A program made the position numbers and the translations under genes. Positions 1-64,000 of a stretch of 64,000 nucleotides of DNA are shown piece after piece. The DNA comes from Paraburkholderia sp. BL10I2N1 (lineage in GTDB: Bacteria; Pseudomonadota; Gammaproteobacteria; Burkholderiales; Burkholderiaceae), in contig NZ_SNWA01000002.1 in the NCBI RefSeq assembly GCF_004361815.1, forward strand, positions 1,922,001 to 1,986,000, in the 5' to 3' direction. The notes below the pieces were generated by a model, which did not search any database, was not told the origin of the DNA, and worked only from the letters and a program-made list of their open reading frames with translations. How positions within the stretch are numbered: position 1 is the stretch's first letter; each line of letters begins with the position of its first letter.

Positions 1-22
1 AACGCGTAAGGAGCAGATTGAC

Positions 23-1045
23 ATGAGCAAGAAACTTTATATCTCCGACGTGACGCTGCGCGACGGCATGCATGCCATCCGTCATCAGTATTCGATCAGG
101 AACGTGCAGGACATTGCCCGCGCGCTGGACGCCGCGAAGGTCGACAGTATCGAAGTCGCGCACGGCGACGGATTGCAGGGTTCGAGTTTCAACTACGGCT
201 TTGGCGCGCACAGCGATCTCGAATGGATCGAGGCGGTGGCGGAGGTCGTGAAGCATGCGCGGATCGCGACGCTGCTGTTGCCCGGCATCGGCACGATTCA
301 CGACCTCAAGGCAGCTTACAACGCGGGTGCGCGGGTCGTGCGCGTGGCCACGCATTGCACCGAAGCGGATATCTCGAAGCAGCACATCGAATACGCGCGG
401 GAACTCGGTATGGATACGGTCGGCTTCCTGATGATGAGCCACATGACGACTCCCGAAAAGCTCGCCGTCGAAGCGAAGAAGATGGAGAGCTACGGCGCGA
501 CCTGCGTCTATGTGGTGGACTCGGGCGGCGCGATGAACATGAGCGACATCCGCGCACGCTTCCGCGCGTTCAAGGACGTGCTCGATCCGGCGACGCAGAC
601 GGGCATGCACGCGCACCACAACCTGAGCCTGGGCGTTGCCAACTCCATCGCCGCGGTGGAGGAAGGATGCGACCGCATCGATGCGAGCCTCGCCGGCATG
701 GGCGCGGGCGCGGGCAATGCGCCCCTTGAAGTGTTCATCGCCGCGGCGGAGCGTCTCGGCTGGAACCATGGCACCGACCTGTACACGTTGCTCGACGCCG
801 CCGACGACATCGTCCGACCCCTGCAGGACCGGCCGGTACGTGTGGACCGCGAGACGCTCGCGCTCGGCTATGCGGGCGTTTATTCGAGCTTCCTGCGCCA
901 TGCCGAAGTGGCGGCGAACAAGTACGGCCTGAAGACGGTGGACATTCTCGTCGAACTGGGGCGGCGTCGGATGGTTGGCGGTCAGGAGGACATGATCGTC
1001 GACGTCGCGCTGGACCTGAAGCGCGAACTCGACACGCAATCCTGA
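23..1045 (+). CDS. mhpE: 4-hydroxy-2-oxovalerate aldolase
   Basis: Cleaves 4-hydroxy-2-oxopentanoate to pyruvate and acetaldehyde, the last steps of catechol-type meta-cleavage. The 340-residue protein is full length for the DmpG/MhpE family. It starts with the DRE-TIM signature TLRDGMH (residues 11-17) and has the metal-binding HAHHN motif near residue 200. AAGGAG lies 8 bases or so before the ATG. Bases 1-9 read Asn-Ala-stop in one frame and could be the end of an upstream gene; in this pathway that is usually acetaldehyde dehydrogenase (mhpF), but three codons cannot prove it. An MFS carrier and mhpC follow on the same strand, so this is the distal part of an mhp-type operon cut by the window edge. 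Confidence 0.95.
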
Positions 1046-1171
1046 AGTACATGGGCCGAAGGCGCGCCCGGCGGCGGCGAAGTTTTCGCTTCGCCTTCGC
1101 CGGGTGCACGGGTTCTATTCACAGCGTGATCGCCGCCAGAAGCGATGCTGAAAAACTCATTGGAGACTTTA

Positions 1172-2422
1172 ATGAAGACGTCAACGCCGGCCCGCGCAAG
1201 CGGTGCTCTCACCATCGGATTGTGTCTTGTCGTCGCGTTACTTGAAGGACTCGATCTTCAGTCAACCGGGGTCGCGGCCCCGCGCATGGCGCGCGAATTC
1301 CATCTGGCTGTTGCGCAGATGGGTTGGGCTTTCAGTATCGGCGCGCTCGGGTTGCTGCCGGGCGCGGCCATCGGCGGGCGTCTCGCGGACAAGCTTGGTC
1401 GCAAGCGGGTGTTGATGCTCTCTATTGCTCTCTTTGGGATTTTTTCGATTGCGACCACGCAGGTCTGGGACCTCAATAGTCTGCTCGCCGCACGCTTCAT
1501 GACCGGCCTCGGGCTGGGCGCGGCCATGCCGAACCTGATCGCGCTCTGTTCGGAAGCCGCGCAGCCGCATCAGCGCAGCACGGCTGTGGGCGCGATGTAT
1601 TGCGGCATGCCGTTCGGTGCGGCGCTGGCCGCGTTGATCGGCATCGTCAGTCCCGGCGACGAAAGCTGGCGACACATCTTTTACGTCGGCGGTATTGGGC
1701 CGTTACTGATCCTGCCGCTGCTCGTTGTGTACCTGAAGGAATCCGCGCATTTCGTCTTGGCAAAGTCCCGCGAGATGACGCATCGGGAGTCCCGATCCGG
1801 CGTGGCACATGCATTGTGGGCCGAAGGCCGGGCCGGCACGACACTCGGGCTGTGGACGAGCTATCTGGGCACTTTGATCGTCCTCTACTTCCTGATGAAC
1901 TGGCTGCCGTCGATGGTGTTGAGCCGTGGTCTGACACGCGTGCAGGCGAGCGTCGTGCAGATGATGTTCAACATCGGCGGGGGCATCGGCGCAATCGTCA
2001 TCGCGAACATGATGGATCGCATCGGCCGGCGCTTCACCGTTACCGGCATGTATGTGGGTATCGCGGTGGCGCTCGCGGTGCTCGCCAGTGCGACCGGCAG
2101 CGTGTCGACGGCTTTCGGCGGCCTGCTCGCCGGACTTTTTCTCGTCGGCGGACAGTCGGTGCTGTATGCGCTCGCGAGCACGATCTACCCGGTGCAGGTA
2201 CGTGGCACCGGTGTAGGCGCGGCGGTGGCCGTGGGTCGGTTTGGCTCGATCCTCGGTCCCCTGATCGCAGGCCAGTTGCTCGCAACCGGGCAGAGCGCTT
2301 CGGTGCTGGTGATCGCAAGCATCCCGTTGATCGTGATCGCGGCGATTGCGGCGCTGCTTGTGATTGCACGGTTCTCGCGTGGACAGACGATCGCCACTGC
2401 GCACCAGCCCGATCACGCATAG
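1172..2422 (+). CDS. MFS aromatic acid carrier, MhpT-like (AAHS family)
   Basis: Twelve-helix major facilitator, probably a proton symporter for an aromatic acid such as 3-(3-hydroxyphenyl)propionate. The first helix carries [14 protein letters not shown], a variant of the DGxD-type signature of aromatic-acid/H+ symporters. The loop between helices 2 and 3 has [12 protein letters not shown], the classical MFS motif. I place the start at 1172 (Met-Lys-Thr-Ser), nine codons inside the longest frame, because GGAG at 1162-1165 is well spaced for it. That gives 416 residues. It sits between mhpE and mhpC on one strand, the position of mhpT-like genes in phenylpropionate clusters. The substrate is inferred from context only. 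Confidence 0.85.
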
Positions 2423-2594
2423 CGAGCGGTTGGGTTCGCGTTCTTTCGAAGGGCATCGGGCGCAAGGGCGAAGGCGCGATGGCTCTGGATGGCGGCAAGA
2501 AATCGACTCGGGCAGGAAGAGGAAACACCGGTCCTGCCGGCTTCGCCCTGACAGGCATCAACCTGCAGCATCAACTCGAACAAGGAAACATGAA

Positions 2595-3467
2595 ATGACA
2601 GACAGTACACAAGCACTGAGTGAAGCGGCAACAAGCAGGTTCGTCCGCATCAAGGATGGCGATCTCGACCTGCAATTGCACTACAACGATGCCGGGCACG
2701 GCGACGAGACGGTAGTCATGCTGCATGGCTCCGGACCGGGCGCGAGCGGTTGGGCGAACTTCAACCGCAACGTCGATGCATTCGCCAACGCAGGCTATCG
2801 CGTCATCCTGATGGATTGCCCGGGCTGGAGCAAAAGCGATCCGGTCGTCTGCAAAAGCTCGCGCTCCGAACTGAACGCCCGAGCTTTGAAGAGCCTGCTC
2901 GACGCGATTGATGTGGGTGGACGGGTTCACATCATCGGCAACTCGATGGGGGGACATAGCGCCGTGGCCTTCGCGCTCGCTTATCCGGAGCGGGTAGGCA
3001 AGCTGGTGCTGATGGGCGGTGGCACCGGCGGCCCGAGCCAGTTCGTGCCGATGCCGACGGAAGGCATCAAGCTGTTGCAGGGCCTGTACCGTGAGCCGAC
3101 GCTCGAGAACCTCAAGAAGATGCTGAACGTCTTCGTGTTCGACACCAGCACGCTCACCGACGAACTGATGCAGGCGCGACTGGAAAACATGCTGGCACGC
3201 CGTGATCACCTCGAAAATTTCGTCAAGAGTCTGGCGGCCAATCCGAAACAGTTCCCGGACGTCGGTCCCCGCCTCGGAGAAGTGTCCGCGCCGACTCTGG
3301 TGATCTGGGGACGTGACGACCGCTTCGTGCCGCTCGATGTGGGTCTACGTCTGACCTGGGGCATGCCGAACGCTGAACTGCACATCTTCAGCCGCTGCGG
3401 CCACTGGGCGCAGTGGGAACATGCCGACAAGTTCAACCGGATGGTGCTGGATTTCCTGCGTCATTGA
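2595..3467 (+). CDS. mhpC: 2-hydroxy-6-oxonona-2,4-dienedioate hydrolase (C-C bond hydrolase)
   Basis: Alpha/beta hydrolase that cleaves the ring-fission product of 2,3-dihydroxyphenylpropionate to succinate and 2-hydroxypentadienoate. The start at 2595 has AAGGA at 2582-2586 and gives 290 residues, close to the 288 of E. coli MhpC. Visible are the oxyanion segment [10 protein letters not shown] (residues 44-53), the nucleophile elbow GNSMGG with Ser117, the acid segment WGRDDRFVP and the catalytic His in RCGHWAQWE near residue 270. It follows the MFS gene after a 172-bp spacer in which I see no gene. It is the last visible gene of the mhp segment and converges on a lipoprotein gene. Confidence 0.92.
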
Positions 3468-3475
3468 GTAAGACT

Positions 3476-3505
3476 GCGGTCGCAAGCCCGACAGGGTACG
3501 ACCGC
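3476..3505. terminator. Possible bidirectional hairpin between convergent genes
   Basis: GCGGTCG (3476-3482) and CGACCGC (3499-3505) form a 7-bp stem with a 16-base loop between the ends of mhpC and the convergent lipoprotein gene. There is no T-run on either side, so termination here is only a possibility. Confidence 0.3.
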
Positions 3506-3535
3506 GCATCGTGTGGCAGCGAGCGTCGCCAACCA

Positions 3536-3994
3536 TCACTTGTCTGACAGATGGGTGGTCAGGAAGGCACGAAACTTGTTCTGCGTCGGGACGATCTTTT
3601 CGACGCAGTCGTCATAGTCTCCCCCTTGCGATTTGTCCATGCCGTACATGCCGCGGCATTGCGCATCGAGGGTGATCGTTGCGCCGCTGCCCTTCCTGAT
3701 TCGCGTGGCCGAGTAGACGGGTTTGCCTGAGCGGGTCGGCACGTCGGATTCGATTGCAACCTCATCCGCCCGGATCACCGACGTCGACGTGTTCTCCTCG
3801 ATGTAGCGCTTCGTCAGCGCCCAGGCCTTGTTGCACTGTGCCTCGTCGCGGCACTCTACCGTGGCGTTCCGCTGTGCGGTGTCCAGGTTGTTCTCGGCGC
3901 GCGAAAACGCGTTGTCTTTCTCCGCCTGCTTTTCGGCAGACATGCAGCCGGTGAGTGCAAGCGCAGCCAGCGCGACGGCGATCATCGTTTTCAC
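3536..3994 (-). CDS. Small lipoprotein of unknown function
   Basis: A 152-residue protein with a short hydrophobic leader and the lipobox LTGC (Cys at residue 17), so it should be lipid-anchored. The mature part is charged and has conserved-looking cysteines in ECRDEAQC and AQCRGMYG and a C-terminal DDCVEKI, which could form disulfides in the periplasm. Similar small lipoproteins are common in Burkholderiales, but I cannot name a function. It is convergent with mhpC and shares no operon with it; the next gene on the strand ends 113 bases upstream. Confidence 0.75.
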   Translation of the reverse strand: MKTMIAVALAALALTGCMSAEKQAEKDNAFSRAENNLDTAQRNATVECRDEAQCNKAWALTKRYIEENTSTSVIRADEVAIESDVPTRSGKPVYSATRIRKGSGATITLDAQCRGMYGMDKSQGGDYDDCVEKIVPTQNKFRAFLTTHLSDK

Positions 3995-4107
3995 AGATTG
4001 GGCTCCCGGACCAGATCCAGATTTGGAGCCCGATTATAGACACTCGGACGAACGGTCCACAGTTACTGTACGTGACCGGCGCGGGCCGTTTCATGCGGTT
4101 ACCACAC

Positions 4108-6045
4108 TCACGCAACGCCCCGCGCATCCTCATGATGCGGCTTCGCGGCCGCGGCCAGCCGACATTCCTCGATCAGCCCGCGAAACGTCGTCGCGTTGCG
4201 GGTGCTGTGGACGAGGCCGGCATCCGTGGTGTTCTCCAACGATCGGCCAAAGCCCGTGATAATCGTCGCCGGCGTCTTTCGGCCGGTTATGCGTCGCAGA
4301 AGATTGCGCAGATACGGCGGCGACTCGGCTGCGTCGAGCGTCACGACGCAGATGATCGATGGGCTTCCGACATCAGGCGTACTGGCGTGACCGTTGCGGA
4401 AGCGCTCGTAAGTCGTCGGGGCGCACGCGATCCCCCGGCGCGCAAGCAGCTGGACGACAATCGCCGCCGCCAGCGCGTCGAATGCGCCTCGTCCGGAGAT
4501 GCACAGGACGAACGCGTCGGGCGTTGGTTCGGACTCGCCTGCTTCGCGGGAAACCTCGCCATCGAGCCGGGTTACATGACCCGCTACGGGCTCCGCTCCA
4601 GGTACGCCGGGCGGCTCGGCCGGCGCAGACGTATCGGGTGCGCCTTCCACCGTTTCGAGATTTTCGACGATATCCGCGAGCGCCTCGTTGATCCGCGCGA
4701 GCTGCTCTGAGGTCAGCACGCCGCGCAGCGCGTCGTTGCGGGCGAGGCGCAGCCCCTCCAGTGCGACATGATCGTAATAGTCGACGAGCGACATCTCTCC
4801 CAGCAACCGGTCCGCCTGCACGATAGCTTCGTGGGGATCGTCCGCGAGGAGGCGTTGATAGAAATTCTGCGCGGGCGTGAGCGCGGGCTGATCGCCCAGC
4901 AGGATGGTCAGGAAATTCAGCCGGTCGGCGTAACGGCCGAGCGTGACGACGCACAGCGTCAGCGGCGTCGATAGCACGAGGCCGACCGGACCCCATAGCC
5001 AGCTCCAGAAAATCGCCGCGACGATCACGGCAAGCGGCGACAGCCCCGACCGATGGCCATATAGCAGCGGCTCCACGACCTGCCCGGCCACCAGGTCCAC
5101 CACGACGAACAGCACCAGCGTCCATACGGCCATCGTCCATTGCGGCTGGATAGCTGCCGCGAGAGACACGGCCAGCACGGCCGCAATCCAGATGCCGATG
5201 TACGGGACAAAGCGCAGCAGCGCCGCGACGACACCGAACAGCAGCGCGCCCGGCACGCCGAGCAGCGCAAGGCCGACGGCGATGACGGCCCCCACGCTCA
5301 GATTGAGGCCCAGTTGCGCAACGAAGTACCGGCTGAGACGGACCGCCGCGTCGTTGATGGCGGTAGTGGTGCGATGCAGATCTCTGGATCCGAACAGGCT
5401 GATCAGACGATCGCGCAGATCTTCGCGTTGCAGCAGGATAAAAATGGTCACGACCAGCACGATAAAGGTCGTTTCGAGCGGCGCGATCACGGGTGAGAAC
5501 GCGCGCTGCGCAAGCTGCAGCGGCGTAGGGGAGGGCTCATGAACCTCGACTGGCGCAGGTACCGGCGGCGCGTTCTTCGCGGCACGTCCGGTAGGCCGCG
5601 GCATGTAGGGCCGCGAGGGGGCGACGCGTTGCAGCGTCGCCGCCGCCTTGCTCAGCAGCACATCGGCGCGGCCGACCGTCTTTTCCTGAACCGTCTCGAT
5701 CTTTTGCTCGATGGCCACCTGGTACTGCGGCAGATCGGCGGCGAGCTGGACCACCTGCGCGCCGATCAAGGCGCCGACGCCCAGCAATACACACAGCGCA
5801 AAGAGCACGGCAACGAAAATCGACGGCAGCTGTCCCACGTGCAGACGCCGCAACGTGTTCACCAGCGGCGCGAGCAGAAAGCTGAGCAGCACCGACAGCG
5901 TGATCGGTATCAGGACGGCCTGGGCGAAATACAATCCGCAGACAACGACGACGCCCGTGATCACCGATGCCAGACCATGCAGGGTCGGCGCGCCGGGCGG
6001 ATAGACGCGGTTGGAATGTTCTCGCGGCGGTAAGGGGAGTTTCAT
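4108..6045 (-). CDS. AI-2E family permease with long C-terminal cytoplasmic domain
   Basis: Membrane protein of the AI-2E/PerM family, whose members export signalling molecules or act as ion antiporters; the substrate here is unknown. I place the start at Met-Lys-Leu-Pro-Leu-Pro (6045), since the sequence upstream has no membrane-protein character. This gives 645 residues. Hydrophobic helices lie at about 25-110 and 190-385, and the family segment around PYIGIWIAAV and VEPLLYGHRSGLSPL is clear. The last 240 or so residues are a soluble extension with an Ala/Pro-rich linker and a second folded part (AFVLCISGRGAFDALAAAIV), longer than the usual 350-400 residues. This extension is typical of a proteobacterial subgroup with no known role. 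Confidence 0.88.
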   Translation of the reverse strand: MKLPLPPREHSNRVYPPGAPTLHGLASVITGVVVVCGLYFAQAVLIPITLSVLLSFLLAPLVNTLRRLHVGQLPSIFVAVLFALCVLLGVGALIGAQVVQLAADLPQYQVAIEQKIETVQEKTVGRADVLLSKAAATLQRVAPSRPYMPRPTGRAAKNAPPVPAPVEVHEPSPTPLQLAQRAFSPVIAPLETTFIVLVVTIFILLQREDLRDRLISLFGSRDLHRTTTAINDAAVRLSRYFVAQLGLNLSVGAVIAVGLALLGVPGALLFGVVAALLRFVPYIGIWIAAVLAVSLAAAIQPQWTMAVWTLVLFVVVDLVAGQVVEPLLYGHRSGLSPLAVIVAAIFWSWLWGPVGLVLSTPLTLCVVTLGRYADRLNFLTILLGDQPALTPAQNFYQRLLADDPHEAIVQADRLLGEMSLVDYYDHVALEGLRLARNDALRGVLTSEQLARINEALADIVENLETVEGAPDTSAPAEPPGVPGAEPVAGHVTRLDGEVSREAGESEPTPDAFVLCISGRGAFDALAAAIVVQLLARRGIACAPTTYERFRNGHASTPDVGSPSIICVVTLDAAESPPYLRNLLRRITGRKTPATIITGFGRSLENTTDAGLVHSTRNATTFRGLIEECRLAAAAKPHHEDARGVA

Positions 6046-6345
6046 GGTCGTACGTTCGAGGTGGCAGGGCGCGGCATGGTAATGGCAGGAGCGCGACATA
6101 ACGTCGCGGCAGGGAGCACTCAGCGTACACCGGGGTGTGGTTGTAGCAATGCACATGCCCGGCGCGTACGCGGCCGGTTCGCGCTTCGTGGGGATAGTAT
6201 GGACCATGCGCTCCGATCGAGCCGCTGACGCGGTAGCGATTATCCCGGCAAAGCAACCCAATCCGGCGATTCGCGTATTGCCGCGAGCCCCTCTCGCTCG
6301 ATGTGCTGCTCCCCCTGTTAAAGCAGATGCTGCCATAAGCGCCAG

Positions 6346-6365
6346 AGGTGAGAGCATTCGGGAGC
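6346..6365 (+). repeat. Dispersed 20-bp intergenic motif, copy A
   Basis: AGGTGAGAGCATTCGGGAGC. It matches the window-wide consensus WGGTGAGANNNTTCGGGANC and lies in a gene-free spacer. Confidence 0.7.
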
Positions 6366-6445
6366 CGGTGCCGGCCATTTTCCGGTAACCTGCGATGTGC
6401 TTTTTCCCGATCAATCTGAATGTGCGAACGTTGTCGCGATACCGG

Positions 6446-6459
6446 TCGCGATATCGCGA
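6446..6459. promoter_or_regulatory. Perfect 14-bp palindrome upstream of MFS gene
   Basis: TCGCGATATCGCGA is its own reverse complement. The left half TCGCGATA also occurs 12 bases earlier (6434-6441), giving a tandem half-site. It lies about 80 bases before the MFS start, a usual place for a repressor operator. No regulator gene is adjacent. Confidence 0.5.
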
Positions 6460-6539
6460 GCGGCTCCGGTGGACACAAACAGGACGTGACCGATACTCAG
6501 GCATCCCCTCTTCACGCCCGCGGCGGGCAGACAGACGCC

Positions 6540-7742
6540 ATGCGCACCGCGCAGCGAAGTCAGACGCTGATGCTTGCCGCGCGGCTCTCGCTGGGTAGCG
6601 CCATCGCCCTCGGGCTTGCGCGGTTTTCCTACGCACTCCTGCTGCCGGCGATGAAAGTCGATCTGGGCTGGAGTTTCGCGCAGGCGGGTGCAATGAACAC
6701 CGCCAACGCACTCGGCTACCTGCTGGGCGCGCTGGCGTTTCCGCGTCTCTCGCGCCGCTGGTCGGCGGGGGCATTGTTCAATGCCGGTTGTCTCGCTACC
6801 GCGTTGCTGATGGCGACGGACGGGCTACTCTCCGATACGCATGGTTTGCTCGTGCAACGAGTGGTCACGGGCATTGCCAGCGCCTTCATTTTTATCAGCG
6901 GCGGCGTGCTGGCGGCGCGGCTTGCGTCGGCAAGCCCACGCGATGCCGGGCTCGTGCTCGGGCTGTATTACGGCGGCACCGGGTGGGGCATCGTGGCGTC
7001 CGCGTTATTGGTTCCGGTGACGATCGTCGGTGCCGTGCACGGTTGGCAATTTGCATGGTTCGCACTGGCCGTCTCCTGCGCGGTGTTCTCGATCATCGCG
7101 ATCCTCGCCGTACGAAAGATCGAGGACCACGAAGCCGCGCCGTCTCCTGCGCGCGCCGCATCCGCTGCTACCCGCTCCCATCCGACGTGGCCGCGGTTTG
7201 CGCTGGCGCTGGCGGGCTACGGTCTCTTCGGCGTGGGCTATATCGGGTACATGACCTTCATCGTCGCGCTGCTCCGCAATGCCGGCATGAGCGCGGTAGT
7301 GGTGACAGGGTTCTACGTGCTGCTCGGCGCGGCGACGATCGTGTCGGCGAGACTCTGGTCGAGCCTACTGGATCGCGTGCGCGGCGGTCAGGCACTGGCG
7401 ATTCTCAACGCGTTGCTCGGACTGGCAACGCTGATGCCTGCGCTGTTCACGCAGCCGCTGGTTGCGTTTGTGTCAGGGGTGATGTTCGGCGCGACGTTCC
7501 TGTCGGCCGTTGCCTCGACGACCGCGTTCGTCCGTCACAACCTGCCAGCCGGTCATTGGGCTAAAGGCATCAGCGCTTTCACGATCGTGTTTGCGTTCGG
7601 CCAGATCGTCGGGCCGATGGTGATCGGCTGGGTGTCGGATGGCGCGGGACTCGCGCGCGGACTGATCGATTCCGCGCTCCTGCTGGGCGTGGGCGCTGTG
7701 CTGGCGGCCTGTCAGAAGCCGCTCGACGCACAGGGTGACTGA
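6540..7742 (+). CDS. YbfB/YjiJ-family MFS transporter
   Basis: About 400 residues with twelve predicted helices. The first reads RLSLGSAIALGLARFSYALLLPAMKVDLGW, the hallmark of the YbfB/YjiJ group (GxxRFxYxLLLPxM). The substrate is unknown; members are treated as putative sugar or drug carriers. I use the ATG at 6540; a GTG at 6486 is also in frame and would add 18 residues, but its AGGA is only one base away. The gene stands alone, divergent from the AI-2E permease and converging on garR. The 14-bp palindrome upstream suggests control by a dimeric repressor. Confidence 0.85.
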   Translation: MRTAQRSQTLMLAARLSLGSAIALGLARFSYALLLPAMKVDLGWSFAQAGAMNTANALGYLLGALAFPRLSRRWSAGALFNAGCLATALLMATDGLLSDTHGLLVQRVVTGIASAFIFISGGVLAARLASASPRDAGLVLGLYYGGTGWGIVASALLVPVTIVGAVHGWQFAWFALAVSCAVFSIIAILAVRKIEDHEAAPSPARAASAATRSHPTWPRFALALAGYGLFGVGYIGYMTFIVALLRNAGMSAVVVTGFYVLLGAATIVSARLWSSLLDRVRGGQALAILNALLGLATLMPALFTQPLVAFVSGVMFGATFLSAVASTTAFVRHNLPAGHWAKGISAFTIVFAFGQIVGPMVIGWVSDGAGLARGLIDSALLLGVGAVLAACQKPLDAQGD

Positions 7743-7785
7743 CCGACGAGGCGCTGGGCCGCGAGCCTCGCGCCCGTCACGAGTC

Positions 7786-8676
7786 TTACTTTTGCTGACC
7801 GATTTCGTGATTCGCCAGGATCTCCAGCGCGCGGACCATCGCCGAGTGATCCCACGCCTTGCCGCCGTGCGCTACGCACGCGTTGAAGAGCGCCTGACAC
7901 GTCGCCGTATTCGGCAGCGATACACCGAGCGATTGCGCCGTCGATAGCGCAAGGTTCAAATCCTTCTGGTGCAGTTCGATACGAAAGCCCGGGTCGAAGG
8001 TGCGTTTGGTCATCCGTTCACCGTGCACTTCCAGAATCCGTGATGAAGCGAAGCCGCCCATCAATGCTTCACGCACGCGCGCCGGATCGACTCCGGCCTT
8101 CGACGCCAGCAGCAATGCCTCGCCTACCGCCTCGATCGTCGCGGCGACGATCACCTGGTTCGCCACCTTGCAAACCTGTCCTGCGCCGACGTCGCCGATC
8201 AGTGTGACGTTCTTGCCCATCATGTCGAAGAGGGGCTTGACGCGGTCGAAGCTCGCCTGCTTGCCGCCGACCATGATCGTCAGCGAGCCAGCCTTCGCGC
8301 CGACCTCGCCACCTGACACCGGCGCGTCCAGATACTCGGCCCCATGCTTCTGCACGCGCGCGGCAAACTCGCGCGTGGCCATCGGCGAAATCGAACTCAT
8401 GTCGACGACGGTCTGGCCTGGGCGCAGTGCGTCTGCGAGCCCCTGTTCATCGAACAGCACGCGTTCGACATCCGGCGTATCCGGCACCATGATGAAGATC
8501 ACGTCCGCGTGGGCGGCGACGGCTGCGGGGCTGTCGCACGCAACGGCGCCAGCCTGCTTCAGGTCGTCGGGCACGCCGCTGCGCGTGAAGGCCGCGAGCG
8601 ACACGCCATTCTTGAGAAGATTCGCGGCCATGGGCTTGCCCATGATGCCGAGACCGATAAATCCTGCTTTCTGCAT
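7786..8676 (-). CDS. garR: 2-hydroxy-3-oxopropionate (tartronate semialdehyde) reductase
   Basis: NAD(P)H-dependent reductase of the beta-hydroxyacid dehydrogenase family that turns tartronate semialdehyde into D-glycerate. The 296 residues match GarR/GlxR length. The Rossmann signature GFIGLGIMGKPMAANL starts at residue 5, the substrate loop DAPVSGGEVGA is at about 117-127 and the catalytic lysine is Lys170 in CKVANQ. It starts 51 bases after the garL stop on the same strand, so the pair is very likely one transcript. GarL releases tartronate semialdehyde and pyruvate, and GarR reduces the former. GlxR of glyoxylate metabolism is a near neighbour in sequence, but the garL partner favours the glucarate/galactarate role. 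Confidence 0.9.
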   Translation of the reverse strand: MQKAGFIGLGIMGKPMAANLLKNGVSLAAFTRSGVPDDLKQAGAVACDSPAAVAAHADVIFIMVPDTPDVERVLFDEQGLADALRPGQTVVDMSSISPMATREFAARVQKHGAEYLDAPVSGGEVGAKAGSLTIMVGGKQASFDRVKPLFDMMGKNVTLIGDVGAGQVCKVANQVIVAATIEAVGEALLLASKAGVDPARVREALMGGFASSRILEVHGERMTKRTFDPGFRIELHQKDLNLALSTAQSLGVSLPNTATCQALFNACVAHGGKAWDHSAMVRALEILANHEIGQQK

Positions 8677-8727
8677 GTGATCCTCCGTTCGTTGCCTGGC
8701 CTGTCGAGCTTTCCCGCTCGCCCCAGC

Positions 8728-9513
8728 TTACTCGTGAATGAAATGCTTCTGGACCGCCTGCGCCGCGCCCCTCAACAGACCGAGATCCGCGCAGACGGCG
8801 ACGACCCGACAGCCCATCGACAGATAGCGTTCCGCGTCGGCCTGCACCGGCGCGAGGATGCCGCTCGCCTTGCCGCCGGCGCGCGCGCTCGCGAAGATGC
8901 GCTCGATGGCCTGCTGCACGTCCGGATGATTCGCGTTGCCGAGATGTCCGTACGCGGCCGCGAGATCGGACGGTCCGACGAACACCGCGTCGACGCCTTC
9001 AACCGCGACGATTTCATCGATCGCTTCCACGGCCGCGCGACTCTCGATCTGGACGATGACGCAGATGTTGTCGTTCGCGACGTCGAGATAGTTTGGCACC
9101 GTGCCATAGCGGTTCGCGCGATGTCCGACCGACACACCCCGTACGCCATGCGGCGGATAGCGTGTCGCGGCGACGGCGCGGCGGGCGTCCTCCGCACTGT
9201 CGACAAACGGAATCAGGAAGTTATAGAAACCGATGTCGAGCAGCCGTTTGATGCCGACGTTTTCGTTGCACGGCGGCCGCACGACCGGCGCGCTGCGGCT
9301 GTCCTTGAGCGCCATCAACTGGGGGATGAGCGTGTTGACATCGTTGGGTGCGTGCTCCGCGTCGAGCAGCAGCCAGTCGAAGTTCAACACGCCGAGGAGT
9401 TCAGTCACGATCGGGCTGGCTAGCGACGACCAGCAACCGATCACGGTCTCGCCGCTCAACACCGACTTGCGAAATCCGTTGGGTAACGGCTGATAAGGTG
9501 AAGACGCTGTCAT
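8728..9513 (-). CDS. garL: 5-keto-4-deoxy-D-glucarate aldolase (HpcH/HpaI family)
   Basis: Class II, metal-dependent retro-aldolase giving pyruvate and tartronate semialdehyde from keto-deoxy-glucarate. The 261-residue protein begins [21 protein letters not shown] and has the family motif [13 protein letters not shown], a substrate-binding arginine in VRPP, and the metal ligands Glu in VQIES and Asp in FVGPSDLA. It is the first gene of a garL-garR pair. It has a long (529-bp) upstream region with a strong inverted repeat about 76 bases before the start. No gudD/garD dehydratase or uptake gene lies next to it. Confidence 0.88.
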
Positions 9514-10042
9514 TCTCCGTTCCTCCAGATGGGGCTTTCCGAAAGCCAGCCCGGTCGGGCGGCGATGGGCGCAAAGGTGTCACGATTGCAAATCAAAATC
9601 TTGATTTGTTATCGGTCGTCGTATGTCTTGTCGAGTAGGTTATACCGTTTTATGCCGCAGCCAACAGGATGGTTAACCCTGATAAGTGCGGATTTAAACG
9701 GCATTTTATTTCCGGATGAAGGTTCTCTTGTTGTACGACGACTGATATTTATATGGAACAATCGCGACCTGACCATGTGTCCAGGCCGCGGTTGGGCAAT
9801 CGTCCGCAACTTCACCCATCTTAGTTCCGGGCGTGCGCCGCTCCAACGCGGCGTCGCGCTGGTTTCCGCCGGCGCCTGTCATTTCCCGCACATCCTCGCG
9901 ACGAAAGCCATGAAACATCACGCCGGAGGTGTGGTCGCGAGCGCTGATGTTGTGTTGCCGGACGTGGCCCGTGCGACGGTTACCCGACGGCGCCTCAGCA
10001 GCCCTCATCCGATCCGGGCTGCAAACGTGAAATGGAGCTTGT
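9514..10042. other. Divergent intergenic spacer with AT-rich segment (529 bp)
   Basis: Between garL (minus) and the Met-rich protein gene (plus). Part of it (about 9580-9770) is clearly richer in A/T than its surroundings, as expected for promoters. Apart from the inverted repeat at 9589-9608 I see no feature or convincing gene. Confidence 0.55.
9589..9608. promoter_or_regulatory. Inverted repeat, probable operator of garL-garR
   Basis: CAAATCAA and TTGATTTG are perfect 8-bp arms around the 4-base centre AATC. The site lies 76 bases before the garL start in a promoter-like AT-rich stretch, fitting a dimeric transcription factor. The regulator is not in the window. Confidence 0.5.
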
Positions 10043-10336
10043 ATGAAATCGATTCGACAAATGGTGCTGTGCGGAATGCTTCCGCTGGTTCTGGGAGCCG
10101 GTGCTGCGCACGCGCAGGGCATCGGGCACAGCGGCATGTACACCATGCCGCCGAACTGGGGGATGATGATGGATAAGTTGACTCCCGAGCAGCGGAGCCA
10201 GGCCATCGACATCCAGGAAAAGATGATGAAGATGGACATGGAGCATCAGCAAGCCACGGCGCAGATGGAAATGAAATACGCGCAGGGCATGATGCAGTTG
10301 CAGACTGAACTGCTGGATATCTTCAAGGGGCATTGA
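10043..10336 (+). CDS. Methionine-rich periplasmic protein, unknown function
   Basis: A 97-residue protein with a cleavable signal peptide (cut predicted after Ala-His-Ala, residue 24). The 73-residue mature part has 13 methionines, in GMMMDKL, KMMKMDM and QMEMKYAQGMM. Such Met/His clusters suit soft-metal (copper or silver) binding or a small helical chaperone; the C-terminal two thirds looks like one long amphipathic helix, as in CpxP/Spy-like proteins. The LTPEQR segment also recalls the LTxxQ motif of that family. This is inference from composition. GGAG in ATGGAGCTTGTATG serves as the ribosome-binding site. The patatin gene follows after 97 bases. Confidence 0.75.
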   Translation: MKSIRQMVLCGMLPLVLGAGAAHAQGIGHSGMYTMPPNWGMMMDKLTPEQRSQAIDIQEKMMKMDMEHQQATAQMEMKYAQGMMQLQTELLDIFKGH

Positions 10337-10433
10337 CGTCGAGCGGTGAACGGCCGGGGCCGCCGTGGGCGCGAGACAGTCACGCGCCCATACTCTGGCT
10401 CCCGGGTTCCGCTTGTGACGTTTCTGAAAAGTC

Positions 10434-11315
10434 ATGAAATCCGATCGGCTTGGGGTAACCGCGTTTGTGTTCGCAGGTGGTGGCAGTCTCGGCGCGATCG
10501 AGGTGGGCATGCTGCGCGAACTGCTCGCACGGGGCGAGCATCCGGGCTTCGTCGTCGGTGCGTCTGCCGGCGCGATCAACGCGGCGTACTTCGCCGGGCG
10601 CCCGGACAGCGACGGCGTCGCGACGCTCGAAGGGCTGTGGCGCAAGATCCGCCGGCAGGACATCATGCCGCTGTCGATGCTCGGGCTGCTTTCGATGATT
10701 CTGCGCACCCGTCCGCATCTCGTCGAGTCACATGCGCTGCGCGTCCTGCTGGAAAAGCATCTGACCTATGAGCGGATCGAGCAGGCGCTGTTGCCGCTTC
10801 ACATCGTCGCGACCGACATGCTTGCGGGTCACGAGGTCGTGCTCTCTTCGGGCCCGGTGGTGAATGCCGTGCTCGCAAGCGCGGCGATCCCAGGTGTGTA
10901 TCCGCCGGTGCGGATCGACGGGGTGGATCTCGTCGATGGCGGCGTGGCCAGCAACACGCCGATCGCCGCCGCGATCAAGCTCGGCGCGACGCGCATCATC
11001 GTGTTGCCTGCCGGCTTCGCATGTGCGCTGCACGCGCCGCCCAGCAGCGCGATCGCGCAGGCGATGCATGCGCTGACGCTGGTGATCGCAAGGCAACTCG
11101 TGCGCGATCTGGAGTACTACGGGACGCGCGCGCAGATCTATGTCGTTCCGCCGCTATGTCCACTCGATGTATCGCCGTACGACTACGGGCAATGTGCTCA
11201 ACTGATCGAACGCGCCGCGCAGACAACGCGCGCATGGCTCGACGACGGCGGTCTCGAGCAGGCGTTCATTCCCGGCGAATTGCGCGACCACCAGCACACG
11301 GCGGCGGCGCATTAG
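10434..11315 (+). CDS. Patatin-like phospholipase
   Basis: Serine acyl hydrolase with a Ser-Asp dyad, acting on phospholipids or acyl-CoA-like esters. All patatin blocks are present: the glycine-rich oxyanion loop [13 protein letters not shown] (13-25), the nucleophile elbow GASAG with Ser44, and the DGGVASNTP block with Asp168. At 293 residues it is the single-domain bacterial type, close to RssA/YchK-like proteins, and has no signal peptide, so it should act in the cytoplasm. It follows the Met-rich gene on the same strand and converges on the DUF1810 gene. Confidence 0.88.
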
Positions 11316-11422
11316 GGGCAAGGATTGCCCTCGTCCATTCACTTCGCGACGGATTGAACGTTGATCGGCAAACGGTTGGACCTGAAGCGAGACGGCACGG
11401 CGCGTCCGGGATTTTCGCTCCG

Positions 11423-11872
11423 TCATGCGCTGGAACCTGGCGGAGAGGTGGCCTGGATCCGCTGCAGCGTTTGCCTATCGGCCTTGCCGTCGAAATATTT
11501 GCGCAGCGCTTCCAGAAATTCCTCGTTGTCCGGAATGGCACGCTCGAACAAGCTTATCGACGACCAGAACTTCAGGTGATCCGGGTAGCCGAAAATCTCC
11601 TGGATCGAACGCCCTTCGATCAGGTTGACGAGTCGCGTGCACTCCCGCAACCGGTCGCCGAGTATTGGGTGGCGCAGATAGGCCTCGGCTTCGGCCAACG
11701 TCGAGATCGCGTACCGTTGCGACATTGCGCTTTCCCCGAGGCCCTGGATCTGCGGAAACACGAACCACATCCAGTGACTTCGCTTGCGCCCGGCACGCAA
11801 TTCATCACAGACCTGCACATACACCGGCTGCTGCGCATCGACAAAGCGCTGGAGATCATAGGGGTCGTCCAT
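11423..11872 (-). CDS. DUF1810 family protein
   Basis: The 149-residue protein carries the typical DUF1810 blocks: YDLQRFVDAQQPVY at the start, KRSHWMWFVFPQIQGLG, then ISTLAEAEAYLRHPILGDRLREC and a C-terminal FWSSISLFE. The start is fixed at 11872 by GGAGG five bases upstream. The family (relatives of E. coli-type YccJ-like calpastatin annotations) has no proven biochemical role. It is transcribed alone, converging on the patatin gene. Confidence 0.85.
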   Translation of the reverse strand: MDDPYDLQRFVDAQQPVYVQVCDELRAGRKRSHWMWFVFPQIQGLGESAMSQRYAISTLAEAEAYLRHPILGDRLRECTRLVNLIEGRSIQEIFGYPDHLKFWSSISLFERAIPDNEEFLEALRKYFDGKADRQTLQRIQATSPPGSSA

Positions 11873-12051
11873 ATCGGCCTCCGTTCGTCGACCTTCAGTA
11901 GTTTTACACCCAAACGCCGAAGCGTGAAGGCTTAGCCGAGTCAACAAGAATGGCGATGCCTGCTGGATTTCAGATCGACGCGCCCAACGCTACGCCTTAT
12001 TGCGCAAAAGTGATTTCGATCCCCGGGACTTCTGTGGTGAGAGGCAGCTAC

Positions 12052-12066
12052 CTAGACTCGGTCTAG
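12052..12066. promoter_or_regulatory. Inverted repeat upstream of bicupin gene
   Basis: CTAGAC and GTCTAG are perfect 6-bp arms around TCG, 70 bases before the bicupin start. The layout suits a TetR-like or other dimeric regulator. CTAG is rare in such genomes, which makes a double occurrence more notable. Confidence 0.45.
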
Positions 12067-12135
12067 TCGTCGGGGCAAGCAGCACGTACACGAAGGCGTC
12101 TGCACGACTCGACCTCTAACCCACCGGAGCCGACC

Positions 12136-13080
12136 ATGTTGAACAGAACATCCCCCGCCAACCTCGGAGACGCATCTCCGGCAACCCAGGACGCGGAATA
12201 CTTCGAGTACACCTCATCTGCCAATCCGATTGGCGCGAAGCTCATCTCGCGCATTCCGTTCTGGAGTTTCCCGCCTTCGCTGTACGCAGACGGCGCAACG
12301 CGTGTGGTGCCACTCGACCTTTCTGTCGAACTGGGCTGCCCGGGCCCGGCAACAGGTCCAGGATTGAGCGCCAGCTTTCTAAGAATCAACACGGGCGACA
12401 AACTGACACTTGCTCCTGACGCGACGTCGCAGGTTTGCTACGTCATCAGCGGGGCCGGCAGCATGACCCAGGGGGAGACGACCTTTCCTTTCGCGCAGGG
12501 CGACTTTTTCACCCTGCCGGGAGGCACGGCCGCCGCGTTGTCGGCCAGCGCGACCGCCACGCTCTACTACGTCAACGACGCCCCGTTGCTGACCTACCTC
12601 GGCACGACCGGCGTGCGCGCACGCTTTGCTCCGACGCTGTATCCGGCCGCACAGGCGCAGGCCGAACTGCGCAAGGTTGCGCAAGACGTCAACGCGGGCC
12701 GCCGCAACCGTATCAGTGTTTTGATGGGCAACGCCAACTTCCCGCAAACGCGGACAGTCACGCACGTGCTGTGGGCGATGTTCGGCATCGTGCCGCCCAA
12801 CTCGGTGCAGAAGCCGCATCGCCATCAATCGATTGCACTCGACTTCATCGCCGGGGGCCACCCGGGCGTCTACACGCTGGTCGGTACCAGACTGGACGAG
12901 AGCGGCAACATCGCGAATCCGACCCGCATCGATTGGGAATCCGGGATGGCGTTTGTGACGCCGCCTGGGTACTGGCACGCCCACTACAATGAAACGAACA
13001 ATAACGCCTACGTGATTCCGATTCAGGATGCCGGCCTGCAAACGTGGCTGCGCACACTCGATATCCAGTTCGCACGCTAG
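12136..13080 (+). CDS. Bicupin-domain protein
   Basis: A 314-residue protein made of two cupin folds. The first (about 75-150) shows the barrel pattern QVCYVISGAGSMTQGETTFPFAQGDFFTLPGG but lacks the histidine cluster. The second (about 210-300) keeps metal-ligand-like residues in PHRHQS and, downstream, GYWHAHYNE, so one metal site is likely. Length and double-barrel layout resemble gentisate 1,2-dioxygenase-type proteins, but the ligand pattern is not clear enough to name a substrate. It is tail-to-tail with a LysR gene: both stop codons share CTAG at 13077-13080. Confidence 0.75.
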   Translation: MLNRTSPANLGDASPATQDAEYFEYTSSANPIGAKLISRIPFWSFPPSLYADGATRVVPLDLSVELGCPGPATGPGLSASFLRINTGDKLTLAPDATSQVCYVISGAGSMTQGETTFPFAQGDFFTLPGGTAAALSASATATLYYVNDAPLLTYLGTTGVRARFAPTLYPAAQAQAELRKVAQDVNAGRRNRISVLMGNANFPQTRTVTHVLWAMFGIVPPNSVQKPHRHQSIALDFIAGGHPGVYTLVGTRLDESGNIANPTRIDWESGMAFVTPPGYWHAHYNETNNNAYVIPIQDAGLQTWLRTLDIQFAR

Positions 13081-14030
13081 GCGTCGGGCTCCAGGGCGAG
13101 TCCGTCGTCCCAGTAGGGCGGCTCGCCGATCACCTCGGCATGGAAATCGACGAACGCACGTACCTTCGACGAAACGATCTTCTTGGGCGGATAAACTGCC
13201 CAGATCGCGGGTTCGGCTCGACCGGTGCGCGCTTCCCATCCGGGCAGCACGCGGATCAGGCGTCCCTCGCGCAATGCCGGACCCGCGAGCCAGGTCGGCA
13301 GGAGCGCGACACCGCATCCGGCCAGCGCCATCTTCAGCACCGCTTCGGAATCGTCCCCACGGAAGCGCACCTTCAGTTCGACGAGCCGCTGCTCCGAGTC
13401 CGCATTCGTGTTCCCCTCGCGCAGGAAAAGCCATTTGTTGTCCGGCAGCAGGGACAGGCGCAGCGAAGCGTGAGCCGCCAGATCGTCAGGGATGCAAGGC
13501 GTTCCATTCCGCTCGAAATAGTCTGGACTACCGCACACGATCCGCCGATGCGGCGCAAGCCGTCTGGCCATCAAGGACGAATCGGGCAGCGCCCCGATGC
13601 GTACCGCAACGTCGATGCCGGCTTCGATCATGTTCAGCGTCTGGTCGGTCACGACAATGTCGAGATCGATATCCGGGTTGCGCCTCATGAATTCCGGAAG
13701 ATGCGGCACGATGTGCAGGCGCCCGAACGCGGAGGGCAATGTGACGCGTAGCAAGCCCTGCGGCGTCCGGTTCAGGGACGACGTGATCTGGCGTGCGTCA
13801 TCGAGCGCCTGCAGCACAACCAGCGCGTGCTCACGAAAGACCCGGCCGCCTTCGGTCAGCAAGAGACCTCGCGTTGACCGGTTGAAGAGGGCGATTCCCA
13901 GATCCTTTTCCAGTTCGCTCACATATCGCGAGATGGTGGAAGTCTTGACGGCCATTTCATGAGCGGCCTTGCTGAAGCTCTGCAGTTCCGCTGCATGAAC
14001 GAAGGCGCGCACCGCTGCAAGATAGTCCAT
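13077..14030 (-). CDS. LysR-family transcriptional regulator
   Basis: A 317-residue regulator with an N-terminal winged helix-turn-helix (residues 1-60, AFVHAAELQSFSKAAHEMAVKTSTISRYVSELEKDLG) and a C-terminal periplasmic-binding-like effector domain (90-300). The helix-turn-helix and the RSTRGLLLTEGG wing are typical of the group that often controls nearby oxidoreductase or catabolic genes. It overlaps the bicupin gene at the stop codon, so it is not divergent from its likely target in the usual LysR layout. The target is unknown; the benzoate genes upstream on the same strand are possible. Confidence 0.9.
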   Translation of the reverse strand: MDYLAAVRAFVHAAELQSFSKAAHEMAVKTSTISRYVSELEKDLGIALFNRSTRGLLLTEGGRVFREHALVVLQALDDARQITSSLNRTPQGLLRVTLPSAFGRLHIVPHLPEFMRRNPDIDLDIVVTDQTLNMIEAGIDVAVRIGALPDSSLMARRLAPHRRIVCGSPDYFERNGTPCIPDDLAAHASLRLSLLPDNKWLFLREGNTNADSEQRLVELKVRFRGDDSEAVLKMALAGCGVALLPTWLAGPALREGRLIRVLPGWEARTGRAEPAIWAVYPPKKIVSSKVRAFVDFHAEVIGEPPYWDDGLALEPDA

Positions 14031-14132
14031 GGAGTTCCGGATGCTGGTCGGGGAGCAGGTAGTGTACCGGCGCGAAGCGCCAGCCGCGCATCGCTTTGAG
14101 CGAGCGGTGAGTACAACGAGGCGACCCGCTCA

Positions 14133-14152
14133 CCTCCAGAAAAGTCTCACCG
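14133..14152 (-). repeat. Dispersed 20-bp intergenic motif, copy H (variant)
   Basis: On the minus strand CGGTGAGACTTTTCTGGAGG. Its core GGTGAGACTTTTC is identical to copy B at 24874; it then reads TGGAG where the consensus has GGGAG. It lies in the 139-bp spacer between LysR and the alpha/beta hydrolase. Confidence 0.5.
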
Positions 14153-14169
14153 TAACGCGACGCTCGCGA

Positions 14170-15000
14170 TCAAGGAGCGTTGATGAACTCCGCAATCTCG
14201 TCGTTCAATAACGCGCCTGCCTGACGATGGGGCGAGTGTCCGCAGCCGGTCAGTTTTGTCAGCTGTGCATGGGCGACATGCTGCTGGATCAGATCGATTT
14301 GCGCCATCGTGCCGTATTCGTCGTCATAGCCCTGCAAGGCGAGTAACGGACACTCGATAGACGCGAGCACTCCGGTGATGTCCCAGAGACGGAAGTCGGC
14401 GTCGAGCCAGATATCGTTCCAGCCATAAAATGCGGAGTCGACGTCGTCATGATAACGGGCGAGCTTCTCGCGAAAGCCAGACGCTTCATAAGCGACTTTT
14501 GCTTCGGCGATGGCGTCAACCGACTTCTGCTCGACGATCACGTGTGGCGCGACGACGATGACGCCACCCAGCGTCTTCGGGAACGCCGCAGCGTAAAGCA
14601 GCGCGATGGAGCCGCCGTCGCTGTGTCCGATGAGCCACATACGGGCGCGCTCGGCGGGGTCGATTTCAAGCGCATCGAGGAAGGCGGGCAGCACATCGTG
14701 CGCCTGCCTGTGCATGAAATCGACAGGCCATTTCACGTCATGCTCGCGTGGCGTCGAGCGGCCATAGCCTGGCCGCGAATACACGAGGCCGCGAAAGCCG
14801 AGCCTGTCGCAGAGCGTTTGCGGCCAGTCTTTCCACAACGCGATGGAGCCTAGCCCCTCGTGCAGAAATATGGCAAGTGGCGCACCGACGCGTTCCGGAT
14901 TCAGCCACTGGTATTCGAGGCGCAGCGGGCCGCGTTCAGCGGTCGGGGGCAATTCCGCGAAAGCGATGGAGGGCGGAAGGTTTGTAGCGAGGCGGTCCAT
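14170..15000 (-). CDS. Alpha/beta hydrolase of the benzoate (box) cluster
   Basis: A 276-residue alpha/beta hydrolase with the segment FLHEGLGSIALWKDWP in place of the usual HG oxyanion motif, the nucleophile elbow GHSDGG (Ser near 126), the acid segment LLALQGYDDEYGT and a final catalytic His in GCGHSPH. It starts 64 bases after bclA and ends the minus-strand box operon. Hydrolases at this place in box clusters are thought to recycle dead-end CoA thioesters or lactones; this is context only. Substrate unknown. Confidence 0.82.
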   Translation of the reverse strand: MDRLATNLPPSIAFAELPPTAERGPLRLEYQWLNPERVGAPLAIFLHEGLGSIALWKDWPQTLCDRLGFRGLVYSRPGYGRSTPREHDVKWPVDFMHRQAHDVLPAFLDALEIDPAERARMWLIGHSDGGSIALLYAAAFPKTLGGVIVVAPHVIVEQKSVDAIAEAKVAYEASGFREKLARYHDDVDSAFYGWNDIWLDADFRLWDITGVLASIECPLLALQGYDDEYGTMAQIDLIQQHVAHAQLTKLTGCGHSPHRQAGALLNDEIAEFINAP

Positions 15001-15064
15001 GGACAGTCAGTCTGGAGTTGATCGGTTTGCGCTCGACATCGTACGTTGGTTCAACGCAATTCCA

Positions 15065-16657
15065 TCAAGGCGATTCGCGCAGCTTGAAACGCTGGATCTT
15101 GCCCGTCGCCGTTTTCGGCAGATCCTCGACGAACAGGATCTCACGCGGATACTTGTGCGGCGCGAGCCTTGCCTTGACAAAGGCCTTCAGCTCGGCGGCG
15201 AACTCATCGGTTGCGGGCACGTCGCGTTTCAGGACGACAAACGCGCGCGTCTTCGTGAGCCCGTCGCGCGTCACACCGACGACTGCGGCTTCCAGCACAT
15301 CCTCGTGCTGCATCAGTACCATCTCGACTTCGATTGGCGACACATATTGTCCGCTGACCTTCAGCATGTCATCACTGCGGCCTGCGTAGACGTAGTTGCC
15401 ATCCGGCAGGCGACGGTACTTGTCGCCGCTCTTCAGCCATTCACCGAGAAAGGTCGCCCGCGTTTTGTCGCGATTGCACCAGTACATTAGCGCGGCGCTC
15501 GGCCCCTTGATGTAGAGATCGCCGATTTCGCCATCCGGCACCGGCTGCCCGCTTTCGTCGCGCAGTTCGATTTCGTAGCCTGGCACGGCCTTGCCGGTCG
15601 TGCCGTAGGCGACATGGCCCGCGCGATTCGACAGGAAGATATGCAGCATTTCCGTCGAGCCGATGCCGTCGAGAATCTCACAGCCGAAGTGCGCGGTGAA
15701 GTGCTCGCCGGTTTCTCGCGGCAACGCCTCGCCGGCCGACGTGCACACGCGCAGTCGCACGTCCGCACGCGGCGGCAGCGCCGTCGACGCCAGCATGCCG
15801 GCGTAAAGCGTGGGCACGCCGCAGAAGATCGTCGGCTTGTGGCGGGTGAGCTGCGCGAAGACGGCTTCGGGCGTGGGGCGTCCTGCCGTCAGCACGGCAG
15901 TCGCGCCGACCGACAACGGGAACGTCAGCGCATTGCCTAGCCCGTACGCAAAAAACAGCTTCGCAGCCGAATAGACGATGTCGTCCTCGCGGATGCCCAG
16001 GATGCGCTTGCCATACAGTTCGGCTGTCCAGTAGAGGTTGGCATGAGTATGCACGGTGCCCTTCGGCTTGCCGGTAGACCCTGACGAATACAGCCAGAAC
16101 GCGATTTCGTCGGCATTGCTTGCGTAGGGCGTGGCACGCGGTGCGGCTTCGTCAACCATCTTGCCGAACACGTGCTCGTCTGGCAGGTTGCTCTCCTGCG
16201 GCTGCGAGACGATCAGCACGCACCCTTCGTTCGACGTATCCGCCAGCGCCTGCGCGACAGTGGGAAGCAGGGCGGCCGTCGCGACGACCGCGCGCGACCG
16301 GCTGTGGTCCAGCATGTACGCGTAGTCGGCCGGCGTCAGCAATGTGTTGGCGACCACCGGCACCGCGCCCGCATAGAGCGCGCCGAGAAACGCGACCGGC
16401 AGGTCGATCGTGTCCTGCATCACCAGCAGGACACGCTCTTCAGGATGAATGCCGAGACCGCCTAGCACCGTCGCGAAGCGGCGCGCCCGCCCGGCAAGCT
16501 CGCCGTAACTCGTCGCGCTGTTGTCGTCGATATAGGCGGTCTTGAGCGCTCGTGCCTCGTTCAATGCGAACAGATGCGCCGCGAAATTGAAGTGCGCGGG
16601 TGGCGCCACGACGGCGGGGTGATCGCTTGCGGCAGCCGGCTCAACGAGAGCTTCCAT
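15065..16657 (-). CDS. bclA: Benzoate-CoA ligase
   Basis: Activates benzoate to benzoyl-CoA with ATP, the entry step of the box pathway. The start at 16657 has AGGAG six bases before it and gives 530 residues, the usual length. The adenylation P-loop YSSGSTGKPKGT (190-201), the YGTTGKAVPGYEIEL block and the C-terminal catalytic lysine in PKTATGKIQRF are in place. The binding-pocket strand FFAYGLGNALTFP is characteristic of aryl-CoA ligases. The leader GGAGACAAGC before the ATG is the same as that of the DUF4863 gene upstream. It lies in a minus-strand operon with the DUF4863 gene, boxD and a hydrolase, divergent from boxR. Confidence 0.93.
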   Translation of the reverse strand: MEALVEPAAASDHPAVVAPPAHFNFAAHLFALNEARALKTAYIDDNSATSYGELAGRARRFATVLGGLGIHPEERVLLVMQDTIDLPVAFLGALYAGAVPVVANTLLTPADYAYMLDHSRSRAVVATAALLPTVAQALADTSNEGCVLIVSQPQESNLPDEHVFGKMVDEAAPRATPYASNADEIAFWLYSSGSTGKPKGTVHTHANLYWTAELYGKRILGIREDDIVYSAAKLFFAYGLGNALTFPLSVGATAVLTAGRPTPEAVFAQLTRHKPTIFCGVPTLYAGMLASTALPPRADVRLRVCTSAGEALPRETGEHFTAHFGCEILDGIGSTEMLHIFLSNRAGHVAYGTTGKAVPGYEIELRDESGQPVPDGEIGDLYIKGPSAALMYWCNRDKTRATFLGEWLKSGDKYRRLPDGNYVYAGRSDDMLKVSGQYVSPIEVEMVLMQHEDVLEAAVVGVTRDGLTKTRAFVVLKRDVPATDEFAAELKAFVKARLAPHKYPREILFVEDLPKTATGKIQRFKLRESP

Positions 16658-16757
16658 GCTTGTCTCCTGACGTGGGCGACGCATGTGCGGCTGCGCTTGT
16701 CGCAAGCCGCCACGCGTTCTGTAGGGATTGATGCGGGGTCCCGATTCGTTCGGCGCT

Positions 16758-18353
16758 TCAGGTGTCGAAGCTGCCGGTCGATTGCTGAAGTGCTTCGATC
16801 GTTGCGGCCGGCGCCTGGATGGCTGCACGTCGATGATAGAAATTCAGCGCGCGCAAACCGCCCAGTTCTTCGCCGCCGCCGGCGCGCCCTGGGCCGCCGT
16901 GCAGCGACATCGGCATCACGTTGCCGTGGCCGGTCTGGCTTTGCGCCACCGACGGCGAAATCGCATGGACGCGCCCATGGGTGTCGGCGAGTTCCAGCGC
17001 GAGGCGGGCAAGGCGCCCTTCGTCGTTCGAATAGATCGATGCGACGAGCGAGCCGTGGCCGCGCCGCGCCAGCGCGATCGCCTGCGCTTCTTCCAGTTGA
17101 TCGTCGGCTGTGTGGATGTCATAGCCGCAGAGCGTGGCGACCGGGCCGAACACCTCGACGTCGTGGATGCGCTCCGCATTCTGCGCTTCGTCTACCACCA
17201 GCAGGTGGGGTGCGAGACAGGCGGCGACGGCTGGGTCTGCATCGATGAGTTCGACCTTCGAGCCATCGAAGGCAACGCGTGCCTCTTCGCGCAACATTGC
17301 GATGCCGGCGCGCACGTTATCGTATTGCTCGCGGCTCACGAGCGCGCCCATCCGCACGGATTCATTGCGCGGATTGCCTACGGTGACCTTCGACAGCTTC
17401 GCGACAATGGCATCAGCGGCAGCGGCGAGGTGCTGCTTCGGTACAAACGCGCGGCGGATCGCCGTGCATTTCTGGCCTGACTTCACGGTCATTTCGCGCA
17501 CGACTTCCTTCACGAAGAGATCGAACGCTGCGGTACCCGGAGCGGCATCGGCGGCGAGGATCGCGCTGTTCAGGCTATCGGCCTCGACGTTCAGGCGCGC
17601 ACCGTGCTTGATGAACGCCGGATGGGCACGAAGTTTCGCGGCGGTTTCCGCCGACCCGGTGAACGAGACGACATCGAACGCCTCGATCTGATCGAGCAGA
17701 CCCGCTGAACTGCCGCAAATGACGGATAGCGCGCCCGCCGGCAGGATGCCCGCCTTCACGACGTCCGCAACCATCCGCTGTGTGAGCCATGCCGTCGCGG
17801 TGGCCGGCTTGACGATGACCGGCACGCCCGACAGCAAGGCCGGCGCGGCCTTCTCCCACAATCCCCACGACGGGAAATTGAACGCGTTGATGAACAGCGC
17901 GATGCCGCGCGTCGGAGTCAGCACATGCTGTGCGGTGAAGGTCTTGTCCTTGCTGAGGCTCAGCGCGGCACCATCGCGCAGCGTACGCACGTCGCCGAGC
18001 GTCGCGCCGAGCGTCGCGTAGTACGACAGCGTGAACAGGCCGCCGTCGATATCCACCGCCGAATCGTTTTTCGTCGTACCGGAGTTGGCGAGGGCGATCG
18101 CGTAATAGTCGTCGCGATTGGCCTGCAGCACCTTCGCCACTTCGGCAAGCTGGGCGGCGCGGGCGGCGTAGCTCAATTCACGGAGCCCGGCACCGCCCTG
18201 GGTTCGGGCATAACCGAATGCTTCGGGCAGATCCAGGCCGTCGCTTGACACGCGCACGAGCGCTTCGCCCGTCACCGGATCGACGAGCGGCGTGCCGTCG
18301 CCACGACCGGCAACCCATTTGCCGGCGACAAAGTTTTCTAGCAGTGCGGCCAT
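16758..18353 (-). CDS. boxD: 3,4-dehydroadipyl-CoA semialdehyde dehydrogenase
   Basis: NADP-dependent aldehyde dehydrogenase that oxidises the semialdehyde made by BoxC to 3,4-dehydroadipyl-CoA, which then enters beta-oxidation. The 531-residue length fits BoxD and the related dehydrogenase domain of PaaZ/PaaN. Catalytic residues are Glu257 in NVEADSLN and Cys296 in GQKCTAIR; the cofactor-binding segments NFPSWGLWEKAAPALLSGVPVIVKPA and FTGSAETA are clear. The C-terminal block GHGNVMPMSLHGGPGRAGGGEELGG is typical of the PaaZ/BoxD group. It is third in line from boxR on the divergent side, between the DUF4863 gene and bclA. Confidence 0.93.
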   Translation of the reverse strand: MAALLENFVAGKWVAGRGDGTPLVDPVTGEALVRVSSDGLDLPEAFGYARTQGGAGLRELSYAARAAQLAEVAKVLQANRDDYYAIALANSGTTKNDSAVDIDGGLFTLSYYATLGATLGDVRTLRDGAALSLSKDKTFTAQHVLTPTRGIALFINAFNFPSWGLWEKAAPALLSGVPVIVKPATATAWLTQRMVADVVKAGILPAGALSVICGSSAGLLDQIEAFDVVSFTGSAETAAKLRAHPAFIKHGARLNVEADSLNSAILAADAAPGTAAFDLFVKEVVREMTVKSGQKCTAIRRAFVPKQHLAAAADAIVAKLSKVTVGNPRNESVRMGALVSREQYDNVRAGIAMLREEARVAFDGSKVELIDADPAVAACLAPHLLVVDEAQNAERIHDVEVFGPVATLCGYDIHTADDQLEEAQAIALARRGHGSLVASIYSNDEGRLARLALELADTHGRVHAISPSVAQSQTGHGNVMPMSLHGGPGRAGGGEELGGLRALNFYHRRAAIQAPAATIEALQQSTGSFDT

Positions 18354-18472
18354 GACAAGCCCTTATTTCAGATGTTCGGCGGAACGGGGTCCCGCTGTGG
18401 CTCCGGCGCGCTGCATCCGATGCGCCGGGATGGTCCAGTGATGTCGTGAGCGGACAAGCAGCGCCGTTGCGG

Positions 18473-18955
18473 CTAGGCAGCGGCGGTGTCCTGCTTCGTG
18501 AACTGGATGGCGCCTTCCGGCAACAGATAAAGAATCAGCGCACTCCCGTTGGCCACGGTGGGACGGTGAGCGCTTCCCGGGCCGTAGACGCACCATCCGG
18601 CAGGATGACCGTCGAACGTCGCGCCTTGGGTGACGGGCATGATCAGATCGATTTCACCGTTTGGATGCACGTGATGTGGGCCCGCGATATCGCTCATGCT
18701 GACGACGTCCACCGAGAAGCCGTGTGTCTCCGGCAGCGCCTTGAAGATGCGGCCGTAGCGGATGCCGCCGGCTTCGCGGTCGCACAGCCAGCCTTCCTTC
18801 ACGCCGGTGCGGCAGGCGTCGGACAGTTCGGCAAAGGCGGGGCCGTCGGCCGGATATTCGGCGTTCAGCCAGTCGGCAAGATCTTGATCCAGAGGGCGCT
18901 GCGCGACTCGTTCAGTCACACGCGCAATCAGGGCCTGGAAATGACTGGGGGACAT
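18473..18955 (-). CDS. DUF4863 protein, 4-hydroxylaminobenzoate lyase (PnbB)-like
   Basis: A 160-residue cupin-like protein. The blocks GIRYGRIFKALPETHGFSVD, GPHHVHPNGEIDLIMP and GWCVYGPGSAHRPTV match the DUF4863 family, one member of which is PnbB, which turns 4-hydroxylaminobenzoate into protocatechuate. His-rich segments (HHVH) could bind a metal. The start at 18955 has GGAG before ACAAGC-ATG. It is the first gene of the minus-strand box operon, divergent from boxR. Its role in benzoate use is not established; detoxifying or salvaging a substituted benzoate is an inference from position. Confidence 0.7.
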   Translation of the reverse strand: MSPSHFQALIARVTERVAQRPLDQDLADWLNAEYPADGPAFAELSDACRTGVKEGWLCDREAGGIRYGRIFKALPETHGFSVDVVSMSDIAGPHHVHPNGEIDLIMPVTQGATFDGHPAGWCVYGPGSAHRPTVANGSALILYLLPEGAIQFTKQDTAAA

Positions 18956-19072
18956 GCTTGTCTCCACTGCGCATCGTGCGCAGATCGACGCCTGAGCGAG
19001 TACTGCACCCTCGCCTGGCGCATTCTTGATGTGGGGCAATAAAAAGCGAAACAGGTGCATTAAACTTAGCCC

Positions 19073-19101
19073 GCGACAAACTGCATGTCAAGCACTATAA
19101 T
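19073..19101 (+). promoter_or_regulatory. boxR promoter with BoxR-type operator elements
   Basis: A perfect -10 box TATAAT (19096-19101) lies 17 bases after a weak -35, GCGACA (19073-19078). A TGCA element (19082-19085) sits in the spacer, and further TGCA elements occur at 19056 and 19004. TGCA repeats are the known operator core for BzdR/BoxR-type repressors. The -10 is preceded by GCAC, giving GCACTAT, which recurs at the boxC promoter. Confidence 0.55.
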
Positions 19102-19132
19102 TCATCAACAGCTCTGGAAGGAACGGGTCAAC

Positions 19133-20068
19133 ATGAAGCAAACCGCCGCTGCACAGCCGGTCGAGCCCGGTGAGCAGGATGCCGCGCTCGAGGAAGGGCG
19201 CGAGGGCCGCGATCCGTTTCTGGTCGGCATGGGAGAGCGCGTGCGGCTGTTGCGTGCCCGCCGTGGCCTGACAAGAAAGGTGCTGGCGAGAGAGGCCGAA
19301 GTGTCCGAGCGCTACCTCGCGAATCTGGAGTCAGGCGTCGGCAATGCGTCGGTGCTGTTCCTTCGTCAGCTGACGAAGGCACTAAATTGCACGCTGGCGG
19401 AAATTGTCGGGGACGAGACCACCTCGTCGGCTGACTGGCTGCGCATCCGCGAACTGCTCTACGGCCGCGATCACGACACGCTGAAACGGGCCCGCATTGC
19501 GCTCGAGGAAATGCTGGCCACCGCCCCGCAGGACCCGAACCGGCGCAACCGGATCGCCTTGATCGGCCTGCGCGGCGCCGGCAAATCGACGCTCGGCAGG
19601 ATGCTGGCCGACGAACTGAAAGCACCGTTCGTCGAACTGAACCGCGTCATCGAGCAACTCGCCGGCTGCCCGCCTTCGGAGATCCACTCGCTCTACGGAG
19701 CGAGCGCTTACCGTCGCTACGAGCACCGTGCGCTGGAGGCCGTGATCCAGGAGCATCCCCGCGCGGTGATCGCGTCGCCGGGCGGCCTGGTGTCGGAGCC
19801 CACGACGCTGAAGGCGCTGCTCGCCCACTGTTTCACCATCTGGCTGCAAGCCACGCCGGAAGAACACATGCGCCGCGTGATTGCCCAAGGCGACCTGCGG
19901 CCGATGTCCGGCAACAAGGAAGCGATGGATGACCTGAAGCGCATTCTGGAAGGGCGCGCAGAGTTCTACGGCCGCGCCGACATGACGTTCGACACCAGCG
20001 GCAAGCCGCTCGCCGATTGCTATCTGTCGCTGAGGGACCGCCTGGCAGCGCGCCTTGCCTCGGAATAA
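19133..20068 (+). CDS. boxR: Benzoyl-CoA-responsive repressor BoxR
   Basis: Transcriptional repressor of the box genes, released by benzoyl-CoA in characterised homologues. The N-terminal half holds an XRE-type helix-turn-helix (about 34-93, with LTRKVLAREAEVSERYLANLESG). A linker leads to a shikimate-kinase-like domain with a Walker A motif GLRGAGKST (145-153), which serves as effector-binding site rather than as an enzyme. The start at 19133 gives 311 residues. An upstream in-frame ATG at 19085 is less likely because the TATAAT box lies after it. The gene diverges from the DUF4863-boxD-bclA operon and precedes boxC by 127 bases. Confidence 0.93.
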   Translation: MKQTAAAQPVEPGEQDAALEEGREGRDPFLVGMGERVRLLRARRGLTRKVLAREAEVSERYLANLESGVGNASVLFLRQLTKALNCTLAEIVGDETTSSADWLRIRELLYGRDHDTLKRARIALEEMLATAPQDPNRRNRIALIGLRGAGKSTLGRMLADELKAPFVELNRVIEQLAGCPPSEIHSLYGASAYRRYEHRALEAVIQEHPRAVIASPGGLVSEPTTLKALLAHCFTIWLQATPEEHMRRVIAQGDLRPMSGNKEAMDDLKRILEGRAEFYGRADMTFDTSGKPLADCYLSLRDRLAARLASE

Positions 20069-20129
20069 AAGTGAATTATCCTGCTATTGAATGGCTGTCC
20101 GGAGAAACCCTTAATAAGAACTAAAGTGC

Positions 20130-20158
20130 TTTACCCGGCAGAAAAGATGCACTATCGT
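20130..20158 (+). promoter_or_regulatory. Probable boxC promoter
   Basis: TTTACC (20130-20135) and TATCGT (20153-20158), 17 bases apart, fit a moderate sigma-70 promoter. TGCA (20148-20151) directly precedes the -10. The string GCACTAT overlaps the -10 here and in the boxR promoter, pointing to a common repressor, most simply BoxR. Confidence 0.45.
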
Positions 20159-20183
20159 ACATTCAACCAACTCGCAATGTACG
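20156..20183 (+). promoter_or_regulatory. Inverted repeat abutting the boxC ribosome-binding site
   Basis: CGTACATT (20156-20163) and AATGTACG (20176-20183) are perfect 8-bp arms 12 bases apart. AAGGAG (20184-20189) follows at once, and the boxC ATG is at 20196. It could be an operator or, in the mRNA, a stem next to the Shine-Dalgarno sequence. Confidence 0.5.
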
Positions 20184-20195
20184 AAGGAGACATCC

Positions 20196-21938
20196 ATGTC
20201 AGTCGCTCAATCAGTGGAGCAGGGCGCCGCAACCTCGGCCGCAGGTCAGGCAGCCGCTTCGGTGCCGGCGGCCGCTGCACCGTCGGCTGGTCCGCGTGTC
20301 GAATACCGCACGGAGCCGTCGCGCTATAAACACTGGAAGCTGACATTCGATGGTCCGGTCGCGACGCTCGGCATCGACATCGCCGAAGACGGCGGTATCC
20401 GCGAAGGCTACAAACTCAAGCTCAATTCGTACGATCTGGGCGTCGATATCGAACTGCACGATGCGATCCAGCGGATTCGCTTCGAGCATCCGGAAGTTCG
20501 CACGGTCGTCGTGACGAGCCTCAAGGACCGCGTGTTCTGCTCGGGCGCGAACATCTTCATGCTCGGGCTGTCGTCGCATGCGTGGAAGGTCAATTTCTGC
20601 AAGTTCACCAACGAGACGCGCAACGGCCTCGAAGATACGTCGCGCTATTCCGGTATCAAGTTTCTCGCAGCAGTGAACGGTGCGTGCGCCGGCGGCGGCT
20701 ACGAAATGGCACTCGCGTGTGATGAGATTTACCTGGTCGACGATCGCTCGTCGTCCGTCGCGTTGCCCGAAGTGCCGCTGCTCGGCGTGCTGCCCGGCAC
20801 GGGCGGCCTCACCCGTGTCACCGACAAGCGCAAGGTCCGCCACGACCGCGCCGACATCTTCTGCACGATCGTCGAAGGCGTGCGCGGGGAGCGCGCGAAG
20901 CACTGGCGCCTCGTCGACGAGGTGGTCAAGCCGAATGCGTTCAAGCAGACCATTCAGGCCCGCGCGCTCGAACTTGCCGCGCTGAGCGACCGTCCGGCCG
21001 ACGCGAAGGGCGTGGCGTTGACACGCGTGGAGCGCACGGATCGCGGAGACGGCCTCGGCTATGCCACGGTCGATGTCACCATCGACCGCGTCAAGCGTAC
21101 CGCGAAGTTCACCGCGAAGGCTCCTTCGGGCGTCCAGCCGTCGGATATCGACGCGATTGTTGCCGCGGGCGCGAACTGGTGGCCGCTGCAGTTCGCACGC
21201 GAACTCGACGATGCAATTCTTTCGATGCGTACCAACGAACTCGACATCGGCACATGGCTCTTCAAGACTGAAGGTGACGCCCGCGCGTTGCTCGCCACCG
21301 ATGCCACGTTGCTGCAACACAAGGACCACTGGTTCGTGCGCGAAACGATCGGCATGCTGCGCCGCACGCTGGCGCGCATTGATGTGTCGTCGCGGTCCCT
21401 CTTCGCGCTGATCGAGCCGGGTTCGTGCTTTGCCGGCACGTTTGCCGAACTTGCTTTTGCGACCGACCGCACCTACATGGCCGCGCTGCCCAGCAATGAG
21501 GACGAAGAGCCGGCGATCACTTTGTCTGAGGTGAACTTCGGGCTGTATCCGATGATCACCGGCCAGTCGCGCCTAGGCCGCCGCTTCTACGATGAAACCG
21601 GTCCAATGCAGGCTGTTCGCGAGCAGATCGGCAAGCCGGTCAAGCCGGTGGAGGCCGAGCGGCTGGGTCTCGTGACCGCGTCGCCGGACGATATCGACTG
21701 GGCCGACGAGATCCGTATCGCCATCGAAGAACGGGCGGCGATGTCGCCGGATGCGCTGACGGGCCTCGAAGCCAACCTGCGTTTCAATGGTCCAGAGACG
21801 ATGCTGACGCGCATCTTCGGCCGGCTGTCCGCCTGGCAAAACTGGATTTTCAACCGGCCGAACGCAGTGGGCGAGAAGGGTGCGCTCAAGGTGTACGGCA
21901 AGGGAAGCAAGGCGCAGTTCGACCTGAACCGGGTTTGA
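20196..21938 (+). CDS. boxC: Benzoyl-CoA-dihydrodiol lyase (2,3-epoxybenzoyl-CoA dihydrolase)
   Basis: Ring-opening enzyme of the box pathway: turns 2,3-epoxybenzoyl-CoA into 3,4-dehydroadipyl-CoA semialdehyde and formate. The 580-residue protein contains two enoyl-CoA-hydratase-like (crotonase) halves. In the first, the oxyanion segment SGANIFMLGLSSH and the loop NGACAGGGYEMALACDEI (about 160-178) are clear. The N-terminal 30 residues are an Ala/Gly-rich tail of low complexity. AAGGAG lies seven bases before the start. It begins the plus-strand catabolic operon boxC-boxB-boxA. Confidence 0.95.
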   Translation: MSVAQSVEQGAATSAAGQAAASVPAAAAPSAGPRVEYRTEPSRYKHWKLTFDGPVATLGIDIAEDGGIREGYKLKLNSYDLGVDIELHDAIQRIRFEHPEVRTVVVTSLKDRVFCSGANIFMLGLSSHAWKVNFCKFTNETRNGLEDTSRYSGIKFLAAVNGACAGGGYEMALACDEIYLVDDRSSSVALPEVPLLGVLPGTGGLTRVTDKRKVRHDRADIFCTIVEGVRGERAKHWRLVDEVVKPNAFKQTIQARALELAALSDRPADAKGVALTRVERTDRGDGLGYATVDVTIDRVKRTAKFTAKAPSGVQPSDIDAIVAAGANWWPLQFARELDDAILSMRTNELDIGTWLFKTEGDARALLATDATLLQHKDHWFVRETIGMLRRTLARIDVSSRSLFALIEPGSCFAGTFAELAFATDRTYMAALPSNEDEEPAITLSEVNFGLYPMITGQSRLGRRFYDETGPMQAVREQIGKPVKPVEAERLGLVTASPDDIDWADEIRIAIEERAAMSPDALTGLEANLRFNGPETMLTRIFGRLSAWQNWIFNRPNAVGEKGALKVYGKGSKAQFDLNRV

Positions 21939-22017
21939 GCCGCAGTCCAGGCAATCCCCGTCCGCGCGCACCTTCACCGATCACGCACAGCAAGCGCCCA
22001 AGCCTGAGGAACCGAAC

Positions 22018-23445
22018 ATGTCCACGATTAACTACAGCGAAAAGATTCCGAATAACGTCAACCTCGCCGATGACCGCACGCTGCAGCGCGCGCTTGAACA
22101 ATGGCAGCCGAACTTCCTGTCATGGTGGGGCGATATGGGCCCGGAGGGCTCGCCGAATTACGACGTCTATCTGCGCACGGCGGTGAGCGTCGATCCGGGC
22201 GGCTGGGCGCATTTCGATCACGTGAAGATGCCCGACTATCGCTGGGGCATCTTCCTTACCCCGGGCGACGCAGACCGCAAGATCAACTTCGGCGAGCACA
22301 AGGGCGAAGCGGCCTGGCAGGACGTGCCCGGCGAGCATCGCGCGAACCTGCGCCGGATCATCGTCACGCAGGGCGACACGGAACCCGCATCGGTCGAACA
22401 GCAACGGCATCTCGGGATGACCGCGCCTTCGATGTACGATCTGCGCAACCTCTTCCAGGTGAACGTCGAGGAAGGGCGCCACCTGTGGGCAATGGTATAC
22501 CTGCTGCATCGTTACTTCGGCCGTGACGGTCGCGAGGAAGCGGATGCATTGCTCGAGCGCCGCTCCGGCGACGACAACAATCCGCGCATTCTCGGCGCCT
22601 TCAACGAACGTACGCCGGACTGGCTGTCGTTCTTCATGTTCACGTACTTCACGGATCGCGACGGCAAATTCCAGCTGTCCGCGCTCGCCGAATCCGGCTT
22701 CGACCCGCTCGCACGCACGACGAAGTTCATGCTGACCGAAGAAGCCCATCACATGTTCGTCGGCGAATCAGGCGTGTCGCGCGTGATCCAGCGCACCGCG
22801 CAGGTGATGAACGAACTCAAGACCGACGACGTCAACAAGATCCGCGCGGCTGGCGTGATCGACCTCGAAACGCTTCAGCGCTACCTGAACTTCCACTACT
22901 CGGTGACGATCGACCTGTTCGGTGCGGATCATTCATCGAATGCAGCGACCTTCTATAGCTCGGGTCTCAAGGGCCGTTACGAAGAAACGAAGCGCGACGA
23001 CGACCATCAACTGACCGGTCAGAGCTACAAGCTGCTGGACGTGCAGGACGGCAAGCTCGTCGAGCGCGAAGTGCCGATGCTCAACGCGATGAACGAAGTG
23101 CTGCGCGACGATTACATCAAGGATTCGGTGGCAGGTGTCGGCCGCTGGAACAAGGTGCTCGAAAAAGCAGGCATCGATTTCCGCATGACCGTTCCGCATA
23201 AGGCATTCAATCGGCAGATCGGCACGTTCGCCGGGGTGCGCGTGGCGCCCGACGGTCGCGTCATGAACGAAAGCGAATGGCAGGCGAATCAGGCCAAATG
23301 GCTGCCGACGCCGGAAGATCGCGCGTATGTGGCGTCATTGATGGGGCGTGTCGTCGAACCGGGCAAGTTCGCGAACTGGATCGCACCGCCGGCGATGGGC
23401 ATCAACCGTCAGCCGATCGACTTCGACTACGTGCGCTTCAACTGA
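22018..23445 (+). CDS. boxB: Benzoyl-CoA 2,3-epoxidase, oxygenase subunit B
   Basis: Di-iron monooxygenase that epoxidises the ring of benzoyl-CoA with electrons from BoxA. The 475 residues agree with known BoxB. Carboxylate-bridged di-iron ligands are visible in NVEEGRHLWAMVYLL and in LTEEAHHMFVGESG, the two EXXH-type helices. It starts 79 bases after boxC and is followed after 97 bases by boxA. The three-gene order C-B-A on one strand is the standard one in Burkholderia and Azoarcus. Confidence 0.95.
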   Translation: MSTINYSEKIPNNVNLADDRTLQRALEQWQPNFLSWWGDMGPEGSPNYDVYLRTAVSVDPGGWAHFDHVKMPDYRWGIFLTPGDADRKINFGEHKGEAAWQDVPGEHRANLRRIIVTQGDTEPASVEQQRHLGMTAPSMYDLRNLFQVNVEEGRHLWAMVYLLHRYFGRDGREEADALLERRSGDDNNPRILGAFNERTPDWLSFFMFTYFTDRDGKFQLSALAESGFDPLARTTKFMLTEEAHHMFVGESGVSRVIQRTAQVMNELKTDDVNKIRAAGVIDLETLQRYLNFHYSVTIDLFGADHSSNAATFYSSGLKGRYEETKRDDDHQLTGQSYKLLDVQDGKLVEREVPMLNAMNEVLRDDYIKDSVAGVGRWNKVLEKAGIDFRMTVPHKAFNRQIGTFAGVRVAPDGRVMNESEWQANQAKWLPTPEDRAYVASLMGRVVEPGKFANWIAPPAMGINRQPIDFDYVRFN

Positions 23446-23542
23446 GTGTTAGCTGAGCTTTAACCTGGCATCAACCGAGCAATACCAGGCGTACGGACGC
23501 GATGCAATTGGCTGCGACGTCCGTACGCAGGGGGAGACAAAT

Positions 23543-24790
23543 ATGAACGGCCCAGCCCCGATACAAGTGCTCAAGCAGCATCTGATCGACCCGGAGATCT
23601 GCATTCGCTGCAACACATGCGAAGAGACCTGCCCCGTCGACGCCATCACGCACGACGACAACAACTACGTCGTCAAGGCCGATGTGTGCAATGGCTGCAT
23701 GGCCTGCGTGTCGCCCTGCCCGACGGGTGCGATCGACAACTGGCGCATGGTGCTCAAGGCCGACGCATACAGCATCGAAGAACAGTTCACGTGGGACGAG
23801 TTGCCCGCACAGAACACGACGGCGAGTGCGGCGCTCGATACCCTCGCGGCACAACCAGGTGCGGAAGGCGAGTCGACCGAAATGTCGGATGGCATCGAGG
23901 TCGACACCGTGCGCGGTTCGACGCTGCCGCCGTGGTCGGCAGCTAAGCCCTACGTCAACCTTTATACGCATAAAGTCCCGGTGTCGGCGACGGTAGTCGG
24001 CAACTACCGGCTAACCGACGAGACGACCGGGAGCGACATACATCACATCGTGCTCGATTTTGGAACGATGCCGTTCCCGGTGCTGGAAGGACAGTCGATC
24101 GGCGTGCTGCCGCCGGGCGCGACGAAAGACGGCAAGGCATATCATGCGCGGCAGTATTCGATCGCAAGTCCGCGCGACGGTGAACGCAAGGGCTACAACA
24201 ACCTCTCGCTGACGGTAAAACGCGTGACGCGGGACTATCAGGGCAACGAGGCAGACGGCGTTTGCTCGAACTATCTCTGTGACCTCAAGAAGGGCGACAA
24301 GGTCGACGTAATCGGTCCGTTCGGCAGCACGTTCCTGATGCCGAATCATCCGAGCTCGCATCTGCTGATGATCTGCACCGGTACCGGTTCGGCACCGATG
24401 CGGGCGATGACGGAATATCGCCGTCGTCGCCGTCTGAAGGGTGCGACTGGCAAGTTGATGCTGTTTTTCGGGGCGCGGACCAAGGAAGAGTTGCCGTACT
24501 TCGGGCCGCTCGTCAATCTGCCGCGCGACTTCATCGACACGACGTTCGCGTTTTCACGCACGCCTGGTCAAGCGAAGCGATATGTGCAGGACGCGATGCG
24601 TGAACGCAGCGCGGACGTGGCCCAGTTGCTGCGCGATGCGAACACCTACATTTATGTGTGCGGGCTCAAGGGCATGGAAGACGGTGTGTTGCAGGCGTTG
24701 GGTGATATCGCGGAACAGAACGGCCTGGAGTGGGACCCGTTGTGGCAGACGCTCAAGCGGGAAGGGCGGCTGCATCTGGAGACGTATTGA
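23543..24790 (+). CDS. boxA: Benzoyl-CoA 2,3-epoxidase, reductase subunit A
   Basis: NADPH- and FAD-dependent electron donor for BoxB. The N-terminal ferredoxin part has two 4Fe-4S motifs: Cys20-x2-Cys23-x2-Cys26-x3-Cys30 and Cys49-x2-Cys52-x2-Cys55-x3-Cys59. A linker of about 60 residues follows. The C-terminal two thirds is a ferredoxin-NADP reductase fold with the FAD motif RQYSIASP, the NADPH loop [14 protein letters not shown] and a C-terminal [12 protein letters not shown]. It ends the boxCBA operon and is followed 21 bases later by a strong hairpin. Confidence 0.95.
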
Positions 24791-24810
24791 GTGTTGCGGC
24801 GGCGGTTTCA

Positions 24811-24834
24811 GGACACCCGGTTGATTGGGTGTCC
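24811..24834 (+). terminator. Hairpin ending the boxCBA operon
   Basis: GGACACCC and GGGTGTCC form a perfect 8-bp GC-rich stem with an 8-base loop, 21 bases after the boxA stop. There is no T-run after it, so it may work with Rho or protect the 3' end. Confidence 0.6.
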
Positions 24835-24873
24835 ACCGATGCAGACGTTGCCGTTGTACATATACAGCGCTAA

Positions 24874-24893
24874 AGGTGAGACTTTTCGGGATC
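24874..24893 (+). repeat. Dispersed 20-bp intergenic motif, copy B
   Basis: AGGTGAGACTTTTCGGGATC, in the gap between boxA and the convergent aminotransferase. Confidence 0.7.
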
Positions 24894-25029
24894 GAGCGAA
24901 CGGTGCGTCGCGCGCTGCCGGCTTGCGCACCGCTCCACCGTTAGCCATGGTCTGCGACGAAGAAACAGCTTAACGGTGAGCGGAACGAAAGCACGCCTGA
25001 CATCCGGTCAGCACGTCGCGAACAGCCTG

Positions 25030-26157
25030 TTACCTGCGTGCTGCCTCGCGCAGAAAGTCGGAGACTTTCGCGAGACCAGCTTCGAGCACCTGGCGGTTGT
25101 TCGTATAGCCGATCCGCACATAGCCTTCCATATCCATCGCGCTACCCGGCGTGAACATCACACCCGTCTTTTCGAGCAGTGCGATACAGAAGTCGCGTGA
25201 CGACATGTCGAGATCGAAACGCACCAGCGCAGTCGTGCCGGACTTCGGCTTGACGTAGGAGAGCAGGGGTTCCTTCGCGATCCACGCATCCAGCAGCGCC
25301 AGATTGCCGCGCAGGATGTCGTGGTTACGCTTCAGGATCGCGTCGCGGTTCTCCAGCGCAATCGAAGCGAACAGGTCGTTCAGCATGCCGACACTGATCG
25401 TGTTGTAGTCGCGATGAATCTGCACGCGATGAATCAGGTCCACAGGCGCCACGATCCAGCCCACACGCAGGCCTGCGAGCGACCACGTCTTCGACACGCT
25501 GCCGCTGCTGATGCCCTTTTCGTACAGGTCAGCGACCGATACCGTGAAACCATCGCCTTCCTGGTCGGTGCCGCGATAGACCTCGTCGCACAGCACCCAG
25601 GCGCCACACGTTCGCGCAATGTCGATGAATTGCTCGAGGAACGCTCGGTCCATCAGCGAACCGGTCGGGTTGTTTGGGTTGTTGATCGCGATGATGCGTG
25701 TGTTGTCTTTGACGAGGCGCTTCAGTTCTTCAAGATCCGGCAGGAAGCCGTTTTCCTCGCGCAGCGGCAGGATATCGACGTTCGCGCCATAGCTCGCGGG
25801 AATCGAATAGTGCTGCTGATACGTCGGCAGCACTGAGATCACATGGTCGCCCGGTTCGACGAGCGTTTCATACACCAGCGCATTCGCGCTGATCGCGCCG
25901 TGCGTGATCAGCACATTCGGGACCTGCTGCTCTTCGTACAGCGAAGCCACGTTCGAACGCAGCCGCTCGGTGCCGTCGATCGCGCCATAGGTCAGCTTGA
26001 GCGGCAGTATCTCGGCGAGGATCGAGTCCCGCTTGCCGGAGATCTCCAGCAGTTCTTCGACCGTGAGCGACTCGACGCAGGTTTCCGCGAGATTCAGCTC
26101 GCAGTGGTCCTCATAGAGATCCATCCAGCGTTCGACACCGAATTCCCTGATTTTCAT
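25030..26157 (-). CDS. Class I/II PLP-dependent aminotransferase
   Basis: A 375-residue fold-type I aminotransferase. The PLP lysine is Lys223 in SVSKTWSLAGLR; other cofactor residues lie in NNPNNPTG (159-166) and DEVYRG (191-196). The start at 26157 is supported by AAGGA a short way upstream, while the frame further upstream (26158-26313) has no protein character. The N-terminal MKIREFGVERWMDLYED and the capreomycidine-synthase-like pattern are shared with a group often annotated only as aminotransferase; the amino donor and product are unknown. It stands alone, converging on the box operon and preceded by a gene-poor gap. Confidence 0.87.
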   Translation of the reverse strand: MKIREFGVERWMDLYEDHCELNLAETCVESLTVEELLEISGKRDSILAEILPLKLTYGAIDGTERLRSNVASLYEEQQVPNVLITHGAISANALVYETLVEPGDHVISVLPTYQQHYSIPASYGANVDILPLREENGFLPDLEELKRLVKDNTRIIAINNPNNPTGSLMDRAFLEQFIDIARTCGAWVLCDEVYRGTDQEGDGFTVSVADLYEKGISSGSVSKTWSLAGLRVGWIVAPVDLIHRVQIHRDYNTISVGMLNDLFASIALENRDAILKRNHDILRGNLALLDAWIAKEPLLSYVKPKSGTTALVRFDLDMSSRDFCIALLEKTGVMFTPGSAMDMEGYVRIGYTNNRQVLEAGLAKVSDFLREAARR

Positions 26158-26313
26158 GACTTCCGTCCTTGAATTGAAGAAGCACGTGCGCAGCAGGCTG
26201 TAGTCGCGAAGAGCAGCGACCGGTCGTGATGAAGTATAGACTAAAAAGTCTATATTGGACTGACTGGAATTAAATGGAAGGGGCGGCGGGTCCTCGCCGA
26301 TTCGTCCGTTCAA

Positions 26314-26333
26314 TGGTGAGATAGTTCGGGAGC
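26314..26333 (+). repeat. Dispersed 20-bp intergenic motif, copy C
   Basis: TGGTGAGATAGTTCGGGAGC, preceded by CAA as in copy F. Confidence 0.7.
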
Positions 26334-26600
26334 CGACGCGCGTCTATGCGAGAACAGGCCTGGCCGCCGGATTCGCGGCTGCGCTCCCCCGTTTGATGTT
26401 CTGGCCGTTTCCGGCGTCTCTCCGAAAAGCACTGCGTGAGAATGGATACTGAACGCCACTGCTCGACGACATCGAGTAGCGCTCTCGCTCACGAGGGTCA
26501 ACGACACGGAGATGCAACAGCGCCAACTTGCCCTGCGCATTGCCATCGTTGATATGCACGCGCATCAGTTGTTTACGGGCATAGAAGGTTCGGCGACGAA

Positions 26601-26620
26601 TGGTGAGAGTTTTCGGGAGG
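26601..26620 (+). repeat. Dispersed 20-bp intergenic motif, copy D
   Basis: TGGTGAGAGTTTTCGGGAGG. Confidence 0.7.
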
Positions 26621-26930
26621 TGACGCTGGAGCCTCGTGTTTTGCGTTTTCGGTGCGCACGTCGAGGCTCGAAAAACGTGATCGCGAGTGGCTTCGACTTC
26701 CTCACCGGTCCGTTCGGGCAATGGCAGGAACAGGCATTCGACAACGCTCTGCATTCACCCGGAGAGCCTTGTAGATAAAGGCTTGGCGAGGATCGATGCG
26801 ATCGCGGCCGCGCCACACCTATCTGCCTGATGAACGATGCGAAGCTATCGCGAACGATGACGTCGAACGCCATTTTCAGTGCATTGGTCTGGACGGTCGC
26901 ACTATCGCATGCGACACGATTCGCGCCCTT

Positions 26931-26950
26931 AGGTGAGATTTTTCGGGAGC
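26931..26950 (+). repeat. Dispersed 20-bp intergenic motif, copy E
   Basis: AGGTGAGATTTTTCGGGAGC. Confidence 0.7.
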
Positions 26951-27075
26951 GTGGGAACGGAATATAACGGACGGACTTCGTCTGTCCTTGCGCCAACAAC
27001 AATCAATACTTTTTGCGCATAAAGACAACGCGTGAGAACGAGCCGCTGGCACGCCCGTTATCGTTCACGTCGCAG

Positions 27076-29265
27076 TCAAGGAGCGCATGCAACCAGCTCG
27101 CGCAGTTCATCGATATCGAACGGCTTCGCGAGAATCGGCACGCCAAGATGTTTCGCACGCTCGAGTTCGTCAGCGTAGCCCGTCATCAGTGCGATCCGTT
27201 GCGAGGGCCACGAACGTTGTACCGACTCGGCCAGATCGATGCCGCTCAGCCGGCCCGGCATCTGGATGTCCGACAACACCAGATCGAACGTATCGCCTTC
27301 GGCGAGGATCTCGAGGGCGGCGTCGGCGGTCAGTTCATGACGCACCTTGCAGCCGAATACTTCGAGGACGGCGGCGACACCCGCCGCGACCTCTTCGTTA
27401 TCTTCGACCAGCAGCACCGAGCCCTGCGTCGCGTCGGCGTCGTCGAGCGTCGCTCTCGCCGGCGGCTCGACCGGCGCAACCTCTCCGTGATACCGAGGCA
27501 GATAGAGGCGCACCGTCGTGCCTCGCCCTGGCACGCTGTCGATGCGTGCCGTCCCGCCCGCCTGCTCGCACGCGGCCAGCACCTGCGCAAGTCCCAGGCC
27601 TGTGCCTGCGCCGCTCACCTTGGTCGTAAAGAGCGGTTCGAACGCTCGCTGCGCGACGCTTTCCGTCATGCCTTCGCCATCGTCGGACAACGACACCAGC
27701 ACGTAGTCGCCGTCGGGCAGCATGGTATCGCTCGCGGTCAAACGCACGTTTTGACCGCGGATCACGAAGCGGCCACCGAGCGGCATCGCATCGCGCGCGT
27801 TCACGGCGATGTTGAGGATCGCGAATTCGAGTTCAGTCGCGTCGGCGAGCACAGGCCACAGATCGGGCACGACCTGCACACTCACGTGCACCTTATCGCC
27901 GACGGCCGTCTGAACCAGATTGGTTGTCGCCGGCAGCCAGCTGGCGAAGTCCACCGGTTCCTGCTTGAGCGGCTGCTTGCGCGCGACGCTCAACAGGCGC
28001 CGCGCCAGCGACTGTGCGCCAGCGGTCGCACGCTCGACCGCCACCACTTCCTTCTCCAGATCGTTGAAGCCTTTGCGACGCGCGAGCCCCATGTTCGTCG
28101 AGACGACCATCAGCAGATTATTGAAGTCATGAGCGACATTCGCGACGAGATTGCCCAGCGCGCCCATCCGGCGCAACTGGCGGCTCGACGCTTCCGCTGA
28201 AAGACGCATTGCCACTTCGGCTTGCCAGCGTTCCCAGGCGGCCTGTTCGGCTTTCAACTGACGCAGCGAGAACAGCACGAGTACGCAGAGTGCGATGCAC
28301 GGCACGGAGGTGATGGCCGCGATCAGCAGGTAATGCTGCCACCACTGCGTGAAGAGCACGTTTGTCGAGTAGCCTGCCACGACGTAAAGCGGATAGTTGC
28401 CGACGCGCCGGAACGACAGCAGTCGCTCGACGCCATCGACCGTCGACGTCATGCGAATGCGGCCAAACAGCAGGTTGTCGTGCAGCGCTCGCGTGAAGGG
28501 CGTCTCTTCGACTGGCATGACGTCCAGTTTGCCGGCGGGATAACGCGAAAGGATGGCGCCGTCGCGCCGGTACAGGCCGATCGCCACCGACGGATTTTCG
28601 CTGACCAGATCGTGATAGAAGTCGAAGAAGTACTTGCGCTGCAACGCGATCGATACGACGCCGAGAAAGCGTCCGTCTGCGGCAGCGGTGCGTCCCATGT
28701 TGGTGGTGAACACATCCGCCTGGCCGTTCGCGCCGCGCATCGGCAGCGAGAAATACGGCTCAGGACGGATGGCGCGCGCGGACTGGAAGTCGTCGCGGTT
28801 GGCAATCGAAACCCGCGGCACGGGGAAATAGCGGCTGCTTGCCAGCAGATCGCCGTTTGCGCCGAACAGGGAGATCGCCGCGATTTGCGGAAAGTCGCCG
28901 CCGATCGCGCCAAGACGCCGGTGCACCCGTTCTTCCTGCGCGCGGATCTGCTGGTCGTCGCTATCGTTGAGCAGGTCGACGATTCGTGTCGCCATCTCGC
29001 TGTTCAGATCCAGCACCTTGATCGCGTGTTCCTGTGCCACCCGGACGAGCCGGTCGATGACGTCGTTCGCATCAGTCGTGCGGCGCTGGTAGTCGTAATA
29101 GCCATAGCCAATCAGACACACTAGCGGAATCAGCACGGCTGCCGCGAGGACGACCAGCAGAATGCGCCGCGTCTCGGCAAAGTTGCGCGATGGCAGGGGC
29201 AGGTCGAGTGGTGTGGACTCGGTGGGGCGCAAGCTCGCAGTCTCCGTTGGTAACCAGATAGACAT
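27076..29265 (-). CDS. Hybrid sensor histidine kinase with extracytoplasmic sensor and receiver domain
   Basis: A 729-residue membrane sensor. The order is: TM1 (about 34-54), a large periplasmic Cache-like double-PAS sensor (55-305), TM2 (about 311-334), a dimerisation helix with the phosphorylated His379 in NVAHDFNNLL, an ATPase domain with N box NIAVNARDAM (485-494) and G boxes DDGEGM and GAGTGLGL, and a C-terminal receiver with Asp666 in LVLSDIQMP. This layout suits sensing of small organic acids or amino acids and signalling through the attached receiver; no separate response regulator is adjacent. Two copies of the dispersed motif lie just upstream. Confidence 0.9.
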   Translation of the reverse strand: MSIWLPTETASLRPTESTPLDLPLPSRNFAETRRILLVVLAAAVLIPLVCLIGYGYYDYQRRTTDANDVIDRLVRVAQEHAIKVLDLNSEMATRIVDLLNDSDDQQIRAQEERVHRRLGAIGGDFPQIAAISLFGANGDLLASSRYFPVPRVSIANRDDFQSARAIRPEPYFSLPMRGANGQADVFTTNMGRTAAADGRFLGVVSIALQRKYFFDFYHDLVSENPSVAIGLYRRDGAILSRYPAGKLDVMPVEETPFTRALHDNLLFGRIRMTSTVDGVERLLSFRRVGNYPLYVVAGYSTNVLFTQWWQHYLLIAAITSVPCIALCVLVLFSLRQLKAEQAAWERWQAEVAMRLSAEASSRQLRRMGALGNLVANVAHDFNNLLMVVSTNMGLARRKGFNDLEKEVVAVERATAGAQSLARRLLSVARKQPLKQEPVDFASWLPATTNLVQTAVGDKVHVSVQVVPDLWPVLADATELEFAILNIAVNARDAMPLGGRFVIRGQNVRLTASDTMLPDGDYVLVSLSDDGEGMTESVAQRAFEPLFTTKVSGAGTGLGLAQVLAACEQAGGTARIDSVPGRGTTVRLYLPRYHGEVAPVEPPARATLDDADATQGSVLLVEDNEEVAAGVAAVLEVFGCKVRHELTADAALEILAEGDTFDLVLSDIQMPGRLSGIDLAESVQRSWPSQRIALMTGYADELERAKHLGVPILAKPFDIDELRELVACAP

Positions 29266-29329
29266 CGTACCCGGTACGCGCCCTCGGGCCGCAATTCCCG
29301 GGTCGAGAGACAGCGATACGGACCGACAA

Positions 29330-29349
29330 TGGTGAGAACATTCGGGAGC
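29330..29349 (+). repeat. Dispersed 20-bp intergenic motif, copy F
   Basis: TGGTGAGAACATTCGGGAGC. It forms a tandem pair with copy G, 44 bases start to start. Confidence 0.72.
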
Positions 29350-29373
29350 GCTGGCGAGGGCGTTTTGTATGAA

Positions 29374-29393
29374 AGGTGAGGATATTCGGGATC
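29374..29393 (+). repeat. Dispersed 20-bp intergenic motif, copy G
   Basis: AGGTGAGGATATTCGGGATC. It has one change in the left core (GAGG for GAGA). Confidence 0.68.
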
Positions 29394-29539
29394 AGCAGAT
29401 CGGTGATCGTGTCAACAGCTATAGCGTTGCTCAGGCCCAGCCGGCGGCTGCAAAGGAATTCTCTGCAGCGAGCTGGCATCGATCGCAGGCGGTGGTGTAC
29501 CGTGCGTAAAGTCATTCATGTGAATCGGGAGTTTCCTCG

Positions 29540-30031
29540 ATGGCACGCATCGGACATACCGCAATACTGGCGTCTGGCATATTGCTTGCCATGCTGTTTT
29601 CCGCTCCCGTGGTGAAAGCGCAATCGCAAACCTAGGCGAGCTGTCCGAGCCCTGCCGAAGCAGAGCAGAACCACCAGGTCGTGCTTACATTTCAGGAGCA
29701 GTTTTTCAATCAGCATGACCTGAGCGCCGCGGATCGCTACGTCGCCGAAAACTATGTGCAGCACAATCCGACGGTTGCGGACGGTCGCAAGGCGTTCAGC
29801 GAAACCTTCGCGAAAGTCTTCGACCGAAACCCGCAGGCGCATTCGCAGATCATCCGCTCCGCGGTCGATTGCGATCTGGTGTATGTCCATCTGCATTCCA
29901 CAGCGAATCCAGCGGATCGTGGCCGCGCTATCGTGAACATCTATCGTGTCAAGGGCGGCAAGATCACCGAACACTGGGACGTCATCCAGGCGGTGCCGGA
30001 GCAGTCGGCGAACACGAATACGATGTTCTGA
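29540..30031 (+). pseudogene. Exported SnoaL-like (NTF2 fold) protein interrupted by an in-frame TAG
   Basis: The frame opens at ATG 29540 with a typical signal peptide (MARIGHTAILASGILLAM, ending VVKAQS). It is stopped by TAG at 29633-29635 (codon 32) and continues in the same frame to 30031. The second part reads VLTFQEQFFNQHDLSAADRY and AENYVQHNP, the SnoaL-like polyketide-cyclase fold common in small exported proteins. The break falls right after the signal cleavage region. A GTG at 29681 could restart translation without a signal. Either a real nonsense mutation, a sequencing error or amber readthrough would fit; I call it a pseudogene. AGT-TTCCTCG before the ATG is a poor ribosome site; GGGAG at 29528 is the likely one. 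Confidence 0.75.
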
Positions 30032-30302
30032 GCGAGCCTCGATAAAGGCGCGCATACGAAGCCAAGCTGTACCGGGTGTCGAGCGCGTCGGCCTGCATCA
30101 CATCGACAAACGATTAACGCGATACGCATAAAGTCACTACCTGTACCCCCTTTTTCGTTTTTTTTTGCGAATTGTTTGCCGGGATTCTGTGCGAGCATAA
30201 AGACGCCGGGCTTTGCGTGGCTATCACGCATACGCCCTTGGCCAATAACAGGCTGATGGCATTCGATCAGCCAACGCTGCATCTCTCGCAAGGAATCTCG
30301 CC

Positions 30303-32492
30303 GTGAAAGTATCTTCCTTTCTCGCGGCGTCGGTACTGGTTTGGCAGTCTTTGCTGCCGGTGGCATCGCACGCGCAATCGCAACTGAATTACACGACCTC
30401 CTGGATCGGCAACAGCTTCGGCTTCGGCGACGGCAAATGGGTTCAGCAGGACGTCGAGGCGATCAGCGTCGCGCCCGACGGCACGGTCTACACCAATGCT
30501 CCATGGGACGAAAGCGGCAGTGAAATTGCCGCATACCGCAATGGCGACAAGCTTGCCGTCGCTGGATCGACGCACGGCTGGGGCAACACAGGTGGCGACG
30601 CGATCGCGACGAATCAGACGTACCTGTATGCGGCGATGTCGATCGGCAATGGGAAGAATGGACTCGTCGGGGCCGACTATCCGCCGAGAGACCAGACGTG
30701 GTTCGGCATCACGCGGCGCTCGCTCGCGAACATCGCTGCCGGCGTACCGTTCGCAGGCGGCATTGGCAACAGCGCGAACGCGACGAAGAACAGCTTCCTG
30801 CTGCTGAACGCAGTGCCGACCGGCACCGATGCGGGCATTCGCGGGCTCGCTGCAACCAGCACGGAACTGTACGTCGCCGATACCTACGGCAACCGGATCG
30901 TGGTGCTCGATGCCCAAACCATGCAGCCCTTGCGTTCGTGGAGCGTCACTTCGCCGGGTCGCATTGCGATCGATACCGATTCGACGCTGTGGGTGATACA
31001 GGGGCTGCGCTCGCCGGGCGGCATGGGCGTCGCGCATTACTCCGCGAACGGCGCGCTTCTGTCGGGCACGCTTGCGCTGCCTGCGTCGGCGATACCGACT
31101 GATGTTGCGATCGCGCCGTCCGGCCAGATCCTCGTGGCCGACAACGGACCGATGCAGCAAATCCTTGTCTTCAACAAGCTCGCAAGTGGGCAGACGCAGC
31201 AGGACGTATCGATCGGCACCCTCTCGGGCATCTTCCACGCAACAAAGGGCGAGACCGGGCCGATGCGGCTTAACGGCGTCACGGGCATCGGTTTCGACCA
31301 ATCGAACAACCTGTACATCGCGCAGAACAACTTCGGCCCGCGTCCGTTCGGCTCGGGTTACACCGGCGACGGCACGGTGCTCGAAAGCTATGCGTTCGGT
31401 ACGCGCTCGCTGAACTGGCATCTGCACGGTCTGACCTTCGTGGATAGCGCGGCGTTCGACCCCGGATCGCCAAGCGACGTCTATACCGGCTCGAAGCATT
31501 TCACGCTCGACTACAGCCGGCCGCCCGGGCAGGAATGGTCGTACAAGGCGTACACGATGAACCGCTTCGACTATCCGGACGATCCGTCGCTGCATCTGCC
31601 GCGTAACGTGCGCGGCTCGCCGATGTTGCGCAGGATCAACGGCAATCTGTATCTGTACACGCTCGACATGAATGCGCATTACCTCGCCGTCTATCGCTTC
31701 AATCCTGCAACCGATGGTGAGGTCGCGATTCCTTCCGGGCTGCTCGCGCAGAACCCGGTGCCGGGCGGCTGGCCCGCAGGTCAGCCGACTTACGGCGAAT
31801 GGATGTGGCGCGACATCAATGGCGACGGTCACGTCGATGCGAGCGAGATCACCGGCAATCCGTCGACGGGCAGCACGGTCGGCAACGGCTTCTACTGGGT
31901 CGATACGCACGGCAACATCTGGCAGGCGACACCGGTTAGCGGCATTCGCGAGATGCCGCTGCAGGGCTTCGACCCGGTGGGCAACCCCATCTACCAGTAT
32001 TCGGCGTCGAAGATGTTCCCGATGCCGCAACCGTTCACGCGTATCGCGCGCATCGTCTATATCGCCCGGACGGACACGATGTATATCTCCGGTTTCACAG
32101 CCGCCGTGCCGTGGGACAGTGCGCACTGGAAAGAAGCCGGCCCTGTGCTCGCGCGCTACGACAACTGGACGAGCGGCACGCCGTCGATGCAGTACGCGAT
32201 CTCGCTGCCGTGGAGCACGCAGACTGCGCCTCAGGTCACGCCGGTGGGCGTCGCCGTGGCGGGCAACTACATTTTCGTCGCGGAACTCTATACGCCGAAG
32301 GTCGATGTCTATGACGCGCGCACAGGCCAGCCGGTCGGTTATATGACGCCCGGCGCGAACGTCGGCAACACGTCGGGCTGGGTCGACATCTATCTCGGCA
32401 TCAGCGCGGTGCAGCGTGCGAACGGCGAGTATGTCGTGGCCCTGGAAGACGACGCACGCGCCAAAATCCTGATGTATCGATGGACGCCGTGA
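30303..32492 (+). CDS. Secreted beta-propeller (NHL-like repeat) protein
   Basis: A 729-residue protein with a signal peptide (cut after SHA, residue 24). The body holds NHL/SMP-30-like blades with repeated patterns such as AISVAPDGTVYTNAPWD, RGLAATSTELYVADTYGNRIVVLD, PTDVAIAPSGQILVADNG and GVTGIGFDQSNNLYIAQNN. A calcium-loop-like DINGDGHVDASE near residue 505 resembles a dockerin/EF-hand site. Such proteins act outside the cytoplasm as binding scaffolds or lactonase-like enzymes, but no catalytic set is clear. AAGGA lies before the GTG-ATG region. It stands alone after a 271-bp gap and ends before an 8-bp inverted repeat. Confidence 0.8.
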   Translation: MKVSSFLAASVLVWQSLLPVASHAQSQLNYTTSWIGNSFGFGDGKWVQQDVEAISVAPDGTVYTNAPWDESGSEIAAYRNGDKLAVAGSTHGWGNTGGDAIATNQTYLYAAMSIGNGKNGLVGADYPPRDQTWFGITRRSLANIAAGVPFAGGIGNSANATKNSFLLLNAVPTGTDAGIRGLAATSTELYVADTYGNRIVVLDAQTMQPLRSWSVTSPGRIAIDTDSTLWVIQGLRSPGGMGVAHYSANGALLSGTLALPASAIPTDVAIAPSGQILVADNGPMQQILVFNKLASGQTQQDVSIGTLSGIFHATKGETGPMRLNGVTGIGFDQSNNLYIAQNNFGPRPFGSGYTGDGTVLESYAFGTRSLNWHLHGLTFVDSAAFDPGSPSDVYTGSKHFTLDYSRPPGQEWSYKAYTMNRFDYPDDPSLHLPRNVRGSPMLRRINGNLYLYTLDMNAHYLAVYRFNPATDGEVAIPSGLLAQNPVPGGWPAGQPTYGEWMWRDINGDGHVDASEITGNPSTGSTVGNGFYWVDTHGNIWQATPVSGIREMPLQGFDPVGNPIYQYSASKMFPMPQPFTRIARIVYIARTDTMYISGFTAAVPWDSAHWKEAGPVLARYDNWTSGTPSMQYAISLPWSTQTAPQVTPVGVAVAGNYIFVAELYTPKVDVYDARTGQPVGYMTPGANVGNTSGWVDIYLGISAVQRANGEYVVALEDDARAKILMYRWTP

Positions 32493-32525
32493 CGTCGGTG
32501 CTGCGACGAATGGACGATCATCCGC

Positions 32526-32552
32526 GATCGGTATATAACAACATTACCGATC
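32526..32552. promoter_or_regulatory. Inverted repeat between propeller gene and small ORF
   Basis: GATCGGTA and TACCGATC are perfect 8-bp arms, 11 AT-rich bases apart, 33 bases after the propeller stop and 28 bases before the next gene. It could be an operator for the small gene or a transcript hairpin; there is no T-run. Confidence 0.45.
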
Positions 32553-32580
32553 CGTTCAGCGGTCATTCAACAGGGAGCGA

Positions 32581-32847
32581 GTGTCCATCATGACGCGCGA
32601 TGTGTCGAACAAACCGGAAACAGGCGAACGGCCTGACCTGGAACACCTGGACGCGGCCGTCAGTCACGTCGATCAGCTGGTGTCATCGGGAAATATCGCG
32701 GCCGGCGCCGCGAAGGGCATCCTTTACAGCCTGATCGAAACGCTGGGTACGCTCGTCGGCGATCCCGACCTGCCAGCGCATGCGCGCTCCGGCTACGAAG
32801 GGCTGCTCGAAACCGCTCGCGAACTGCGGGCCAAACTCGAACATTAG
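32581..32847 (+). CDS. Small conserved-looking hypothetical protein
   Basis: An 88-residue (GTG 32581) or 85-residue (ATG 32590) acidic protein. GGGAG lies three bases before the GTG and twelve before the ATG, so the start is open. The centre HLDAAVSHVDQLVSSGNIAAGAAKGILYSLIETLGTLVGDP looks all-helical. No function recognised. An inverted repeat lies just upstream. Confidence 0.6.
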   Translation: MSIMTRDVSNKPETGERPDLEHLDAAVSHVDQLVSSGNIAAGAAKGILYSLIETLGTLVGDPDLPAHARSGYEGLLETARELRAKLEH

Positions 32848-32914
32848 CCGTCCCTTCGGGCGCCAGCCTGCAGTGGCTCGCTGCGGCGAGTTGTCTGGCT
32901 TGCGTCCGTGTGCC

Positions 32915-34126
32915 TCATCCGGCAGCGCTGAATGCAGCCAGCACATCCTTCGGCGCCGACGTAATCTGCAATTCCGGCGTGCCGTGCCAGTCAGCGCAGC
33001 GCTGAAGCGCGCGCCGCAGGTCCGCGATCAGGCGCACGCTCAGCCGCACGTTGGGTTCGAGATGGAACGATTTGAGTTCGAAGATGCCGCTCGCCCGATG
33101 AGCCTTTGCATCGACTCTGCCGACCAGTTTCCCGCGACTCAGCAGCGGCAGCACGAAGTAGCCATACTTGCGCTTCGCGGCAGGCGTATAGCACTCGATC
33201 GCGTAGTCGAAGTCGAATAGCGCGGCCACGCGTTTGCGATCCCAGACAACGGGATCGAACGGCGACAGCACCGTCGTGACAGTCGACGCGAGCTGCCCGT
33301 TGCTGGCGTCGTCGATCATCGGTGCGAACTCGCGGTGCACGAACGTGTCCTGTTTCCATCCTTCCACGCGTACCTGTTCCAGTTTGCCTTCGTCCGCGAG
33401 TGCGTGCAGCGCGTCCGCATACGGCCGGCGCGGCAGCCGGTAGTAATCCGCGACCCAGTCGGCGCGCGCAATGCCGAGCGCGCGGCAGGTGCGCCGCAGC
33501 AGTTCACGCGAAGCAGCCTCGACCGGTTGCAGATCGCGCGCGTCGTCCCAGCCAGGCAGCACGCGTTCAGTCACGTCGTAGATACGATGAAAGTTCTGGC
33601 GCGCGGCCACCATCAACTGCCCCGTGGCGAACAGCACCTCAAGATGACGCTTTTCCGGTTTCCAGTCCCACCAGCCGTTGCCTTTGCCGCCTTCGCGCGC
33701 AAAATCCGCTGCGCGCACCGGGCCATTCAGGCGGATATGGTCGAGCAGGTTGTCGATGTCCACGCGATGGCGCGCATGCCAGTCGGCAGCGTATTTCCAG
33801 CCCATGCCGCCCGGATCGAGCATCCGGTGACGCAGCAACCCGTAGTCCTCGATCGGCACGAAGCAGGCTTCGTGCGACCAGTACTCAAACAGCTTGCCCT
33901 CGGCGAGATGGGCGTCAAGCCATTGCGGATCGTACGCGCCGAGCCGGCTGAACAGCACGAGATAGGGGCTGCGCGCGACCACGTGGATCGTGTCGATCTG
34001 CAACTGCGCCATGCGGCGGATCGCAACCAGGACGTCGTCTTTCATCGCCTTGCGGCGCGGTGGAACGAGCAGGCCCTGGGCGGCCAGATGAAGGGTGCGG
34101 GCAGCGGAGAGCGGGACGATCTTCAC
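32915..34126 (-). CDS. YcaQ/AlkX-type winged-helix DNA glycosylase family protein
   Basis: A 403-residue protein of the HTH_42 (DUF1006) family, which includes AlkZ and E. coli YcaQ, glycosylases that unhook DNA interstrand crosslinks. The catalytic-loop motif is visible as QLQID (41-45), followed by TIHVVARSPYLVLFSRLG, the typical family block. Other blocks, FEYWSHEACFVPIEDY and LSPFDPVVWDRKR, also match. Length agrees with YcaQ (about 410). It may act in repair of alkylation crosslinks. The Ogt gene four kilobases away is a second alkylation-repair gene, but not in the same operon. Confidence 0.88.
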   Translation of the reverse strand: MKIVPLSAARTLHLAAQGLLVPPRRKAMKDDVLVAIRRMAQLQIDTIHVVARSPYLVLFSRLGAYDPQWLDAHLAEGKLFEYWSHEACFVPIEDYGLLRHRMLDPGGMGWKYAADWHARHRVDIDNLLDHIRLNGPVRAADFAREGGKGNGWWDWKPEKRHLEVLFATGQLMVAARQNFHRIYDVTERVLPGWDDARDLQPVEAASRELLRRTCRALGIARADWVADYYRLPRRPYADALHALADEGKLEQVRVEGWKQDTFVHREFAPMIDDASNGQLASTVTTVLSPFDPVVWDRKRVAALFDFDYAIECYTPAAKRKYGYFVLPLLSRGKLVGRVDAKAHRASGIFELKSFHLEPNVRLSVRLIADLRRALQRCADWHGTPELQITSAPKDVLAAFSAAG

Positions 34127-34450
34127 GTGGCGGCGGTCGGCATCGTGACGTCAGTGGGTGGGTGCGTCATGAGCCGGCGGAGGCTTGCCGATTGCCACGC
34201 AGAACAGCCGTTACTGTAGCCCGAACATGAGAAGAGGGTGGATGCCGGTCGCGTGATCTGCGCCGGCGCAGGCGTTCCGTGCGAGATGAAATCAGCGGTC
34301 ACGCCCATGATGATCCAGAGCAATCGAAAGCTGTCGATTGGCTGACCGGATTATTACAAAACAGAAAGCATGACGGGTGCAAACAAAACGTCGTGTGTGT
34401 AACAGCAGGTAAATCGCCTCAGGCGGCACGCCCCGGCACGACGAAGGGCT
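34127..34450. other. Intergenic spacer (324 bp)
   Basis: Between two minus-strand genes: the YcaQ-like gene start and the end of the thioredoxin-reductase-like gene. I see no gene, repeat or clear hairpin. It includes an AT-richer stretch around 34340-34410. Confidence 0.5.
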
Positions 34451-36175
34451 TCACGCCCCCAGCGCCACGGCCTCGCCTGCGGCAACCGCGAGCATTTGAT
34501 GAATCTGCGCCACCACAGCTGCGCCTTCGCCGACAGCCGCAGCCACGCGCTTGGTCGATCCTGCACGCGCATCGCCGATGGCGTAGACGCCTTCGACGGT
34601 CGTCGCCAGGTCGCAGCCCGATCCGGCACCGAGACCGGTTAGCACGAAGCCCTTCTGATCCAGTTGGACACCGCATGTACGAAGCCATTCGGTATTCGGA
34701 TCGGCGCCGGTAAAGAGGAACAGATGGCGCGTGTCGAAACGACTGGTGCCGTCCGGCAGCGGCGACTTCAGGATGACGGAGGCGAGTCCGCTTTCGTCGG
34801 CTTCGAGCCGGCCGATTTCCGAGCGCGGATGGATGGTGACGTTCGGCAGCGACTCGATGCGGTCGATCAGGTAGCGCGACATCGTCGATTCGAACCCGCT
34901 CTTGCGGATCAGCACATGGACATGCTTGGCGTGCGTCGCCAAATAGACGATGCCCTGACCGGCCGAATTGCCGCCTCCGACCAGCACGATTTCTTCGTGC
35001 TTGCACAGTTTCGCCTCGACGGGCGATGCCCAGTAGTACACGCCGCGTCCGTCAAACCGTTCGAGGCCTTCGAGTGCCGGCCGACGATACACCGCGCCGG
35101 TCGCAATCACGACCGTGCGCGACAGCACGCTGCCGCCGCAAGTCAGGGCGAGCCGATGCGGTCGTTCTTCGCAGTGCAGCGTCTTGACCTTCACCGGAAT
35201 CGCCACGTGCGCGCCGAACTTCTGCGCCTGTACGAACGCGCGGCCTGCGAGCGCCTGACCGGAGATGCCGGTTGGAAAGCCGAGATAGTTTTCGATGCGC
35301 GAGCTGGCGCCTGCCTGGCCGCCCGGAGCGCGGCTGTCGAGCACAATCACCGACAGCCCTTCCGAGGCTGCGTACACGGCAGTCGCGAGCCCAGCCGGCC
35401 CGGCGCCGACGATTGCCACGTCGTACACGTGCGACGAGTCGAGATCGGGCAGGAGGCCGAGGCAGGTGGCGAGTTCGGGATCGCTCGGGTGATACAGCAC
35501 GGAGCCGTCGGGACAGATCACGAGCGGCAGGTCTTCGTGACTTGCTGCGAACTGCTCGATGAGCCGAAGCGCGTCTTCGTCGCGGTCGTCGATGACCATG
35601 TGCGGATGGCCGTTGCGCGAAAGAAATCCTTGCAGGGAAACGAGCCGCGCGTCATTGCGCTTTCCAACGAGAATCGGGCCACCGGCCCCTTTCTCGATCA
35701 GCGACACGCGACGCAGGATCAACGCCCGCATGATGCGCTCGCCGAGTTCGGCATCCGCGACGATCAGTGCGCGCAGCCGTTCGGGCGGGATCAGCAGCGA
35801 CTCGACCGGCGCGGTCGCCGTGCCGTTGACCAGCGCAGGCCGTCCCGACAACTGTCCGACTTCGGCGAGGAAATGCCCCGGGCCATGTTCGGCAATGAAC
35901 AGCTCGCGTCCGAGGCCGTCACGCTGGGTCAACCTGACTGAACCCGTCAGTATCACGAACATGCCGGGGCCGACCTCGCCGGTGCGGAACAGCAGGTCGC
36001 CCGTGTTCCACTGGTGAATCGAGCCGAAACGGCGCAGGCGGTTGATTTCCTCGCCGGTGAGATGCGGGAACATCTGATGGTGCCGGGTGTTCAAGTTCGA
36101 GAATGGCGCTTCGGCGACGACGGTTGGCCGCTCAGGCGTCACCTCTTGTCCTTCAATGTCCTGAATCGCAAGCAT
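34451..36175 (-). CDS. cNMP-binding / thioredoxin-reductase-like fusion lacking the redox CxxC
   Basis: A 574-residue fusion. Residues 25-150 form a cyclic-nucleotide-binding domain (RFGSIHQWNTGDLLFRTGEVGPGM). Residues 165-245 resemble a thioredoxin-like segment, and 250-574 a thioredoxin-reductase core with the FAD motif GAGPAG (257-262) and NADPH motif GGGNSAGQG (400-408). The CATC redox pair of true TrxR is replaced by YYWASPVEAKLC (380-391), so it cannot be a standard thioredoxin reductase; ferredoxin/flavodoxin reductase-type or sensor roles are possible. AAGGAG seven bases before the ATG fixes the start at 36175, excluding longer reading frames. It follows the DedA-rhodanese gene. Confidence 0.85.
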   Translation of the reverse strand: MLAIQDIEGQEVTPERPTVVAEAPFSNLNTRHHQMFPHLTGEEINRLRRFGSIHQWNTGDLLFRTGEVGPGMFVILTGSVRLTQRDGLGRELFIAEHGPGHFLAEVGQLSGRPALVNGTATAPVESLLIPPERLRALIVADAELGERIMRALILRRVSLIEKGAGGPILVGKRNDARLVSLQGFLSRNGHPHMVIDDRDEDALRLIEQFAASHEDLPLVICPDGSVLYHPSDPELATCLGLLPDLDSSHVYDVAIVGAGPAGLATAVYAASEGLSVIVLDSRAPGGQAGASSRIENYLGFPTGISGQALAGRAFVQAQKFGAHVAIPVKVKTLHCEERPHRLALTCGGSVLSRTVVIATGAVYRRPALEGLERFDGRGVYYWASPVEAKLCKHEEIVLVGGGNSAGQGIVYLATHAKHVHVLIRKSGFESTMSRYLIDRIESLPNVTIHPRSEIGRLEADESGLASVILKSPLPDGTSRFDTRHLFLFTGADPNTEWLRTCGVQLDQKGFVLTGLGAGSGCDLATTVEGVYAIGDARAGSTKRVAAAVGEGAAVVAQIHQMLAVAAGEAVALGA

Positions 36176-36213
36176 CAAACGGCTCCTTGCTTTTTCCATA
36201 TGACGGGGGGCGA

Positions 36214-36279
36214 GCGCTCGTTTGACCCGCAACGGGCCAAAGCGCGCAAAACGGGCCCAAACGGGCGCAAAACGAGCGC
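36214..36279. repeat. Inverted repeat enclosing a short tandem repeat
   Basis: GCGCTCGTTT (36214-36223) and AAACGAGCGC (36270-36279) are perfect 10-bp arms. Between them a 10-11-base unit of type AAACGGGCNC recurs about three times (36231-36270). It lies between the stop of the DedA-rhodanese gene and the start of the TrxR-like gene, both on the minus strand. It could be an attenuator or mRNA-processing structure. Confidence 0.55.
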
Positions 36280-36287
36280 GAGGGGTG

Positions 36288-37277
36288 CTACACAGCCTTC
36301 GGCGCGACGCCCACGTCGACATCGCGCGCGGCTTCGACCTCCAGCGGCTCCAGCTGATGACCGGCGTCGCGCCACGCGTCAAGCCCGCCGCGCAGCGGAA
36401 CGACGTCGGAGAAGCCAGCTTCGCTCATCTGCTTCGCCATCCACGCGGCCGAAATCTCGTTCGGGCACGAGCAATAGATTACGACCTTCTGGTCGTGGGG
36501 ATACTTCGCAATGATCTGGTCGAGCTGACGCTCATCGGCAGCCACCGAGCCCGGGATCACGAACGGATCGAGCTTGCGCTTTTCGTCCGAGCGGATGTCG
36601 AACACCACGGGCGTTTCGTTCTTGGCGATCAGGTGGTCGAGTTCGTCGACATCGATGCGCGCGGTCGCGAGCTTCTTGATCAACTGACGCCGGCGGAACC
36701 AGCGATACGAGCAATACAGCAGCAACAGCACGCCGACGACCACGGCGGTCATCCGTCCGAGCCGGCCTGCACCGGCAAGCAGCATATCGATCTGCGACGC
36801 GAACAGGGCGCCGAGAATCAGTCCGAGACCCGACCACAATGCAGCGCCGATGCTGTCGTAGCTGAGGAACGTGCGATACGACACCCCCATTGCACCGGCC
36901 ATCGGCACGGAGACGATCGACAGCCCCGGCACGAACTTCGCCACCGCCAGCACGCGCACGCCCCAGCGGCCGAAAAAGCGCTCGGTCTTTTTTACACAGG
37001 TATCGCGCGACAGCGACAGCTTGCAGATCGTCTTCAGCGTGTCGCCGCCGTAGATGCGGCCGGCCAGATACCACAAACTGTCGCCAATCAGCACCGCAAA
37101 GATCGACAGCACCAGCACCGGCAGCAGCTGCACGCCGATCGATCCCGGATGCAGCGCCGCCATCGCCCCAAACAGGACGAGCGTAGGCATGGCGGGCACC
37201 GGCAGCCCAACTGACGACGCGAGCACGTTGGCGAACACCAGCCAGGGCCCATATTGTTCGACGAGGTCATGTAGCAT
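36288..37277 (-). CDS. DedA-family membrane protein fused to a rhodanese domain
   Basis: A 329-residue fusion. Residues 1-195 are a DedA (SNARE-associated) membrane domain with several helices and the family segment FVPGLSIVSVPMAGAMGVSY (115-134), associated with lipid transport or membrane potential. Residues 205-310 form a rhodanese domain with the active-site loop YCSCPNEIS, Cys269 as likely sulfur-carrying nucleophile. The fusion suggests membrane-tethered sulfur transfer. It is followed 112 bases later by the TrxR-like fusion on the same strand, so the two could form a redox/sulfur unit. Confidence 0.88.
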   Translation of the reverse strand: MLHDLVEQYGPWLVFANVLASSVGLPVPAMPTLVLFGAMAALHPGSIGVQLLPVLVLSIFAVLIGDSLWYLAGRIYGGDTLKTICKLSLSRDTCVKKTERFFGRWGVRVLAVAKFVPGLSIVSVPMAGAMGVSYRTFLSYDSIGAALWSGLGLILGALFASQIDMLLAGAGRLGRMTAVVVGVLLLLYCSYRWFRRRQLIKKLATARIDVDELDHLIAKNETPVVFDIRSDEKRKLDPFVIPGSVAADERQLDQIIAKYPHDQKVVIYCSCPNEISAAWMAKQMSEAGFSDVVPLRGGLDAWRDAGHQLEPLEVEAARDVDVGVAPKAV

Positions 37278-37510
37278 CGGCTTACTTCCACGGCCATTCT
37301 GGCCAGAACTGAAGGCAACAAAAAGATTATGGACGCATTTTCCAGACGTGCAAGCGCGCCCGAATGTGACGTGCAGCCGAACTGGACCGGATCAGGAGAC
37401 GACGGGAGAGAAGCAGGTGAAGCGCGGCGTGCGGAATGGATTATCCGGCTAGCCGGTTAAACGCGACATGCAGGAAAAGCAACAGAAGCTTGCAGACGTG
37501 AGCAGCAAAC

Positions 37511-37541
37511 AAGGCGGCATTCATGCAACCAATGCCGCCTT
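37511..37541 (-). terminator. Strong hairpin downstream of small ORF
   Basis: AAGGCGGCATT and AATGCCGCCTT make a perfect 11-bp stem with a 9-base loop. On the minus strand it is followed by TTGTTTG, so it can terminate the 81-residue gene ending at 37571. On the plus strand TTTGG follows. Confidence 0.7.
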
Positions 37542-37570
37542 TGGTAAAACCGGGTTGCGCCGTGTGACAG

Positions 37571-37816
37571 TTAGCGGTTGTGCTGCTCTCCAGGCAGCTC
37601 GGCGCCGTGGGCGCGAATGGCCGCGATCAGCTCCGCAGGGGTTATTTCGTAACGCACTTCGCGATGAATGCCCGGCTTGCGTTCATCGACCTCGACCAGA
37701 AGAATGCCTTTGCCGTCTTCTGTCGATTCGAGGCGCAGCGAGCGGAGTTCGCGCGCCGTTGCGTCGTCGTACTCGGTGAGCAGGGCCATTGACCCGGAAG
37801 ACCCGGTAATGCGCAT
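37571..37816 (-). CDS. Small hypothetical protein (81 aa)
   Basis: An 81-residue protein with a mixed beta/alpha look: GILLVEVDERKPGIHREVRYEITPAELIAAIRAHGAELPG. It is followed by a clear terminator, which supports a real transcript. The longest frame starts at an ATG at 37816 with GAACGAGG upstream. No function recognised. Confidence 0.65.
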   Translation of the reverse strand: MRITGSSGSMALLTEYDDATARELRSLRLESTEDGKGILLVEVDERKPGIHREVRYEITPAELIAAIRAHGAELPGEQHNR

Positions 37817-38078
37817 CGACGTTGTCCTCGTTCCGTTGTTGAGAAATCATTGTACGGGCTGACCGGCACTTCGTCTGTCGTGCAGCGCTCACACTCCGGC
37901 ATCTTGCGATGCCCGCGGCGAGGCTGACCGGAACGAGGCGCGCGATCTGCCGCGGCTTTATCAGAGCCAGTTTAACGCGACTCCCCGGATCGCCGGCTGC
38001 CTTTTTGCGTGCCCAGCCGCGGTGCACGCGCGCGCCGCGGGTTTTAGGCCAATGTCACGGCGATGTCGTTTGGCTGTG

Positions 38079-38645
38079 TCAGTGCGGCTGCGTCAGTGCC
38101 GGGTCCGGCGGATCGCGTTCGCGCGAGGGCGCGTCGAACCGCAGGAAGAACTCGTCGAGCTGGGGCGGCGCGACCGGAGTGCCGGCGAGCATCGCGTGCA
38201 CCTGGCCGCGGTGGTGGATCTGGTGCACGAAGAGATGCGGCAATACCGCGCCTGTCGTCTCGCGCGTCACGCCGATGCCGGGGCCACGGTCGATGCGGAC
38301 CTCTCGTTGCAAGGTGTCGTCGTCGAGTGCGTCGCAGAAGGCGATCAGCTGGCGATCGCTTTCCTGCTGCGCCGGCCACAGGTCGGCGGCGCGCGGATAG
38401 GGCAGTTCGTTGTCGAAGATGGCGAGGCCTGCGCCGCCGTCCACGAGGGCGTCGATGTAATACCTGTCCACCAGCAGGATGTGATTCAGCGTCAATTGCA
38501 GCGACGGAAAGAAGCTCACGCGCCTCGCCGCGAAGGCCTCGTCGGATAGCGCGAGACACGCGCGATAAAGACGTGCATTCGACCATGCATTGTTGCGTGC
38601 CATGTCGGCATGATGGCGGGCGAGTAGCGAGACAGTTGGGCTCAC
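38079..38645 (-). CDS. DinB family protein
   Basis: A 188-residue four-helix-bundle protein of the DinB/YfiT superfamily. The family pattern ARHHADMARNNAWSNARLYRACLALSD opens it, and three histidines expected to bind a metal are visible in the N-terminal NHILLVDRYY and in HLFVHQIHHRGQVHAML. Members are thiol transferases (bacillithiol/mycothiol-type) or damage-inducible proteins of unknown role; here the exact role is unknown. It diverges from ogt across 210 bases. Confidence 0.87.
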   Translation of the reverse strand: MSPTVSLLARHHADMARNNAWSNARLYRACLALSDEAFAARRVSFFPSLQLTLNHILLVDRYYIDALVDGGAGLAIFDNELPYPRAADLWPAQQESDRQLIAFCDALDDDTLQREVRIDRGPGIGVTRETTGAVLPHLFVHQIHHRGQVHAMLAGTPVAPPQLDEFFLRFDAPSRERDPPDPALTQPH

Positions 38646-38855
38646 GTCGGCCTCCGTTGAATGCGTTGCAGATGGGTTGCCCGGTGGGTGCGCGGCTCGC
38701 GTCGCCGCGCCGGTCGACGCAAGCGTAGCACCGATTTTTTGGCGCGATGCGACGTGGCGCGCTGCGTTTCGCAGGTTGCTGCGCTAGAGTGAAGGTCGAT
38801 TGACGGCAGCGAGACTGCATTGCATGGAAGCGCTGCCAGAACCTGCGAGTGCCTG

Positions 38856-39383
38856 ATGAAATACTGCACACTGATTCCGAGTCCGTTGGGCGAAATCCTT
38901 CTGCGCGCCGAGGACGACGCCCTGACTGGCCTGTTCTTCGTTGGTCAAAAGTATTGCCCGCAGGAGCGCATCGACGAAAGGCGCGACGACGCGTCAGGCA
39001 TGCCGCGTCTGTTGCGTCAGACGCAGGAAGAGCTTGCCGAATACTTCGCGGGGGAGCGCCAGCATTTCTCGGTCAACGTGCGCACGACAGGCACACCGTT
39101 CCAGCAACGCGTCTGGAGCGAGCTCGTGAAGATTCCCTATGGACAGATCGAGAGCTACGGTGGACTCGCTGAGCGCCTCGGCTTCGATGCGGGTAGTGCT
39201 CGAGCGGTCGGGGCAGCGAACGGGCGCAATCCGGTATCGATCATCGTGCCGTGCCATCGCGTGCTGTCGGGCACAGGCGATCTGACCGGTTACGCGGCCG
39301 GTATCGAGCGCAAACAGGCGCTGCTTGCGCTCGAGCGCCCTGGCATGAGGTCGGCGACACAACTGAGTTTGCTCGATGCCTGA
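38856..39383 (+). CDS. ogt: Methylated-DNA-protein-cysteine methyltransferase
   Basis: Suicide repair protein that removes methyl from O6-methylguanine. With the start at 38856 (Met-Lys-Tyr-Cys) it has 175 residues, like Ogt. The active-site motif is PCHRV with Cys133; the DNA-binding helix with the arginine finger is RAVGAANGRNPVSIIVPCH, and TPFQQRVWSELVKIPYGQ is the usual domain start. It is divergent from the DinB-like gene and followed by a gap to the chemoreceptor. Confidence 0.93.
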   Translation: MKYCTLIPSPLGEILLRAEDDALTGLFFVGQKYCPQERIDERRDDASGMPRLLRQTQEELAEYFAGERQHFSVNVRTTGTPFQQRVWSELVKIPYGQIESYGGLAERLGFDAGSARAVGAANGRNPVSIIVPCHRVLSGTGDLTGYAAGIERKQALLALERPGMRSATQLSLLDA

Positions 39384-39469
39384 TCGCCGGCATTGACCAT
39401 CGGCGTTGTCGGGGGAAAAGAGACATGCGCGAAAAAGCGGACAACAGCAAGGACACGGCACACGCAGGC

Positions 39470-39496
39470 AAAAAAATAGCCCGTCCATAAACGGGC
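39470..39496 (-). terminator. Rho-independent terminator of the chemoreceptor gene
   Basis: Read on the minus strand, GCCCGT-6 bases-ACGGGC (39496-39479) is a 6-bp GC stem followed by TATTTTTTT (7 T at 39476-39470). It lies about 145 bases after the chemoreceptor stop. Confidence 0.7.
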
Positions 39497-39644
39497 GGGC
39501 CGCTAAAACGCCGTTGTTACTCGGGTCAGCCAGCCCGCACAGACTGGGCGCTGACGGGATTCATCGTGACCCGTTGTCCCTGTCTTGTCGAGGTGGTACT
39601 AACGCCGATCTATCAGATCAATGTGTCTTCTTCGACGTGTCCGT

Positions 39645-41273
39645 TCAACTGTTTGTGGTGGCGCGCGGGGTGGATGCCACATGCGCAGCCGATGCCGCGC
39701 GCGGTGCCGGCGCGGCATGCGCGACCGTGAAAAGCCGCACGGCCTCGTCGAGCACGTCAGCCTGTTCGGCGAGACGTTGCGCGGTGGCGGCAGCCTGTTC
39801 GACGAGCGTCGCGTTTTGCTGTGTGGCGCCGTCGAGATGGGACACCGCCTGATTGACCTGGCGAATCCCTTCCGCCTGTTCACCGCTTGCGTTCGCGACC
39901 TCGACGATGATCGACGATACGCGGCTCACGGCTTCGTCGATTACGCGCATCTGCGCGGTCGTGCGCGCGACGAGTTGCGTGCCCTGCGCAATTTCCGTGA
40001 CGTTGGCATCGACCACGGTCTTGATCTCTTTCGATGACGCCGCGCAACGTTGCGCGAGCATCCTCACCTCCTGGGCGACGACAGCGAATGAGCGTCCTGC
40101 TTCGCCGGCGCGTGCCGCTTCCACAGCGGCGTTCAGCGCGAGGATATTGGTCTGGAACGCGATGCCGTCGATCACGCCGGTGATGTCCGCAATCCGCTTC
40201 GACGCGTCCTGGATGCCGGTCATGGTCTGCTCCATCTGGCCAGCGATATTGCCGCCGACTGCCGCGGCCGCCTGCGCCTCCTTCGCGAGATCGAGCGCGC
40301 GCACGCTGGCGTCCGCATTGGCCTGCACGGTCGTCGTGAGTTCTTCCATCGTGGCGGCGGTCTCTTCGAGCGACGCAGCCTGCAATTCCGTGCGACGCGC
40401 GAGGTCGACATTGCCGCTGGAGATTTCGCGCGCGGCGCCGAGCATGCCGTCGATCTGCGAGCGCACGTCGTACACGATCGCCGCGAGATTCGCCTTCAAC
40501 TGGTTGAGCGCGTGCAGCACGTCGCCGAGATCGTCCTGACGCGCGACGAAGAGATCCGCGGTGAGATCGCCGGCCGCCATGCGGGTCGAGAACGTCGACA
40601 TCTCGCGAAGCGGCGCGCCCAGATGGCGGGCGAGCAACTGCCACGAGACGACGCTAAAGAGCGCGGTGACGCCGAACGCGACCCAGAACGGCACGGGCGG
40701 CAGGCCTTGCCACGCGACAGCGCCGGCGACCAGCATCGCGAGCGGTGCGGCAGCGTAGCCCATGGCGGTGCGGGTCGCGACCGGCAGACGCATGGCCGCG
40801 TGCAGCTTGCCGATCAGGCCGGCGCGCACCACCGAGCCGCGCAACAACCGGTACGAACCGGCGTTGCCCGCGCGCAGCTTTGCATAGAGCGCGTCGGCCT
40901 TGCGGACTTCATCGCGTCCCGGCTTCACGCGCACGCTCAGATAGCCGACCACGGTGCCTTTGTCGACCACGGGCGTCACGCTCGCGTGCACCCAGTAGTG
41001 GTCGCCGTTCTTGCGCCGGTTCTTGACGAGCGCCGACCACGGACGGCCCGAACGGATCGTCGTCCACATGTCGGCGAAGGCTTCGCGAGGCATGTCGGGA
41101 TGACGGATCAGATTGTGCGGCTGACCGGTCAGCTCCTCCCGGGTGTAACCGGAGACCGCGATGAACGCAGGATTGCAGTACTGGATGCGGCCGGTGAGGT
41201 CGGTCGCGGAGACGAGCATCTGTGACGACGGGAATTCGAATTCCTGCTGCGTGACGGGCTGGTTGTTGCGCAT
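39645..41273 (-). CDS. Aer-like methyl-accepting chemotaxis protein with N-terminal PAS
   Basis: A 542-residue chemoreceptor, probably for energy or redox taxis. The N-terminal PAS domain (about 15-120, TDLTGRIQYCNPAFIAVSGYTREELTGQPHNLIRHPDMP) is the Aer type that can bind FAD. Two helices (about 170-215) anchor it in the membrane; a HAMP-like stretch and the cytoplasmic signalling domain follow, with the hairpin tip IAFQTNILALNAAVEAARAGEAGRSFAVVAQEVR. The start at 41273 directly follows an upstream region without a strong ribosome site. Confidence 0.92.
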   Translation of the reverse strand: MRNNQPVTQQEFEFPSSQMLVSATDLTGRIQYCNPAFIAVSGYTREELTGQPHNLIRHPDMPREAFADMWTTIRSGRPWSALVKNRRKNGDHYWVHASVTPVVDKGTVVGYLSVRVKPGRDEVRKADALYAKLRAGNAGSYRLLRGSVVRAGLIGKLHAAMRLPVATRTAMGYAAAPLAMLVAGAVAWQGLPPVPFWVAFGVTALFSVVSWQLLARHLGAPLREMSTFSTRMAAGDLTADLFVARQDDLGDVLHALNQLKANLAAIVYDVRSQIDGMLGAAREISSGNVDLARRTELQAASLEETAATMEELTTTVQANADASVRALDLAKEAQAAAAVGGNIAGQMEQTMTGIQDASKRIADITGVIDGIAFQTNILALNAAVEAARAGEAGRSFAVVAQEVRMLAQRCAASSKEIKTVVDANVTEIAQGTQLVARTTAQMRVIDEAVSRVSSIIVEVANASGEQAEGIRQVNQAVSHLDGATQQNATLVEQAAATAQRLAEQADVLDEAVRLFTVAHAAPAPRAASAAHVASTPRATTNS

Positions 41274-41489
41274 TGATTTCCTTGCTGTAGCGGGATGCGC
41301 ACACGGCGCAATCCAGACGTGCTGTCACTTCTTAACGGCATTGACCCCGAGCACTTGAGGGTTTCCTGGTAAACCGCTCAGGTAAATGCCCGTCGGAGCC
41401 GTTAATGCAGGGTTGCCGTGCGTCAGTTCGCCGCAGCTGTCGAAATCGACCGTGTTGACGTCCGATACCCGGCGTGACGTCGCTTGCCC

Positions 41490-41864
41490 TTAATGCGGCA
41501 TGGCAACCATCGTCGGCTGCGCGTAGGTGACGTTTGCGGCGGGCACGACGGCGTAAGCCGGTTGTGCGCGCACGACTGTGTAGCCGGCGGGCACGAGCAC
41601 GGGCATCGGTACGGGCGCGGCCATGGGCGTCGAAGTCGGCTTCGGTGCCGGCCCCGGAACGGTTACCACTGGCGTAACCGGCACTACGTAGGTCGGTTGC
41701 GGCGGCGCGTAGTAATAGACCGGCCGCGGCGGAGGCGGCATGTAGATGGCGACGGGCATGGGGTGCGTGACAAATACGACCGTGCGCGAAAACGCGGCCG
41801 ATGAGAAGGCAAGGGTGGCTGCCGCGACAGCCGACATACTGATCAGACGAATGTTCATGTTCAC
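41490..41864 (-). CDS. Exported proline-rich protein
   Basis: A 124-residue protein with an N-terminal signal peptide (cut near SSAAFS, residue 26). The mature part is Pro/Val/Tyr-rich: PPPPRPVYYYAPPQPTYVVPVTP. This low-complexity pattern is found in small secreted proteins of Burkholderiales and does not suggest an enzyme. An ATG two codons in (41858) is an alternative start. It is a single gene between the chemoreceptor and the divergent OmpR operon. Confidence 0.7.
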   Translation of the reverse strand: MNMNIRLISMSAVAAATLAFSSAAFSRTVVFVTHPMPVAIYMPPPPRPVYYYAPPQPTYVVPVTPVVTVPGPAPKPTSTPMAAPVPMPVLVPAGYTVVRAQPAYAVVPAANVTYAQPTMVAMPH

Positions 41865-42248
41865 TTTCAGACTCCGGATTCATTGACTGGCGGTATGCGC
41901 CTTCGCTTTGGCGAGGCGCTCCGCCGGTGGGCTCACAGCGTGTTGCCGCTGGAGCGATCTGTTCGGACGCTTGTGGCGTCGACGGAGTGAACGATACGCA
42001 ACGGCGCGTCGAAAGTGGAGCGACAAGTTATTTCATTTGATGTCGCGTGTTTTGACGCGCGACGTCGGGTTGATTGTCTGCCGTCGTCGAGGCGGCGCGC
42101 CTGTGTTTGCGGCCTATCATGATGAAATCGTTCGCGTTCAATTCTGGTGTCGTGCCGCTCCGGCACGCCGGGTGCCGCGCCGCGCACGACGCCGCGGCGG
42201 ACAGGAGACGGCAGGCCAGAATCGATCAGGCATGGAAGGAGCCCGCAC
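41865..42248. other. Divergent intergenic spacer before ompR (384 bp)
   Basis: Between the Pro-rich gene (minus) and ompR (plus). It must hold promoters for both. I see a GTCGCG/CGCGAC inverted repeat at 42042-42047/42058-42063. Otherwise no gene or clear motif. Confidence 0.45.
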
Positions 42249-42962
42249 ATGGATCGACCAGAAAAGATCATCGTGCTCGACGACGAGGCCGAATTGCGCA
42301 ACATGCTGCAGCGCTTTCTCACTGGGCAGGGTTTCGAGGTGCGCGTCGCGGCCGACGGCAAGCGGCTCGACCGCTATCTGTTGCGCGAGCCGTTCGACCT
42401 GCTGGTGCTGGATTTGATGATGGAACCGGAAGACGGACTTTCGGTGTGCCGCCGGCTGCGCGCCGAAGGCCAGACCTTGCCGATCCTGATGCTCACTGCG
42501 AAAGGCGATCCGGTCGACAAGGTCGTCGGCCTCGAAACCGGTGCCGACGACTATCTCGCGAAGCCGTTCTTGCCGCGCGAACTCGTGGCACGCATCCGCG
42601 CGCTGTTGCGCCGGCAGAAGATGGCAGCGGGCGAGCCGACCGTCACATCGAACAAGGTTCGCTTTGGCGATTTCTGTCTGGATGTCCGCAAGCAGATGCT
42701 CACGCGGGCGGGCGACCCCATCGAGATTCATTCGGCGCAGATGCTCTTGCTGCATGCGCTCGGGTCATCGCCGAACCGGCCTGTGAGCCGCGACAACCTG
42801 ATCGTGCGCACGCGTGGCCGCGATCACGATGCGCTCGATCGCAGCATCGACGTGCAGGTGCTCAGGCTGCGCCAGATCGTCGAAGACGATCCGTCGAAGC
42901 CGCGTTTCATCAAGACTGTGTGGGGAGTCGGCTACATGCTGATAGCGGATATCGAGCTATGA
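42249..42962 (+). CDS. ompR: OmpR-type response regulator
   Basis: A 237-residue two-component regulator. The receiver has phospho-acceptor Asp55 in LLVLDLMM and the acidic pair DD at 11-12; the C-terminal winged helix (about 130-235, with LLLHALGSSPNRPVSRDNL and RSIDVQVLRLR) binds DNA. The start at 42249 has AAGGAG eight bases upstream and is certain. The gene ends in ATGA shared with the kinase gene. The pair probably senses osmolarity or envelope state; close E. coli-type function is an inference. Confidence 0.9.
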   Translation: MDRPEKIIVLDDEAELRNMLQRFLTGQGFEVRVAADGKRLDRYLLREPFDLLVLDLMMEPEDGLSVCRRLRAEGQTLPILMLTAKGDPVDKVVGLETGADDYLAKPFLPRELVARIRALLRRQKMAAGEPTVTSNKVRFGDFCLDVRKQMLTRAGDPIEIHSAQMLLLHALGSSPNRPVSRDNLIVRTRGRDHDALDRSIDVQVLRLRQIVEDDPSKPRFIKTVWGVGYMLIADIEL

Positions 42963-44329
42963 GGCGGCGCATGCTTCCGCGTTCGCTGCTCGCGCGCAAC
43001 ATCGCGCTGCTGGTTGCGCTCGTCGCGTTGACTCTGGTGTGTTCGTTAGGCGTGCTGTTGCACTACATACAGCGTCCGCGCATCGAACGCGCGGCGGAGG
43101 TCTTTGCCGACTATGTGATGACGCTCGACCGAATCCTCGCGCCCATGCCGGCCGACGTGGGCCATGCGGTTGCGGCGCGGCTGGACGGTCAGCCGGAGCC
43201 GCCCGCGAACGCGGCGACCCGACCGCCACCCAGTCTGCTTAACCTGTACCGCACGTACCAGCGCGACGTATTCCTCGAAGAACTGCGCAAGCATCTTCCC
43301 GCCGACATGCCCGTGCGCTGGCAGACGGCGGACGGGCAACGCCTGTGGATGCGCGTGCACGTCGCGGGCACGCCCTGGTGGATCGCGTTGTCGATGAACG
43401 AAGATGCGCAGACGAGCGGCATGACGACGGCGATTGCGCTGTCGCTCGGCCTTGCGCTGCTGGCGGCGCTGACGGGCTATCTGATCCAGCAGCGCATCAA
43501 CCGCCCGTTGCAGGAACTCGCGAGGGCCGCGCGGCACGTGAGCGCCGGCGAGGCGCCTGTGACGCTGCCCACTGATGGTCCGACCGAAATCGCGCAGGTC
43601 AGTACGGCCTTCAACCAGATGACGGAGGCGCTGCAGCAGGCCGAAGCGACGCGCGCGCTGATGCTGGCGGGCGTTTCGCATGACATCCGCACGCCGCTGA
43701 CCAAGCTGCGGCTTGCGATGGCGATGGCCATCCCGCCTGGCGGAGACGACTCGTTTGTCGCATCGGCGGAAGGCTATCTCGACCAGATCGACACGATCCT
43801 CCAGCAGTTCATGGACTACGCCGGCAGCGGCGAGCGCGAAGTCGCCCAGCCGGGCGACCTCAACGCACTGATCGGTCAGCTAGCCGCGGATTTCGCAGGA
43901 CTGGGGCATGAGTTCGAACTGTCGCTCGGCGATATGCCGGTGTTCGCGTTTCGTCCGATCGCCATGATGCGGCTGTTGATGAACCTGATGCAGAACGCAG
44001 TCGTGTATGGCCGCGCGGGGCTCGCGGTGCGCACGTGGACTGAGGCGGAGGTGGCGCACGTGGCGATCGGCGACCGCGGCAAGGGGATTGCCGCGGAAGA
44101 GCTCGAGCAACTGAAAGCGCCGTTCAGCCGAGGCCGGAACGCACGCGGACATTCGGGCGGCACCGGGCTCGGGCTGGCGATCGTCGAGCGCATTGCGCGC
44201 CTTCATGGCGGGACGTTGCAGTTCCGGCCGCGTGAAGGCGGCGGGCTCGAGGCACATATCGCTTTGCCGCTTGCGGGTAAGCCAGTGAAACAGGCGCAGG
44301 CCGCCAGCCGTTCGGGCGGCCTTCGATAG
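42959..44329 (+). CDS. envZ: EnvZ-like sensor histidine kinase
   Basis: A 456-residue membrane sensor kinase. The start is the ATG overlapping the ompR stop (ATGA, 42959). Two helices (about 12-35 and 155-178) flank a periplasmic part of about 110 residues. HAMP follows, then His241 in GVSHDIRTPLTKL and an ATPase domain with NLMQNAVVYG, GDRGKGI and GTGLGLAI. The coupled translation with ompR supports function as one system. Its 3' end overlaps antisense a fragment of the truncated molybdo-subunit gene. Confidence 0.9.
   Translation: MRRRMLPRSLLARNIALLVALVALTLVCSLGVLLHYIQRPRIERAAEVFADYVMTLDRILAPMPADVGHAVAARLDGQPEPPANAATRPPPSLLNLYRTYQRDVFLEELRKHLPADMPVRWQTADGQRLWMRVHVAGTPWWIALSMNEDAQTSGMTTAIALSLGLALLAALTGYLIQQRINRPLQELARAARHVSAGEAPVTLPTDGPTEIAQVSTAFNQMTEALQQAEATRALMLAGVSHDIRTPLTKLRLAMAMAIPPGGDDSFVASAEGYLDQIDTILQQFMDYAGSGEREVAQPGDLNALIGQLAADFAGLGHEFELSLGDMPVFAFRPIAMMRLLMNLMQNAVVYGRAGLAVRTWTEAEVAHVAIGDRGKGIAAEELEQLKAPFSRGRNARGHSGGTGLGLAIVERIARLHGGTLQFRPREGGGLEAHIALPLAGKPVKQAQAASRSGGLR
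44299..44321 (+). terminator. GC hairpin at the end of envZ
   Basis: GGCCGCC and GGCGGCC form a 7-bp stem around a 9-base loop. It is partly inside the last codons of envZ, without a T-run. It may terminate or protect the transcript. Confidence 0.4.
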
Positions 44330-44333
44330 CGTG

Positions 44334-44438
44334 TTACGCCAGTCTGCTGTCGATCAGCATACCGACGCGCTTCGCAGCGGCTTCCAGCAGGGGGATCGTT
44401 GCGTGGACGATATAGGGCGTGTGATAGTCGGCTTTCAC
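44334..44438 (-). other. Orphan open frame tail after the truncated molybdo-subunit
   Basis: On the minus strand, in a frame different from the upstream fragment, 34 codons read VKADYHTPYIVHATIPLLE and onwards to AAKRVGMLIDSRLA and a TAA stop. This looks like a real C-terminus of an unrelated protein that I cannot name. No start codon or gene body precedes it, so it is probably what is left of a neighbour after a deletion. Confidence 0.35.
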
Positions 44439-44985
44439 CGTAGCTCAATGAACGTCCCGTCGGCGTATGGGTGACACGACCGTTCGACGTCACGCACTGC
44501 GTGCCGCGCACTTTTAGCCGTCGTGCCGCGACTGTGATGAAGGCTTCACGTGCCTGTGCGCCCGCCAGTCGAAGACGCGTGTAGAACATCGTCACGGACA
44601 TCGACGCACCGACGAACTGCTGCGGCGGTTCGTTTGCTGCGTCGATGCGGTAGGCGTCGCGGCCGGTGACGAATTCGACCATTACCTGCCGCCAGTCTGC
44701 ATCCATCTCGTCTGCCAGCACCTGAGGCAGTCCTGTATAGACGCCTTGACCGACTTCGGCCTGCGACAGGCCGATGATCGTACGGCCATCCGGGTCGATG
44801 CGAACCCAGTCGTTGATCTCGTAGTAACTGCCAGCCGATTCCACTGCATGCGCAACTTCACTGATCGCGAGCGGCAAAACGGAACTGCCGGCAAGGGCGA
44901 GACCACCCTTCAAAAACCGCCGCCGGCTGCCGGAGATCGTGTCCGCACGCTCCGGCCGCGACACGTCAAAGGTCGGCAGCGGCAT
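44437..44985 (-). pseudogene. Truncated molybdopterin large subunit of isoquinoline 1-oxidoreductase-type enzyme
   Basis: The start at 44985 gives a Tat-signal protein (RRRFLKGG) followed by YYEINDWVRIDPDGRTIIGLSQAEVGQGVYTGLPQVLADEMDADW, the typical N-terminal domain of IorB/AldB-like xanthine-oxidase-family subunits, which are normally above 700 residues. Here only about 183 recognisable residues remain, to SLSYGE near 44437. The frame then runs on without family likeness into the antisense end of envZ. The last two thirds, with the molybdenum and cofactor sites, are gone, so it cannot work. It overlaps the 2Fe-2S subunit gene by 20 bases. Confidence 0.8.
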
Positions 44986-45409
44986 GGATGGCCTCGCGGA
45001 TACGGTGATAGGTGGCGCAGCGGCAAAGATTGGTGACCGAGCGGTCGATCTCTTCGTCAGTGGGCTTCCTGTTCTGCGCAAGCAGCGCGGACACGGCCAT
45101 GATCATGCCGGACTGGCAGTAGCCGCATTGCGGCACGTCTTTAGCGATCCATGCGCGCTGCACCGGATGCGAGCGATCGTGCGACAACGCCTCGATCGTC
45201 GTCACCGACTTGCCCGCTACGCTGCCCACGGGCATGACGCACGAGCGCACCGCGTCGCCTTCGAGATGAACCGTGCAGGCGCCGCACGCACCGATGCCGC
45301 AGCCGTACTTGGTGCCCGTCAGCTTCGCGGTATCGCGAATCACCCACAACAGCGGCGTATCTGGATCGCCATCGAACTCGAAGCGCTTACCGTTCAGATC
45401 GAATTGCAT
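44966..45409 (-). CDS. 2Fe-2S small subunit of isoquinoline 1-oxidoreductase/aldehyde oxidase type
   Basis: A 147-residue protein with two 2Fe-2S clusters, transferring electrons in periplasmic molybdenum hydroxylases. The N-terminal plant-type motif is [13 protein letters not shown] with a fourth Cys in SCVMP; the C-terminal cluster motif is CGYCQSGM and [15 protein letters not shown] lies seven bases before the ATG at 45409. Because its partner large subunit is truncated, it probably serves no purpose unless another large subunit exists elsewhere. Confidence 0.88.
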
Positions 45410-45777
45410 TGAATGTCCCCTGGAAGAACGATCGGCCTGCATCGTTCGTCGCGTGAACCATGCAAGGATCGGGGGAGATTCTCGATGTCGAAAAAGGCAC
45501 TAGCAATGGCCGCAACGCCCAAAAAAGGCACCGATCGTCCCGCTCAGGGTTTCCCCCACGTTTTACACAACGCGGCTCTATAAGGGCATTTTTCCCGCGG
45601 CGCACCATCCTCTGCTTTAAGCGTTTTCAGCATAACTGTGACGGCTCTTGCTCAACGGTGCGTCATTGATGCTGTCAAAAATGATGCGTTTATCGCTGCA
45701 AAAAAGCTTGCATTTTCCGCAGAAAAAACTACCTTGATTAAACAAAATAGCTTCTGGCTCGGCACCGGAGGAGACAC
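45410..45777. other. Divergent intergenic spacer (368 bp)
   Basis: Between the 2Fe-2S subunit (minus) and the LacI regulator (plus). The part from 45660 to 45770 is AT-rich and promoter-like. It contains TGCAA-N6-TTGCA at 45697-45712. No gene seen. Confidence 0.5.
45697..45712. promoter_or_regulatory. Possible operator before the LacI gene
   Basis: TGCAAAAAAGCTTGCA: 5-bp arms TGCAA/TTGCA around 6 bases, 66 bases before the lacI-family ATG. It lacks the central CG usual for LacI-family operators, so the link is weak. Confidence 0.3.
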
Positions 45778-46797
45778 ATGCCGGCTACACGTATGATGAT
45801 TGCGCGTCGTGCGGGCGTTAGCGTGGCCACGGTCGATCGTGTGCTGCGCGACGACCAGGCCGTGCGTCCGGAAACGGCAGAGCGTGTTCATTTCGCGTTG
45901 GCGGCCCTGCGCGACGAACGCGCAAGCCGGGGTCGCCCCGCCAAAGTCACTACGTTTCGCGTGGCCTTCGTTCTCCCTCAGGTCAATTCGCGGTTCCTCG
46001 ATCACGTTGAGCGCGATATCGCGCTGTCCGCCAGCTTCTTTCGCGAGCACCGCATCATTCCGTCGTTCTACCGCTGCGATTTTTCCAGTCAACGCGACAC
46101 TGTTGCGTTCGCAGAACAGGTGATCGATTACGACGCGCTGGTGCTCGTGCCGCTCGACTACCCCTGGGTGCAACGCCTCATCGAGGATATGAGCGATGCA
46201 GGCGTGCCCGTGGTCACGGTGTTCTCCGATCTGCCTGGAAGTCGCCGTGCTGCATATGTCGGCGTCGATAACCGGATTGCCGGACGCACCGCCGGACTGT
46301 TGATGGGTCGCTTTCTCGGCTCTCGGATCGGCACGGTGGCGGTGCTATCGGCGTCGTCGCGCCTGCACGATCAACTGGAACGACGCACCGGCTTTTCGCA
46401 GGTACTGGAAGAGGACTTTCGCAACCTGCGCTGGATTGCCGAGCCGGACTTCGCTGAAGACGACGATGGCGCAGGGCTCGCGGTGCAGGGCCTTCTCGCA
46501 CGTCACGCGGATCTGGTCGGCGTCTATGCGACGGGTGGCGGCATCTCCGGCATCGCGACGGCATTGCAGGAATCTGGCGACAAGGCGCACTTCGTTCTGA
46601 TCGGTCACGAATGCACCGCGGAGACCCACGCGCAGTTGTCCGAGCGCGCCATCGACGTAATCCTCGATCAGGATGTGCGCGGCATTGTTCACTGGGCCGG
46701 CGTTGCCGCCATCAATTTTCTTAACGACGTGCGTGGCGCGCTCGCCATTCCGACGCCGGAAACCCGAATCTATCTTCGTGAGAATGCGCATGCCTGA
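45778..46797 (+). CDS. LacI-family transcriptional regulator
   Basis: A 339-residue repressor. The N-terminal helix-turn-helix reads ATRMMIARRAGVSVATVDRVLRDDQAVRPETAERV; the rest (60-335) is a sugar-binding periplasmic-like domain, with VIDYDALVLVPLDYPWVQRLIEDM and GGGISGIATALQE typical of members that sense a sugar or polyol. GGAGG precedes the ATG. It heads the operon of the ABC importer, 114 bases upstream of the binding-protein gene on the same strand, and probably controls it in response to the imported compound. Confidence 0.92.
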   Translation: MPATRMMIARRAGVSVATVDRVLRDDQAVRPETAERVHFALAALRDERASRGRPAKVTTFRVAFVLPQVNSRFLDHVERDIALSASFFREHRIIPSFYRCDFSSQRDTVAFAEQVIDYDALVLVPLDYPWVQRLIEDMSDAGVPVVTVFSDLPGSRRAAYVGVDNRIAGRTAGLLMGRFLGSRIGTVAVLSASSRLHDQLERRTGFSQVLEEDFRNLRWIAEPDFAEDDDGAGLAVQGLLARHADLVGVYATGGGISGIATALQESGDKAHFVLIGHECTAETHAQLSERAIDVILDQDVRGIVHWAGVAAINFLNDVRGALAIPTPETRIYLRENAHA

Positions 46798-46911
46798 AGC
46801 TCGCGATCCGCGGACTGCTTTCTGAATCCGTTGGAGCCGAAACACAGCGCCCGGCGCATGGACGCTGATTGACGTCAGGTTGGAGACCCAAGAGAGACAA
46901 GGAGAAGACAT

Positions 46912-48243
46912 ATGTTACGTCTTACGTCAGTAAGGGTGATTGCGGCGGCCATCCTATCGCTAGGACTCGGCATCGCAACGGGCGCGCATGCGCAGGGCAA
47001 GCAGTTGACACTGTGTTGGGCGGCCTGGGACCCGGCCAACGCACTAGTCGAACTGTCGAAGGATTTCACGGCAAAAACCGGCATCAAGATGAAGTTCGAG
47101 TTCGTCCCGTGGACAAGCTACGCCGACCGCTTCATTAACGAACTCAATTCGCACGGCAAGCTCTGTGATCTGATCATCGGCGACAGCCAGTGGATCGGCG
47201 GCGCGGCGGTGAACGGTCACTACGTCAAGCTCAACGATTTCTTCGCGAAGAACAAGATATCCATGGACGACTTCGTGCCCGCGACGGTCGTCGGTTATTC
47301 TGAGTGGCCGAAGAACACGCCGAACTATTGGGCGTTGCCGGCAATGGCCGATGCGGTCGGCTGGACCTATCGCAAGGACTGGTTCGCTCGGCCGGAGCTG
47401 CGCGCCGAGTTCAAGCAGAAATATCACCGCGAACTCGAACCGCCGACCACCCTGGATGAACTCAAGCAGACCGCCGAGTTCTTCCAGAGACGCAAGATCG
47501 ACGGCAAGACGGTGTACGGCGCCTATATCTTTACTGAACGCGGTTCGGAAGGGATCACGATGGGCGTGACGAATGCGCTCTACAACTTCGGTTTCGAATA
47601 CGAGGACCCGAAAAAGCCGTATCACCTTGACGGCTTCGTGAACTCGCCTGGGTCGATCAAGGGCCTCGAGTACTACAAGGCTCTCTACAAGTGCTGTACG
47701 GCGCCGGGCATGACGAACGCGTACATGCAGGAAGGGCTCGATGCATTCAAGTCTGGCCAGGTCGCCATGCAGATGAACTGGTTTGCGTTCTTCCCAGGAC
47801 TCTACAAGGACCCGAATGTCGGTGGCGACAAGATCGGCTTCTTCGTGAATCCGCGTGAGAGCAAGCAGTTCACGCAGCTGGGTGGACAGGGCATCTCGGT
47901 TGTGTCGTACTCGGACCACAAGGAAGACGCGCTTGAATACATCAAGTGGTTCGCGCAGCCCGACGTGCAGAAGAAGTGGTGGCAGTTAGGCGGTTATTCG
48001 GCGGCGAAGTCCGTGGTCGACGCGCCGGACTTCCCGCAGAGCGCACCCTTTGCCCCCGCGTTCCTGAAGTCGATGGCGATCGTCAAGGACTTCTGGGCCG
48101 AGCCCGCCTATGCCGAACTTCTGCTCGACATGCAGAAGCGCGTGCATGACTACGTGGTGGCCGACAAGGGTAGCGCCAAGGAAGCGCTCGATCTGCTGGT
48201 TAAGGACTGGGACAAGGTCTTCAAGGCCGAGGGCAAGTACTAG
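46912..48243 (+). CDS. ABC transporter sugar/polyol-binding protein
   Basis: A 443-residue extracellular solute-binding protein (family 1). The signal peptide is cut after Ala-His-Ala (about residue 26). The mature protein opens KQLTLCWAAWDPANALVELSKDFTAKTGIKM, and hinge blocks such as GDKIGFFVNPRESKQF and GYSAAKSVVD fit the fold. Long, family-1 binding proteins of this kind go with polyol, glycerol or disaccharide importers. It is the first gene of the eight-gene unit that also has two permeases, a small membrane protein, two ATPases, DhaL and DhaK. Substrate unknown. Confidence 0.88.
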   Translation: MLRLTSVRVIAAAILSLGLGIATGAHAQGKQLTLCWAAWDPANALVELSKDFTAKTGIKMKFEFVPWTSYADRFINELNSHGKLCDLIIGDSQWIGGAAVNGHYVKLNDFFAKNKISMDDFVPATVVGYSEWPKNTPNYWALPAMADAVGWTYRKDWFARPELRAEFKQKYHRELEPPTTLDELKQTAEFFQRRKIDGKTVYGAYIFTERGSEGITMGVTNALYNFGFEYEDPKKPYHLDGFVNSPGSIKGLEYYKALYKCCTAPGMTNAYMQEGLDAFKSGQVAMQMNWFAFFPGLYKDPNVGGDKIGFFVNPRESKQFTQLGGQGISVVSYSDHKEDALEYIKWFAQPDVQKKWWQLGGYSAAKSVVDAPDFPQSAPFAPAFLKSMAIVKDFWAEPAYAELLLDMQKRVHDYVVADKGSAKEALDLLVKDWDKVFKAEGKY

Positions 48244-48309
48244 CGCGGTTCTGGACTGAATCGGCGACGCTCGGCCAGATCGTCGCTGGTTCGCTTAGAG
48301 GAGTCGGGC

Positions 48310-49266
48310 ATGTTGGCAAACAAGCCTTTTCCACCGCAAGGTCTTGAGTCCCGCGCATCAGGACGCGTTGCGATGCGGCTGCGCGGGCTGTCGGACAGGA
48401 CCATCGCGTGGCTGTTCATTCTTCCGACCATCCTGCTGCTGCTCGCGATCAACATCTTTCCCTTGATCTGGGCGCTGCGGCTGTCGTTCACGAATTTCAA
48501 GTCGAATATGCCGAGCGTGCCGGCGCGTTTCGTCGGCATCGACAACTACGTCGATATCCTGACCGACGAAGACATCTGGTACGCGATGCAGGTCACCGCG
48601 CGCTTCGTGTTCTGGTCGGTGGGGCTGGAGGTGCTGCTTGGTTTCGGCCTCGCGTTGCTGATCAACCGGCAATTTCGCGGCCATAGTTTCTGGACCACGT
48701 TGATCCTGCTGCCGATGATGCTGTCGCCGGCGGTAGTCGGCAACTTCTGGACTTTTCTGCTGCAACCGCAAACGGGTCTTTTCAACGACATCGTGAGTTT
48801 CTTCACCGGCATCCCGCCCGGTTCGTTCCAGATGATCGGCGACGTGGCGCTCGCACCATGGACGATCGTGATGGTCGACACGTGGATGTGGACGCCTTAT
48901 GTGATGCTCATCTGCCTCGCCGGGCTGCGCTCGATTCCGGACTATATCTATGAGGCCGCCGAAGTGGATCGGGCGACCCCGTGGCGTCAGTTCTGGTCGA
49001 TCACGCTGCCGATGACGCTGCCGTTCCTGATGCTGGCAGTGCTCTTTCGCGGCATCGAAAATTTCAAGATGTTCGACATGGTGAACCTGTTGACTTCGGG
49101 CGGACCGGGGTCGGTGACCGAAACCGTGTCGATCACGCTCAAGCGTGCTGCGTTCGAAAAATGGCAGACCGGTTATTCGTCGGCGCTCGCGATCATCCTG
49201 TTTGTCACTGTTTTCGGCGCTGCGAACATTTACGTCAAGGCGCTCAACCGGGTGAAACAGCGATGA
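48310..49266 (+). CDS. ABC sugar permease, MalF-like
   Basis: A 318-residue inner-membrane permease with six predicted helices and the EAA loop YIYEAAEVDRATPWRQFWSITLP (about 212-235). MalF-type members pair with a MalG-type partner, which follows with a 4-base overlap ATGA. The helix run WLFILPTILLLLAINIFPLIWALRLSF starts near residue 35. It sits 66 bases after the binding protein. Confidence 0.9.
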   Translation: MLANKPFPPQGLESRASGRVAMRLRGLSDRTIAWLFILPTILLLLAINIFPLIWALRLSFTNFKSNMPSVPARFVGIDNYVDILTDEDIWYAMQVTARFVFWSVGLEVLLGFGLALLINRQFRGHSFWTTLILLPMMLSPAVVGNFWTFLLQPQTGLFNDIVSFFTGIPPGSFQMIGDVALAPWTIVMVDTWMWTPYVMLICLAGLRSIPDYIYEAAEVDRATPWRQFWSITLPMTLPFLMLAVLFRGIENFKMFDMVNLLTSGGPGSVTETVSITLKRAAFEKWQTGYSSALAIILFVTVFGAANIYVKALNRVKQR

Positions 49267-50216
49267 GACCGACCACCTCCCAACACTCCGTGGTGGCGGC
49301 GTCGCCGCGCGGCAAGCGGTTTGCGGCAGTCGTCGTCATCAGCTATGCACTGATTGCCACGTTGCCGATGGTGTGGATCATTCTGACGAGCTTCAAGACC
49401 CAGGAAGACGCCATCGCCTATCCGCCCGTCGTGCTGTTTCAGCCGTCGCTGGAAGGCTACGTCAATCTCTTCACGATCCGCTCGCGCCAGACGCCGGAGT
49501 TCATCGCAAGTCTGCCGCCGGCACAGACCTGGTATGAGCGCGATGTGCGCAAGCGCAATATGGTGATCGCCGGGCCGTCAAAGGTGCTGCCGCGTTTCGT
49601 GAATTCTCTTGTGATCGGTTTCGGCTCGACCTTTCTGGCGGTGTTTCTCGGTACGCTGGCCGCCTATGCGTTCTCGCGTTTCAGGGTGCCGCTAGCCGAC
49701 GACCTGCTGTTCTTCATCCTGTCGACGCGGATGATGCCGCCAATAGCGGTCGCGATTCCGATCTACCTGATGTACCGCGCGTTAGGACTTAGCGACAGCT
49801 ATCCAGGCATGATCGTGCTGTACACGGCGGTTAATGTGTCGCTGGCGGTCTGGCTGCTCAAGGGCTTCATGGACGAGATCCCACGCGAATACGAAGAAGC
49901 GGCACTGGTCGACGGCTATACGCGCTTGCAGGCCTTCGTCAAGGTGGTGCTGCCGCAGGCAATCACCGGCATCGCGGCCACGGCGATTTTCTGCCTGATC
50001 TTTGCATGGAACGAATATGCATTTGCGTCGCTGCTGACAAGCGGCGATGCGCAGACGATGCCGCCTTTCATCCCGTTCATCATCGGTGAAGGCGGGCAGG
50101 ATTGGCCAGCGGTCGCCGCCGCCACGACGCTGTTCGTGCTGCCGATCCTCTTCTTCACCGTCGTGCTGCGCAGGCATCTGCTGCGCGGCATCACCTTTGG
50201 AGCGGTGCGCAAATGA
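49263..50216 (+). CDS. ABC sugar permease, MalG-like
   Basis: A 317-residue permease. The start overlaps the stop of the previous permease (ATGA). The EAA loop is EEAALVDGYTRLQAFVKVVLPQAITGIAA (about 220-248). Six helices predicted. A long periplasmic loop (TIRSRQTPEFIASLPPAQTWYERDVRKRNM) after helix 1 is a feature of glycerol/polyol-type permeases. It ends in ATGA shared with the next small gene. Confidence 0.9.
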   Translation: MRPTTSQHSVVAASPRGKRFAAVVVISYALIATLPMVWIILTSFKTQEDAIAYPPVVLFQPSLEGYVNLFTIRSRQTPEFIASLPPAQTWYERDVRKRNMVIAGPSKVLPRFVNSLVIGFGSTFLAVFLGTLAAYAFSRFRVPLADDLLFFILSTRMMPPIAVAIPIYLMYRALGLSDSYPGMIVLYTAVNVSLAVWLLKGFMDEIPREYEEAALVDGYTRLQAFVKVVLPQAITGIAATAIFCLIFAWNEYAFASLLTSGDAQTMPPFIPFIIGEGGQDWPAVAAATTLFVLPILFFTVVLRRHLLRGITFGAVRK

Positions 50217-50407
50217 AACGAGAAACTGCTCGGTTGCGTGGGCGTCTGCTGCGTCGCGGCTATAGCGAAGGCGCGTCGACCGTGCTGATCGGCGTCGGCG
50301 TGGCGATGCTCGTGCAGCCGTTTTCGCTCGCGCTCTTCACCTGGTCGTTTCCGGTCATTCTGGCGGGAGCGCTTGCGTTCGTCGTCACCAGCCATTTTCC
50401 TGACTGA
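50213..50407 (+). CDS. Small membrane protein of the ABC operon
   Basis: A 64-residue protein starting on the ATGA overlap with the MalG-like permease. It has a basic N-terminus (MKRETARLRGRLLRRG) and two hydrophobic stretches (STVLIGVGVAMLVQ and WSFPVILAGALAFVVTSHF). Translational coupling supports that it is real. In glycerol importers of the GlpSTPQUV type a small membrane protein (GlpU, DUF2160) lies at a similar place; this could be the equivalent, though it is shorter. Confidence 0.7.
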   Translation: MKRETARLRGRLLRRGYSEGASTVLIGVGVAMLVQPFSLALFTWSFPVILAGALAFVVTSHFPD

Positions 50408-50410
50408 GCC

Positions 50411-51514
50411 ATGTCCACGATCGTTCTAGCCAACCTTCATAAACGCTTCGACGATTTCGTCGCGGTGCGCGACACCAGTCTGACGATCAACGCGGGTCGT
50501 TTTGTCGTGCTGCTCGGTCCTTCTGGCTGCGGCAAGACGACGACGCTGCGGATGATCGCCGGGCTCGAATTGCCGACGTCAGGCCAGATCCTCATCGACG
50601 GCGAAGACGTGACCGCATTGCGCGCGCGACAGCGCGACATCGCCTTTGTGTTCCAGATGTTCGCGCTGTATCCGCATATGACCGTGCGCAACAATATCGC
50701 TTTCCCGCTGAAAAACGAGCACCTGTCGCGCAGCGAGATTGCGAAGCGGGTGGATGCGGCCGCCCGCATGCTGAGAATCGGCGACATTCTCGATCGCAAG
50801 ACCGGTGGCCTGTCGGGCGGCGATCGACAACGCGTCGCACTTGGGCGCGCGATCGTGCGGCAGCCGAAGGCATTCCTGATGGACGAGCCGCTCGGCACGC
50901 TCGATGCCGACTTCCGCGAGCTGATGTGTCTTGAACTGCGCAAGCTGCACAACTCGCTCGCCGCGACGACGGTGTACGTCACGCACGATCAGAGCGAAGC
51001 GATGGCGATGGCCGACGACATCGTCGTGATGAACAAGGGCGAAGTGCTTCAGGCTGGGGCGCCGCATGAGATCTATCACTTCCCTGCAACCGTATTTGTC
51101 GGCAACTTCATCGGCAGTCCACCGATGAATTTTCTGCCGGTCGATGGCGGCATCGCTGCCGGTCACGAGCAGGTTAGCCTGCTGGGCACGGCCGTTCCCG
51201 TGCCGCGTTGCGATGCGGCCGCTGCGCGCGTGTTGCTGGGAATCAGGCCGGAACATATCGTCATCGACGGGCAGGGCCCGCTGCGCGGCAAGGTCATCGC
51301 CGACGAATATCTCGGTTCTCATCAGGTACTCGTGATTGAAACCGCGTTGGGCGTCGTGCGGGTGCGGGCCGGCAAGGACGATGGCCTCCCTGCTGGCTCC
51401 CCGGTTGGCCTGTCGTTCCGCAAGGAGCGCACGCTGCTCTACGACGCGGAAACAGGGCGCCTGCTGCCGGGCGCCGCACATACGATTCCCGCAAACGGAG
51501 ACGCTCATGGCTGA
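50411..51514 (+). CDS. ABC transporter ATPase 1, GlpS-like
   Basis: A 367-residue ATPase of the MalK/UgpC type. Walker A GPSGCGKTT (36-44), a variant signature LSGGDRQRVALGRA, Walker B FLMDEPLGTLDA and the switch His in THDQSEA are visible. A C-terminal regulatory TOBE-like domain follows. Pairing with a second ATPase gene in the same operon is the layout of the GlpST glycerol importer. Its end overlaps the next gene by 8 bases. Confidence 0.9.
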   Translation: MSTIVLANLHKRFDDFVAVRDTSLTINAGRFVVLLGPSGCGKTTTLRMIAGLELPTSGQILIDGEDVTALRARQRDIAFVFQMFALYPHMTVRNNIAFPLKNEHLSRSEIAKRVDAAARMLRIGDILDRKTGGLSGGDRQRVALGRAIVRQPKAFLMDEPLGTLDADFRELMCLELRKLHNSLAATTVYVTHDQSEAMAMADDIVVMNKGEVLQAGAPHEIYHFPATVFVGNFIGSPPMNFLPVDGGIAAGHEQVSLLGTAVPVPRCDAAAARVLLGIRPEHIVIDGQGPLRGKVIADEYLGSHQVLVIETALGVVRVRAGKDDGLPAGSPVGLSFRKERTLLYDAETGRLLPGAAHTIPANGDAHG

Positions 51515-52535
51515 GATCGAATTGCGCAACGTATCGAAGCGCTTCGGCGACATCGTCGCAGTGGACGACCTGTCGATCGATGTCAAGGACGGTGAGTTTC
51601 TCGTGCTGCTCGGGCCGAGCGGTGCGGGTAAAACCACGACGCTGCGCCTGATCGCCGGGCTCGAGCGGCCCGATACTGGCGACATGCTGATCGACGGTGA
51701 GGTGGCGACAGGCGTTCACCCGTCCGACCGCGATGTCGCATTCATTTTCCAGCAGTACTCGCTGTATCCGCACCTGACGGTGTTCGGCAATCTGGCCTTC
51801 CCGTTGCGATCGCCGAAAAGGCGCACTAACGAAGCCGAGGTGCGTGCGCGTGTGCAGGCGGTGGCGGAGATGCTGCATATGGAATCGAAGCTCGAGAACA
51901 TGGCGACGCATCTCTCCGGCGGCGAGATGCAGCGCGTCGCGATCGGACGCGCGTTGGTGCGGCAACCAAAGGCGTTCTTGATGGACGAGCCGCTCTCGTC
52001 GCTCGATGCGAAGTTGCGGGAAGAATTGCGGATCGAGTTGAAGCGCCTGCATCACACGATCGGCGCGACGATCATCTACGTCACGCACGACCAGGTGGAG
52101 GCGACGACGCTCGCGGATCGCATCGGCATTCTCGAACACGGTCGTCTGGTGCAACTGGGTACGCCGCGCGAGGTGTATGGCAATCCCGTTTCGCTGGGCG
52201 CCGCGCAGCGTCTCGGTTCACCGCCCATCAACCTGTTGCCGCCCGCGCTGTTCGATTCCGCGGTGGTTCCGGCGGGCACCGCGACCGTCGCGATCCGACC
52301 GGAGGACATCGTTTTGCACGACGGCGATGCGCTTGATGCACGCGACGCGCTGAATCTGAAAGTGCTCGAATATTCGCCGCTGCGGCATGTGTTGATTCTC
52401 GATCGCGAAGGAACAGCGGTGGTGGCGACAACCCTCGTCGAACGCAATTTCACTCCCGGGCAGTCGGTGGGCGTTTCACTTCCACCGCGCAGCCTTCTCT
52501 ATTTCCGCGCCGACGGCAGGAGGATTCCGGCATGA
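51507..52535 (+). CDS. ABC transporter ATPase 2, GlpT-like
   Basis: A 342-residue MalK-type ATPase with Walker A GPSGAGKTT, signature LSGGEMQRVAIGRA, Walker B FLMDEPLSSLDA and switch His in THDQVEA. The start overlaps the first ATPase by 8 bases and the end overlaps dhaL by 4. The two ATPases differ enough (LSGGD versus LSGGE) to form a heterodimer rather than being duplicates. Confidence 0.9.
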   Translation: MAEIELRNVSKRFGDIVAVDDLSIDVKDGEFLVLLGPSGAGKTTTLRLIAGLERPDTGDMLIDGEVATGVHPSDRDVAFIFQQYSLYPHLTVFGNLAFPLRSPKRRTNEAEVRARVQAVAEMLHMESKLENMATHLSGGEMQRVAIGRALVRQPKAFLMDEPLSSLDAKLREELRIELKRLHHTIGATIIYVTHDQVEATTLADRIGILEHGRLVQLGTPREVYGNPVSLGAAQRLGSPPINLLPPALFDSAVVPAGTATVAIRPEDIVLHDGDALDARDALNLKVLEYSPLRHVLILDREGTAVVATTLVERNFTPGQSVGVSLPPRSLLYFRADGRRIPA

Positions 52536-53164
52536 ACGGTAAAACGGTCATGGCGTGCATCGACGCCGCATACGCATCCCTGAAAGAGCACACAGACGAA
52601 ATTGCCTTGCTTGACCAGCAGATCGGCGACGGTGACCACATCTTCAATCTGCTGCGCGGCATGGAGGCGCTGCTCGCCGTGCGCACGGAAATCGAAAGCG
52701 AGGCGTTCGGCCCTGCGCTTGACATCGCAGCGAGCAAGGTGCTGTCGACGGTGGGCGGGTCGTCGGGGCCGTTGTTCTTTTCGCTGCTAATCGGCATGTC
52801 AAAGGCAACCGCGGACAATGCGATGGATGTCGGCGGATTTGCGCGCTTTTTTTCAGCGGGCGTGGATGCCGTCAGTCAGCGAGGAAAGACGGGCGTCGGA
52901 AGCAAGACGATGATGGACGTCCTGATTCCGGTCGCGAGGCGCTTCGACGAACTGGCCGCAGACGGCGCGTCCGCGCAGACGATACTCGACGCGTTGCCTC
53001 CGGTGGCCGAGGAAAACATGCTGGCCACCCGTGACATGCTTGCGACAAAAGGCCGGGCGTCGTTTCTTGGCGAGCGTTCGCGAGGACACATCGATCCCGG
53101 GGCGCGTTCCAGTCAGATCATGATTGCAGCGGTGTGTGCGCGTCTCGCGCAAAACAGAGCGTAA
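52532..53164 (+). CDS. dhaL: Dihydroxyacetone kinase ATP-binding subunit DhaL-like
   Basis: A 210-residue nucleotide-binding subunit with the metal-coordinating aspartates in DQQIGDGDH (Asp28, Asp33, Asp35) and the glycine-rich GGSSGPLFFSLL. In PTS-type systems DhaL keeps ADP that is recharged by DhaM; here no dhaM, ptsI or ptsH is nearby, so it may use ATP directly as in single-chain kinases. It begins on an ATGA overlap with the second ATPase. dhaK follows after 13 bases. Confidence 0.88.
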   Translation: MNGKTVMACIDAAYASLKEHTDEIALLDQQIGDGDHIFNLLRGMEALLAVRTEIESEAFGPALDIAASKVLSTVGGSSGPLFFSLLIGMSKATADNAMDVGGFARFFSAGVDAVSQRGKTGVGSKTMMDVLIPVARRFDELAADGASAQTILDALPPVAEENMLATRDMLATKGRASFLGERSRGHIDPGARSSQIMIAAVCARLAQNRA

Positions 53165-53177
53165 AGGAGCGGAGACC

Positions 53178-54167
53178 ATGAAAAAATTCATCAACCACGT
53201 CGACGATTTTCTCGCCGAAAGTCTGTCGGGATTCGCCGCTGCCCACGCCGACCTGGTCGTGCTCAACAACGAGCCGGTGTTCGTGAGACGCAAGGACCGG
53301 AAACCAGGCAAGGTCGCACTGATATCGGGCGGCGGTTCAGGGCATGAACCGCTCCATTCAGGATTTGTCGGCTACGGCATGCTTGACGCCGCCTGTCCGG
53401 GGCAGATCTTCACGTCGCCGACGCCGGACCAGATGATGGCCGCCGCCAAGGCAGTCGATACCGGTGCCGGGGTGCTGTTCATCGTGAAGAACTACTCGGG
53501 CGATCTGATGAACTTCGAAATGGCGTCCGAGATGTCCGAGGTGCCGAATGCGATGGTCCTCATCAACGACGACGTCGCGGTGGAGAACTCCAGCTATACG
53601 ACAGGGCGGCGCGGGGTTGCCGGTGCGGTGATCGTCGAAAAGATGGTCGGCAGCATGGCCGAAAGCGGCGCGAATCTCGAGCAATGCAAGGCGTTTGGCG
53701 ACCGGATCAACAAGCATACGGCATCGATGGGTGTTGCGTTCACCAGCTGCACGGTGCCAGCTGCGGGCACGCTGACGTTCAAGATCGGCGACGATGAGAT
53801 CGAAGTCGGCGTCGGCATTCATGGCGAGCCGGGCAGGCGGCGCGCGAAATTCGCGTCGGCCGATACGATTGCCGGGGAGTTGCTGACGGCCATCGTCGAC
53901 GATCTCAAGCCAACGGCTGGGGCGGCCTTGCTCGTGCTCGTGAACGGCCTGGGTGGCACGCCGCTTGGCGAGCTTTATCTGCTCTTCAATTCAACGCGCA
54001 CGTGGCTTCAAAAACGCGATCTGAAGATCGCACGCGTGCAGGTGGGCGCGCTAACGACTTCGCTCGAAATGGCGGGCGCGTCGATCACCCTCTGCGTGCT
54101 CGACGACGAGATGACGAAGCATTGGGACAGCGTGGTGCACACGCCGGCGCTAAGGTGGGGTGTATAG
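53178..54167 (+). CDS. dhaK: Dihydroxyacetone kinase substrate-binding subunit DhaK-like
   Basis: A 329-residue subunit that binds a short ketose covalently through a histidine (His215 in GVGIHGEPGR). ISGGGSGHEPLHSGFVG (50-66) is the family signature. GGAG precedes the ATG at 53178 and gives a standard length. Together with DhaL it phosphorylates dihydroxyacetone or, in some actinobacteria and proteobacteria, erythrulose. Being the end of an ABC importer operon, it probably phosphorylates the imported compound or its oxidised form. A hairpin follows the stop. Confidence 0.9.
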   Translation: MKKFINHVDDFLAESLSGFAAAHADLVVLNNEPVFVRRKDRKPGKVALISGGGSGHEPLHSGFVGYGMLDAACPGQIFTSPTPDQMMAAAKAVDTGAGVLFIVKNYSGDLMNFEMASEMSEVPNAMVLINDDVAVENSSYTTGRRGVAGAVIVEKMVGSMAESGANLEQCKAFGDRINKHTASMGVAFTSCTVPAAGTLTFKIGDDEIEVGVGIHGEPGRRRAKFASADTIAGELLTAIVDDLKPTAGAALLVLVNGLGGTPLGELYLLFNSTRTWLQKRDLKIARVQVGALTTSLEMAGASITLCVLDDEMTKHWDSVVHTPALRWGV

Positions 54168-54203
54168 CGCCGCGGCGAAAACACCTTCGGCGCGAGTCTT
54201 TTT
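54167..54203 (+). terminator. Terminator of the ABC-dhaLK operon
   Basis: GCGCCG (54167-54172) and CGGCGC (54188-54193) form a 6-bp stem; GAGTCTTTTT follows on the plus strand, giving a short T-run right after dhaK. Confidence 0.5.
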
Positions 54204-54218
54204 GCGGCTCGCTGTACG

Positions 54219-54797
54219 TCACACGCCAAGAAAGGCCGCGACGCAGACAGCGATCCCCACGGCGGCCACGCCAACCGACATCCGCTGCAGCCATTTCTTG
54301 CGGGTAAGCAGCGTGATGGCCGCCAGCGCGATGGAGATCTGGATCAGCGTGGTCGCCTGCGCCCATCGATGATGCTGGTGTAGCAGGGATTCGCTGGCGG
54401 CGTTATCTTTTTCTACCTCCTTTTCGATCGCCTCCGCGTGCGCGCGAATCGGCTCCTTTTCGGACTTGTAGCGCTGCGCGTCCGCGAGAAAGCGCGCATG
54501 CGCTTCCGATGACGGATCGCTAAGCGCTGCGCCCAGTTCGGCCAGATTCTGCTTTTCGCCTTTCGCCTGATAGTAGGCCCACTGATTGGCCGCTTCGGTC
54601 TTGCGGATGGCTGCTTCGTTCTTGTAGAACAGCGCGAGATTCTCGTTGGCGCCGCTCTGGTACGAAGAGATCGCGCCGATGCTTGCGAGGATGGCTGTCA
54701 TCACGGCGATGCGCGCGGCGGTCCGGTCGGGGGTATGTGCGCCGACATGTTCGACCGCGTGGTCGTGGGGGCCATGGACTTCGAATTCGTCTGACAT
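54219..54797 (-). CDS. DUF4337 family membrane protein
   Basis: A 192-residue protein with a helix near 28-48 (ARIAVMTAILASIGAISSYQSG) and two more near the C-terminus (TTLIQISIALAAITLL, SVGVAAVGIAVCVAAFLGV). The centre is a soluble coiled-coil-like helix (YYQAKGEKQNLAELGAAL, AEAIEKEVEKDNAASE). The family has no known function. It converges on dhaK with 51 bases between. Confidence 0.85.
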   Translation of the reverse strand: MSDEFEVHGPHDHAVEHVGAHTPDRTAARIAVMTAILASIGAISSYQSGANENLALFYKNEAAIRKTEAANQWAYYQAKGEKQNLAELGAALSDPSSEAHARFLADAQRYKSEKEPIRAHAEAIEKEVEKDNAASESLLHQHHRWAQATTLIQISIALAAITLLTRKKWLQRMSVGVAAVGIAVCVAAFLGV

Positions 54798-54881
54798 TGA
54801 GAATGGTTATGGACGAAAAAATGAAAGCTTACCGCACGGCGCGGACCCGCTGAAAATGTGGCGGCCTTCCGCCCGTTTGCG

Positions 54882-55109
54882 TTAGAGATGTTGTAGAAAA
54901 AACGTCGTGCCGCAGAACCCGCCATCGGGCATCAGTGTGTATTTTGGCACTATGCCCGCGCGCTGCCAGCCCGCCCTTTCGTACAGCCGCTCGGCGCCGC
55001 CTCGGTCACGGTGTCGAGCACGAGCACGGTTTTGCCTTCGTCGCGCGTCATTCTGCGCGACGTCGCGCCAGAATGCCGGGGCTTTGTCTCGTGGTAGCGG
55101 CACCGTTCC
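54882..55109 (-). pseudogene. GNAT acetyltransferase remnant with frameshifts
   Basis: The C-terminal part AERLYERAGWQRAGIVPKYTLMPDGGFCGTTFFLQHL is typical of GNAT acetyltransferases. Upstream, GTVPLP and FWRDVAQ lie in the same frame, but the acetyl-CoA-binding strand KTVLVLDTVTEA is only found in a neighbouring frame, and the N-terminal half is missing. So two frame changes and a deletion have broken it. It converges on the DUF4337 gene's start side; the metallophosphoesterase gene starts divergently from it. Confidence 0.65.
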
Positions 55110-55235
55110 CGCCCCGTCAAACGGGCTCGTCCGGAAATGGCACTTTCCACCTGCGCATCTGTCGTACTCACGGCCCCCGATAGCCATTGCGAGGCTCGTG
55201 GATTCTGGCCGATCTTTCCAGTTGAGGAGTCGCGT

Positions 55236-56711
55236 ATGCCGGCAAAACCGACGTCGAAACCGAAACCGAAATCGAAGACAAACGAAACTGGCAGGAAAGA
55301 AAGTCGAAAGGGACGCGAGGCAAATGCCACAGTGACACCCAAACAGAAGAAGCCTGCTTCTTCCATGACATCGCGCGCAAGGCAGAACAGTGCAGTGGCG
55401 CAAACGCCTTTCGCGCCGCGGTTGCTGGAGCGGCCGGTGTTCGCGCAGCCGCAGCCGACAGCGGATCCCACGGTGTTCCGGGTGCCACATCCGTCCGATG
55501 ACGCGGCATACAAGGAGATCGACAAACTCAACGCCGAACACAAGCTCTTCCCGCTACCGTTTCCTGCTCCACGCGGAGGTGTCGAGCCGCAACTGTCCCT
55601 CGTGCAGGTGCTCGGCGGCGACGCCGCGCAGATCGACCGGATCGTCGCATCTGGGCAACTCGTGTTCCATGCATTGGGTGATTGCGGCAGCACGAAAGGT
55701 CCCGCCACGCAGAACGAAGTAGCGGACAAGATGACCGCAGACTTCACTGAGGCAAGCTCGGGCGAAATTCCGCGATTTGCATGGCTGCTCGGCGACGTGG
55801 TGTACAGTTTTGGTGAAGGCAGGTACTACTACGATCAGTTTTACGAGCCCTATCGGAACTATCCGGCGCCGATCCTCGCGTGTGCGGGCAATCACGATGG
55901 CATGGTGTCGCCCGAGGCATACGCGACGAGCCTCGCTGCATGGTTGCGCAACTTCTGCGCCGAGACGTTTGGCGTCACCCCGGAGGCGGGCGGCCTGTCG
56001 CGCACCGCGCAGATCCAGCCTGGCGTGTTCTTTACGTTCGATGCGCCATTTGTGCGAGTGCTGGCGCTCTACAGCAATACGCTGGAGGACCCTGGCGTGA
56101 TCGCCGACAGCAATATCGGCAAAAGCCAGCTCGATTTCCTCGATGCTGCGTTTAAGCGCGTCAAGGCCGAAAACTACCAGGGGGCCTTGCTGATAGCGGA
56201 CCATCACCCGCCCTACTGTGCTGGCGGGCACGGATCGAGCGCGGACATGCTTGCCCAGATAGACGAGGTGTGCCGCGCGAACGGCGTCTGGCCGCATGCG
56301 TTCCTGTCAGGTCATGCGCACAGCTATCAACGGTTCACGCGAGTGAGAAGTGCTGACGGCACCCAGATTCCCTACATCGTGTGCGGAAACGGTGGGCACG
56401 GTCTGGTAAAGCTCGCACCGTCGGGCAGCCCTGCGCTCCGCGCGCCGCAGGTCATACAGACAGCCTCGGCCGACACCGATCAGGTGGTGCTGGAAAACTA
56501 CGATGACACGAACTATGGCTACCTGCGCATCGTCGTGACAGCGACCCAGCTTCGTGTCGAATACCATTCAGCTTCAGATGGCACCCACACGAAAGCGCCC
56601 AACGACTACGTGACCGTCAATCTCGCGGACCGCAAGATTGCGCACTTCGTCGCGCGTGATCTCGGCAGAACGCAAGCCGCGGCGGCGGCGCGGGCGTTGA
56701 TTGGTCGCTGA
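55236..56711 (+). CDS. Metallophosphoesterase (purple acid phosphatase-like)
   Basis: A 491-residue protein. The first 60 residues are a Lys/Pro/Ser-rich disordered tail (KPTSKPKPKSKTNETGRK). The catalytic domain shows the calcineurin-like set: GDCGS, WLLGDVVYSFG, CAGNHDGMV, IADHHPPYCAGGHG and SGHAHSYQRF, which hold two metals. The last pattern with HAHSYQRF is shared with purple acid phosphatases. No signal peptide is apparent. GAGGAG eight bases before the ATG at 55236 fixes the start. Substrate unknown; it stands alone. Confidence 0.85.
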   Translation: MPAKPTSKPKPKSKTNETGRKESRKGREANATVTPKQKKPASSMTSRARQNSAVAQTPFAPRLLERPVFAQPQPTADPTVFRVPHPSDDAAYKEIDKLNAEHKLFPLPFPAPRGGVEPQLSLVQVLGGDAAQIDRIVASGQLVFHALGDCGSTKGPATQNEVADKMTADFTEASSGEIPRFAWLLGDVVYSFGEGRYYYDQFYEPYRNYPAPILACAGNHDGMVSPEAYATSLAAWLRNFCAETFGVTPEAGGLSRTAQIQPGVFFTFDAPFVRVLALYSNTLEDPGVIADSNIGKSQLDFLDAAFKRVKAENYQGALLIADHHPPYCAGGHGSSADMLAQIDEVCRANGVWPHAFLSGHAHSYQRFTRVRSADGTQIPYIVCGNGGHGLVKLAPSGSPALRAPQVIQTASADTDQVVLENYDDTNYGYLRIVVTATQLRVEYHSASDGTHTKAPNDYVTVNLADRKIAHFVARDLGRTQAAAAARALIGR

Positions 56712-56820
56712 CGCGCATGATCAGGCCACGCGGTTCGAACCCGCTGGCCAGATTGCGCGTACCTTGGCGATCTTTACCTTTGAATTTGCCACGCACGAAC
56801 GTGCACAGGCAGACGAGTGC

Positions 56821-57120
56821 TCACTTGGCGTGAGCGACTTCAGGAACATCCACCGGCGGTTCGAGCGCAGCCCATCGCGTCCAGCCCGGCGCGATATCGG
56901 GGGCTTTGATCCGCAACGCGCGAGAGCCATCGACGAAAACGAGCGACTCGATATTGAATTGACCTGCGTCTGACACTCCCGGGTTGCTGACCGCACCAAG
57001 CTGATGCGTAAAGTCCAGGTTGCCTTCACGCAACAGATTGAGATAAGTCTCGCGATCGGCGGTGGCAGGCTTGCGATCCCACCGGTTGAGTAGCGTAGCT
57101 GCGATTTCGGCATCGAACAT
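56821..57120 (-). CDS. Hypothetical protein (99 aa)
   Basis: A 99-residue protein with a start fixed by AAGGAG at nine bases. The sequence DRETYLNLLREGNLDFTHQLGAVSNPGVSDAGQFNIESLVFVDGSRALRI looks folded and soluble. No function recognised. It converges on the metallophosphoesterase gene. A 503-bp region with several inverted repeats lies upstream. Confidence 0.6.
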   Translation of the reverse strand: MFDAEIAATLLNRWDRKPATADRETYLNLLREGNLDFTHQLGAVSNPGVSDAGQFNIESLVFVDGSRALRIKAPDIAPGWTRWAALEPPVDVPEVAHAK

Positions 57121-57623
57121 CTTGATCTCTCCTTGCCTGCGCGCGTGGAGCGCGCCGCTGGCAAATGCGATGGGCACTCCTTGTGAGATGCCTCTTGCAG
57201 TCGGGAAGACACCGTGTATTCGCTAACTATACTGGAAAAATGAAAGAATGGTGCGATGCACCATGAAAGCTCGCTGGAGGCACTCTTCTGTTCCGCATGC
57301 GCGGTAAGAGGCTGTTGCAAATAGTGGTGTCTTTTTGCGGCGTGTTACTCGAATTAACACGACTGGCCTGAACATTACGAGGATGACAGTCATAAAACTC
57401 GTGCCTATCGCAGATGCCCGACGGGCATGGGCAGATCTGCAATAGGGGTCGAAGTGAAGAACGTATTGGCGCCAGTCGCAGGGAAAACGCCTAAGCGTCT
57501 AAGTATGGGAAGCTCGTCGACCGTCACTGAAAAGTAACGGGGCATCGTGATAATCAAGCTCCTTTCACGAAGGACGGGTACTCTCACTCTCCGATGGATC
57601 GCGGGAAGCCCGAGCAAGCGAAC
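57121..57623. other. Intergenic region with three inverted repeats (503 bp)
   Basis: Between two small unknown genes that diverge. It contains ATGGTGC-GAT-GCACCAT (57248-57264), CGTGTTA-N7-TAACACG (57341-57361) and ATGCCC-GAC-GGGCAT (57414-57428). I see no protein-like frame. It may hold promoters, operators or a small RNA. Confidence 0.5.
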
Positions 57624-57836
57624 ATGACGATACCTATGCTCACGACACATCGAGGATATCGACTGAAGGCGAGCGCTGCGCCAGCTCGCGACGGTCTCCA
57701 TGCGGCAGACCTGATCATTGAGCATCCTGAGCGCCCGCCTCAAAGCTTTAGCGCCCTCGACTACTTTTACGACGGTGAGCAGGCCTTGACCTATGCGACT
57801 GCCTGGGGGCGGATCTGGGTTGACATGAAGACGTAA
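57624..57836 (+). CDS. Small hypothetical protein (70 aa)
   Basis: A 70-residue protein starting at 57624 (Met-Thr-Ile-Pro). It reads GYRLKASAAPARDGLHAADLIIEHPERPPQSFSALDYFYDGEQALTYATAWGRIWVD, with the alternating pattern of a small beta-rich fold seen in many Burkholderia hypothetical proteins. No function recognised. Confidence 0.6.
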   Translation: MTIPMLTTHRGYRLKASAAPARDGLHAADLIIEHPERPPQSFSALDYFYDGEQALTYATAWGRIWVDMKT

Positions 57837-58017
57837 GCACGTGCTTCCGCTCGATGCGAGGCGAATGATGGTCGCCGATTACGCGTGACGTTGATACATG
57901 CGCGTGTCGTATTTCGAGCGACGCAGACGTTCGAGGGCAGTAAGGCACACGCCTCCTGGACGCACGAGTACCAGGCGCGCCAATAAAGCGTGTACCGTCC
58001 ATGCGGCACAACTGCCG

Positions 58018-58494
58018 TTATGACCTGGCAGGCCGTCCCGTCTTGACCGTTTCGACGGCCGAAACCGCAGCGAGCAGCCGTTTGGACGGCGCCGACTCGA
58101 GGAGCAACAGCCCCGCCCGCAACAACTCGCTCTTCTTCACGGACACACCCGCTTCGAGGCATTTCACCTTCAAGGCCGCGATTTTGGCGTAGTCCGATTT
58201 GGGCATCGTGAAGCTGTCGCGTACGACCTTTTCCTTCTTCACGCGCTTTGACTTCTCTTCAGCAGTCGCGCTAACCGGCGCGGCTTCAGCAGCTGCGCGC
58301 TTCTGGCGTTCTGCCTTGGGCGCTGCTGCCGGTTTCGCCTTTACGGCCGCCTTCGGCTTGCCTGCCGGTTTCGCCTTTACGGCTACCTTTGGCGCTGCAT
58401 CGGCCGGCTTTGGTTCAGCGGATGCGTTGTCTTCCGCGCCAGTCGGAAAGTGAAATGCTTTCTTCGTCGGCTTCTTGATCACGGGGTCGCTCAT
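58018..58494 (-). CDS. Histone H1-like N-terminus with putative DNA-binding C-terminus
   Basis: A 158-residue protein. AAGGAG-6 bases-ATG fixes the start at 58494. Residues 25-85 are a Lys/Ala/Pro-rich tail with KAKPAGKPKAAVKAKPAAAPK, like bacterial histone H1-type proteins; the DNA here has a 22-bp exact direct repeat (58326 and 58362). The C-terminal 70 residues (SFTMPKSDYAKIAALKVKCLEAGVSVKKSELLRAGLLLLES) look like a ribbon-helix-helix fold. It may bind DNA. Repeated ATAAAC elements upstream could be its own operator. Confidence 0.65.
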   Translation of the reverse strand: MSDPVIKKPTKKAFHFPTGAEDNASAEPKPADAAPKVAVKAKPAGKPKAAVKAKPAAAPKAERQKRAAAEAAPVSATAEEKSKRVKKEKVVRDSFTMPKSDYAKIAALKVKCLEAGVSVKKSELLRAGLLLLESAPSKRLLAAVSAVETVKTGRPARS

Positions 58495-58509
58495 AGCCAT
58501 CTCCTTCGT

Positions 58510-58540
58510 ATAAACAATATAAACAGTATATATCGTTTAT
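58510..58540. promoter_or_regulatory. ATAAAC repeats in the promoter of the H1-like gene
   Basis: ATAAAC occurs at 58510 and 58519 (9-base step) and inverted as GTTTAT at 58535-58540, in an AT-rich stretch 16-46 bases before the start. This pattern is common for autoregulating ribbon-helix-helix proteins. Confidence 0.4.
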
Positions 58541-58728
58541 GCGGTCATTTCACCTGGATGGCAGGCAGGTGCGGGTCTGCCGGACCGGGTTGTCCACAGA
58601 ATCTGTTCGTAAGCGTGTGGACAACCTGCGTGAAGGCGAAGCAAGTCGTTGAAGCAACTCACTTTATGTGACGCGTGCGTGCGGCGTGCAGGCCGGGCGA
58701 GCGCAGCCGCGCGGAAATGGTTGCGGCC

Positions 58729-58863
58729 TTATGGGCGCAGCAAATCGAAGCCGCCAAGCGCAACCACACCGCTTAACGCGATCAGGGGCATCGAATGCTG
58801 GCCAAAGTACAGGATCGCGGCAGCCAGCCAGGTCGAGATAAAGAAGGCGCCAATTCGTTTCAT
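58729..58863 (-). CDS. Small membrane protein (44 aa)
   Basis: A 44-residue frame with an ATG at 58863 and AGGA eight bases upstream. It reads RIGAFFISTWLAAAILYFGQ, then MPLIALSGVVALGGFDLLRP: two hydrophobic segments joined by a short polar link. It sits alone between the H1-like and MarR genes. No function recognised. Confidence 0.5.
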   Translation of the reverse strand: MKRIGAFFISTWLAAAILYFGQHSMPLIALSGVVALGGFDLLRP

Positions 58864-58953
58864 GATGAAAATCCTGCTGTCAATGCGTCCCAACGCGCCA
58901 TGCGCTTTCCAGATAATTATCTATGCAACTAAACGGACCAAAAAAGGAAGCGC

Positions 58954-59370
58954 TTAAGTGAGCGCCTCGCGCGCACCCCGCACTTTGGTCACGGTGTCCG
59001 CGAATTTTGCGTTGCCGAGTGTCGCCTTGAGCCTGGCCGTTACTGCATTGCTGGCGCCATTCAGCGCAACCTTGATACCAATCGCTTTTCTTGTCGGGAA
59101 GATGGAAACCCCGCGGCCGTCGTCCGCGGTGCGGCGCCGCTCGATGTACCCCTTCGCTTCGAGGCCGTCCATCGCCCGCGTCGCCGTCGGCCTTGCAATC
59201 GACATTTGCTCCGAGAGTTCACGCTGCAGCATTCCCGGCCTGTCGATGATGGCGCGGAGCATGAAACCTTGAGGCGGTGTCAGGTCGAAAGGCTCGAATG
59301 CGTCGGCCCATTCCCGCTCGAGTCTGCGAGCAAGCGCCGAAGTGTTGAAGTAGAGGCAATGATCGAACAT
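58954..59370 (-). CDS. MarR-family transcriptional regulator
   Basis: A 138-residue winged-helix regulator. FEPFDLTPPQGFMLRAIIDRPGMLQRELSEQMSIARPTATRAMDGLEAKGYIERRRTADDGRGVSIFPT contains the helix-turn-helix and the basic wing. It may control the small membrane gene downstream or an unlinked target; the strand order (MarR, then the 44-residue protein 90 bases later) would allow one transcript. Confidence 0.88.
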   Translation of the reverse strand: MFDHCLYFNTSALARRLEREWADAFEPFDLTPPQGFMLRAIIDRPGMLQRELSEQMSIARPTATRAMDGLEAKGYIERRRTADDGRGVSIFPTRKAIGIKVALNGASNAVTARLKATLGNAKFADTVTKVRGAREALT

Positions 59371-59455
59371 GACACAAGCCTATATCAATGTAGTTAGCAA
59401 TGCAACTACTTGCGCCCGTGCAAGGTGCCCGGCCATGAGTGGCTTCGCAAAACGC

Positions 59456-59956
59456 TCACACCCCACCGCTCCCGGAGGCGTTCCGGCGGTTCGCAATGAA
59501 CGTCTCGACGTACTGGATCGCCTGCTGGCACTGGTCGAGCGAAAGCGCGTGGATGTTCGGCGGTAGCGGATCGAAGCCCAACTCGGTCGACACCCAGCGG
59601 ATCGCCCTGGCACGCGCCTCAAAGGCATTGACGCGATCGCGGCGAACCTTGCCGGCAACGAGTGGTTCGAGCGTGTCGTGCAGACGGCTCTTCGCGTCAC
59701 GGAGTTGTGCGTCGGCGAGCCGGCCGAGCGGGATGTTGCGCGTGCTTCGCGCGAGCACGCCGATCCACGCCTGACAGGATGCACAGAGCCATACCGGTCC
59801 GTGATCCTCGCGATAGGGGTACGCCTGGTCGCCTGCCCGCGTAAGTACCGCGTGCGCGCCGCAATAATCGCACAGCGGTTGGGGCAAGGCTTTTACGGGT
59901 CGGCCGACACGCAAGATTACTTCCTCGATGACAAAGGGGGTTTGATAGCGCAACAA
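59456..59956 (-). CDS. Zinc-finger-containing protein (DUF3268-like)
   Basis: A 166-residue protein. Two CxxC pairs (CDYCGAHA and CASCQAW, about 27 residues apart) should bind zinc. The rest is helical and rich in Arg/Ala (LADAQLRDAKSRLHDTLEPLVAGK). The DUF3268-type is found on mobile DNA and in accessory regions of proteobacteria. The start at 59956 is the longest; internal GTG starts are possible. Confidence 0.65.
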   Translation of the reverse strand: MLRYQTPFVIEEVILRVGRPVKALPQPLCDYCGAHAVLTRAGDQAYPYREDHGPVWLCASCQAWIGVLARSTRNIPLGRLADAQLRDAKSRLHDTLEPLVAGKVRRDRVNAFEARARAIRWVSTELGFDPLPPNIHALSLDQCQQAIQYVETFIANRRNASGSGGV

Positions 59957-60036
59957 GGGCGCTCAACAGGCCCTGGCTTGCGACGCTGTTCCGATGATCC
60001 CCGGTTCATGCGCAGACCGCAACCCCACAGCGCCCG

Positions 60037-60516
60037 TCATCGCTGCTCGAACGACGACGCGTCAGGCCATCGATATCCAAGGACCCGGGTACGGGCATAG
60101 GCGAGTTCGCGAACTTCCTGCCGCTGGTTTCCGCCGAACAGATAGATATATTCGGCGTCGTGCCGAAGATAGAAGCCGACGTGTCCCTTCCAGCTTGAGG
60201 GATGATCTCGCGTCAGCACGACAATGCACCCATACACGGGGTTGTCGAGGTTCACTCCCCATTCAAGCCACGAACGGGCCAAAGCGGAGCCTGTCCCCCG
60301 GATCCCCACATTGACGAGACACCAGTTGATAAACGACGAACACCATGAAACCTTGTCGTCGTAACCCGCAAGATTGGTGTGACTGTTGTACTCGACGATG
60401 CGAGGGTTGCTTTCGCCCGGGCCAAGGCGCCTCACGCCGTGCTCGGCGATGGCAATTGGCATCCAGGCTGCCGCGGCCGGATGTGCAATCTTGCTAGCGC
60501 TCATTTGTCGATCCAT
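60037..60516 (-). CDS. TIGR02594-type peptidase/amidase of the CHAP-NlpC kind
   Basis: A 159-residue protein with VSWCSSFINWCLVNVGIRGTGSALARSWLEWG (catalytic Cys in WCSSF) and a following His in KGHVGFYL. This is the TIGR02594 family, phage-like cell-wall hydrolases of the papain fold. The N-terminus lacks a signal peptide. It may be a leftover of a prophage or an interbacterial/peptidoglycan tool. It is divergent from a VOC gene. Confidence 0.75.
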   Translation of the reverse strand: MDRQMSASKIAHPAAAAWMPIAIAEHGVRRLGPGESNPRIVEYNSHTNLAGYDDKVSWCSSFINWCLVNVGIRGTGSALARSWLEWGVNLDNPVYGCIVVLTRDHPSSWKGHVGFYLRHDAEYIYLFGGNQRQEVRELAYARTRVLGYRWPDASSFEQR

Positions 60517-60571
60517 CGTGTGACACCATCATGTCTTGCTGTTCACTCTTACGCGCCGCGGGTTGATCCAC

Positions 60572-60970
60572 ATGATTTCGCATATTTTCATGGGCATTAC
60601 CGACTTTGATCGAGCCTTCAGGTTCTATTCCGGGATCATGGATGTCCTGGGATTGAAGCTGAAATTCTGCGAGGCAGAGACGCCTTGGGCCGGCTGGGTA
60701 GCGGCCGATGCGCCACGTCCACTGTTTCTGATCGGAAGGCCTTTCGATGGCGACGCGGCAAGCCCTGGAAACGGTCAGATGATCGCCCTTCTTGCACCTG
60801 GGCGCGACGCCGTCGATCGGGCCCACGCCGTAGCGCTTGCGAATGGCGGTTCGTGCGACGGGCCACCCGGCTTGAGGACTCAATATCACCCGCATTACTA
60901 CGGCGCGTATTTTCGCGACCCAGATGGAAACAAGATCTGCGTATGTTGCCATGATCCGGTGCAAACGTGA
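60572..60970 (+). CDS. Glyoxalase/VOC-family protein
   Basis: A 132-residue VOC-fold protein starting at 60572 (Met-Ile-Ser-His). It shows the vicinal-oxygen-chelate pattern: MISHIFMGITDFDRAFRFYSGIMDVLG at the N-terminus and YGAYFRDPDGNKICVCCHDP at the C-terminus. A metal-binding His (ISH) and a C-terminal Cys/His differ from typical glyoxalase I. Function unknown; it may be a lyase or a resistance-type binding protein. Confidence 0.8.
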   Translation: MISHIFMGITDFDRAFRFYSGIMDVLGLKLKFCEAETPWAGWVAADAPRPLFLIGRPFDGDAASPGNGQMIALLAPGRDAVDRAHAVALANGGSCDGPPGLRTQYHPHYYGAYFRDPDGNKICVCCHDPVQT

Positions 60971-61039
60971 CGTCGAGCGCTCCTGACAGAACACTCCGGA
61001 ATGATCTCGAGAAGAGCTGATTCCGGAAGTGCGGGCTTT

Positions 61040-61786
61040 CTACACGACGCGCTGGCTTTCGTAGAAGTCTTGAAAGTCGGACACCGGCGCCTCCACCGCC
61101 AGAGCCTGAAGCGGGAAGCACCGGGCGATGTCGTCCATGTCAGTCTGACAGGACAGACGCGCTAAAAATGGCGCAACCATGCCTTGTCTGACTGCTCCAT
61201 GCCGATCCAGAAATTGACCCCATAGCGGCAGATTGCGAAACCGTGGACCCGCTACCCTGACGCTCGCCAGATACGACGGCGGGAAAAGGCGCCGGTAGGC
61301 GGGAATGTTATACAGCCACGACACACCTGCAACCCGCAGCATTGCCGGCTGCGCACAATCGACATGCTGGAAAAGCGAGCGCAGTTCCTCCATCCGCGCC
61401 GCAAGGCACTCGATGTCTAGCGGAGAACGTCCCGTTGCCTCGGCATTCTGAAAGTGAAGGCGGATGTACCCGTCCGTGGATAGCGCGTACGAGAAGCAGC
61501 CGAACGTCGCCACAATCGATGGTGGCGGTACATCGCACTGTCGTGTAAGGAAGAAGGGATAAGTCCAGGCGTCGATATCGTCCGTGTGTTGCAGGCCGGC
61601 GAGGTATTGCAGCCAGACCGGATGGTCGCGGTCGAATGCGCGGCCGAGGCCAAAGCGGACGTACAGGTTCGTATAGTCCAGCAGCACCTGCGCGAGCGGT
61701 AGCCCGGACAAACGGACGACGTTTTGCGCGAACTGCAACTGAAGGTCGAAGAACGCCTTGCTAAAGGTCACGCGATCTCCCTTCAT
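61040..61786 (-). CDS. Hypothetical protein (248 aa)
   Basis: A 248-residue protein of unknown function. It reads VTFSKAFFDLQLQFAQNVVRLSGLPLAQVLLDYTNLYVRFGLGRAFDRDHPVWLQYLAGLQHTDDIDAW at the start, then an alpha/beta part with FGCFSYALSTDGYIRLHFQNAEATGRSPLD and AGVSWLYNIPAYRRLFPPSYLAS. The start at 61786 has no good ribosome site; an in-frame GTG lies at 61810. Aromatic-rich and without hydrophobic helices, so it is probably cytoplasmic. I do not recognise the family. Confidence 0.65.
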   Translation of the reverse strand: MKGDRVTFSKAFFDLQLQFAQNVVRLSGLPLAQVLLDYTNLYVRFGLGRAFDRDHPVWLQYLAGLQHTDDIDAWTYPFFLTRQCDVPPPSIVATFGCFSYALSTDGYIRLHFQNAEATGRSPLDIECLAARMEELRSLFQHVDCAQPAMLRVAGVSWLYNIPAYRRLFPPSYLASVRVAGPRFRNLPLWGQFLDRHGAVRQGMVAPFLARLSCQTDMDDIARCFPLQALAVEAPVSDFQDFYESQRVV

Positions 61787-61870
61787 ACCGAAGATGACGA
61801 ACGGTCTCACCGCTTGTTCACCGCTTGTCAGCGGACGTATCGCCGAAGACCAGATATCCAGATTCCGCGG

Positions 61871-63286
61871 CTACCGCTTCGCATCGGTATCCACGCGCTT
61901 GCCGCGCGCAATCTCGTCCCCCGCATCGGGCGCGAGCCGCCTTGTCACCAGAATCGATGCGAACGAGAAGAGCCCCATCAGAACGAATGATGGCCAGAAG
62001 TCGGACCATGTAATCGTCGGATGGCCATGCAATGCGCGTGTGACCTGCAGCGCGATACCGCCCACGGTGACGCCAAGGCCAAGCGAAATCTGTTGCACGA
62101 CGCTGCCAAGACTCGTCGCCCGGCCGACGTCGCGAGGTTCGATCTGTGCATAGGTCATCGAGTTCAGGCTCGTGAACTGCAGGGCAGGGAAGAAGCCGCC
62201 AAGCAGCACGACCAGCCAGATCACCCATGTCGGCGTACCCGGAAAGAAGGCGCCACACGCAGCGATTGCGATACCGGACAACGCCGCGTTATAGATCAAC
62301 ACGGTGCGAAAGCCGAAGCGATGCAGGACGCGCGCGGCCAGGGTGCGCATGAACATGCCGCCGAAGGCCGACGCGCACGTGATCAACCCCGACCGGAAAG
62401 CGCTCATGCCGAGCCCTTCCTGCAACACGAGCGGCAGCAGGAATGGCACCGCGCCGAGTCCGACCCGGAACAGCGACCCGCCAAGCACGCTTGCCTGGAA
62501 GGTAGGGACGCGGAAAAACTGCAGATCGAGGAGTGGCCGCAACACGCGTCGCGCATACAGCACGTAGACGCCGAGCATCGCCGCGCCGCCGACTGTCATC
62601 GTCAGCGCCGTCGTACCCGAAGCCAGTTCGCCGCCGATCAGCGACAGTCCCAGCAGAAACAGCGAGGCGCCGCCCGCCGACAACACGAAGCCCGGCCAGT
62701 CGAGCGGTCCCGGATGCGGCTCACGTGTGTTCTTGATGTGCTTGTTGGCGAGGTAGATGCCGAGAATGCCGATCGGGATGTTGATGAAAAAAATCAGCCG
62801 CCAGTGCAGGTAGGTGGTGATGAAGCCACCGAGCAGCGGACCCGCCGCGGGCCCGAGCATCGCGGGCACGCTCAGGTAGTTCATCGCGCGAATGAACTCC
62901 GAGCGCTCGACGACACGAAAGATGATGATGCGGCCCACCGGCACCATCATCGCGCCGCCGACGCCTTGCACGAAGCGAGCAAGCGTAAAGGTCATGAGCG
63001 AGGTGGAAGCCGCGCACAACAGCGAGCCCACGACGAAAATGCCGATCGCGGTGCGAAACACGGTGCGCGCGCCGAGGCGGTCCGCCAGCCAGCCGCATAC
63101 TGGAATGAAGACGCCGAGCCCCAGTACGTAGCTCGTCACCGCAATCTTGAGCGTGACCGGGTCACGCCCGAATGCGCGCGCCATTTCTGGCAATGCCGTC
63201 ACGATCACATTGGCATCTACGCTCTCCATGAACATCGCGCAGGCGACGATGACAGGGACGATGAAAGCCTTCAGGGCAAACAGCAT
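61871..63286 (-). CDS. DHA2-type MFS multidrug efflux carrier
   Basis: A 471-residue carrier with fourteen likely helices. The first helix (VIVACAMFMESVDANVIVTALPEMARAFG) and ITTYLHWRLIFFINIPIGILGI (motif C/D region) mark the 14-helix DHA2 drug:proton antiporters of the EmrB/QacA kind, and WLADRLGARTVFR is the motif A loop. The start at 63286 is the first Met before a helix; there is no strong ribosome site, so it is uncertain. Substrate unknown. No regulator or membrane-fusion gene is adjacent. Confidence 0.85.
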   Translation of the reverse strand: MLFALKAFIVPVIVACAMFMESVDANVIVTALPEMARAFGRDPVTLKIAVTSYVLGLGVFIPVCGWLADRLGARTVFRTAIGIFVVGSLLCAASTSLMTFTLARFVQGVGGAMMVPVGRIIIFRVVERSEFIRAMNYLSVPAMLGPAAGPLLGGFITTYLHWRLIFFINIPIGILGIYLANKHIKNTREPHPGPLDWPGFVLSAGGASLFLLGLSLIGGELASGTTALTMTVGGAAMLGVYVLYARRVLRPLLDLQFFRVPTFQASVLGGSLFRVGLGAVPFLLPLVLQEGLGMSAFRSGLITCASAFGGMFMRTLAARVLHRFGFRTVLIYNAALSGIAIAACGAFFPGTPTWVIWLVVLLGGFFPALQFTSLNSMTYAQIEPRDVGRATSLGSVVQQISLGLGVTVGGIALQVTRALHGHPTITWSDFWPSFVLMGLFSFASILVTRRLAPDAGDEIARGKRVDTDAKR

Positions 63287-63713
63287 GAGCAGCAGGCGGC
63301 GACGGCCACGTGTGAGGAAGTGGCGATTATCACATCGAAGCCGCGCTTTTCGTCGACACATCGTGGTGTCTATGCACGATACATCGCGGGCGGTACGCCG
63401 TGCCAGCGAGCAGACGTCAGCCGATCCGGGAGCGGGCGCCGCTCCGACCGGGCGCATCAATCCGTGCCGTCGTCCGGTTGGCGAGGGCATAGTGCAAATG
63501 GGGTATGCACATTCTCGTTTGCCATACAGCTTTTCCGTCGACGCTTCCCTATACTTCGATCAACGACGGATAGCAAAGCCAGCAATCGCCCGACAATACA
63601 GGCGGCTTTCGGATGGTCAAGACCGGTCAGCAAGCCCGCGATCTTTGCTCCGCGCGTCAGAGGCCTGGACTGTGCCTTTGCCGGCGGAGGCGTAAGTCTG
63701 GAGGGAGGGAGAC
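63287..63713. other. Divergent intergenic region before kup (427 bp)
   Basis: Between the MFS gene and kup. Nothing but short, weak inverted repeats near 63355-63385 (GACAC/GTGTC and ATCGTG/CACGAT). Part of it may code an N-terminal extension of the MFS gene, but it lacks helix-like sequence. Confidence 0.4.
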
Positions 63714-64000
63714 ATGGGACATCCTGCATCCGCGGCTCACGCTGACCCTGTCGGCGAGCCGAGCCCGCATCGGCCGGCCGTCATGGGTCTGGCGCTGGCG
63801 GCCCTCGGCGTGGTCTACGGCGACATCGGCACCAGTCCGTTGTATACGCTGAAAACCGTGTTCGACCCAGCCAACGGACTCCAGCTGAACGCCGCGAACG
63901 TGATCGGGATCGTCTCGCTCATCTTCTGGTCGCTGACGGTGGTCGTTTCCCTCAAATACGTGACCCTCATCCTGCGCGCGAACAATCACGGCGAAGGGGG
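63714..64000 (+). CDS. kup: Kup-type potassium uptake protein, N-terminal part (cut by window end)
   Basis: The frame starts at ATG 63714 with GGAGGGAGGGAG upstream and runs off the end after about 95 codons. It reads [21 protein letters not shown] and [29 protein letters not shown], the unmistakable start of KUP/HAK/KT transporters, which take up potassium with protons. The remaining 530 or so residues lie beyond the window. The acidic [10 protein letters not shown] segment is the family signature. Confidence 0.93.

Follow-up and report, generated by a model that had tools for sequence, protein, structure and literature searches.

The window analysed here is a stretch of 64,000 nucleotides from Paraburkholderia sp. 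BL10I2N1, and it contains eight copies of a 20-bp motif (Table 1) lying beside genes of mixed kinds, namely those for an AI-2E-type transporter, an MFS transporter, a hydrolase, a protein of the ferredoxin reductase type, an aminotransferase and a sensor kinase. A pattern search allowing up to 2 mismatches in the window recovered exactly the seven plus-strand copies of the original prediction, relative to an expectation of 0.04 and with none of 100 shuffles reaching seven, and the predicted minus-strand copy was likewise recovered, at 14135-14151. When 3 mismatches were allowed, 12 matches were obtained relative to 6.1 expected, those at 25906, 52005, 56829 and 61795 being at noise level. It had also been proposed that every copy is intergenic; with gene calls made by our own codon-usage caller, which is not a published tool, this held for six of the eight, and the other two fall inside very low-scoring open reading frames that were taken for spurious.

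Table 1. Candidate extra-origin chromosome-2 (c2) iterons in the window, scored with a matrix derived from the origin copies.
Feature	Position	Strand	Matrix score	Context
candidate extra-origin c2 iteron	6346..6365	+	22.7	intergenic; 27.8 kb from repA start
candidate extra-origin c2 iteron	14133..14152	-	20.1	intergenic; one core change; against prevailing polarity
candidate extra-origin c2 iteron	24874..24893	+	28.4	convergent gap
candidate extra-origin c2 iteron	26314..26333	+	22.6	intergenic
candidate extra-origin c2 iteron	26601..26620	+	27.7	inside low-scoring, probably spurious ORF
candidate extra-origin c2 iteron	26931..26950	+	29.0	intergenic
candidate extra-origin c2 iteron	29330..29349	+	22.7	intergenic; first of pair 44 bp apart
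candidate extra-origin c2 iteron	29374..29393	+	28.9	second of pair; inside low-scoring, probably spurious ORF

Homology among the eight copies ends at about 20 bp, with a mean pairwise identity of 0.85 in the core, 0.25 in the left flank and 0.27 in the right. Across the 9.2-Mb genome there are eight exact 17-mer cores, all of them inside 131 kb of contig C2, and 28 matches with up to 1 mismatch, 21 of which are situated in C2:1,883,367-2,032,785; the reversed-pattern control of the latter scan gave a single match. Counts above chance, along with the intergenic concentration described below, bear out the proposal of a real and probably protein-bound two-block site with a variable centre. Of the suggestion that this is a nucleoid or regulator site, the regulator part came near, whereas a genome-wide nucleoid role did not fit, as near-exact copies are confined mostly to about 150 kb around one origin.

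This origin, that of chromosome 2, is located about 20 kb to the left of the window and comprises repA, 20 iterons and ParAB- and KfrA-type genes. The 20 array copies stand on one strand upstream of repA, from C2:1,900,712 to about 1,902,460, forming tandem direct repeats as Rep_3 iterons do, and the gene beside them carries the PF01051 and PF21205 domains of a Rep_3 initiator. In sequence the scattered copies agree with those at the origin, such that a matrix built from the latter only scored the eight window copies at 20.1-29.0; these lie 28-51 kb from repA and, in the manner of RctB-type extra-origin sites, sit on the same replicon as the origin, in its vicinity though not part of it. In the accessible part of Du et al. 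(2016, PMC4948915), the c2 iteron consensus of Burkholderia cenocepacia J2315 is the reverse complement of the motif and occupies the same position upstream of a repA-type gene. The motif and RepA (at least 78% identity) occurred together in 29 of 29 genomes, and a single motif copy was found in two of 51 others. As a point against, no DnaA box with up to 1 mismatch was found in the origins of genomes G000 and G022. In P. phenoliruptrix LMG 22037 a further repA contig is without an iteron array, and a sequence search retrieved no structurally solved relative of RepA at E 0.001. The motif is almost certainly the iteron of the c2 replication origin, with the Rep_3 initiator RepA as its presumed binder.

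Extra-origin sites, single or paired, number 18-25 in each of five near-complete genomes (that of BL10I2N1 included), which is about equal to the number in the origin array; none was detected in a 160-kb control or in 2,320 kb of reversed sequence. Their density drops with distance from the origin, mainly along one arm, away from repA and parAB, and they avoid coding sequence, 123 of 144 sites being intergenic relative to 22.4 expected. The right half differs (CCAGGA) at a small number of sites in G000, G022 and G011, hence the sites counted need not all be the same thing. The supplement legend of Du et al. (2016, PMC4948915) states that further iteron copies exist, including one cluster 140 kb away, and their table, by its legend, covers origin copies only, whereas extra-origin copies were counted here. 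To the published c2 iterons the present analysis adds these counts, the distance gradient, the polarity of the sites, their recurrence despite gene turnover, codon conservation at a site within a gene and a pair on the third replicon; the accessible part of that paper held no account of polarity, distance gradient, in-gene conservation or a third-replicon pair.

The best overall explanation, to which we assign a probability of roughly 75%, is that the motif is a c2 iteron whose scattered copies restrain re-initiation. By analogy with RctB in Vibrio cholerae, the scattered copies probably act through initiator titration or handcuffing. The sequence itself shows that they match the origin iterons and the published consensus, cluster around one origin, are conserved, have a polarity and co-occur with RepA. 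We infer that RepA binds them and that this binding restrains initiation: the scattered sites would be doubled soon after the c2 origin fires, the doubled sites would sequester free RepA and/or pair, via protein bridges, with origins to which RepA is bound (handcuffing), and the origin would thereby be barred from a second firing in the same cell cycle. Off-origin initiator sites that restrain initiation are represented by datA and the dispersed DnaA sites of Escherichia coli and by incA of plasmid P1, in which, unlike here, the sites are packed tightly together near the origin. The E. coli sites, of which datA is also described in the accessible part of Baek and Chattoraj (2014, PMC3937223), are alike in being off-origin initiator sites and differ in that the initiator is DnaA. 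According to the same part of that source, extra-origin RctB sites bind and titrate RctB in Vibrio cholerae and are thought to restrain repeat firing of the chromosome II origin; the initiator and the motif are different, the sites are fewer than here, and no statement on their polarity was found in it.

Of the 103 sites within 70 kb on the main arm, 97 are directed away from the origin, irrespective of gene strand, which equates to 46 outward and two inward loci with three mixed; at scores of at least 24 the ratio is 62 to 4. The array sites and a site inside a gene on the other side of the origin run in the opposite direction to these flank sites, so that all point outward from an AT-richer stretch beyond the array. 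GC skew was considered as the cause of the polarity and rejected, as it amounts to 1-4% on either arm, too small by our own estimate for 97:6. Titration alone leaves both this polarity and the one-armed distribution unexplained. It is possible, though we regard it as doubtful, that RepA-bound iterons matter by which way they face as the forks move out, or by loops joining the array to the oppositely oriented flank sites, and not by mere titration, for example with bound RepA set in the passable direction, or in the organisation of sister origins. The outward bias, the reversal across the AT-richer stretch and the mixed gene strand near the sites are in keeping with such an architecture; however, the named loci show a weaker bias (156 of 182), orientation is mixed beyond 70 kb, 'outward' is relative to the origin locus and not to a mapped replication start, and the sites are non-independent through shared ancestry.

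Control of transcription, in which RepA or another regulator would govern neighbouring genes via the sites, is disfavoured and considered unlikely. The intergenic placement of the sites would suit it, as would a copy in an operator-like position, present in 79 of 80 named loci at some 120 bp upstream of repA, but convergent gaps are richer in sites (15 of 42, versus 27 of 202 other gaps; p 0.0013), and the neighbours of the window copies are unrelated in kind and not conserved in place, the sites nevertheless recurring near the origin. One gene, encoding 253 amino acids, retains flanking sites at different distances in G022 (+37 kb), G020 (+94 kb) and G001 (+104 kb), a single case favouring gene-tied sites. 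It is very improbable that the scattered copies are functionless today, as neutral relics of origin arrays that were copied or rearranged. The number and position of many copies do vary among species, as such relics would, yet the copies lack accompanying origin flank, two outward-pointing sites are kept roughly 3 kb from repA in all seven genomes compared and in 61 of 79 named loci, a distal pair sits between the same orthologues in four of five genomes, and the rare arginine codons at the site inside the squalene-synthase gene are preserved in 19 of 20 genomes. The ends of IS21 elements carry several short repeats, and the genome does contain IS21-type genes; even so, the reading of the copies as the ends of IS21-family or other mobile elements, as originally suggested, or as what is left of such elements can be practically dismissed, since a margin of 300 kb around the window copies contains none of the 15 IstB_IS21 (PF01695) matches in the genome (on C2, those at 1,230 kb and 2,348 kb come nearest), no element sequence is shared beyond the short repeat, and the presence of the motif tracks RepA.

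Returning to the preferred reading of the motif as a c2 iteron with restraining copies, c2-type iterons were also found near the origin of another replicon. By a strict pair pattern, two such iterons lie 1,638-1,725 bp upstream of the third-replicon rep gene, on the strand of that gene, in 31 of 51 Burkholderia-type genomes having it and, in the genomes inspected, farther out than that replicon's own iterons. Outside the Burkholderia-type genus the pattern was seen in two of 46 other RepA-bearing genomes (G000, on C3, and G023), with no demonstrated rep gene nearby in either; the G000 pair is located between open reading frames read by eye as ssb and primase, with a weak Rep-like match 27 kb away. 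Tentatively, the c2 initiator may operate sites spread mainly over one arm, in a polar arrangement, around its own origin and also reach into the third replicon. The accessible part of PMC11711613 describes crtS of V. cholerae as one replicon's initiator site on another replicon, as this pair might be; crtS, at 62 bp, lies on the primary chromosome, whereas the pair here comprises two iterons, putatively bound, near a secondary-replicon origin. On the strength of strict patterns only, a counterpart of crtS on chromosome 1 was rejected: the four copies on G000 C1 (up to 1 mismatch) are inside called genes, and in G011 and G020 every listed match is on the repA replicon.

To our knowledge, once-per-cycle firing of plasmid-derived second chromosomes is understood in depth mainly from Vibrio. 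In the clade studied here, a field of presumed initiator sites with a prevailing orientation persists next to the c2 origin whilst the surrounding genes turn over, and many Burkholderia-type genomes bear a candidate contact from c2 to the third replicon (c3). If true, the latter would be a direct replicon-to-replicon link in which the c2 initiator acts at the c3 origin, a crtS analogue between two secondary replicons that could help set the reported order c1-c2-c3. Together, the field of sites and the c2-to-c3 contact would provide an independent system, the second of its kind, in which to study how a cell orders its replicons.

All seven plus-strand copies and the single minus-strand copy of the 20-bp motif were found where the original prediction had placed them, and its claim that such a number exceeds chance was borne out, with seven matches in the window versus 0.04 expected (at most two mismatches). 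Genome-wide, a tolerance of one mismatch gave 28 matches, of which 21 fell within C2:1,883,367-2,032,785, on the contig holding the window (C2:1,922,001-1,986,000), and all eight exact copies of the 17-mer core in the 9.2-Mb genome lay inside 131 kb of this contig. The window copies are 27.8-50.8 kb from the start of repA, the initiator gene of chromosome 2 (c2), and the motif is the reverse complement of the B. cenocepacia c2 iteron consensus given by Du et al. (PMC4948915).

An array of 20 copies of the motif (matrix score of at least 14) was located outside the window (see table). A 450-aa ORF begins approximately 120 bp downstream of its first copy; this ORF matched the two Rep_3 winged-helix domains (PF01051, 1.3e-11; PF21205, 4.5e-10) and is adjoined by ParB- and ParA-type genes; a KfrA_N gene (8.9e-19) is found on the far side of the array, and an AT-richer stretch of 364-389 bp lies beyond it. 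No DnaA box with at most one mismatch was detected in the origins of this genome and of G022, a relative. Each of the seven genomes compared had, 2.5-4.3 kb away on the repA side, palindromes within two mismatches of the Burkholderia c2 parS consensus. Two of these, G001 and G020, harboured three and two extra parS-like palindromes, respectively, on the array side (the arm holding the window) at 44-46 kb, one letter off that consensus and far from the main parS group.

Locations of the origin array and of further iteron-like groups
Feature	Location	Strand	Remark
c2 iteron array	C2:1,900,712 to ~1,902,460	all minus	~20 kb left of the window
CCAGGA-right-half repeat groups	L031:1680-1804 and 3829-4167 (C2:1913680-1916167)		
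CCAGGA-right-half repeat group, G022	G022:C2:1670847-1671196		38-bp steps
Two exact motif copies, G022	G022:C2:3138264-3138530	opposite orientations	1.49 Mb from repA, same replicon
Intergenic c2-type iteron pair	C3:436736-436785 (L028:1466-1518)		33 bp apart, 0.73-Mb replicon

RepA at 91% identity or more was encoded throughout the genus (24 of 24 genomes, counting that of the window), and every one of these held 10-26 exact copies of GGTGAGNNNNTTCGGGA; none of the 16 genomes from other families contained an exact copy, including two that have a Rep of 32-36% identity. In the family sample, RepA of at least 78% identity was found in 29 of 80 genomes, all 29 of which carried the motif (1-23 copies); two of the other 51 had one copy each. 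Filtering of 223 relatives (Paraburkholderia, Caballeronia, Trinickia and records labelled Burkholderia) left 80 named loci, with a median array size of 18 and, in 79 of them, a copy near -120. The exception, L250, lacks an iteron array; it is the second contig on which P. phenoliruptrix LMG 22037 bears repA.

A weight matrix trained on 96 origin iterons from five genomes retrieved 24, 18, 25, 18 and 23 extra-array sites scoring at least 15 in G000 (own genome), G001, G022, G020 and G011, respectively (360-400 kb each), compared with arrays of 18-20 iterons, and none in a 160-kb control from the same replicon. These counts include sites with a CCAGGA right half (some in G000, G022 and G011), and two of the 108 sites, weak matches within repA (G000 and G022), were dropped from later analyses. 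The CCAGGA repeat groups could represent either an iteron variant or the site of another protein. With G087 and G111 added, which belong to another genus taken from its layout for Burkholderia in the strict sense, 123 of 144 sites scoring at least 18 were intergenic versus 22.4 expected, upholding the predicted concentration between genes; 15 of 42 convergent-gene gaps and 27 of 202 other gaps contained sites. Per 100 kb, the array side held 46.8 sites at 2.6-20 kb, then 23.6, 14.0 and 3.0, followed by 5.0 at 80-100 kb, 3.3 at 100-160 kb and none at 160-300 kb. The repA side held 5.4 (1.4-20 kb), 0.4 (20-60 kb), 0 (60-100 kb) and 10.5 (100-180 kb), the last comprising sites of G087 and G111 exclusively, and a reversed-sequence control gave 0 sites in 2,320 kb.

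Of the array-side sites at 2.6-70 kb, 97 were directed away from the origin and 6 towards it (by locus, 46 away, 2 towards and 3 mixed), with flanking genes on either strand. The bias was weaker in the named loci, where 156 of the 182 sites located at 2.6-10 kb shared the outward direction, and orientation was mixed beyond 70 kb. Were replication to start in the AT-richer stretch beyond the array, a presumed start point, the array, the repA-side site and the array-side sites would all be directed outward alike.

Two outward sites approximately 3 kb from the repA start were present in all seven genomes and in 61 of the 79 named loci for which the sequence reached far enough. At 97-151 kb, a distal pair has the same flanking orthologues in four of five genomes (G000, G001, G022 and G020), with which G011 has one neighbour in common. 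G087 and G111 each carry a distal group of 12-13 sites on the other arm (147-160 kb), many of them spaced by 22-23 bp. This group adjoins orthologues of genes that in G000 are 4-6 kb from the distal pair; the distal locus seems to have changed arm and retained its rough distance, and this group fits the 140-kb cluster mentioned by Du et al. (PMC4948915). Genes adjoining the window copies mostly lack a counterpart at a similar distance in relatives. For the aminotransferase gene at 25.0-26.2 kb, G001 and G020 hold orthologues at +121 kb and +168 kb, respectively, with no site within 15 kb. A counter-case is a 253-aa gene with adjoining sites at +37 kb in G022, +94 kb in G020 and +104 kb in G001.

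One site, 13.0-17.5 kb away on the repA side, lies inside a squalene/phytoene-synthase gene (PF00494, 1.3e-71), mostly translated as Ser-Val-Arg-Ile-Phe-Gly-Met. Among 20 orthologues in genomes with RepA, 19 encode this Arg by AGG or AGA, together 2.3% of Arg codons (7/7 and 12/13; G084 has Lys AAG), and the Gly codon is GGG (10% usage) in all 20. In 14 aligned relatives whose genomes lack RepA at or above 78% identity, AGG or AGA occurred in none and GGG in one. G046 (best match not an orthologue), G081 and G063 (alignments not covering the place) were omitted. The pattern points to selection on the DNA site. The G016 gene copy has a stop codon within the matched stretch.

At the third-replicon origins of G050, G087, G101 and G071 (L291, L292, L293 and L294, respectively), a second Rep gene, the product of which is 36-37% identical to RepA, has a c2-type iteron pair (33-34 bp apart) approximately 1.7 kb upstream of it, on the far side of repeats that conform to the published c3 iteron type; such a pair was not found upstream of this gene in G111. 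The strict pair pattern occurred in 33 of 61 genomes of the Burkholderia-type genus (control, 0), and 31 of these pairs lie 1,638-1,725 bp upstream of a third-replicon-type rep gene on the same strand, the remaining two being on contigs with no such gene. As 51 of the 61 genomes carry this gene, 20 have it without the strict pair. The pair is a candidate link from c2 to the third replicon, or may be bound by the third replicon's own Rep. The ORFs beside the C3 pair of the own genome were judged by eye to be ssb and a primase gene.

Additional c2 iteron copies are mentioned in one legend of Du et al. (PMC4948915). No account of the map of the scattered copies, their polarity, the in-gene conservation or the third-replicon pair was found in the literature searched, which covered few subscription papers and included parts of PMC4948915, PMC3937223, PMC6090056 and PMC11711613. 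Extra-origin sites of RctB, the Vibrio cholerae chromosome II initiator, have been shown to bind and titrate it (PMC3937223), and provide the model for presumed titration by the scattered iterons. Titration does not account for the polarity and one-armed spread, in which fork direction or looping geometry may have a role. The best supported reading is that the scattered iterons would restrain re-initiation of the c2 origin via titration and/or handcuffing. Du et al. (PMC4948915) report that segregation of c2 is phased with the cell cycle to the same degree as that of c1, and that the order is c1-c2-p1/c3, hence control beyond that of a plain plasmid would be expected.
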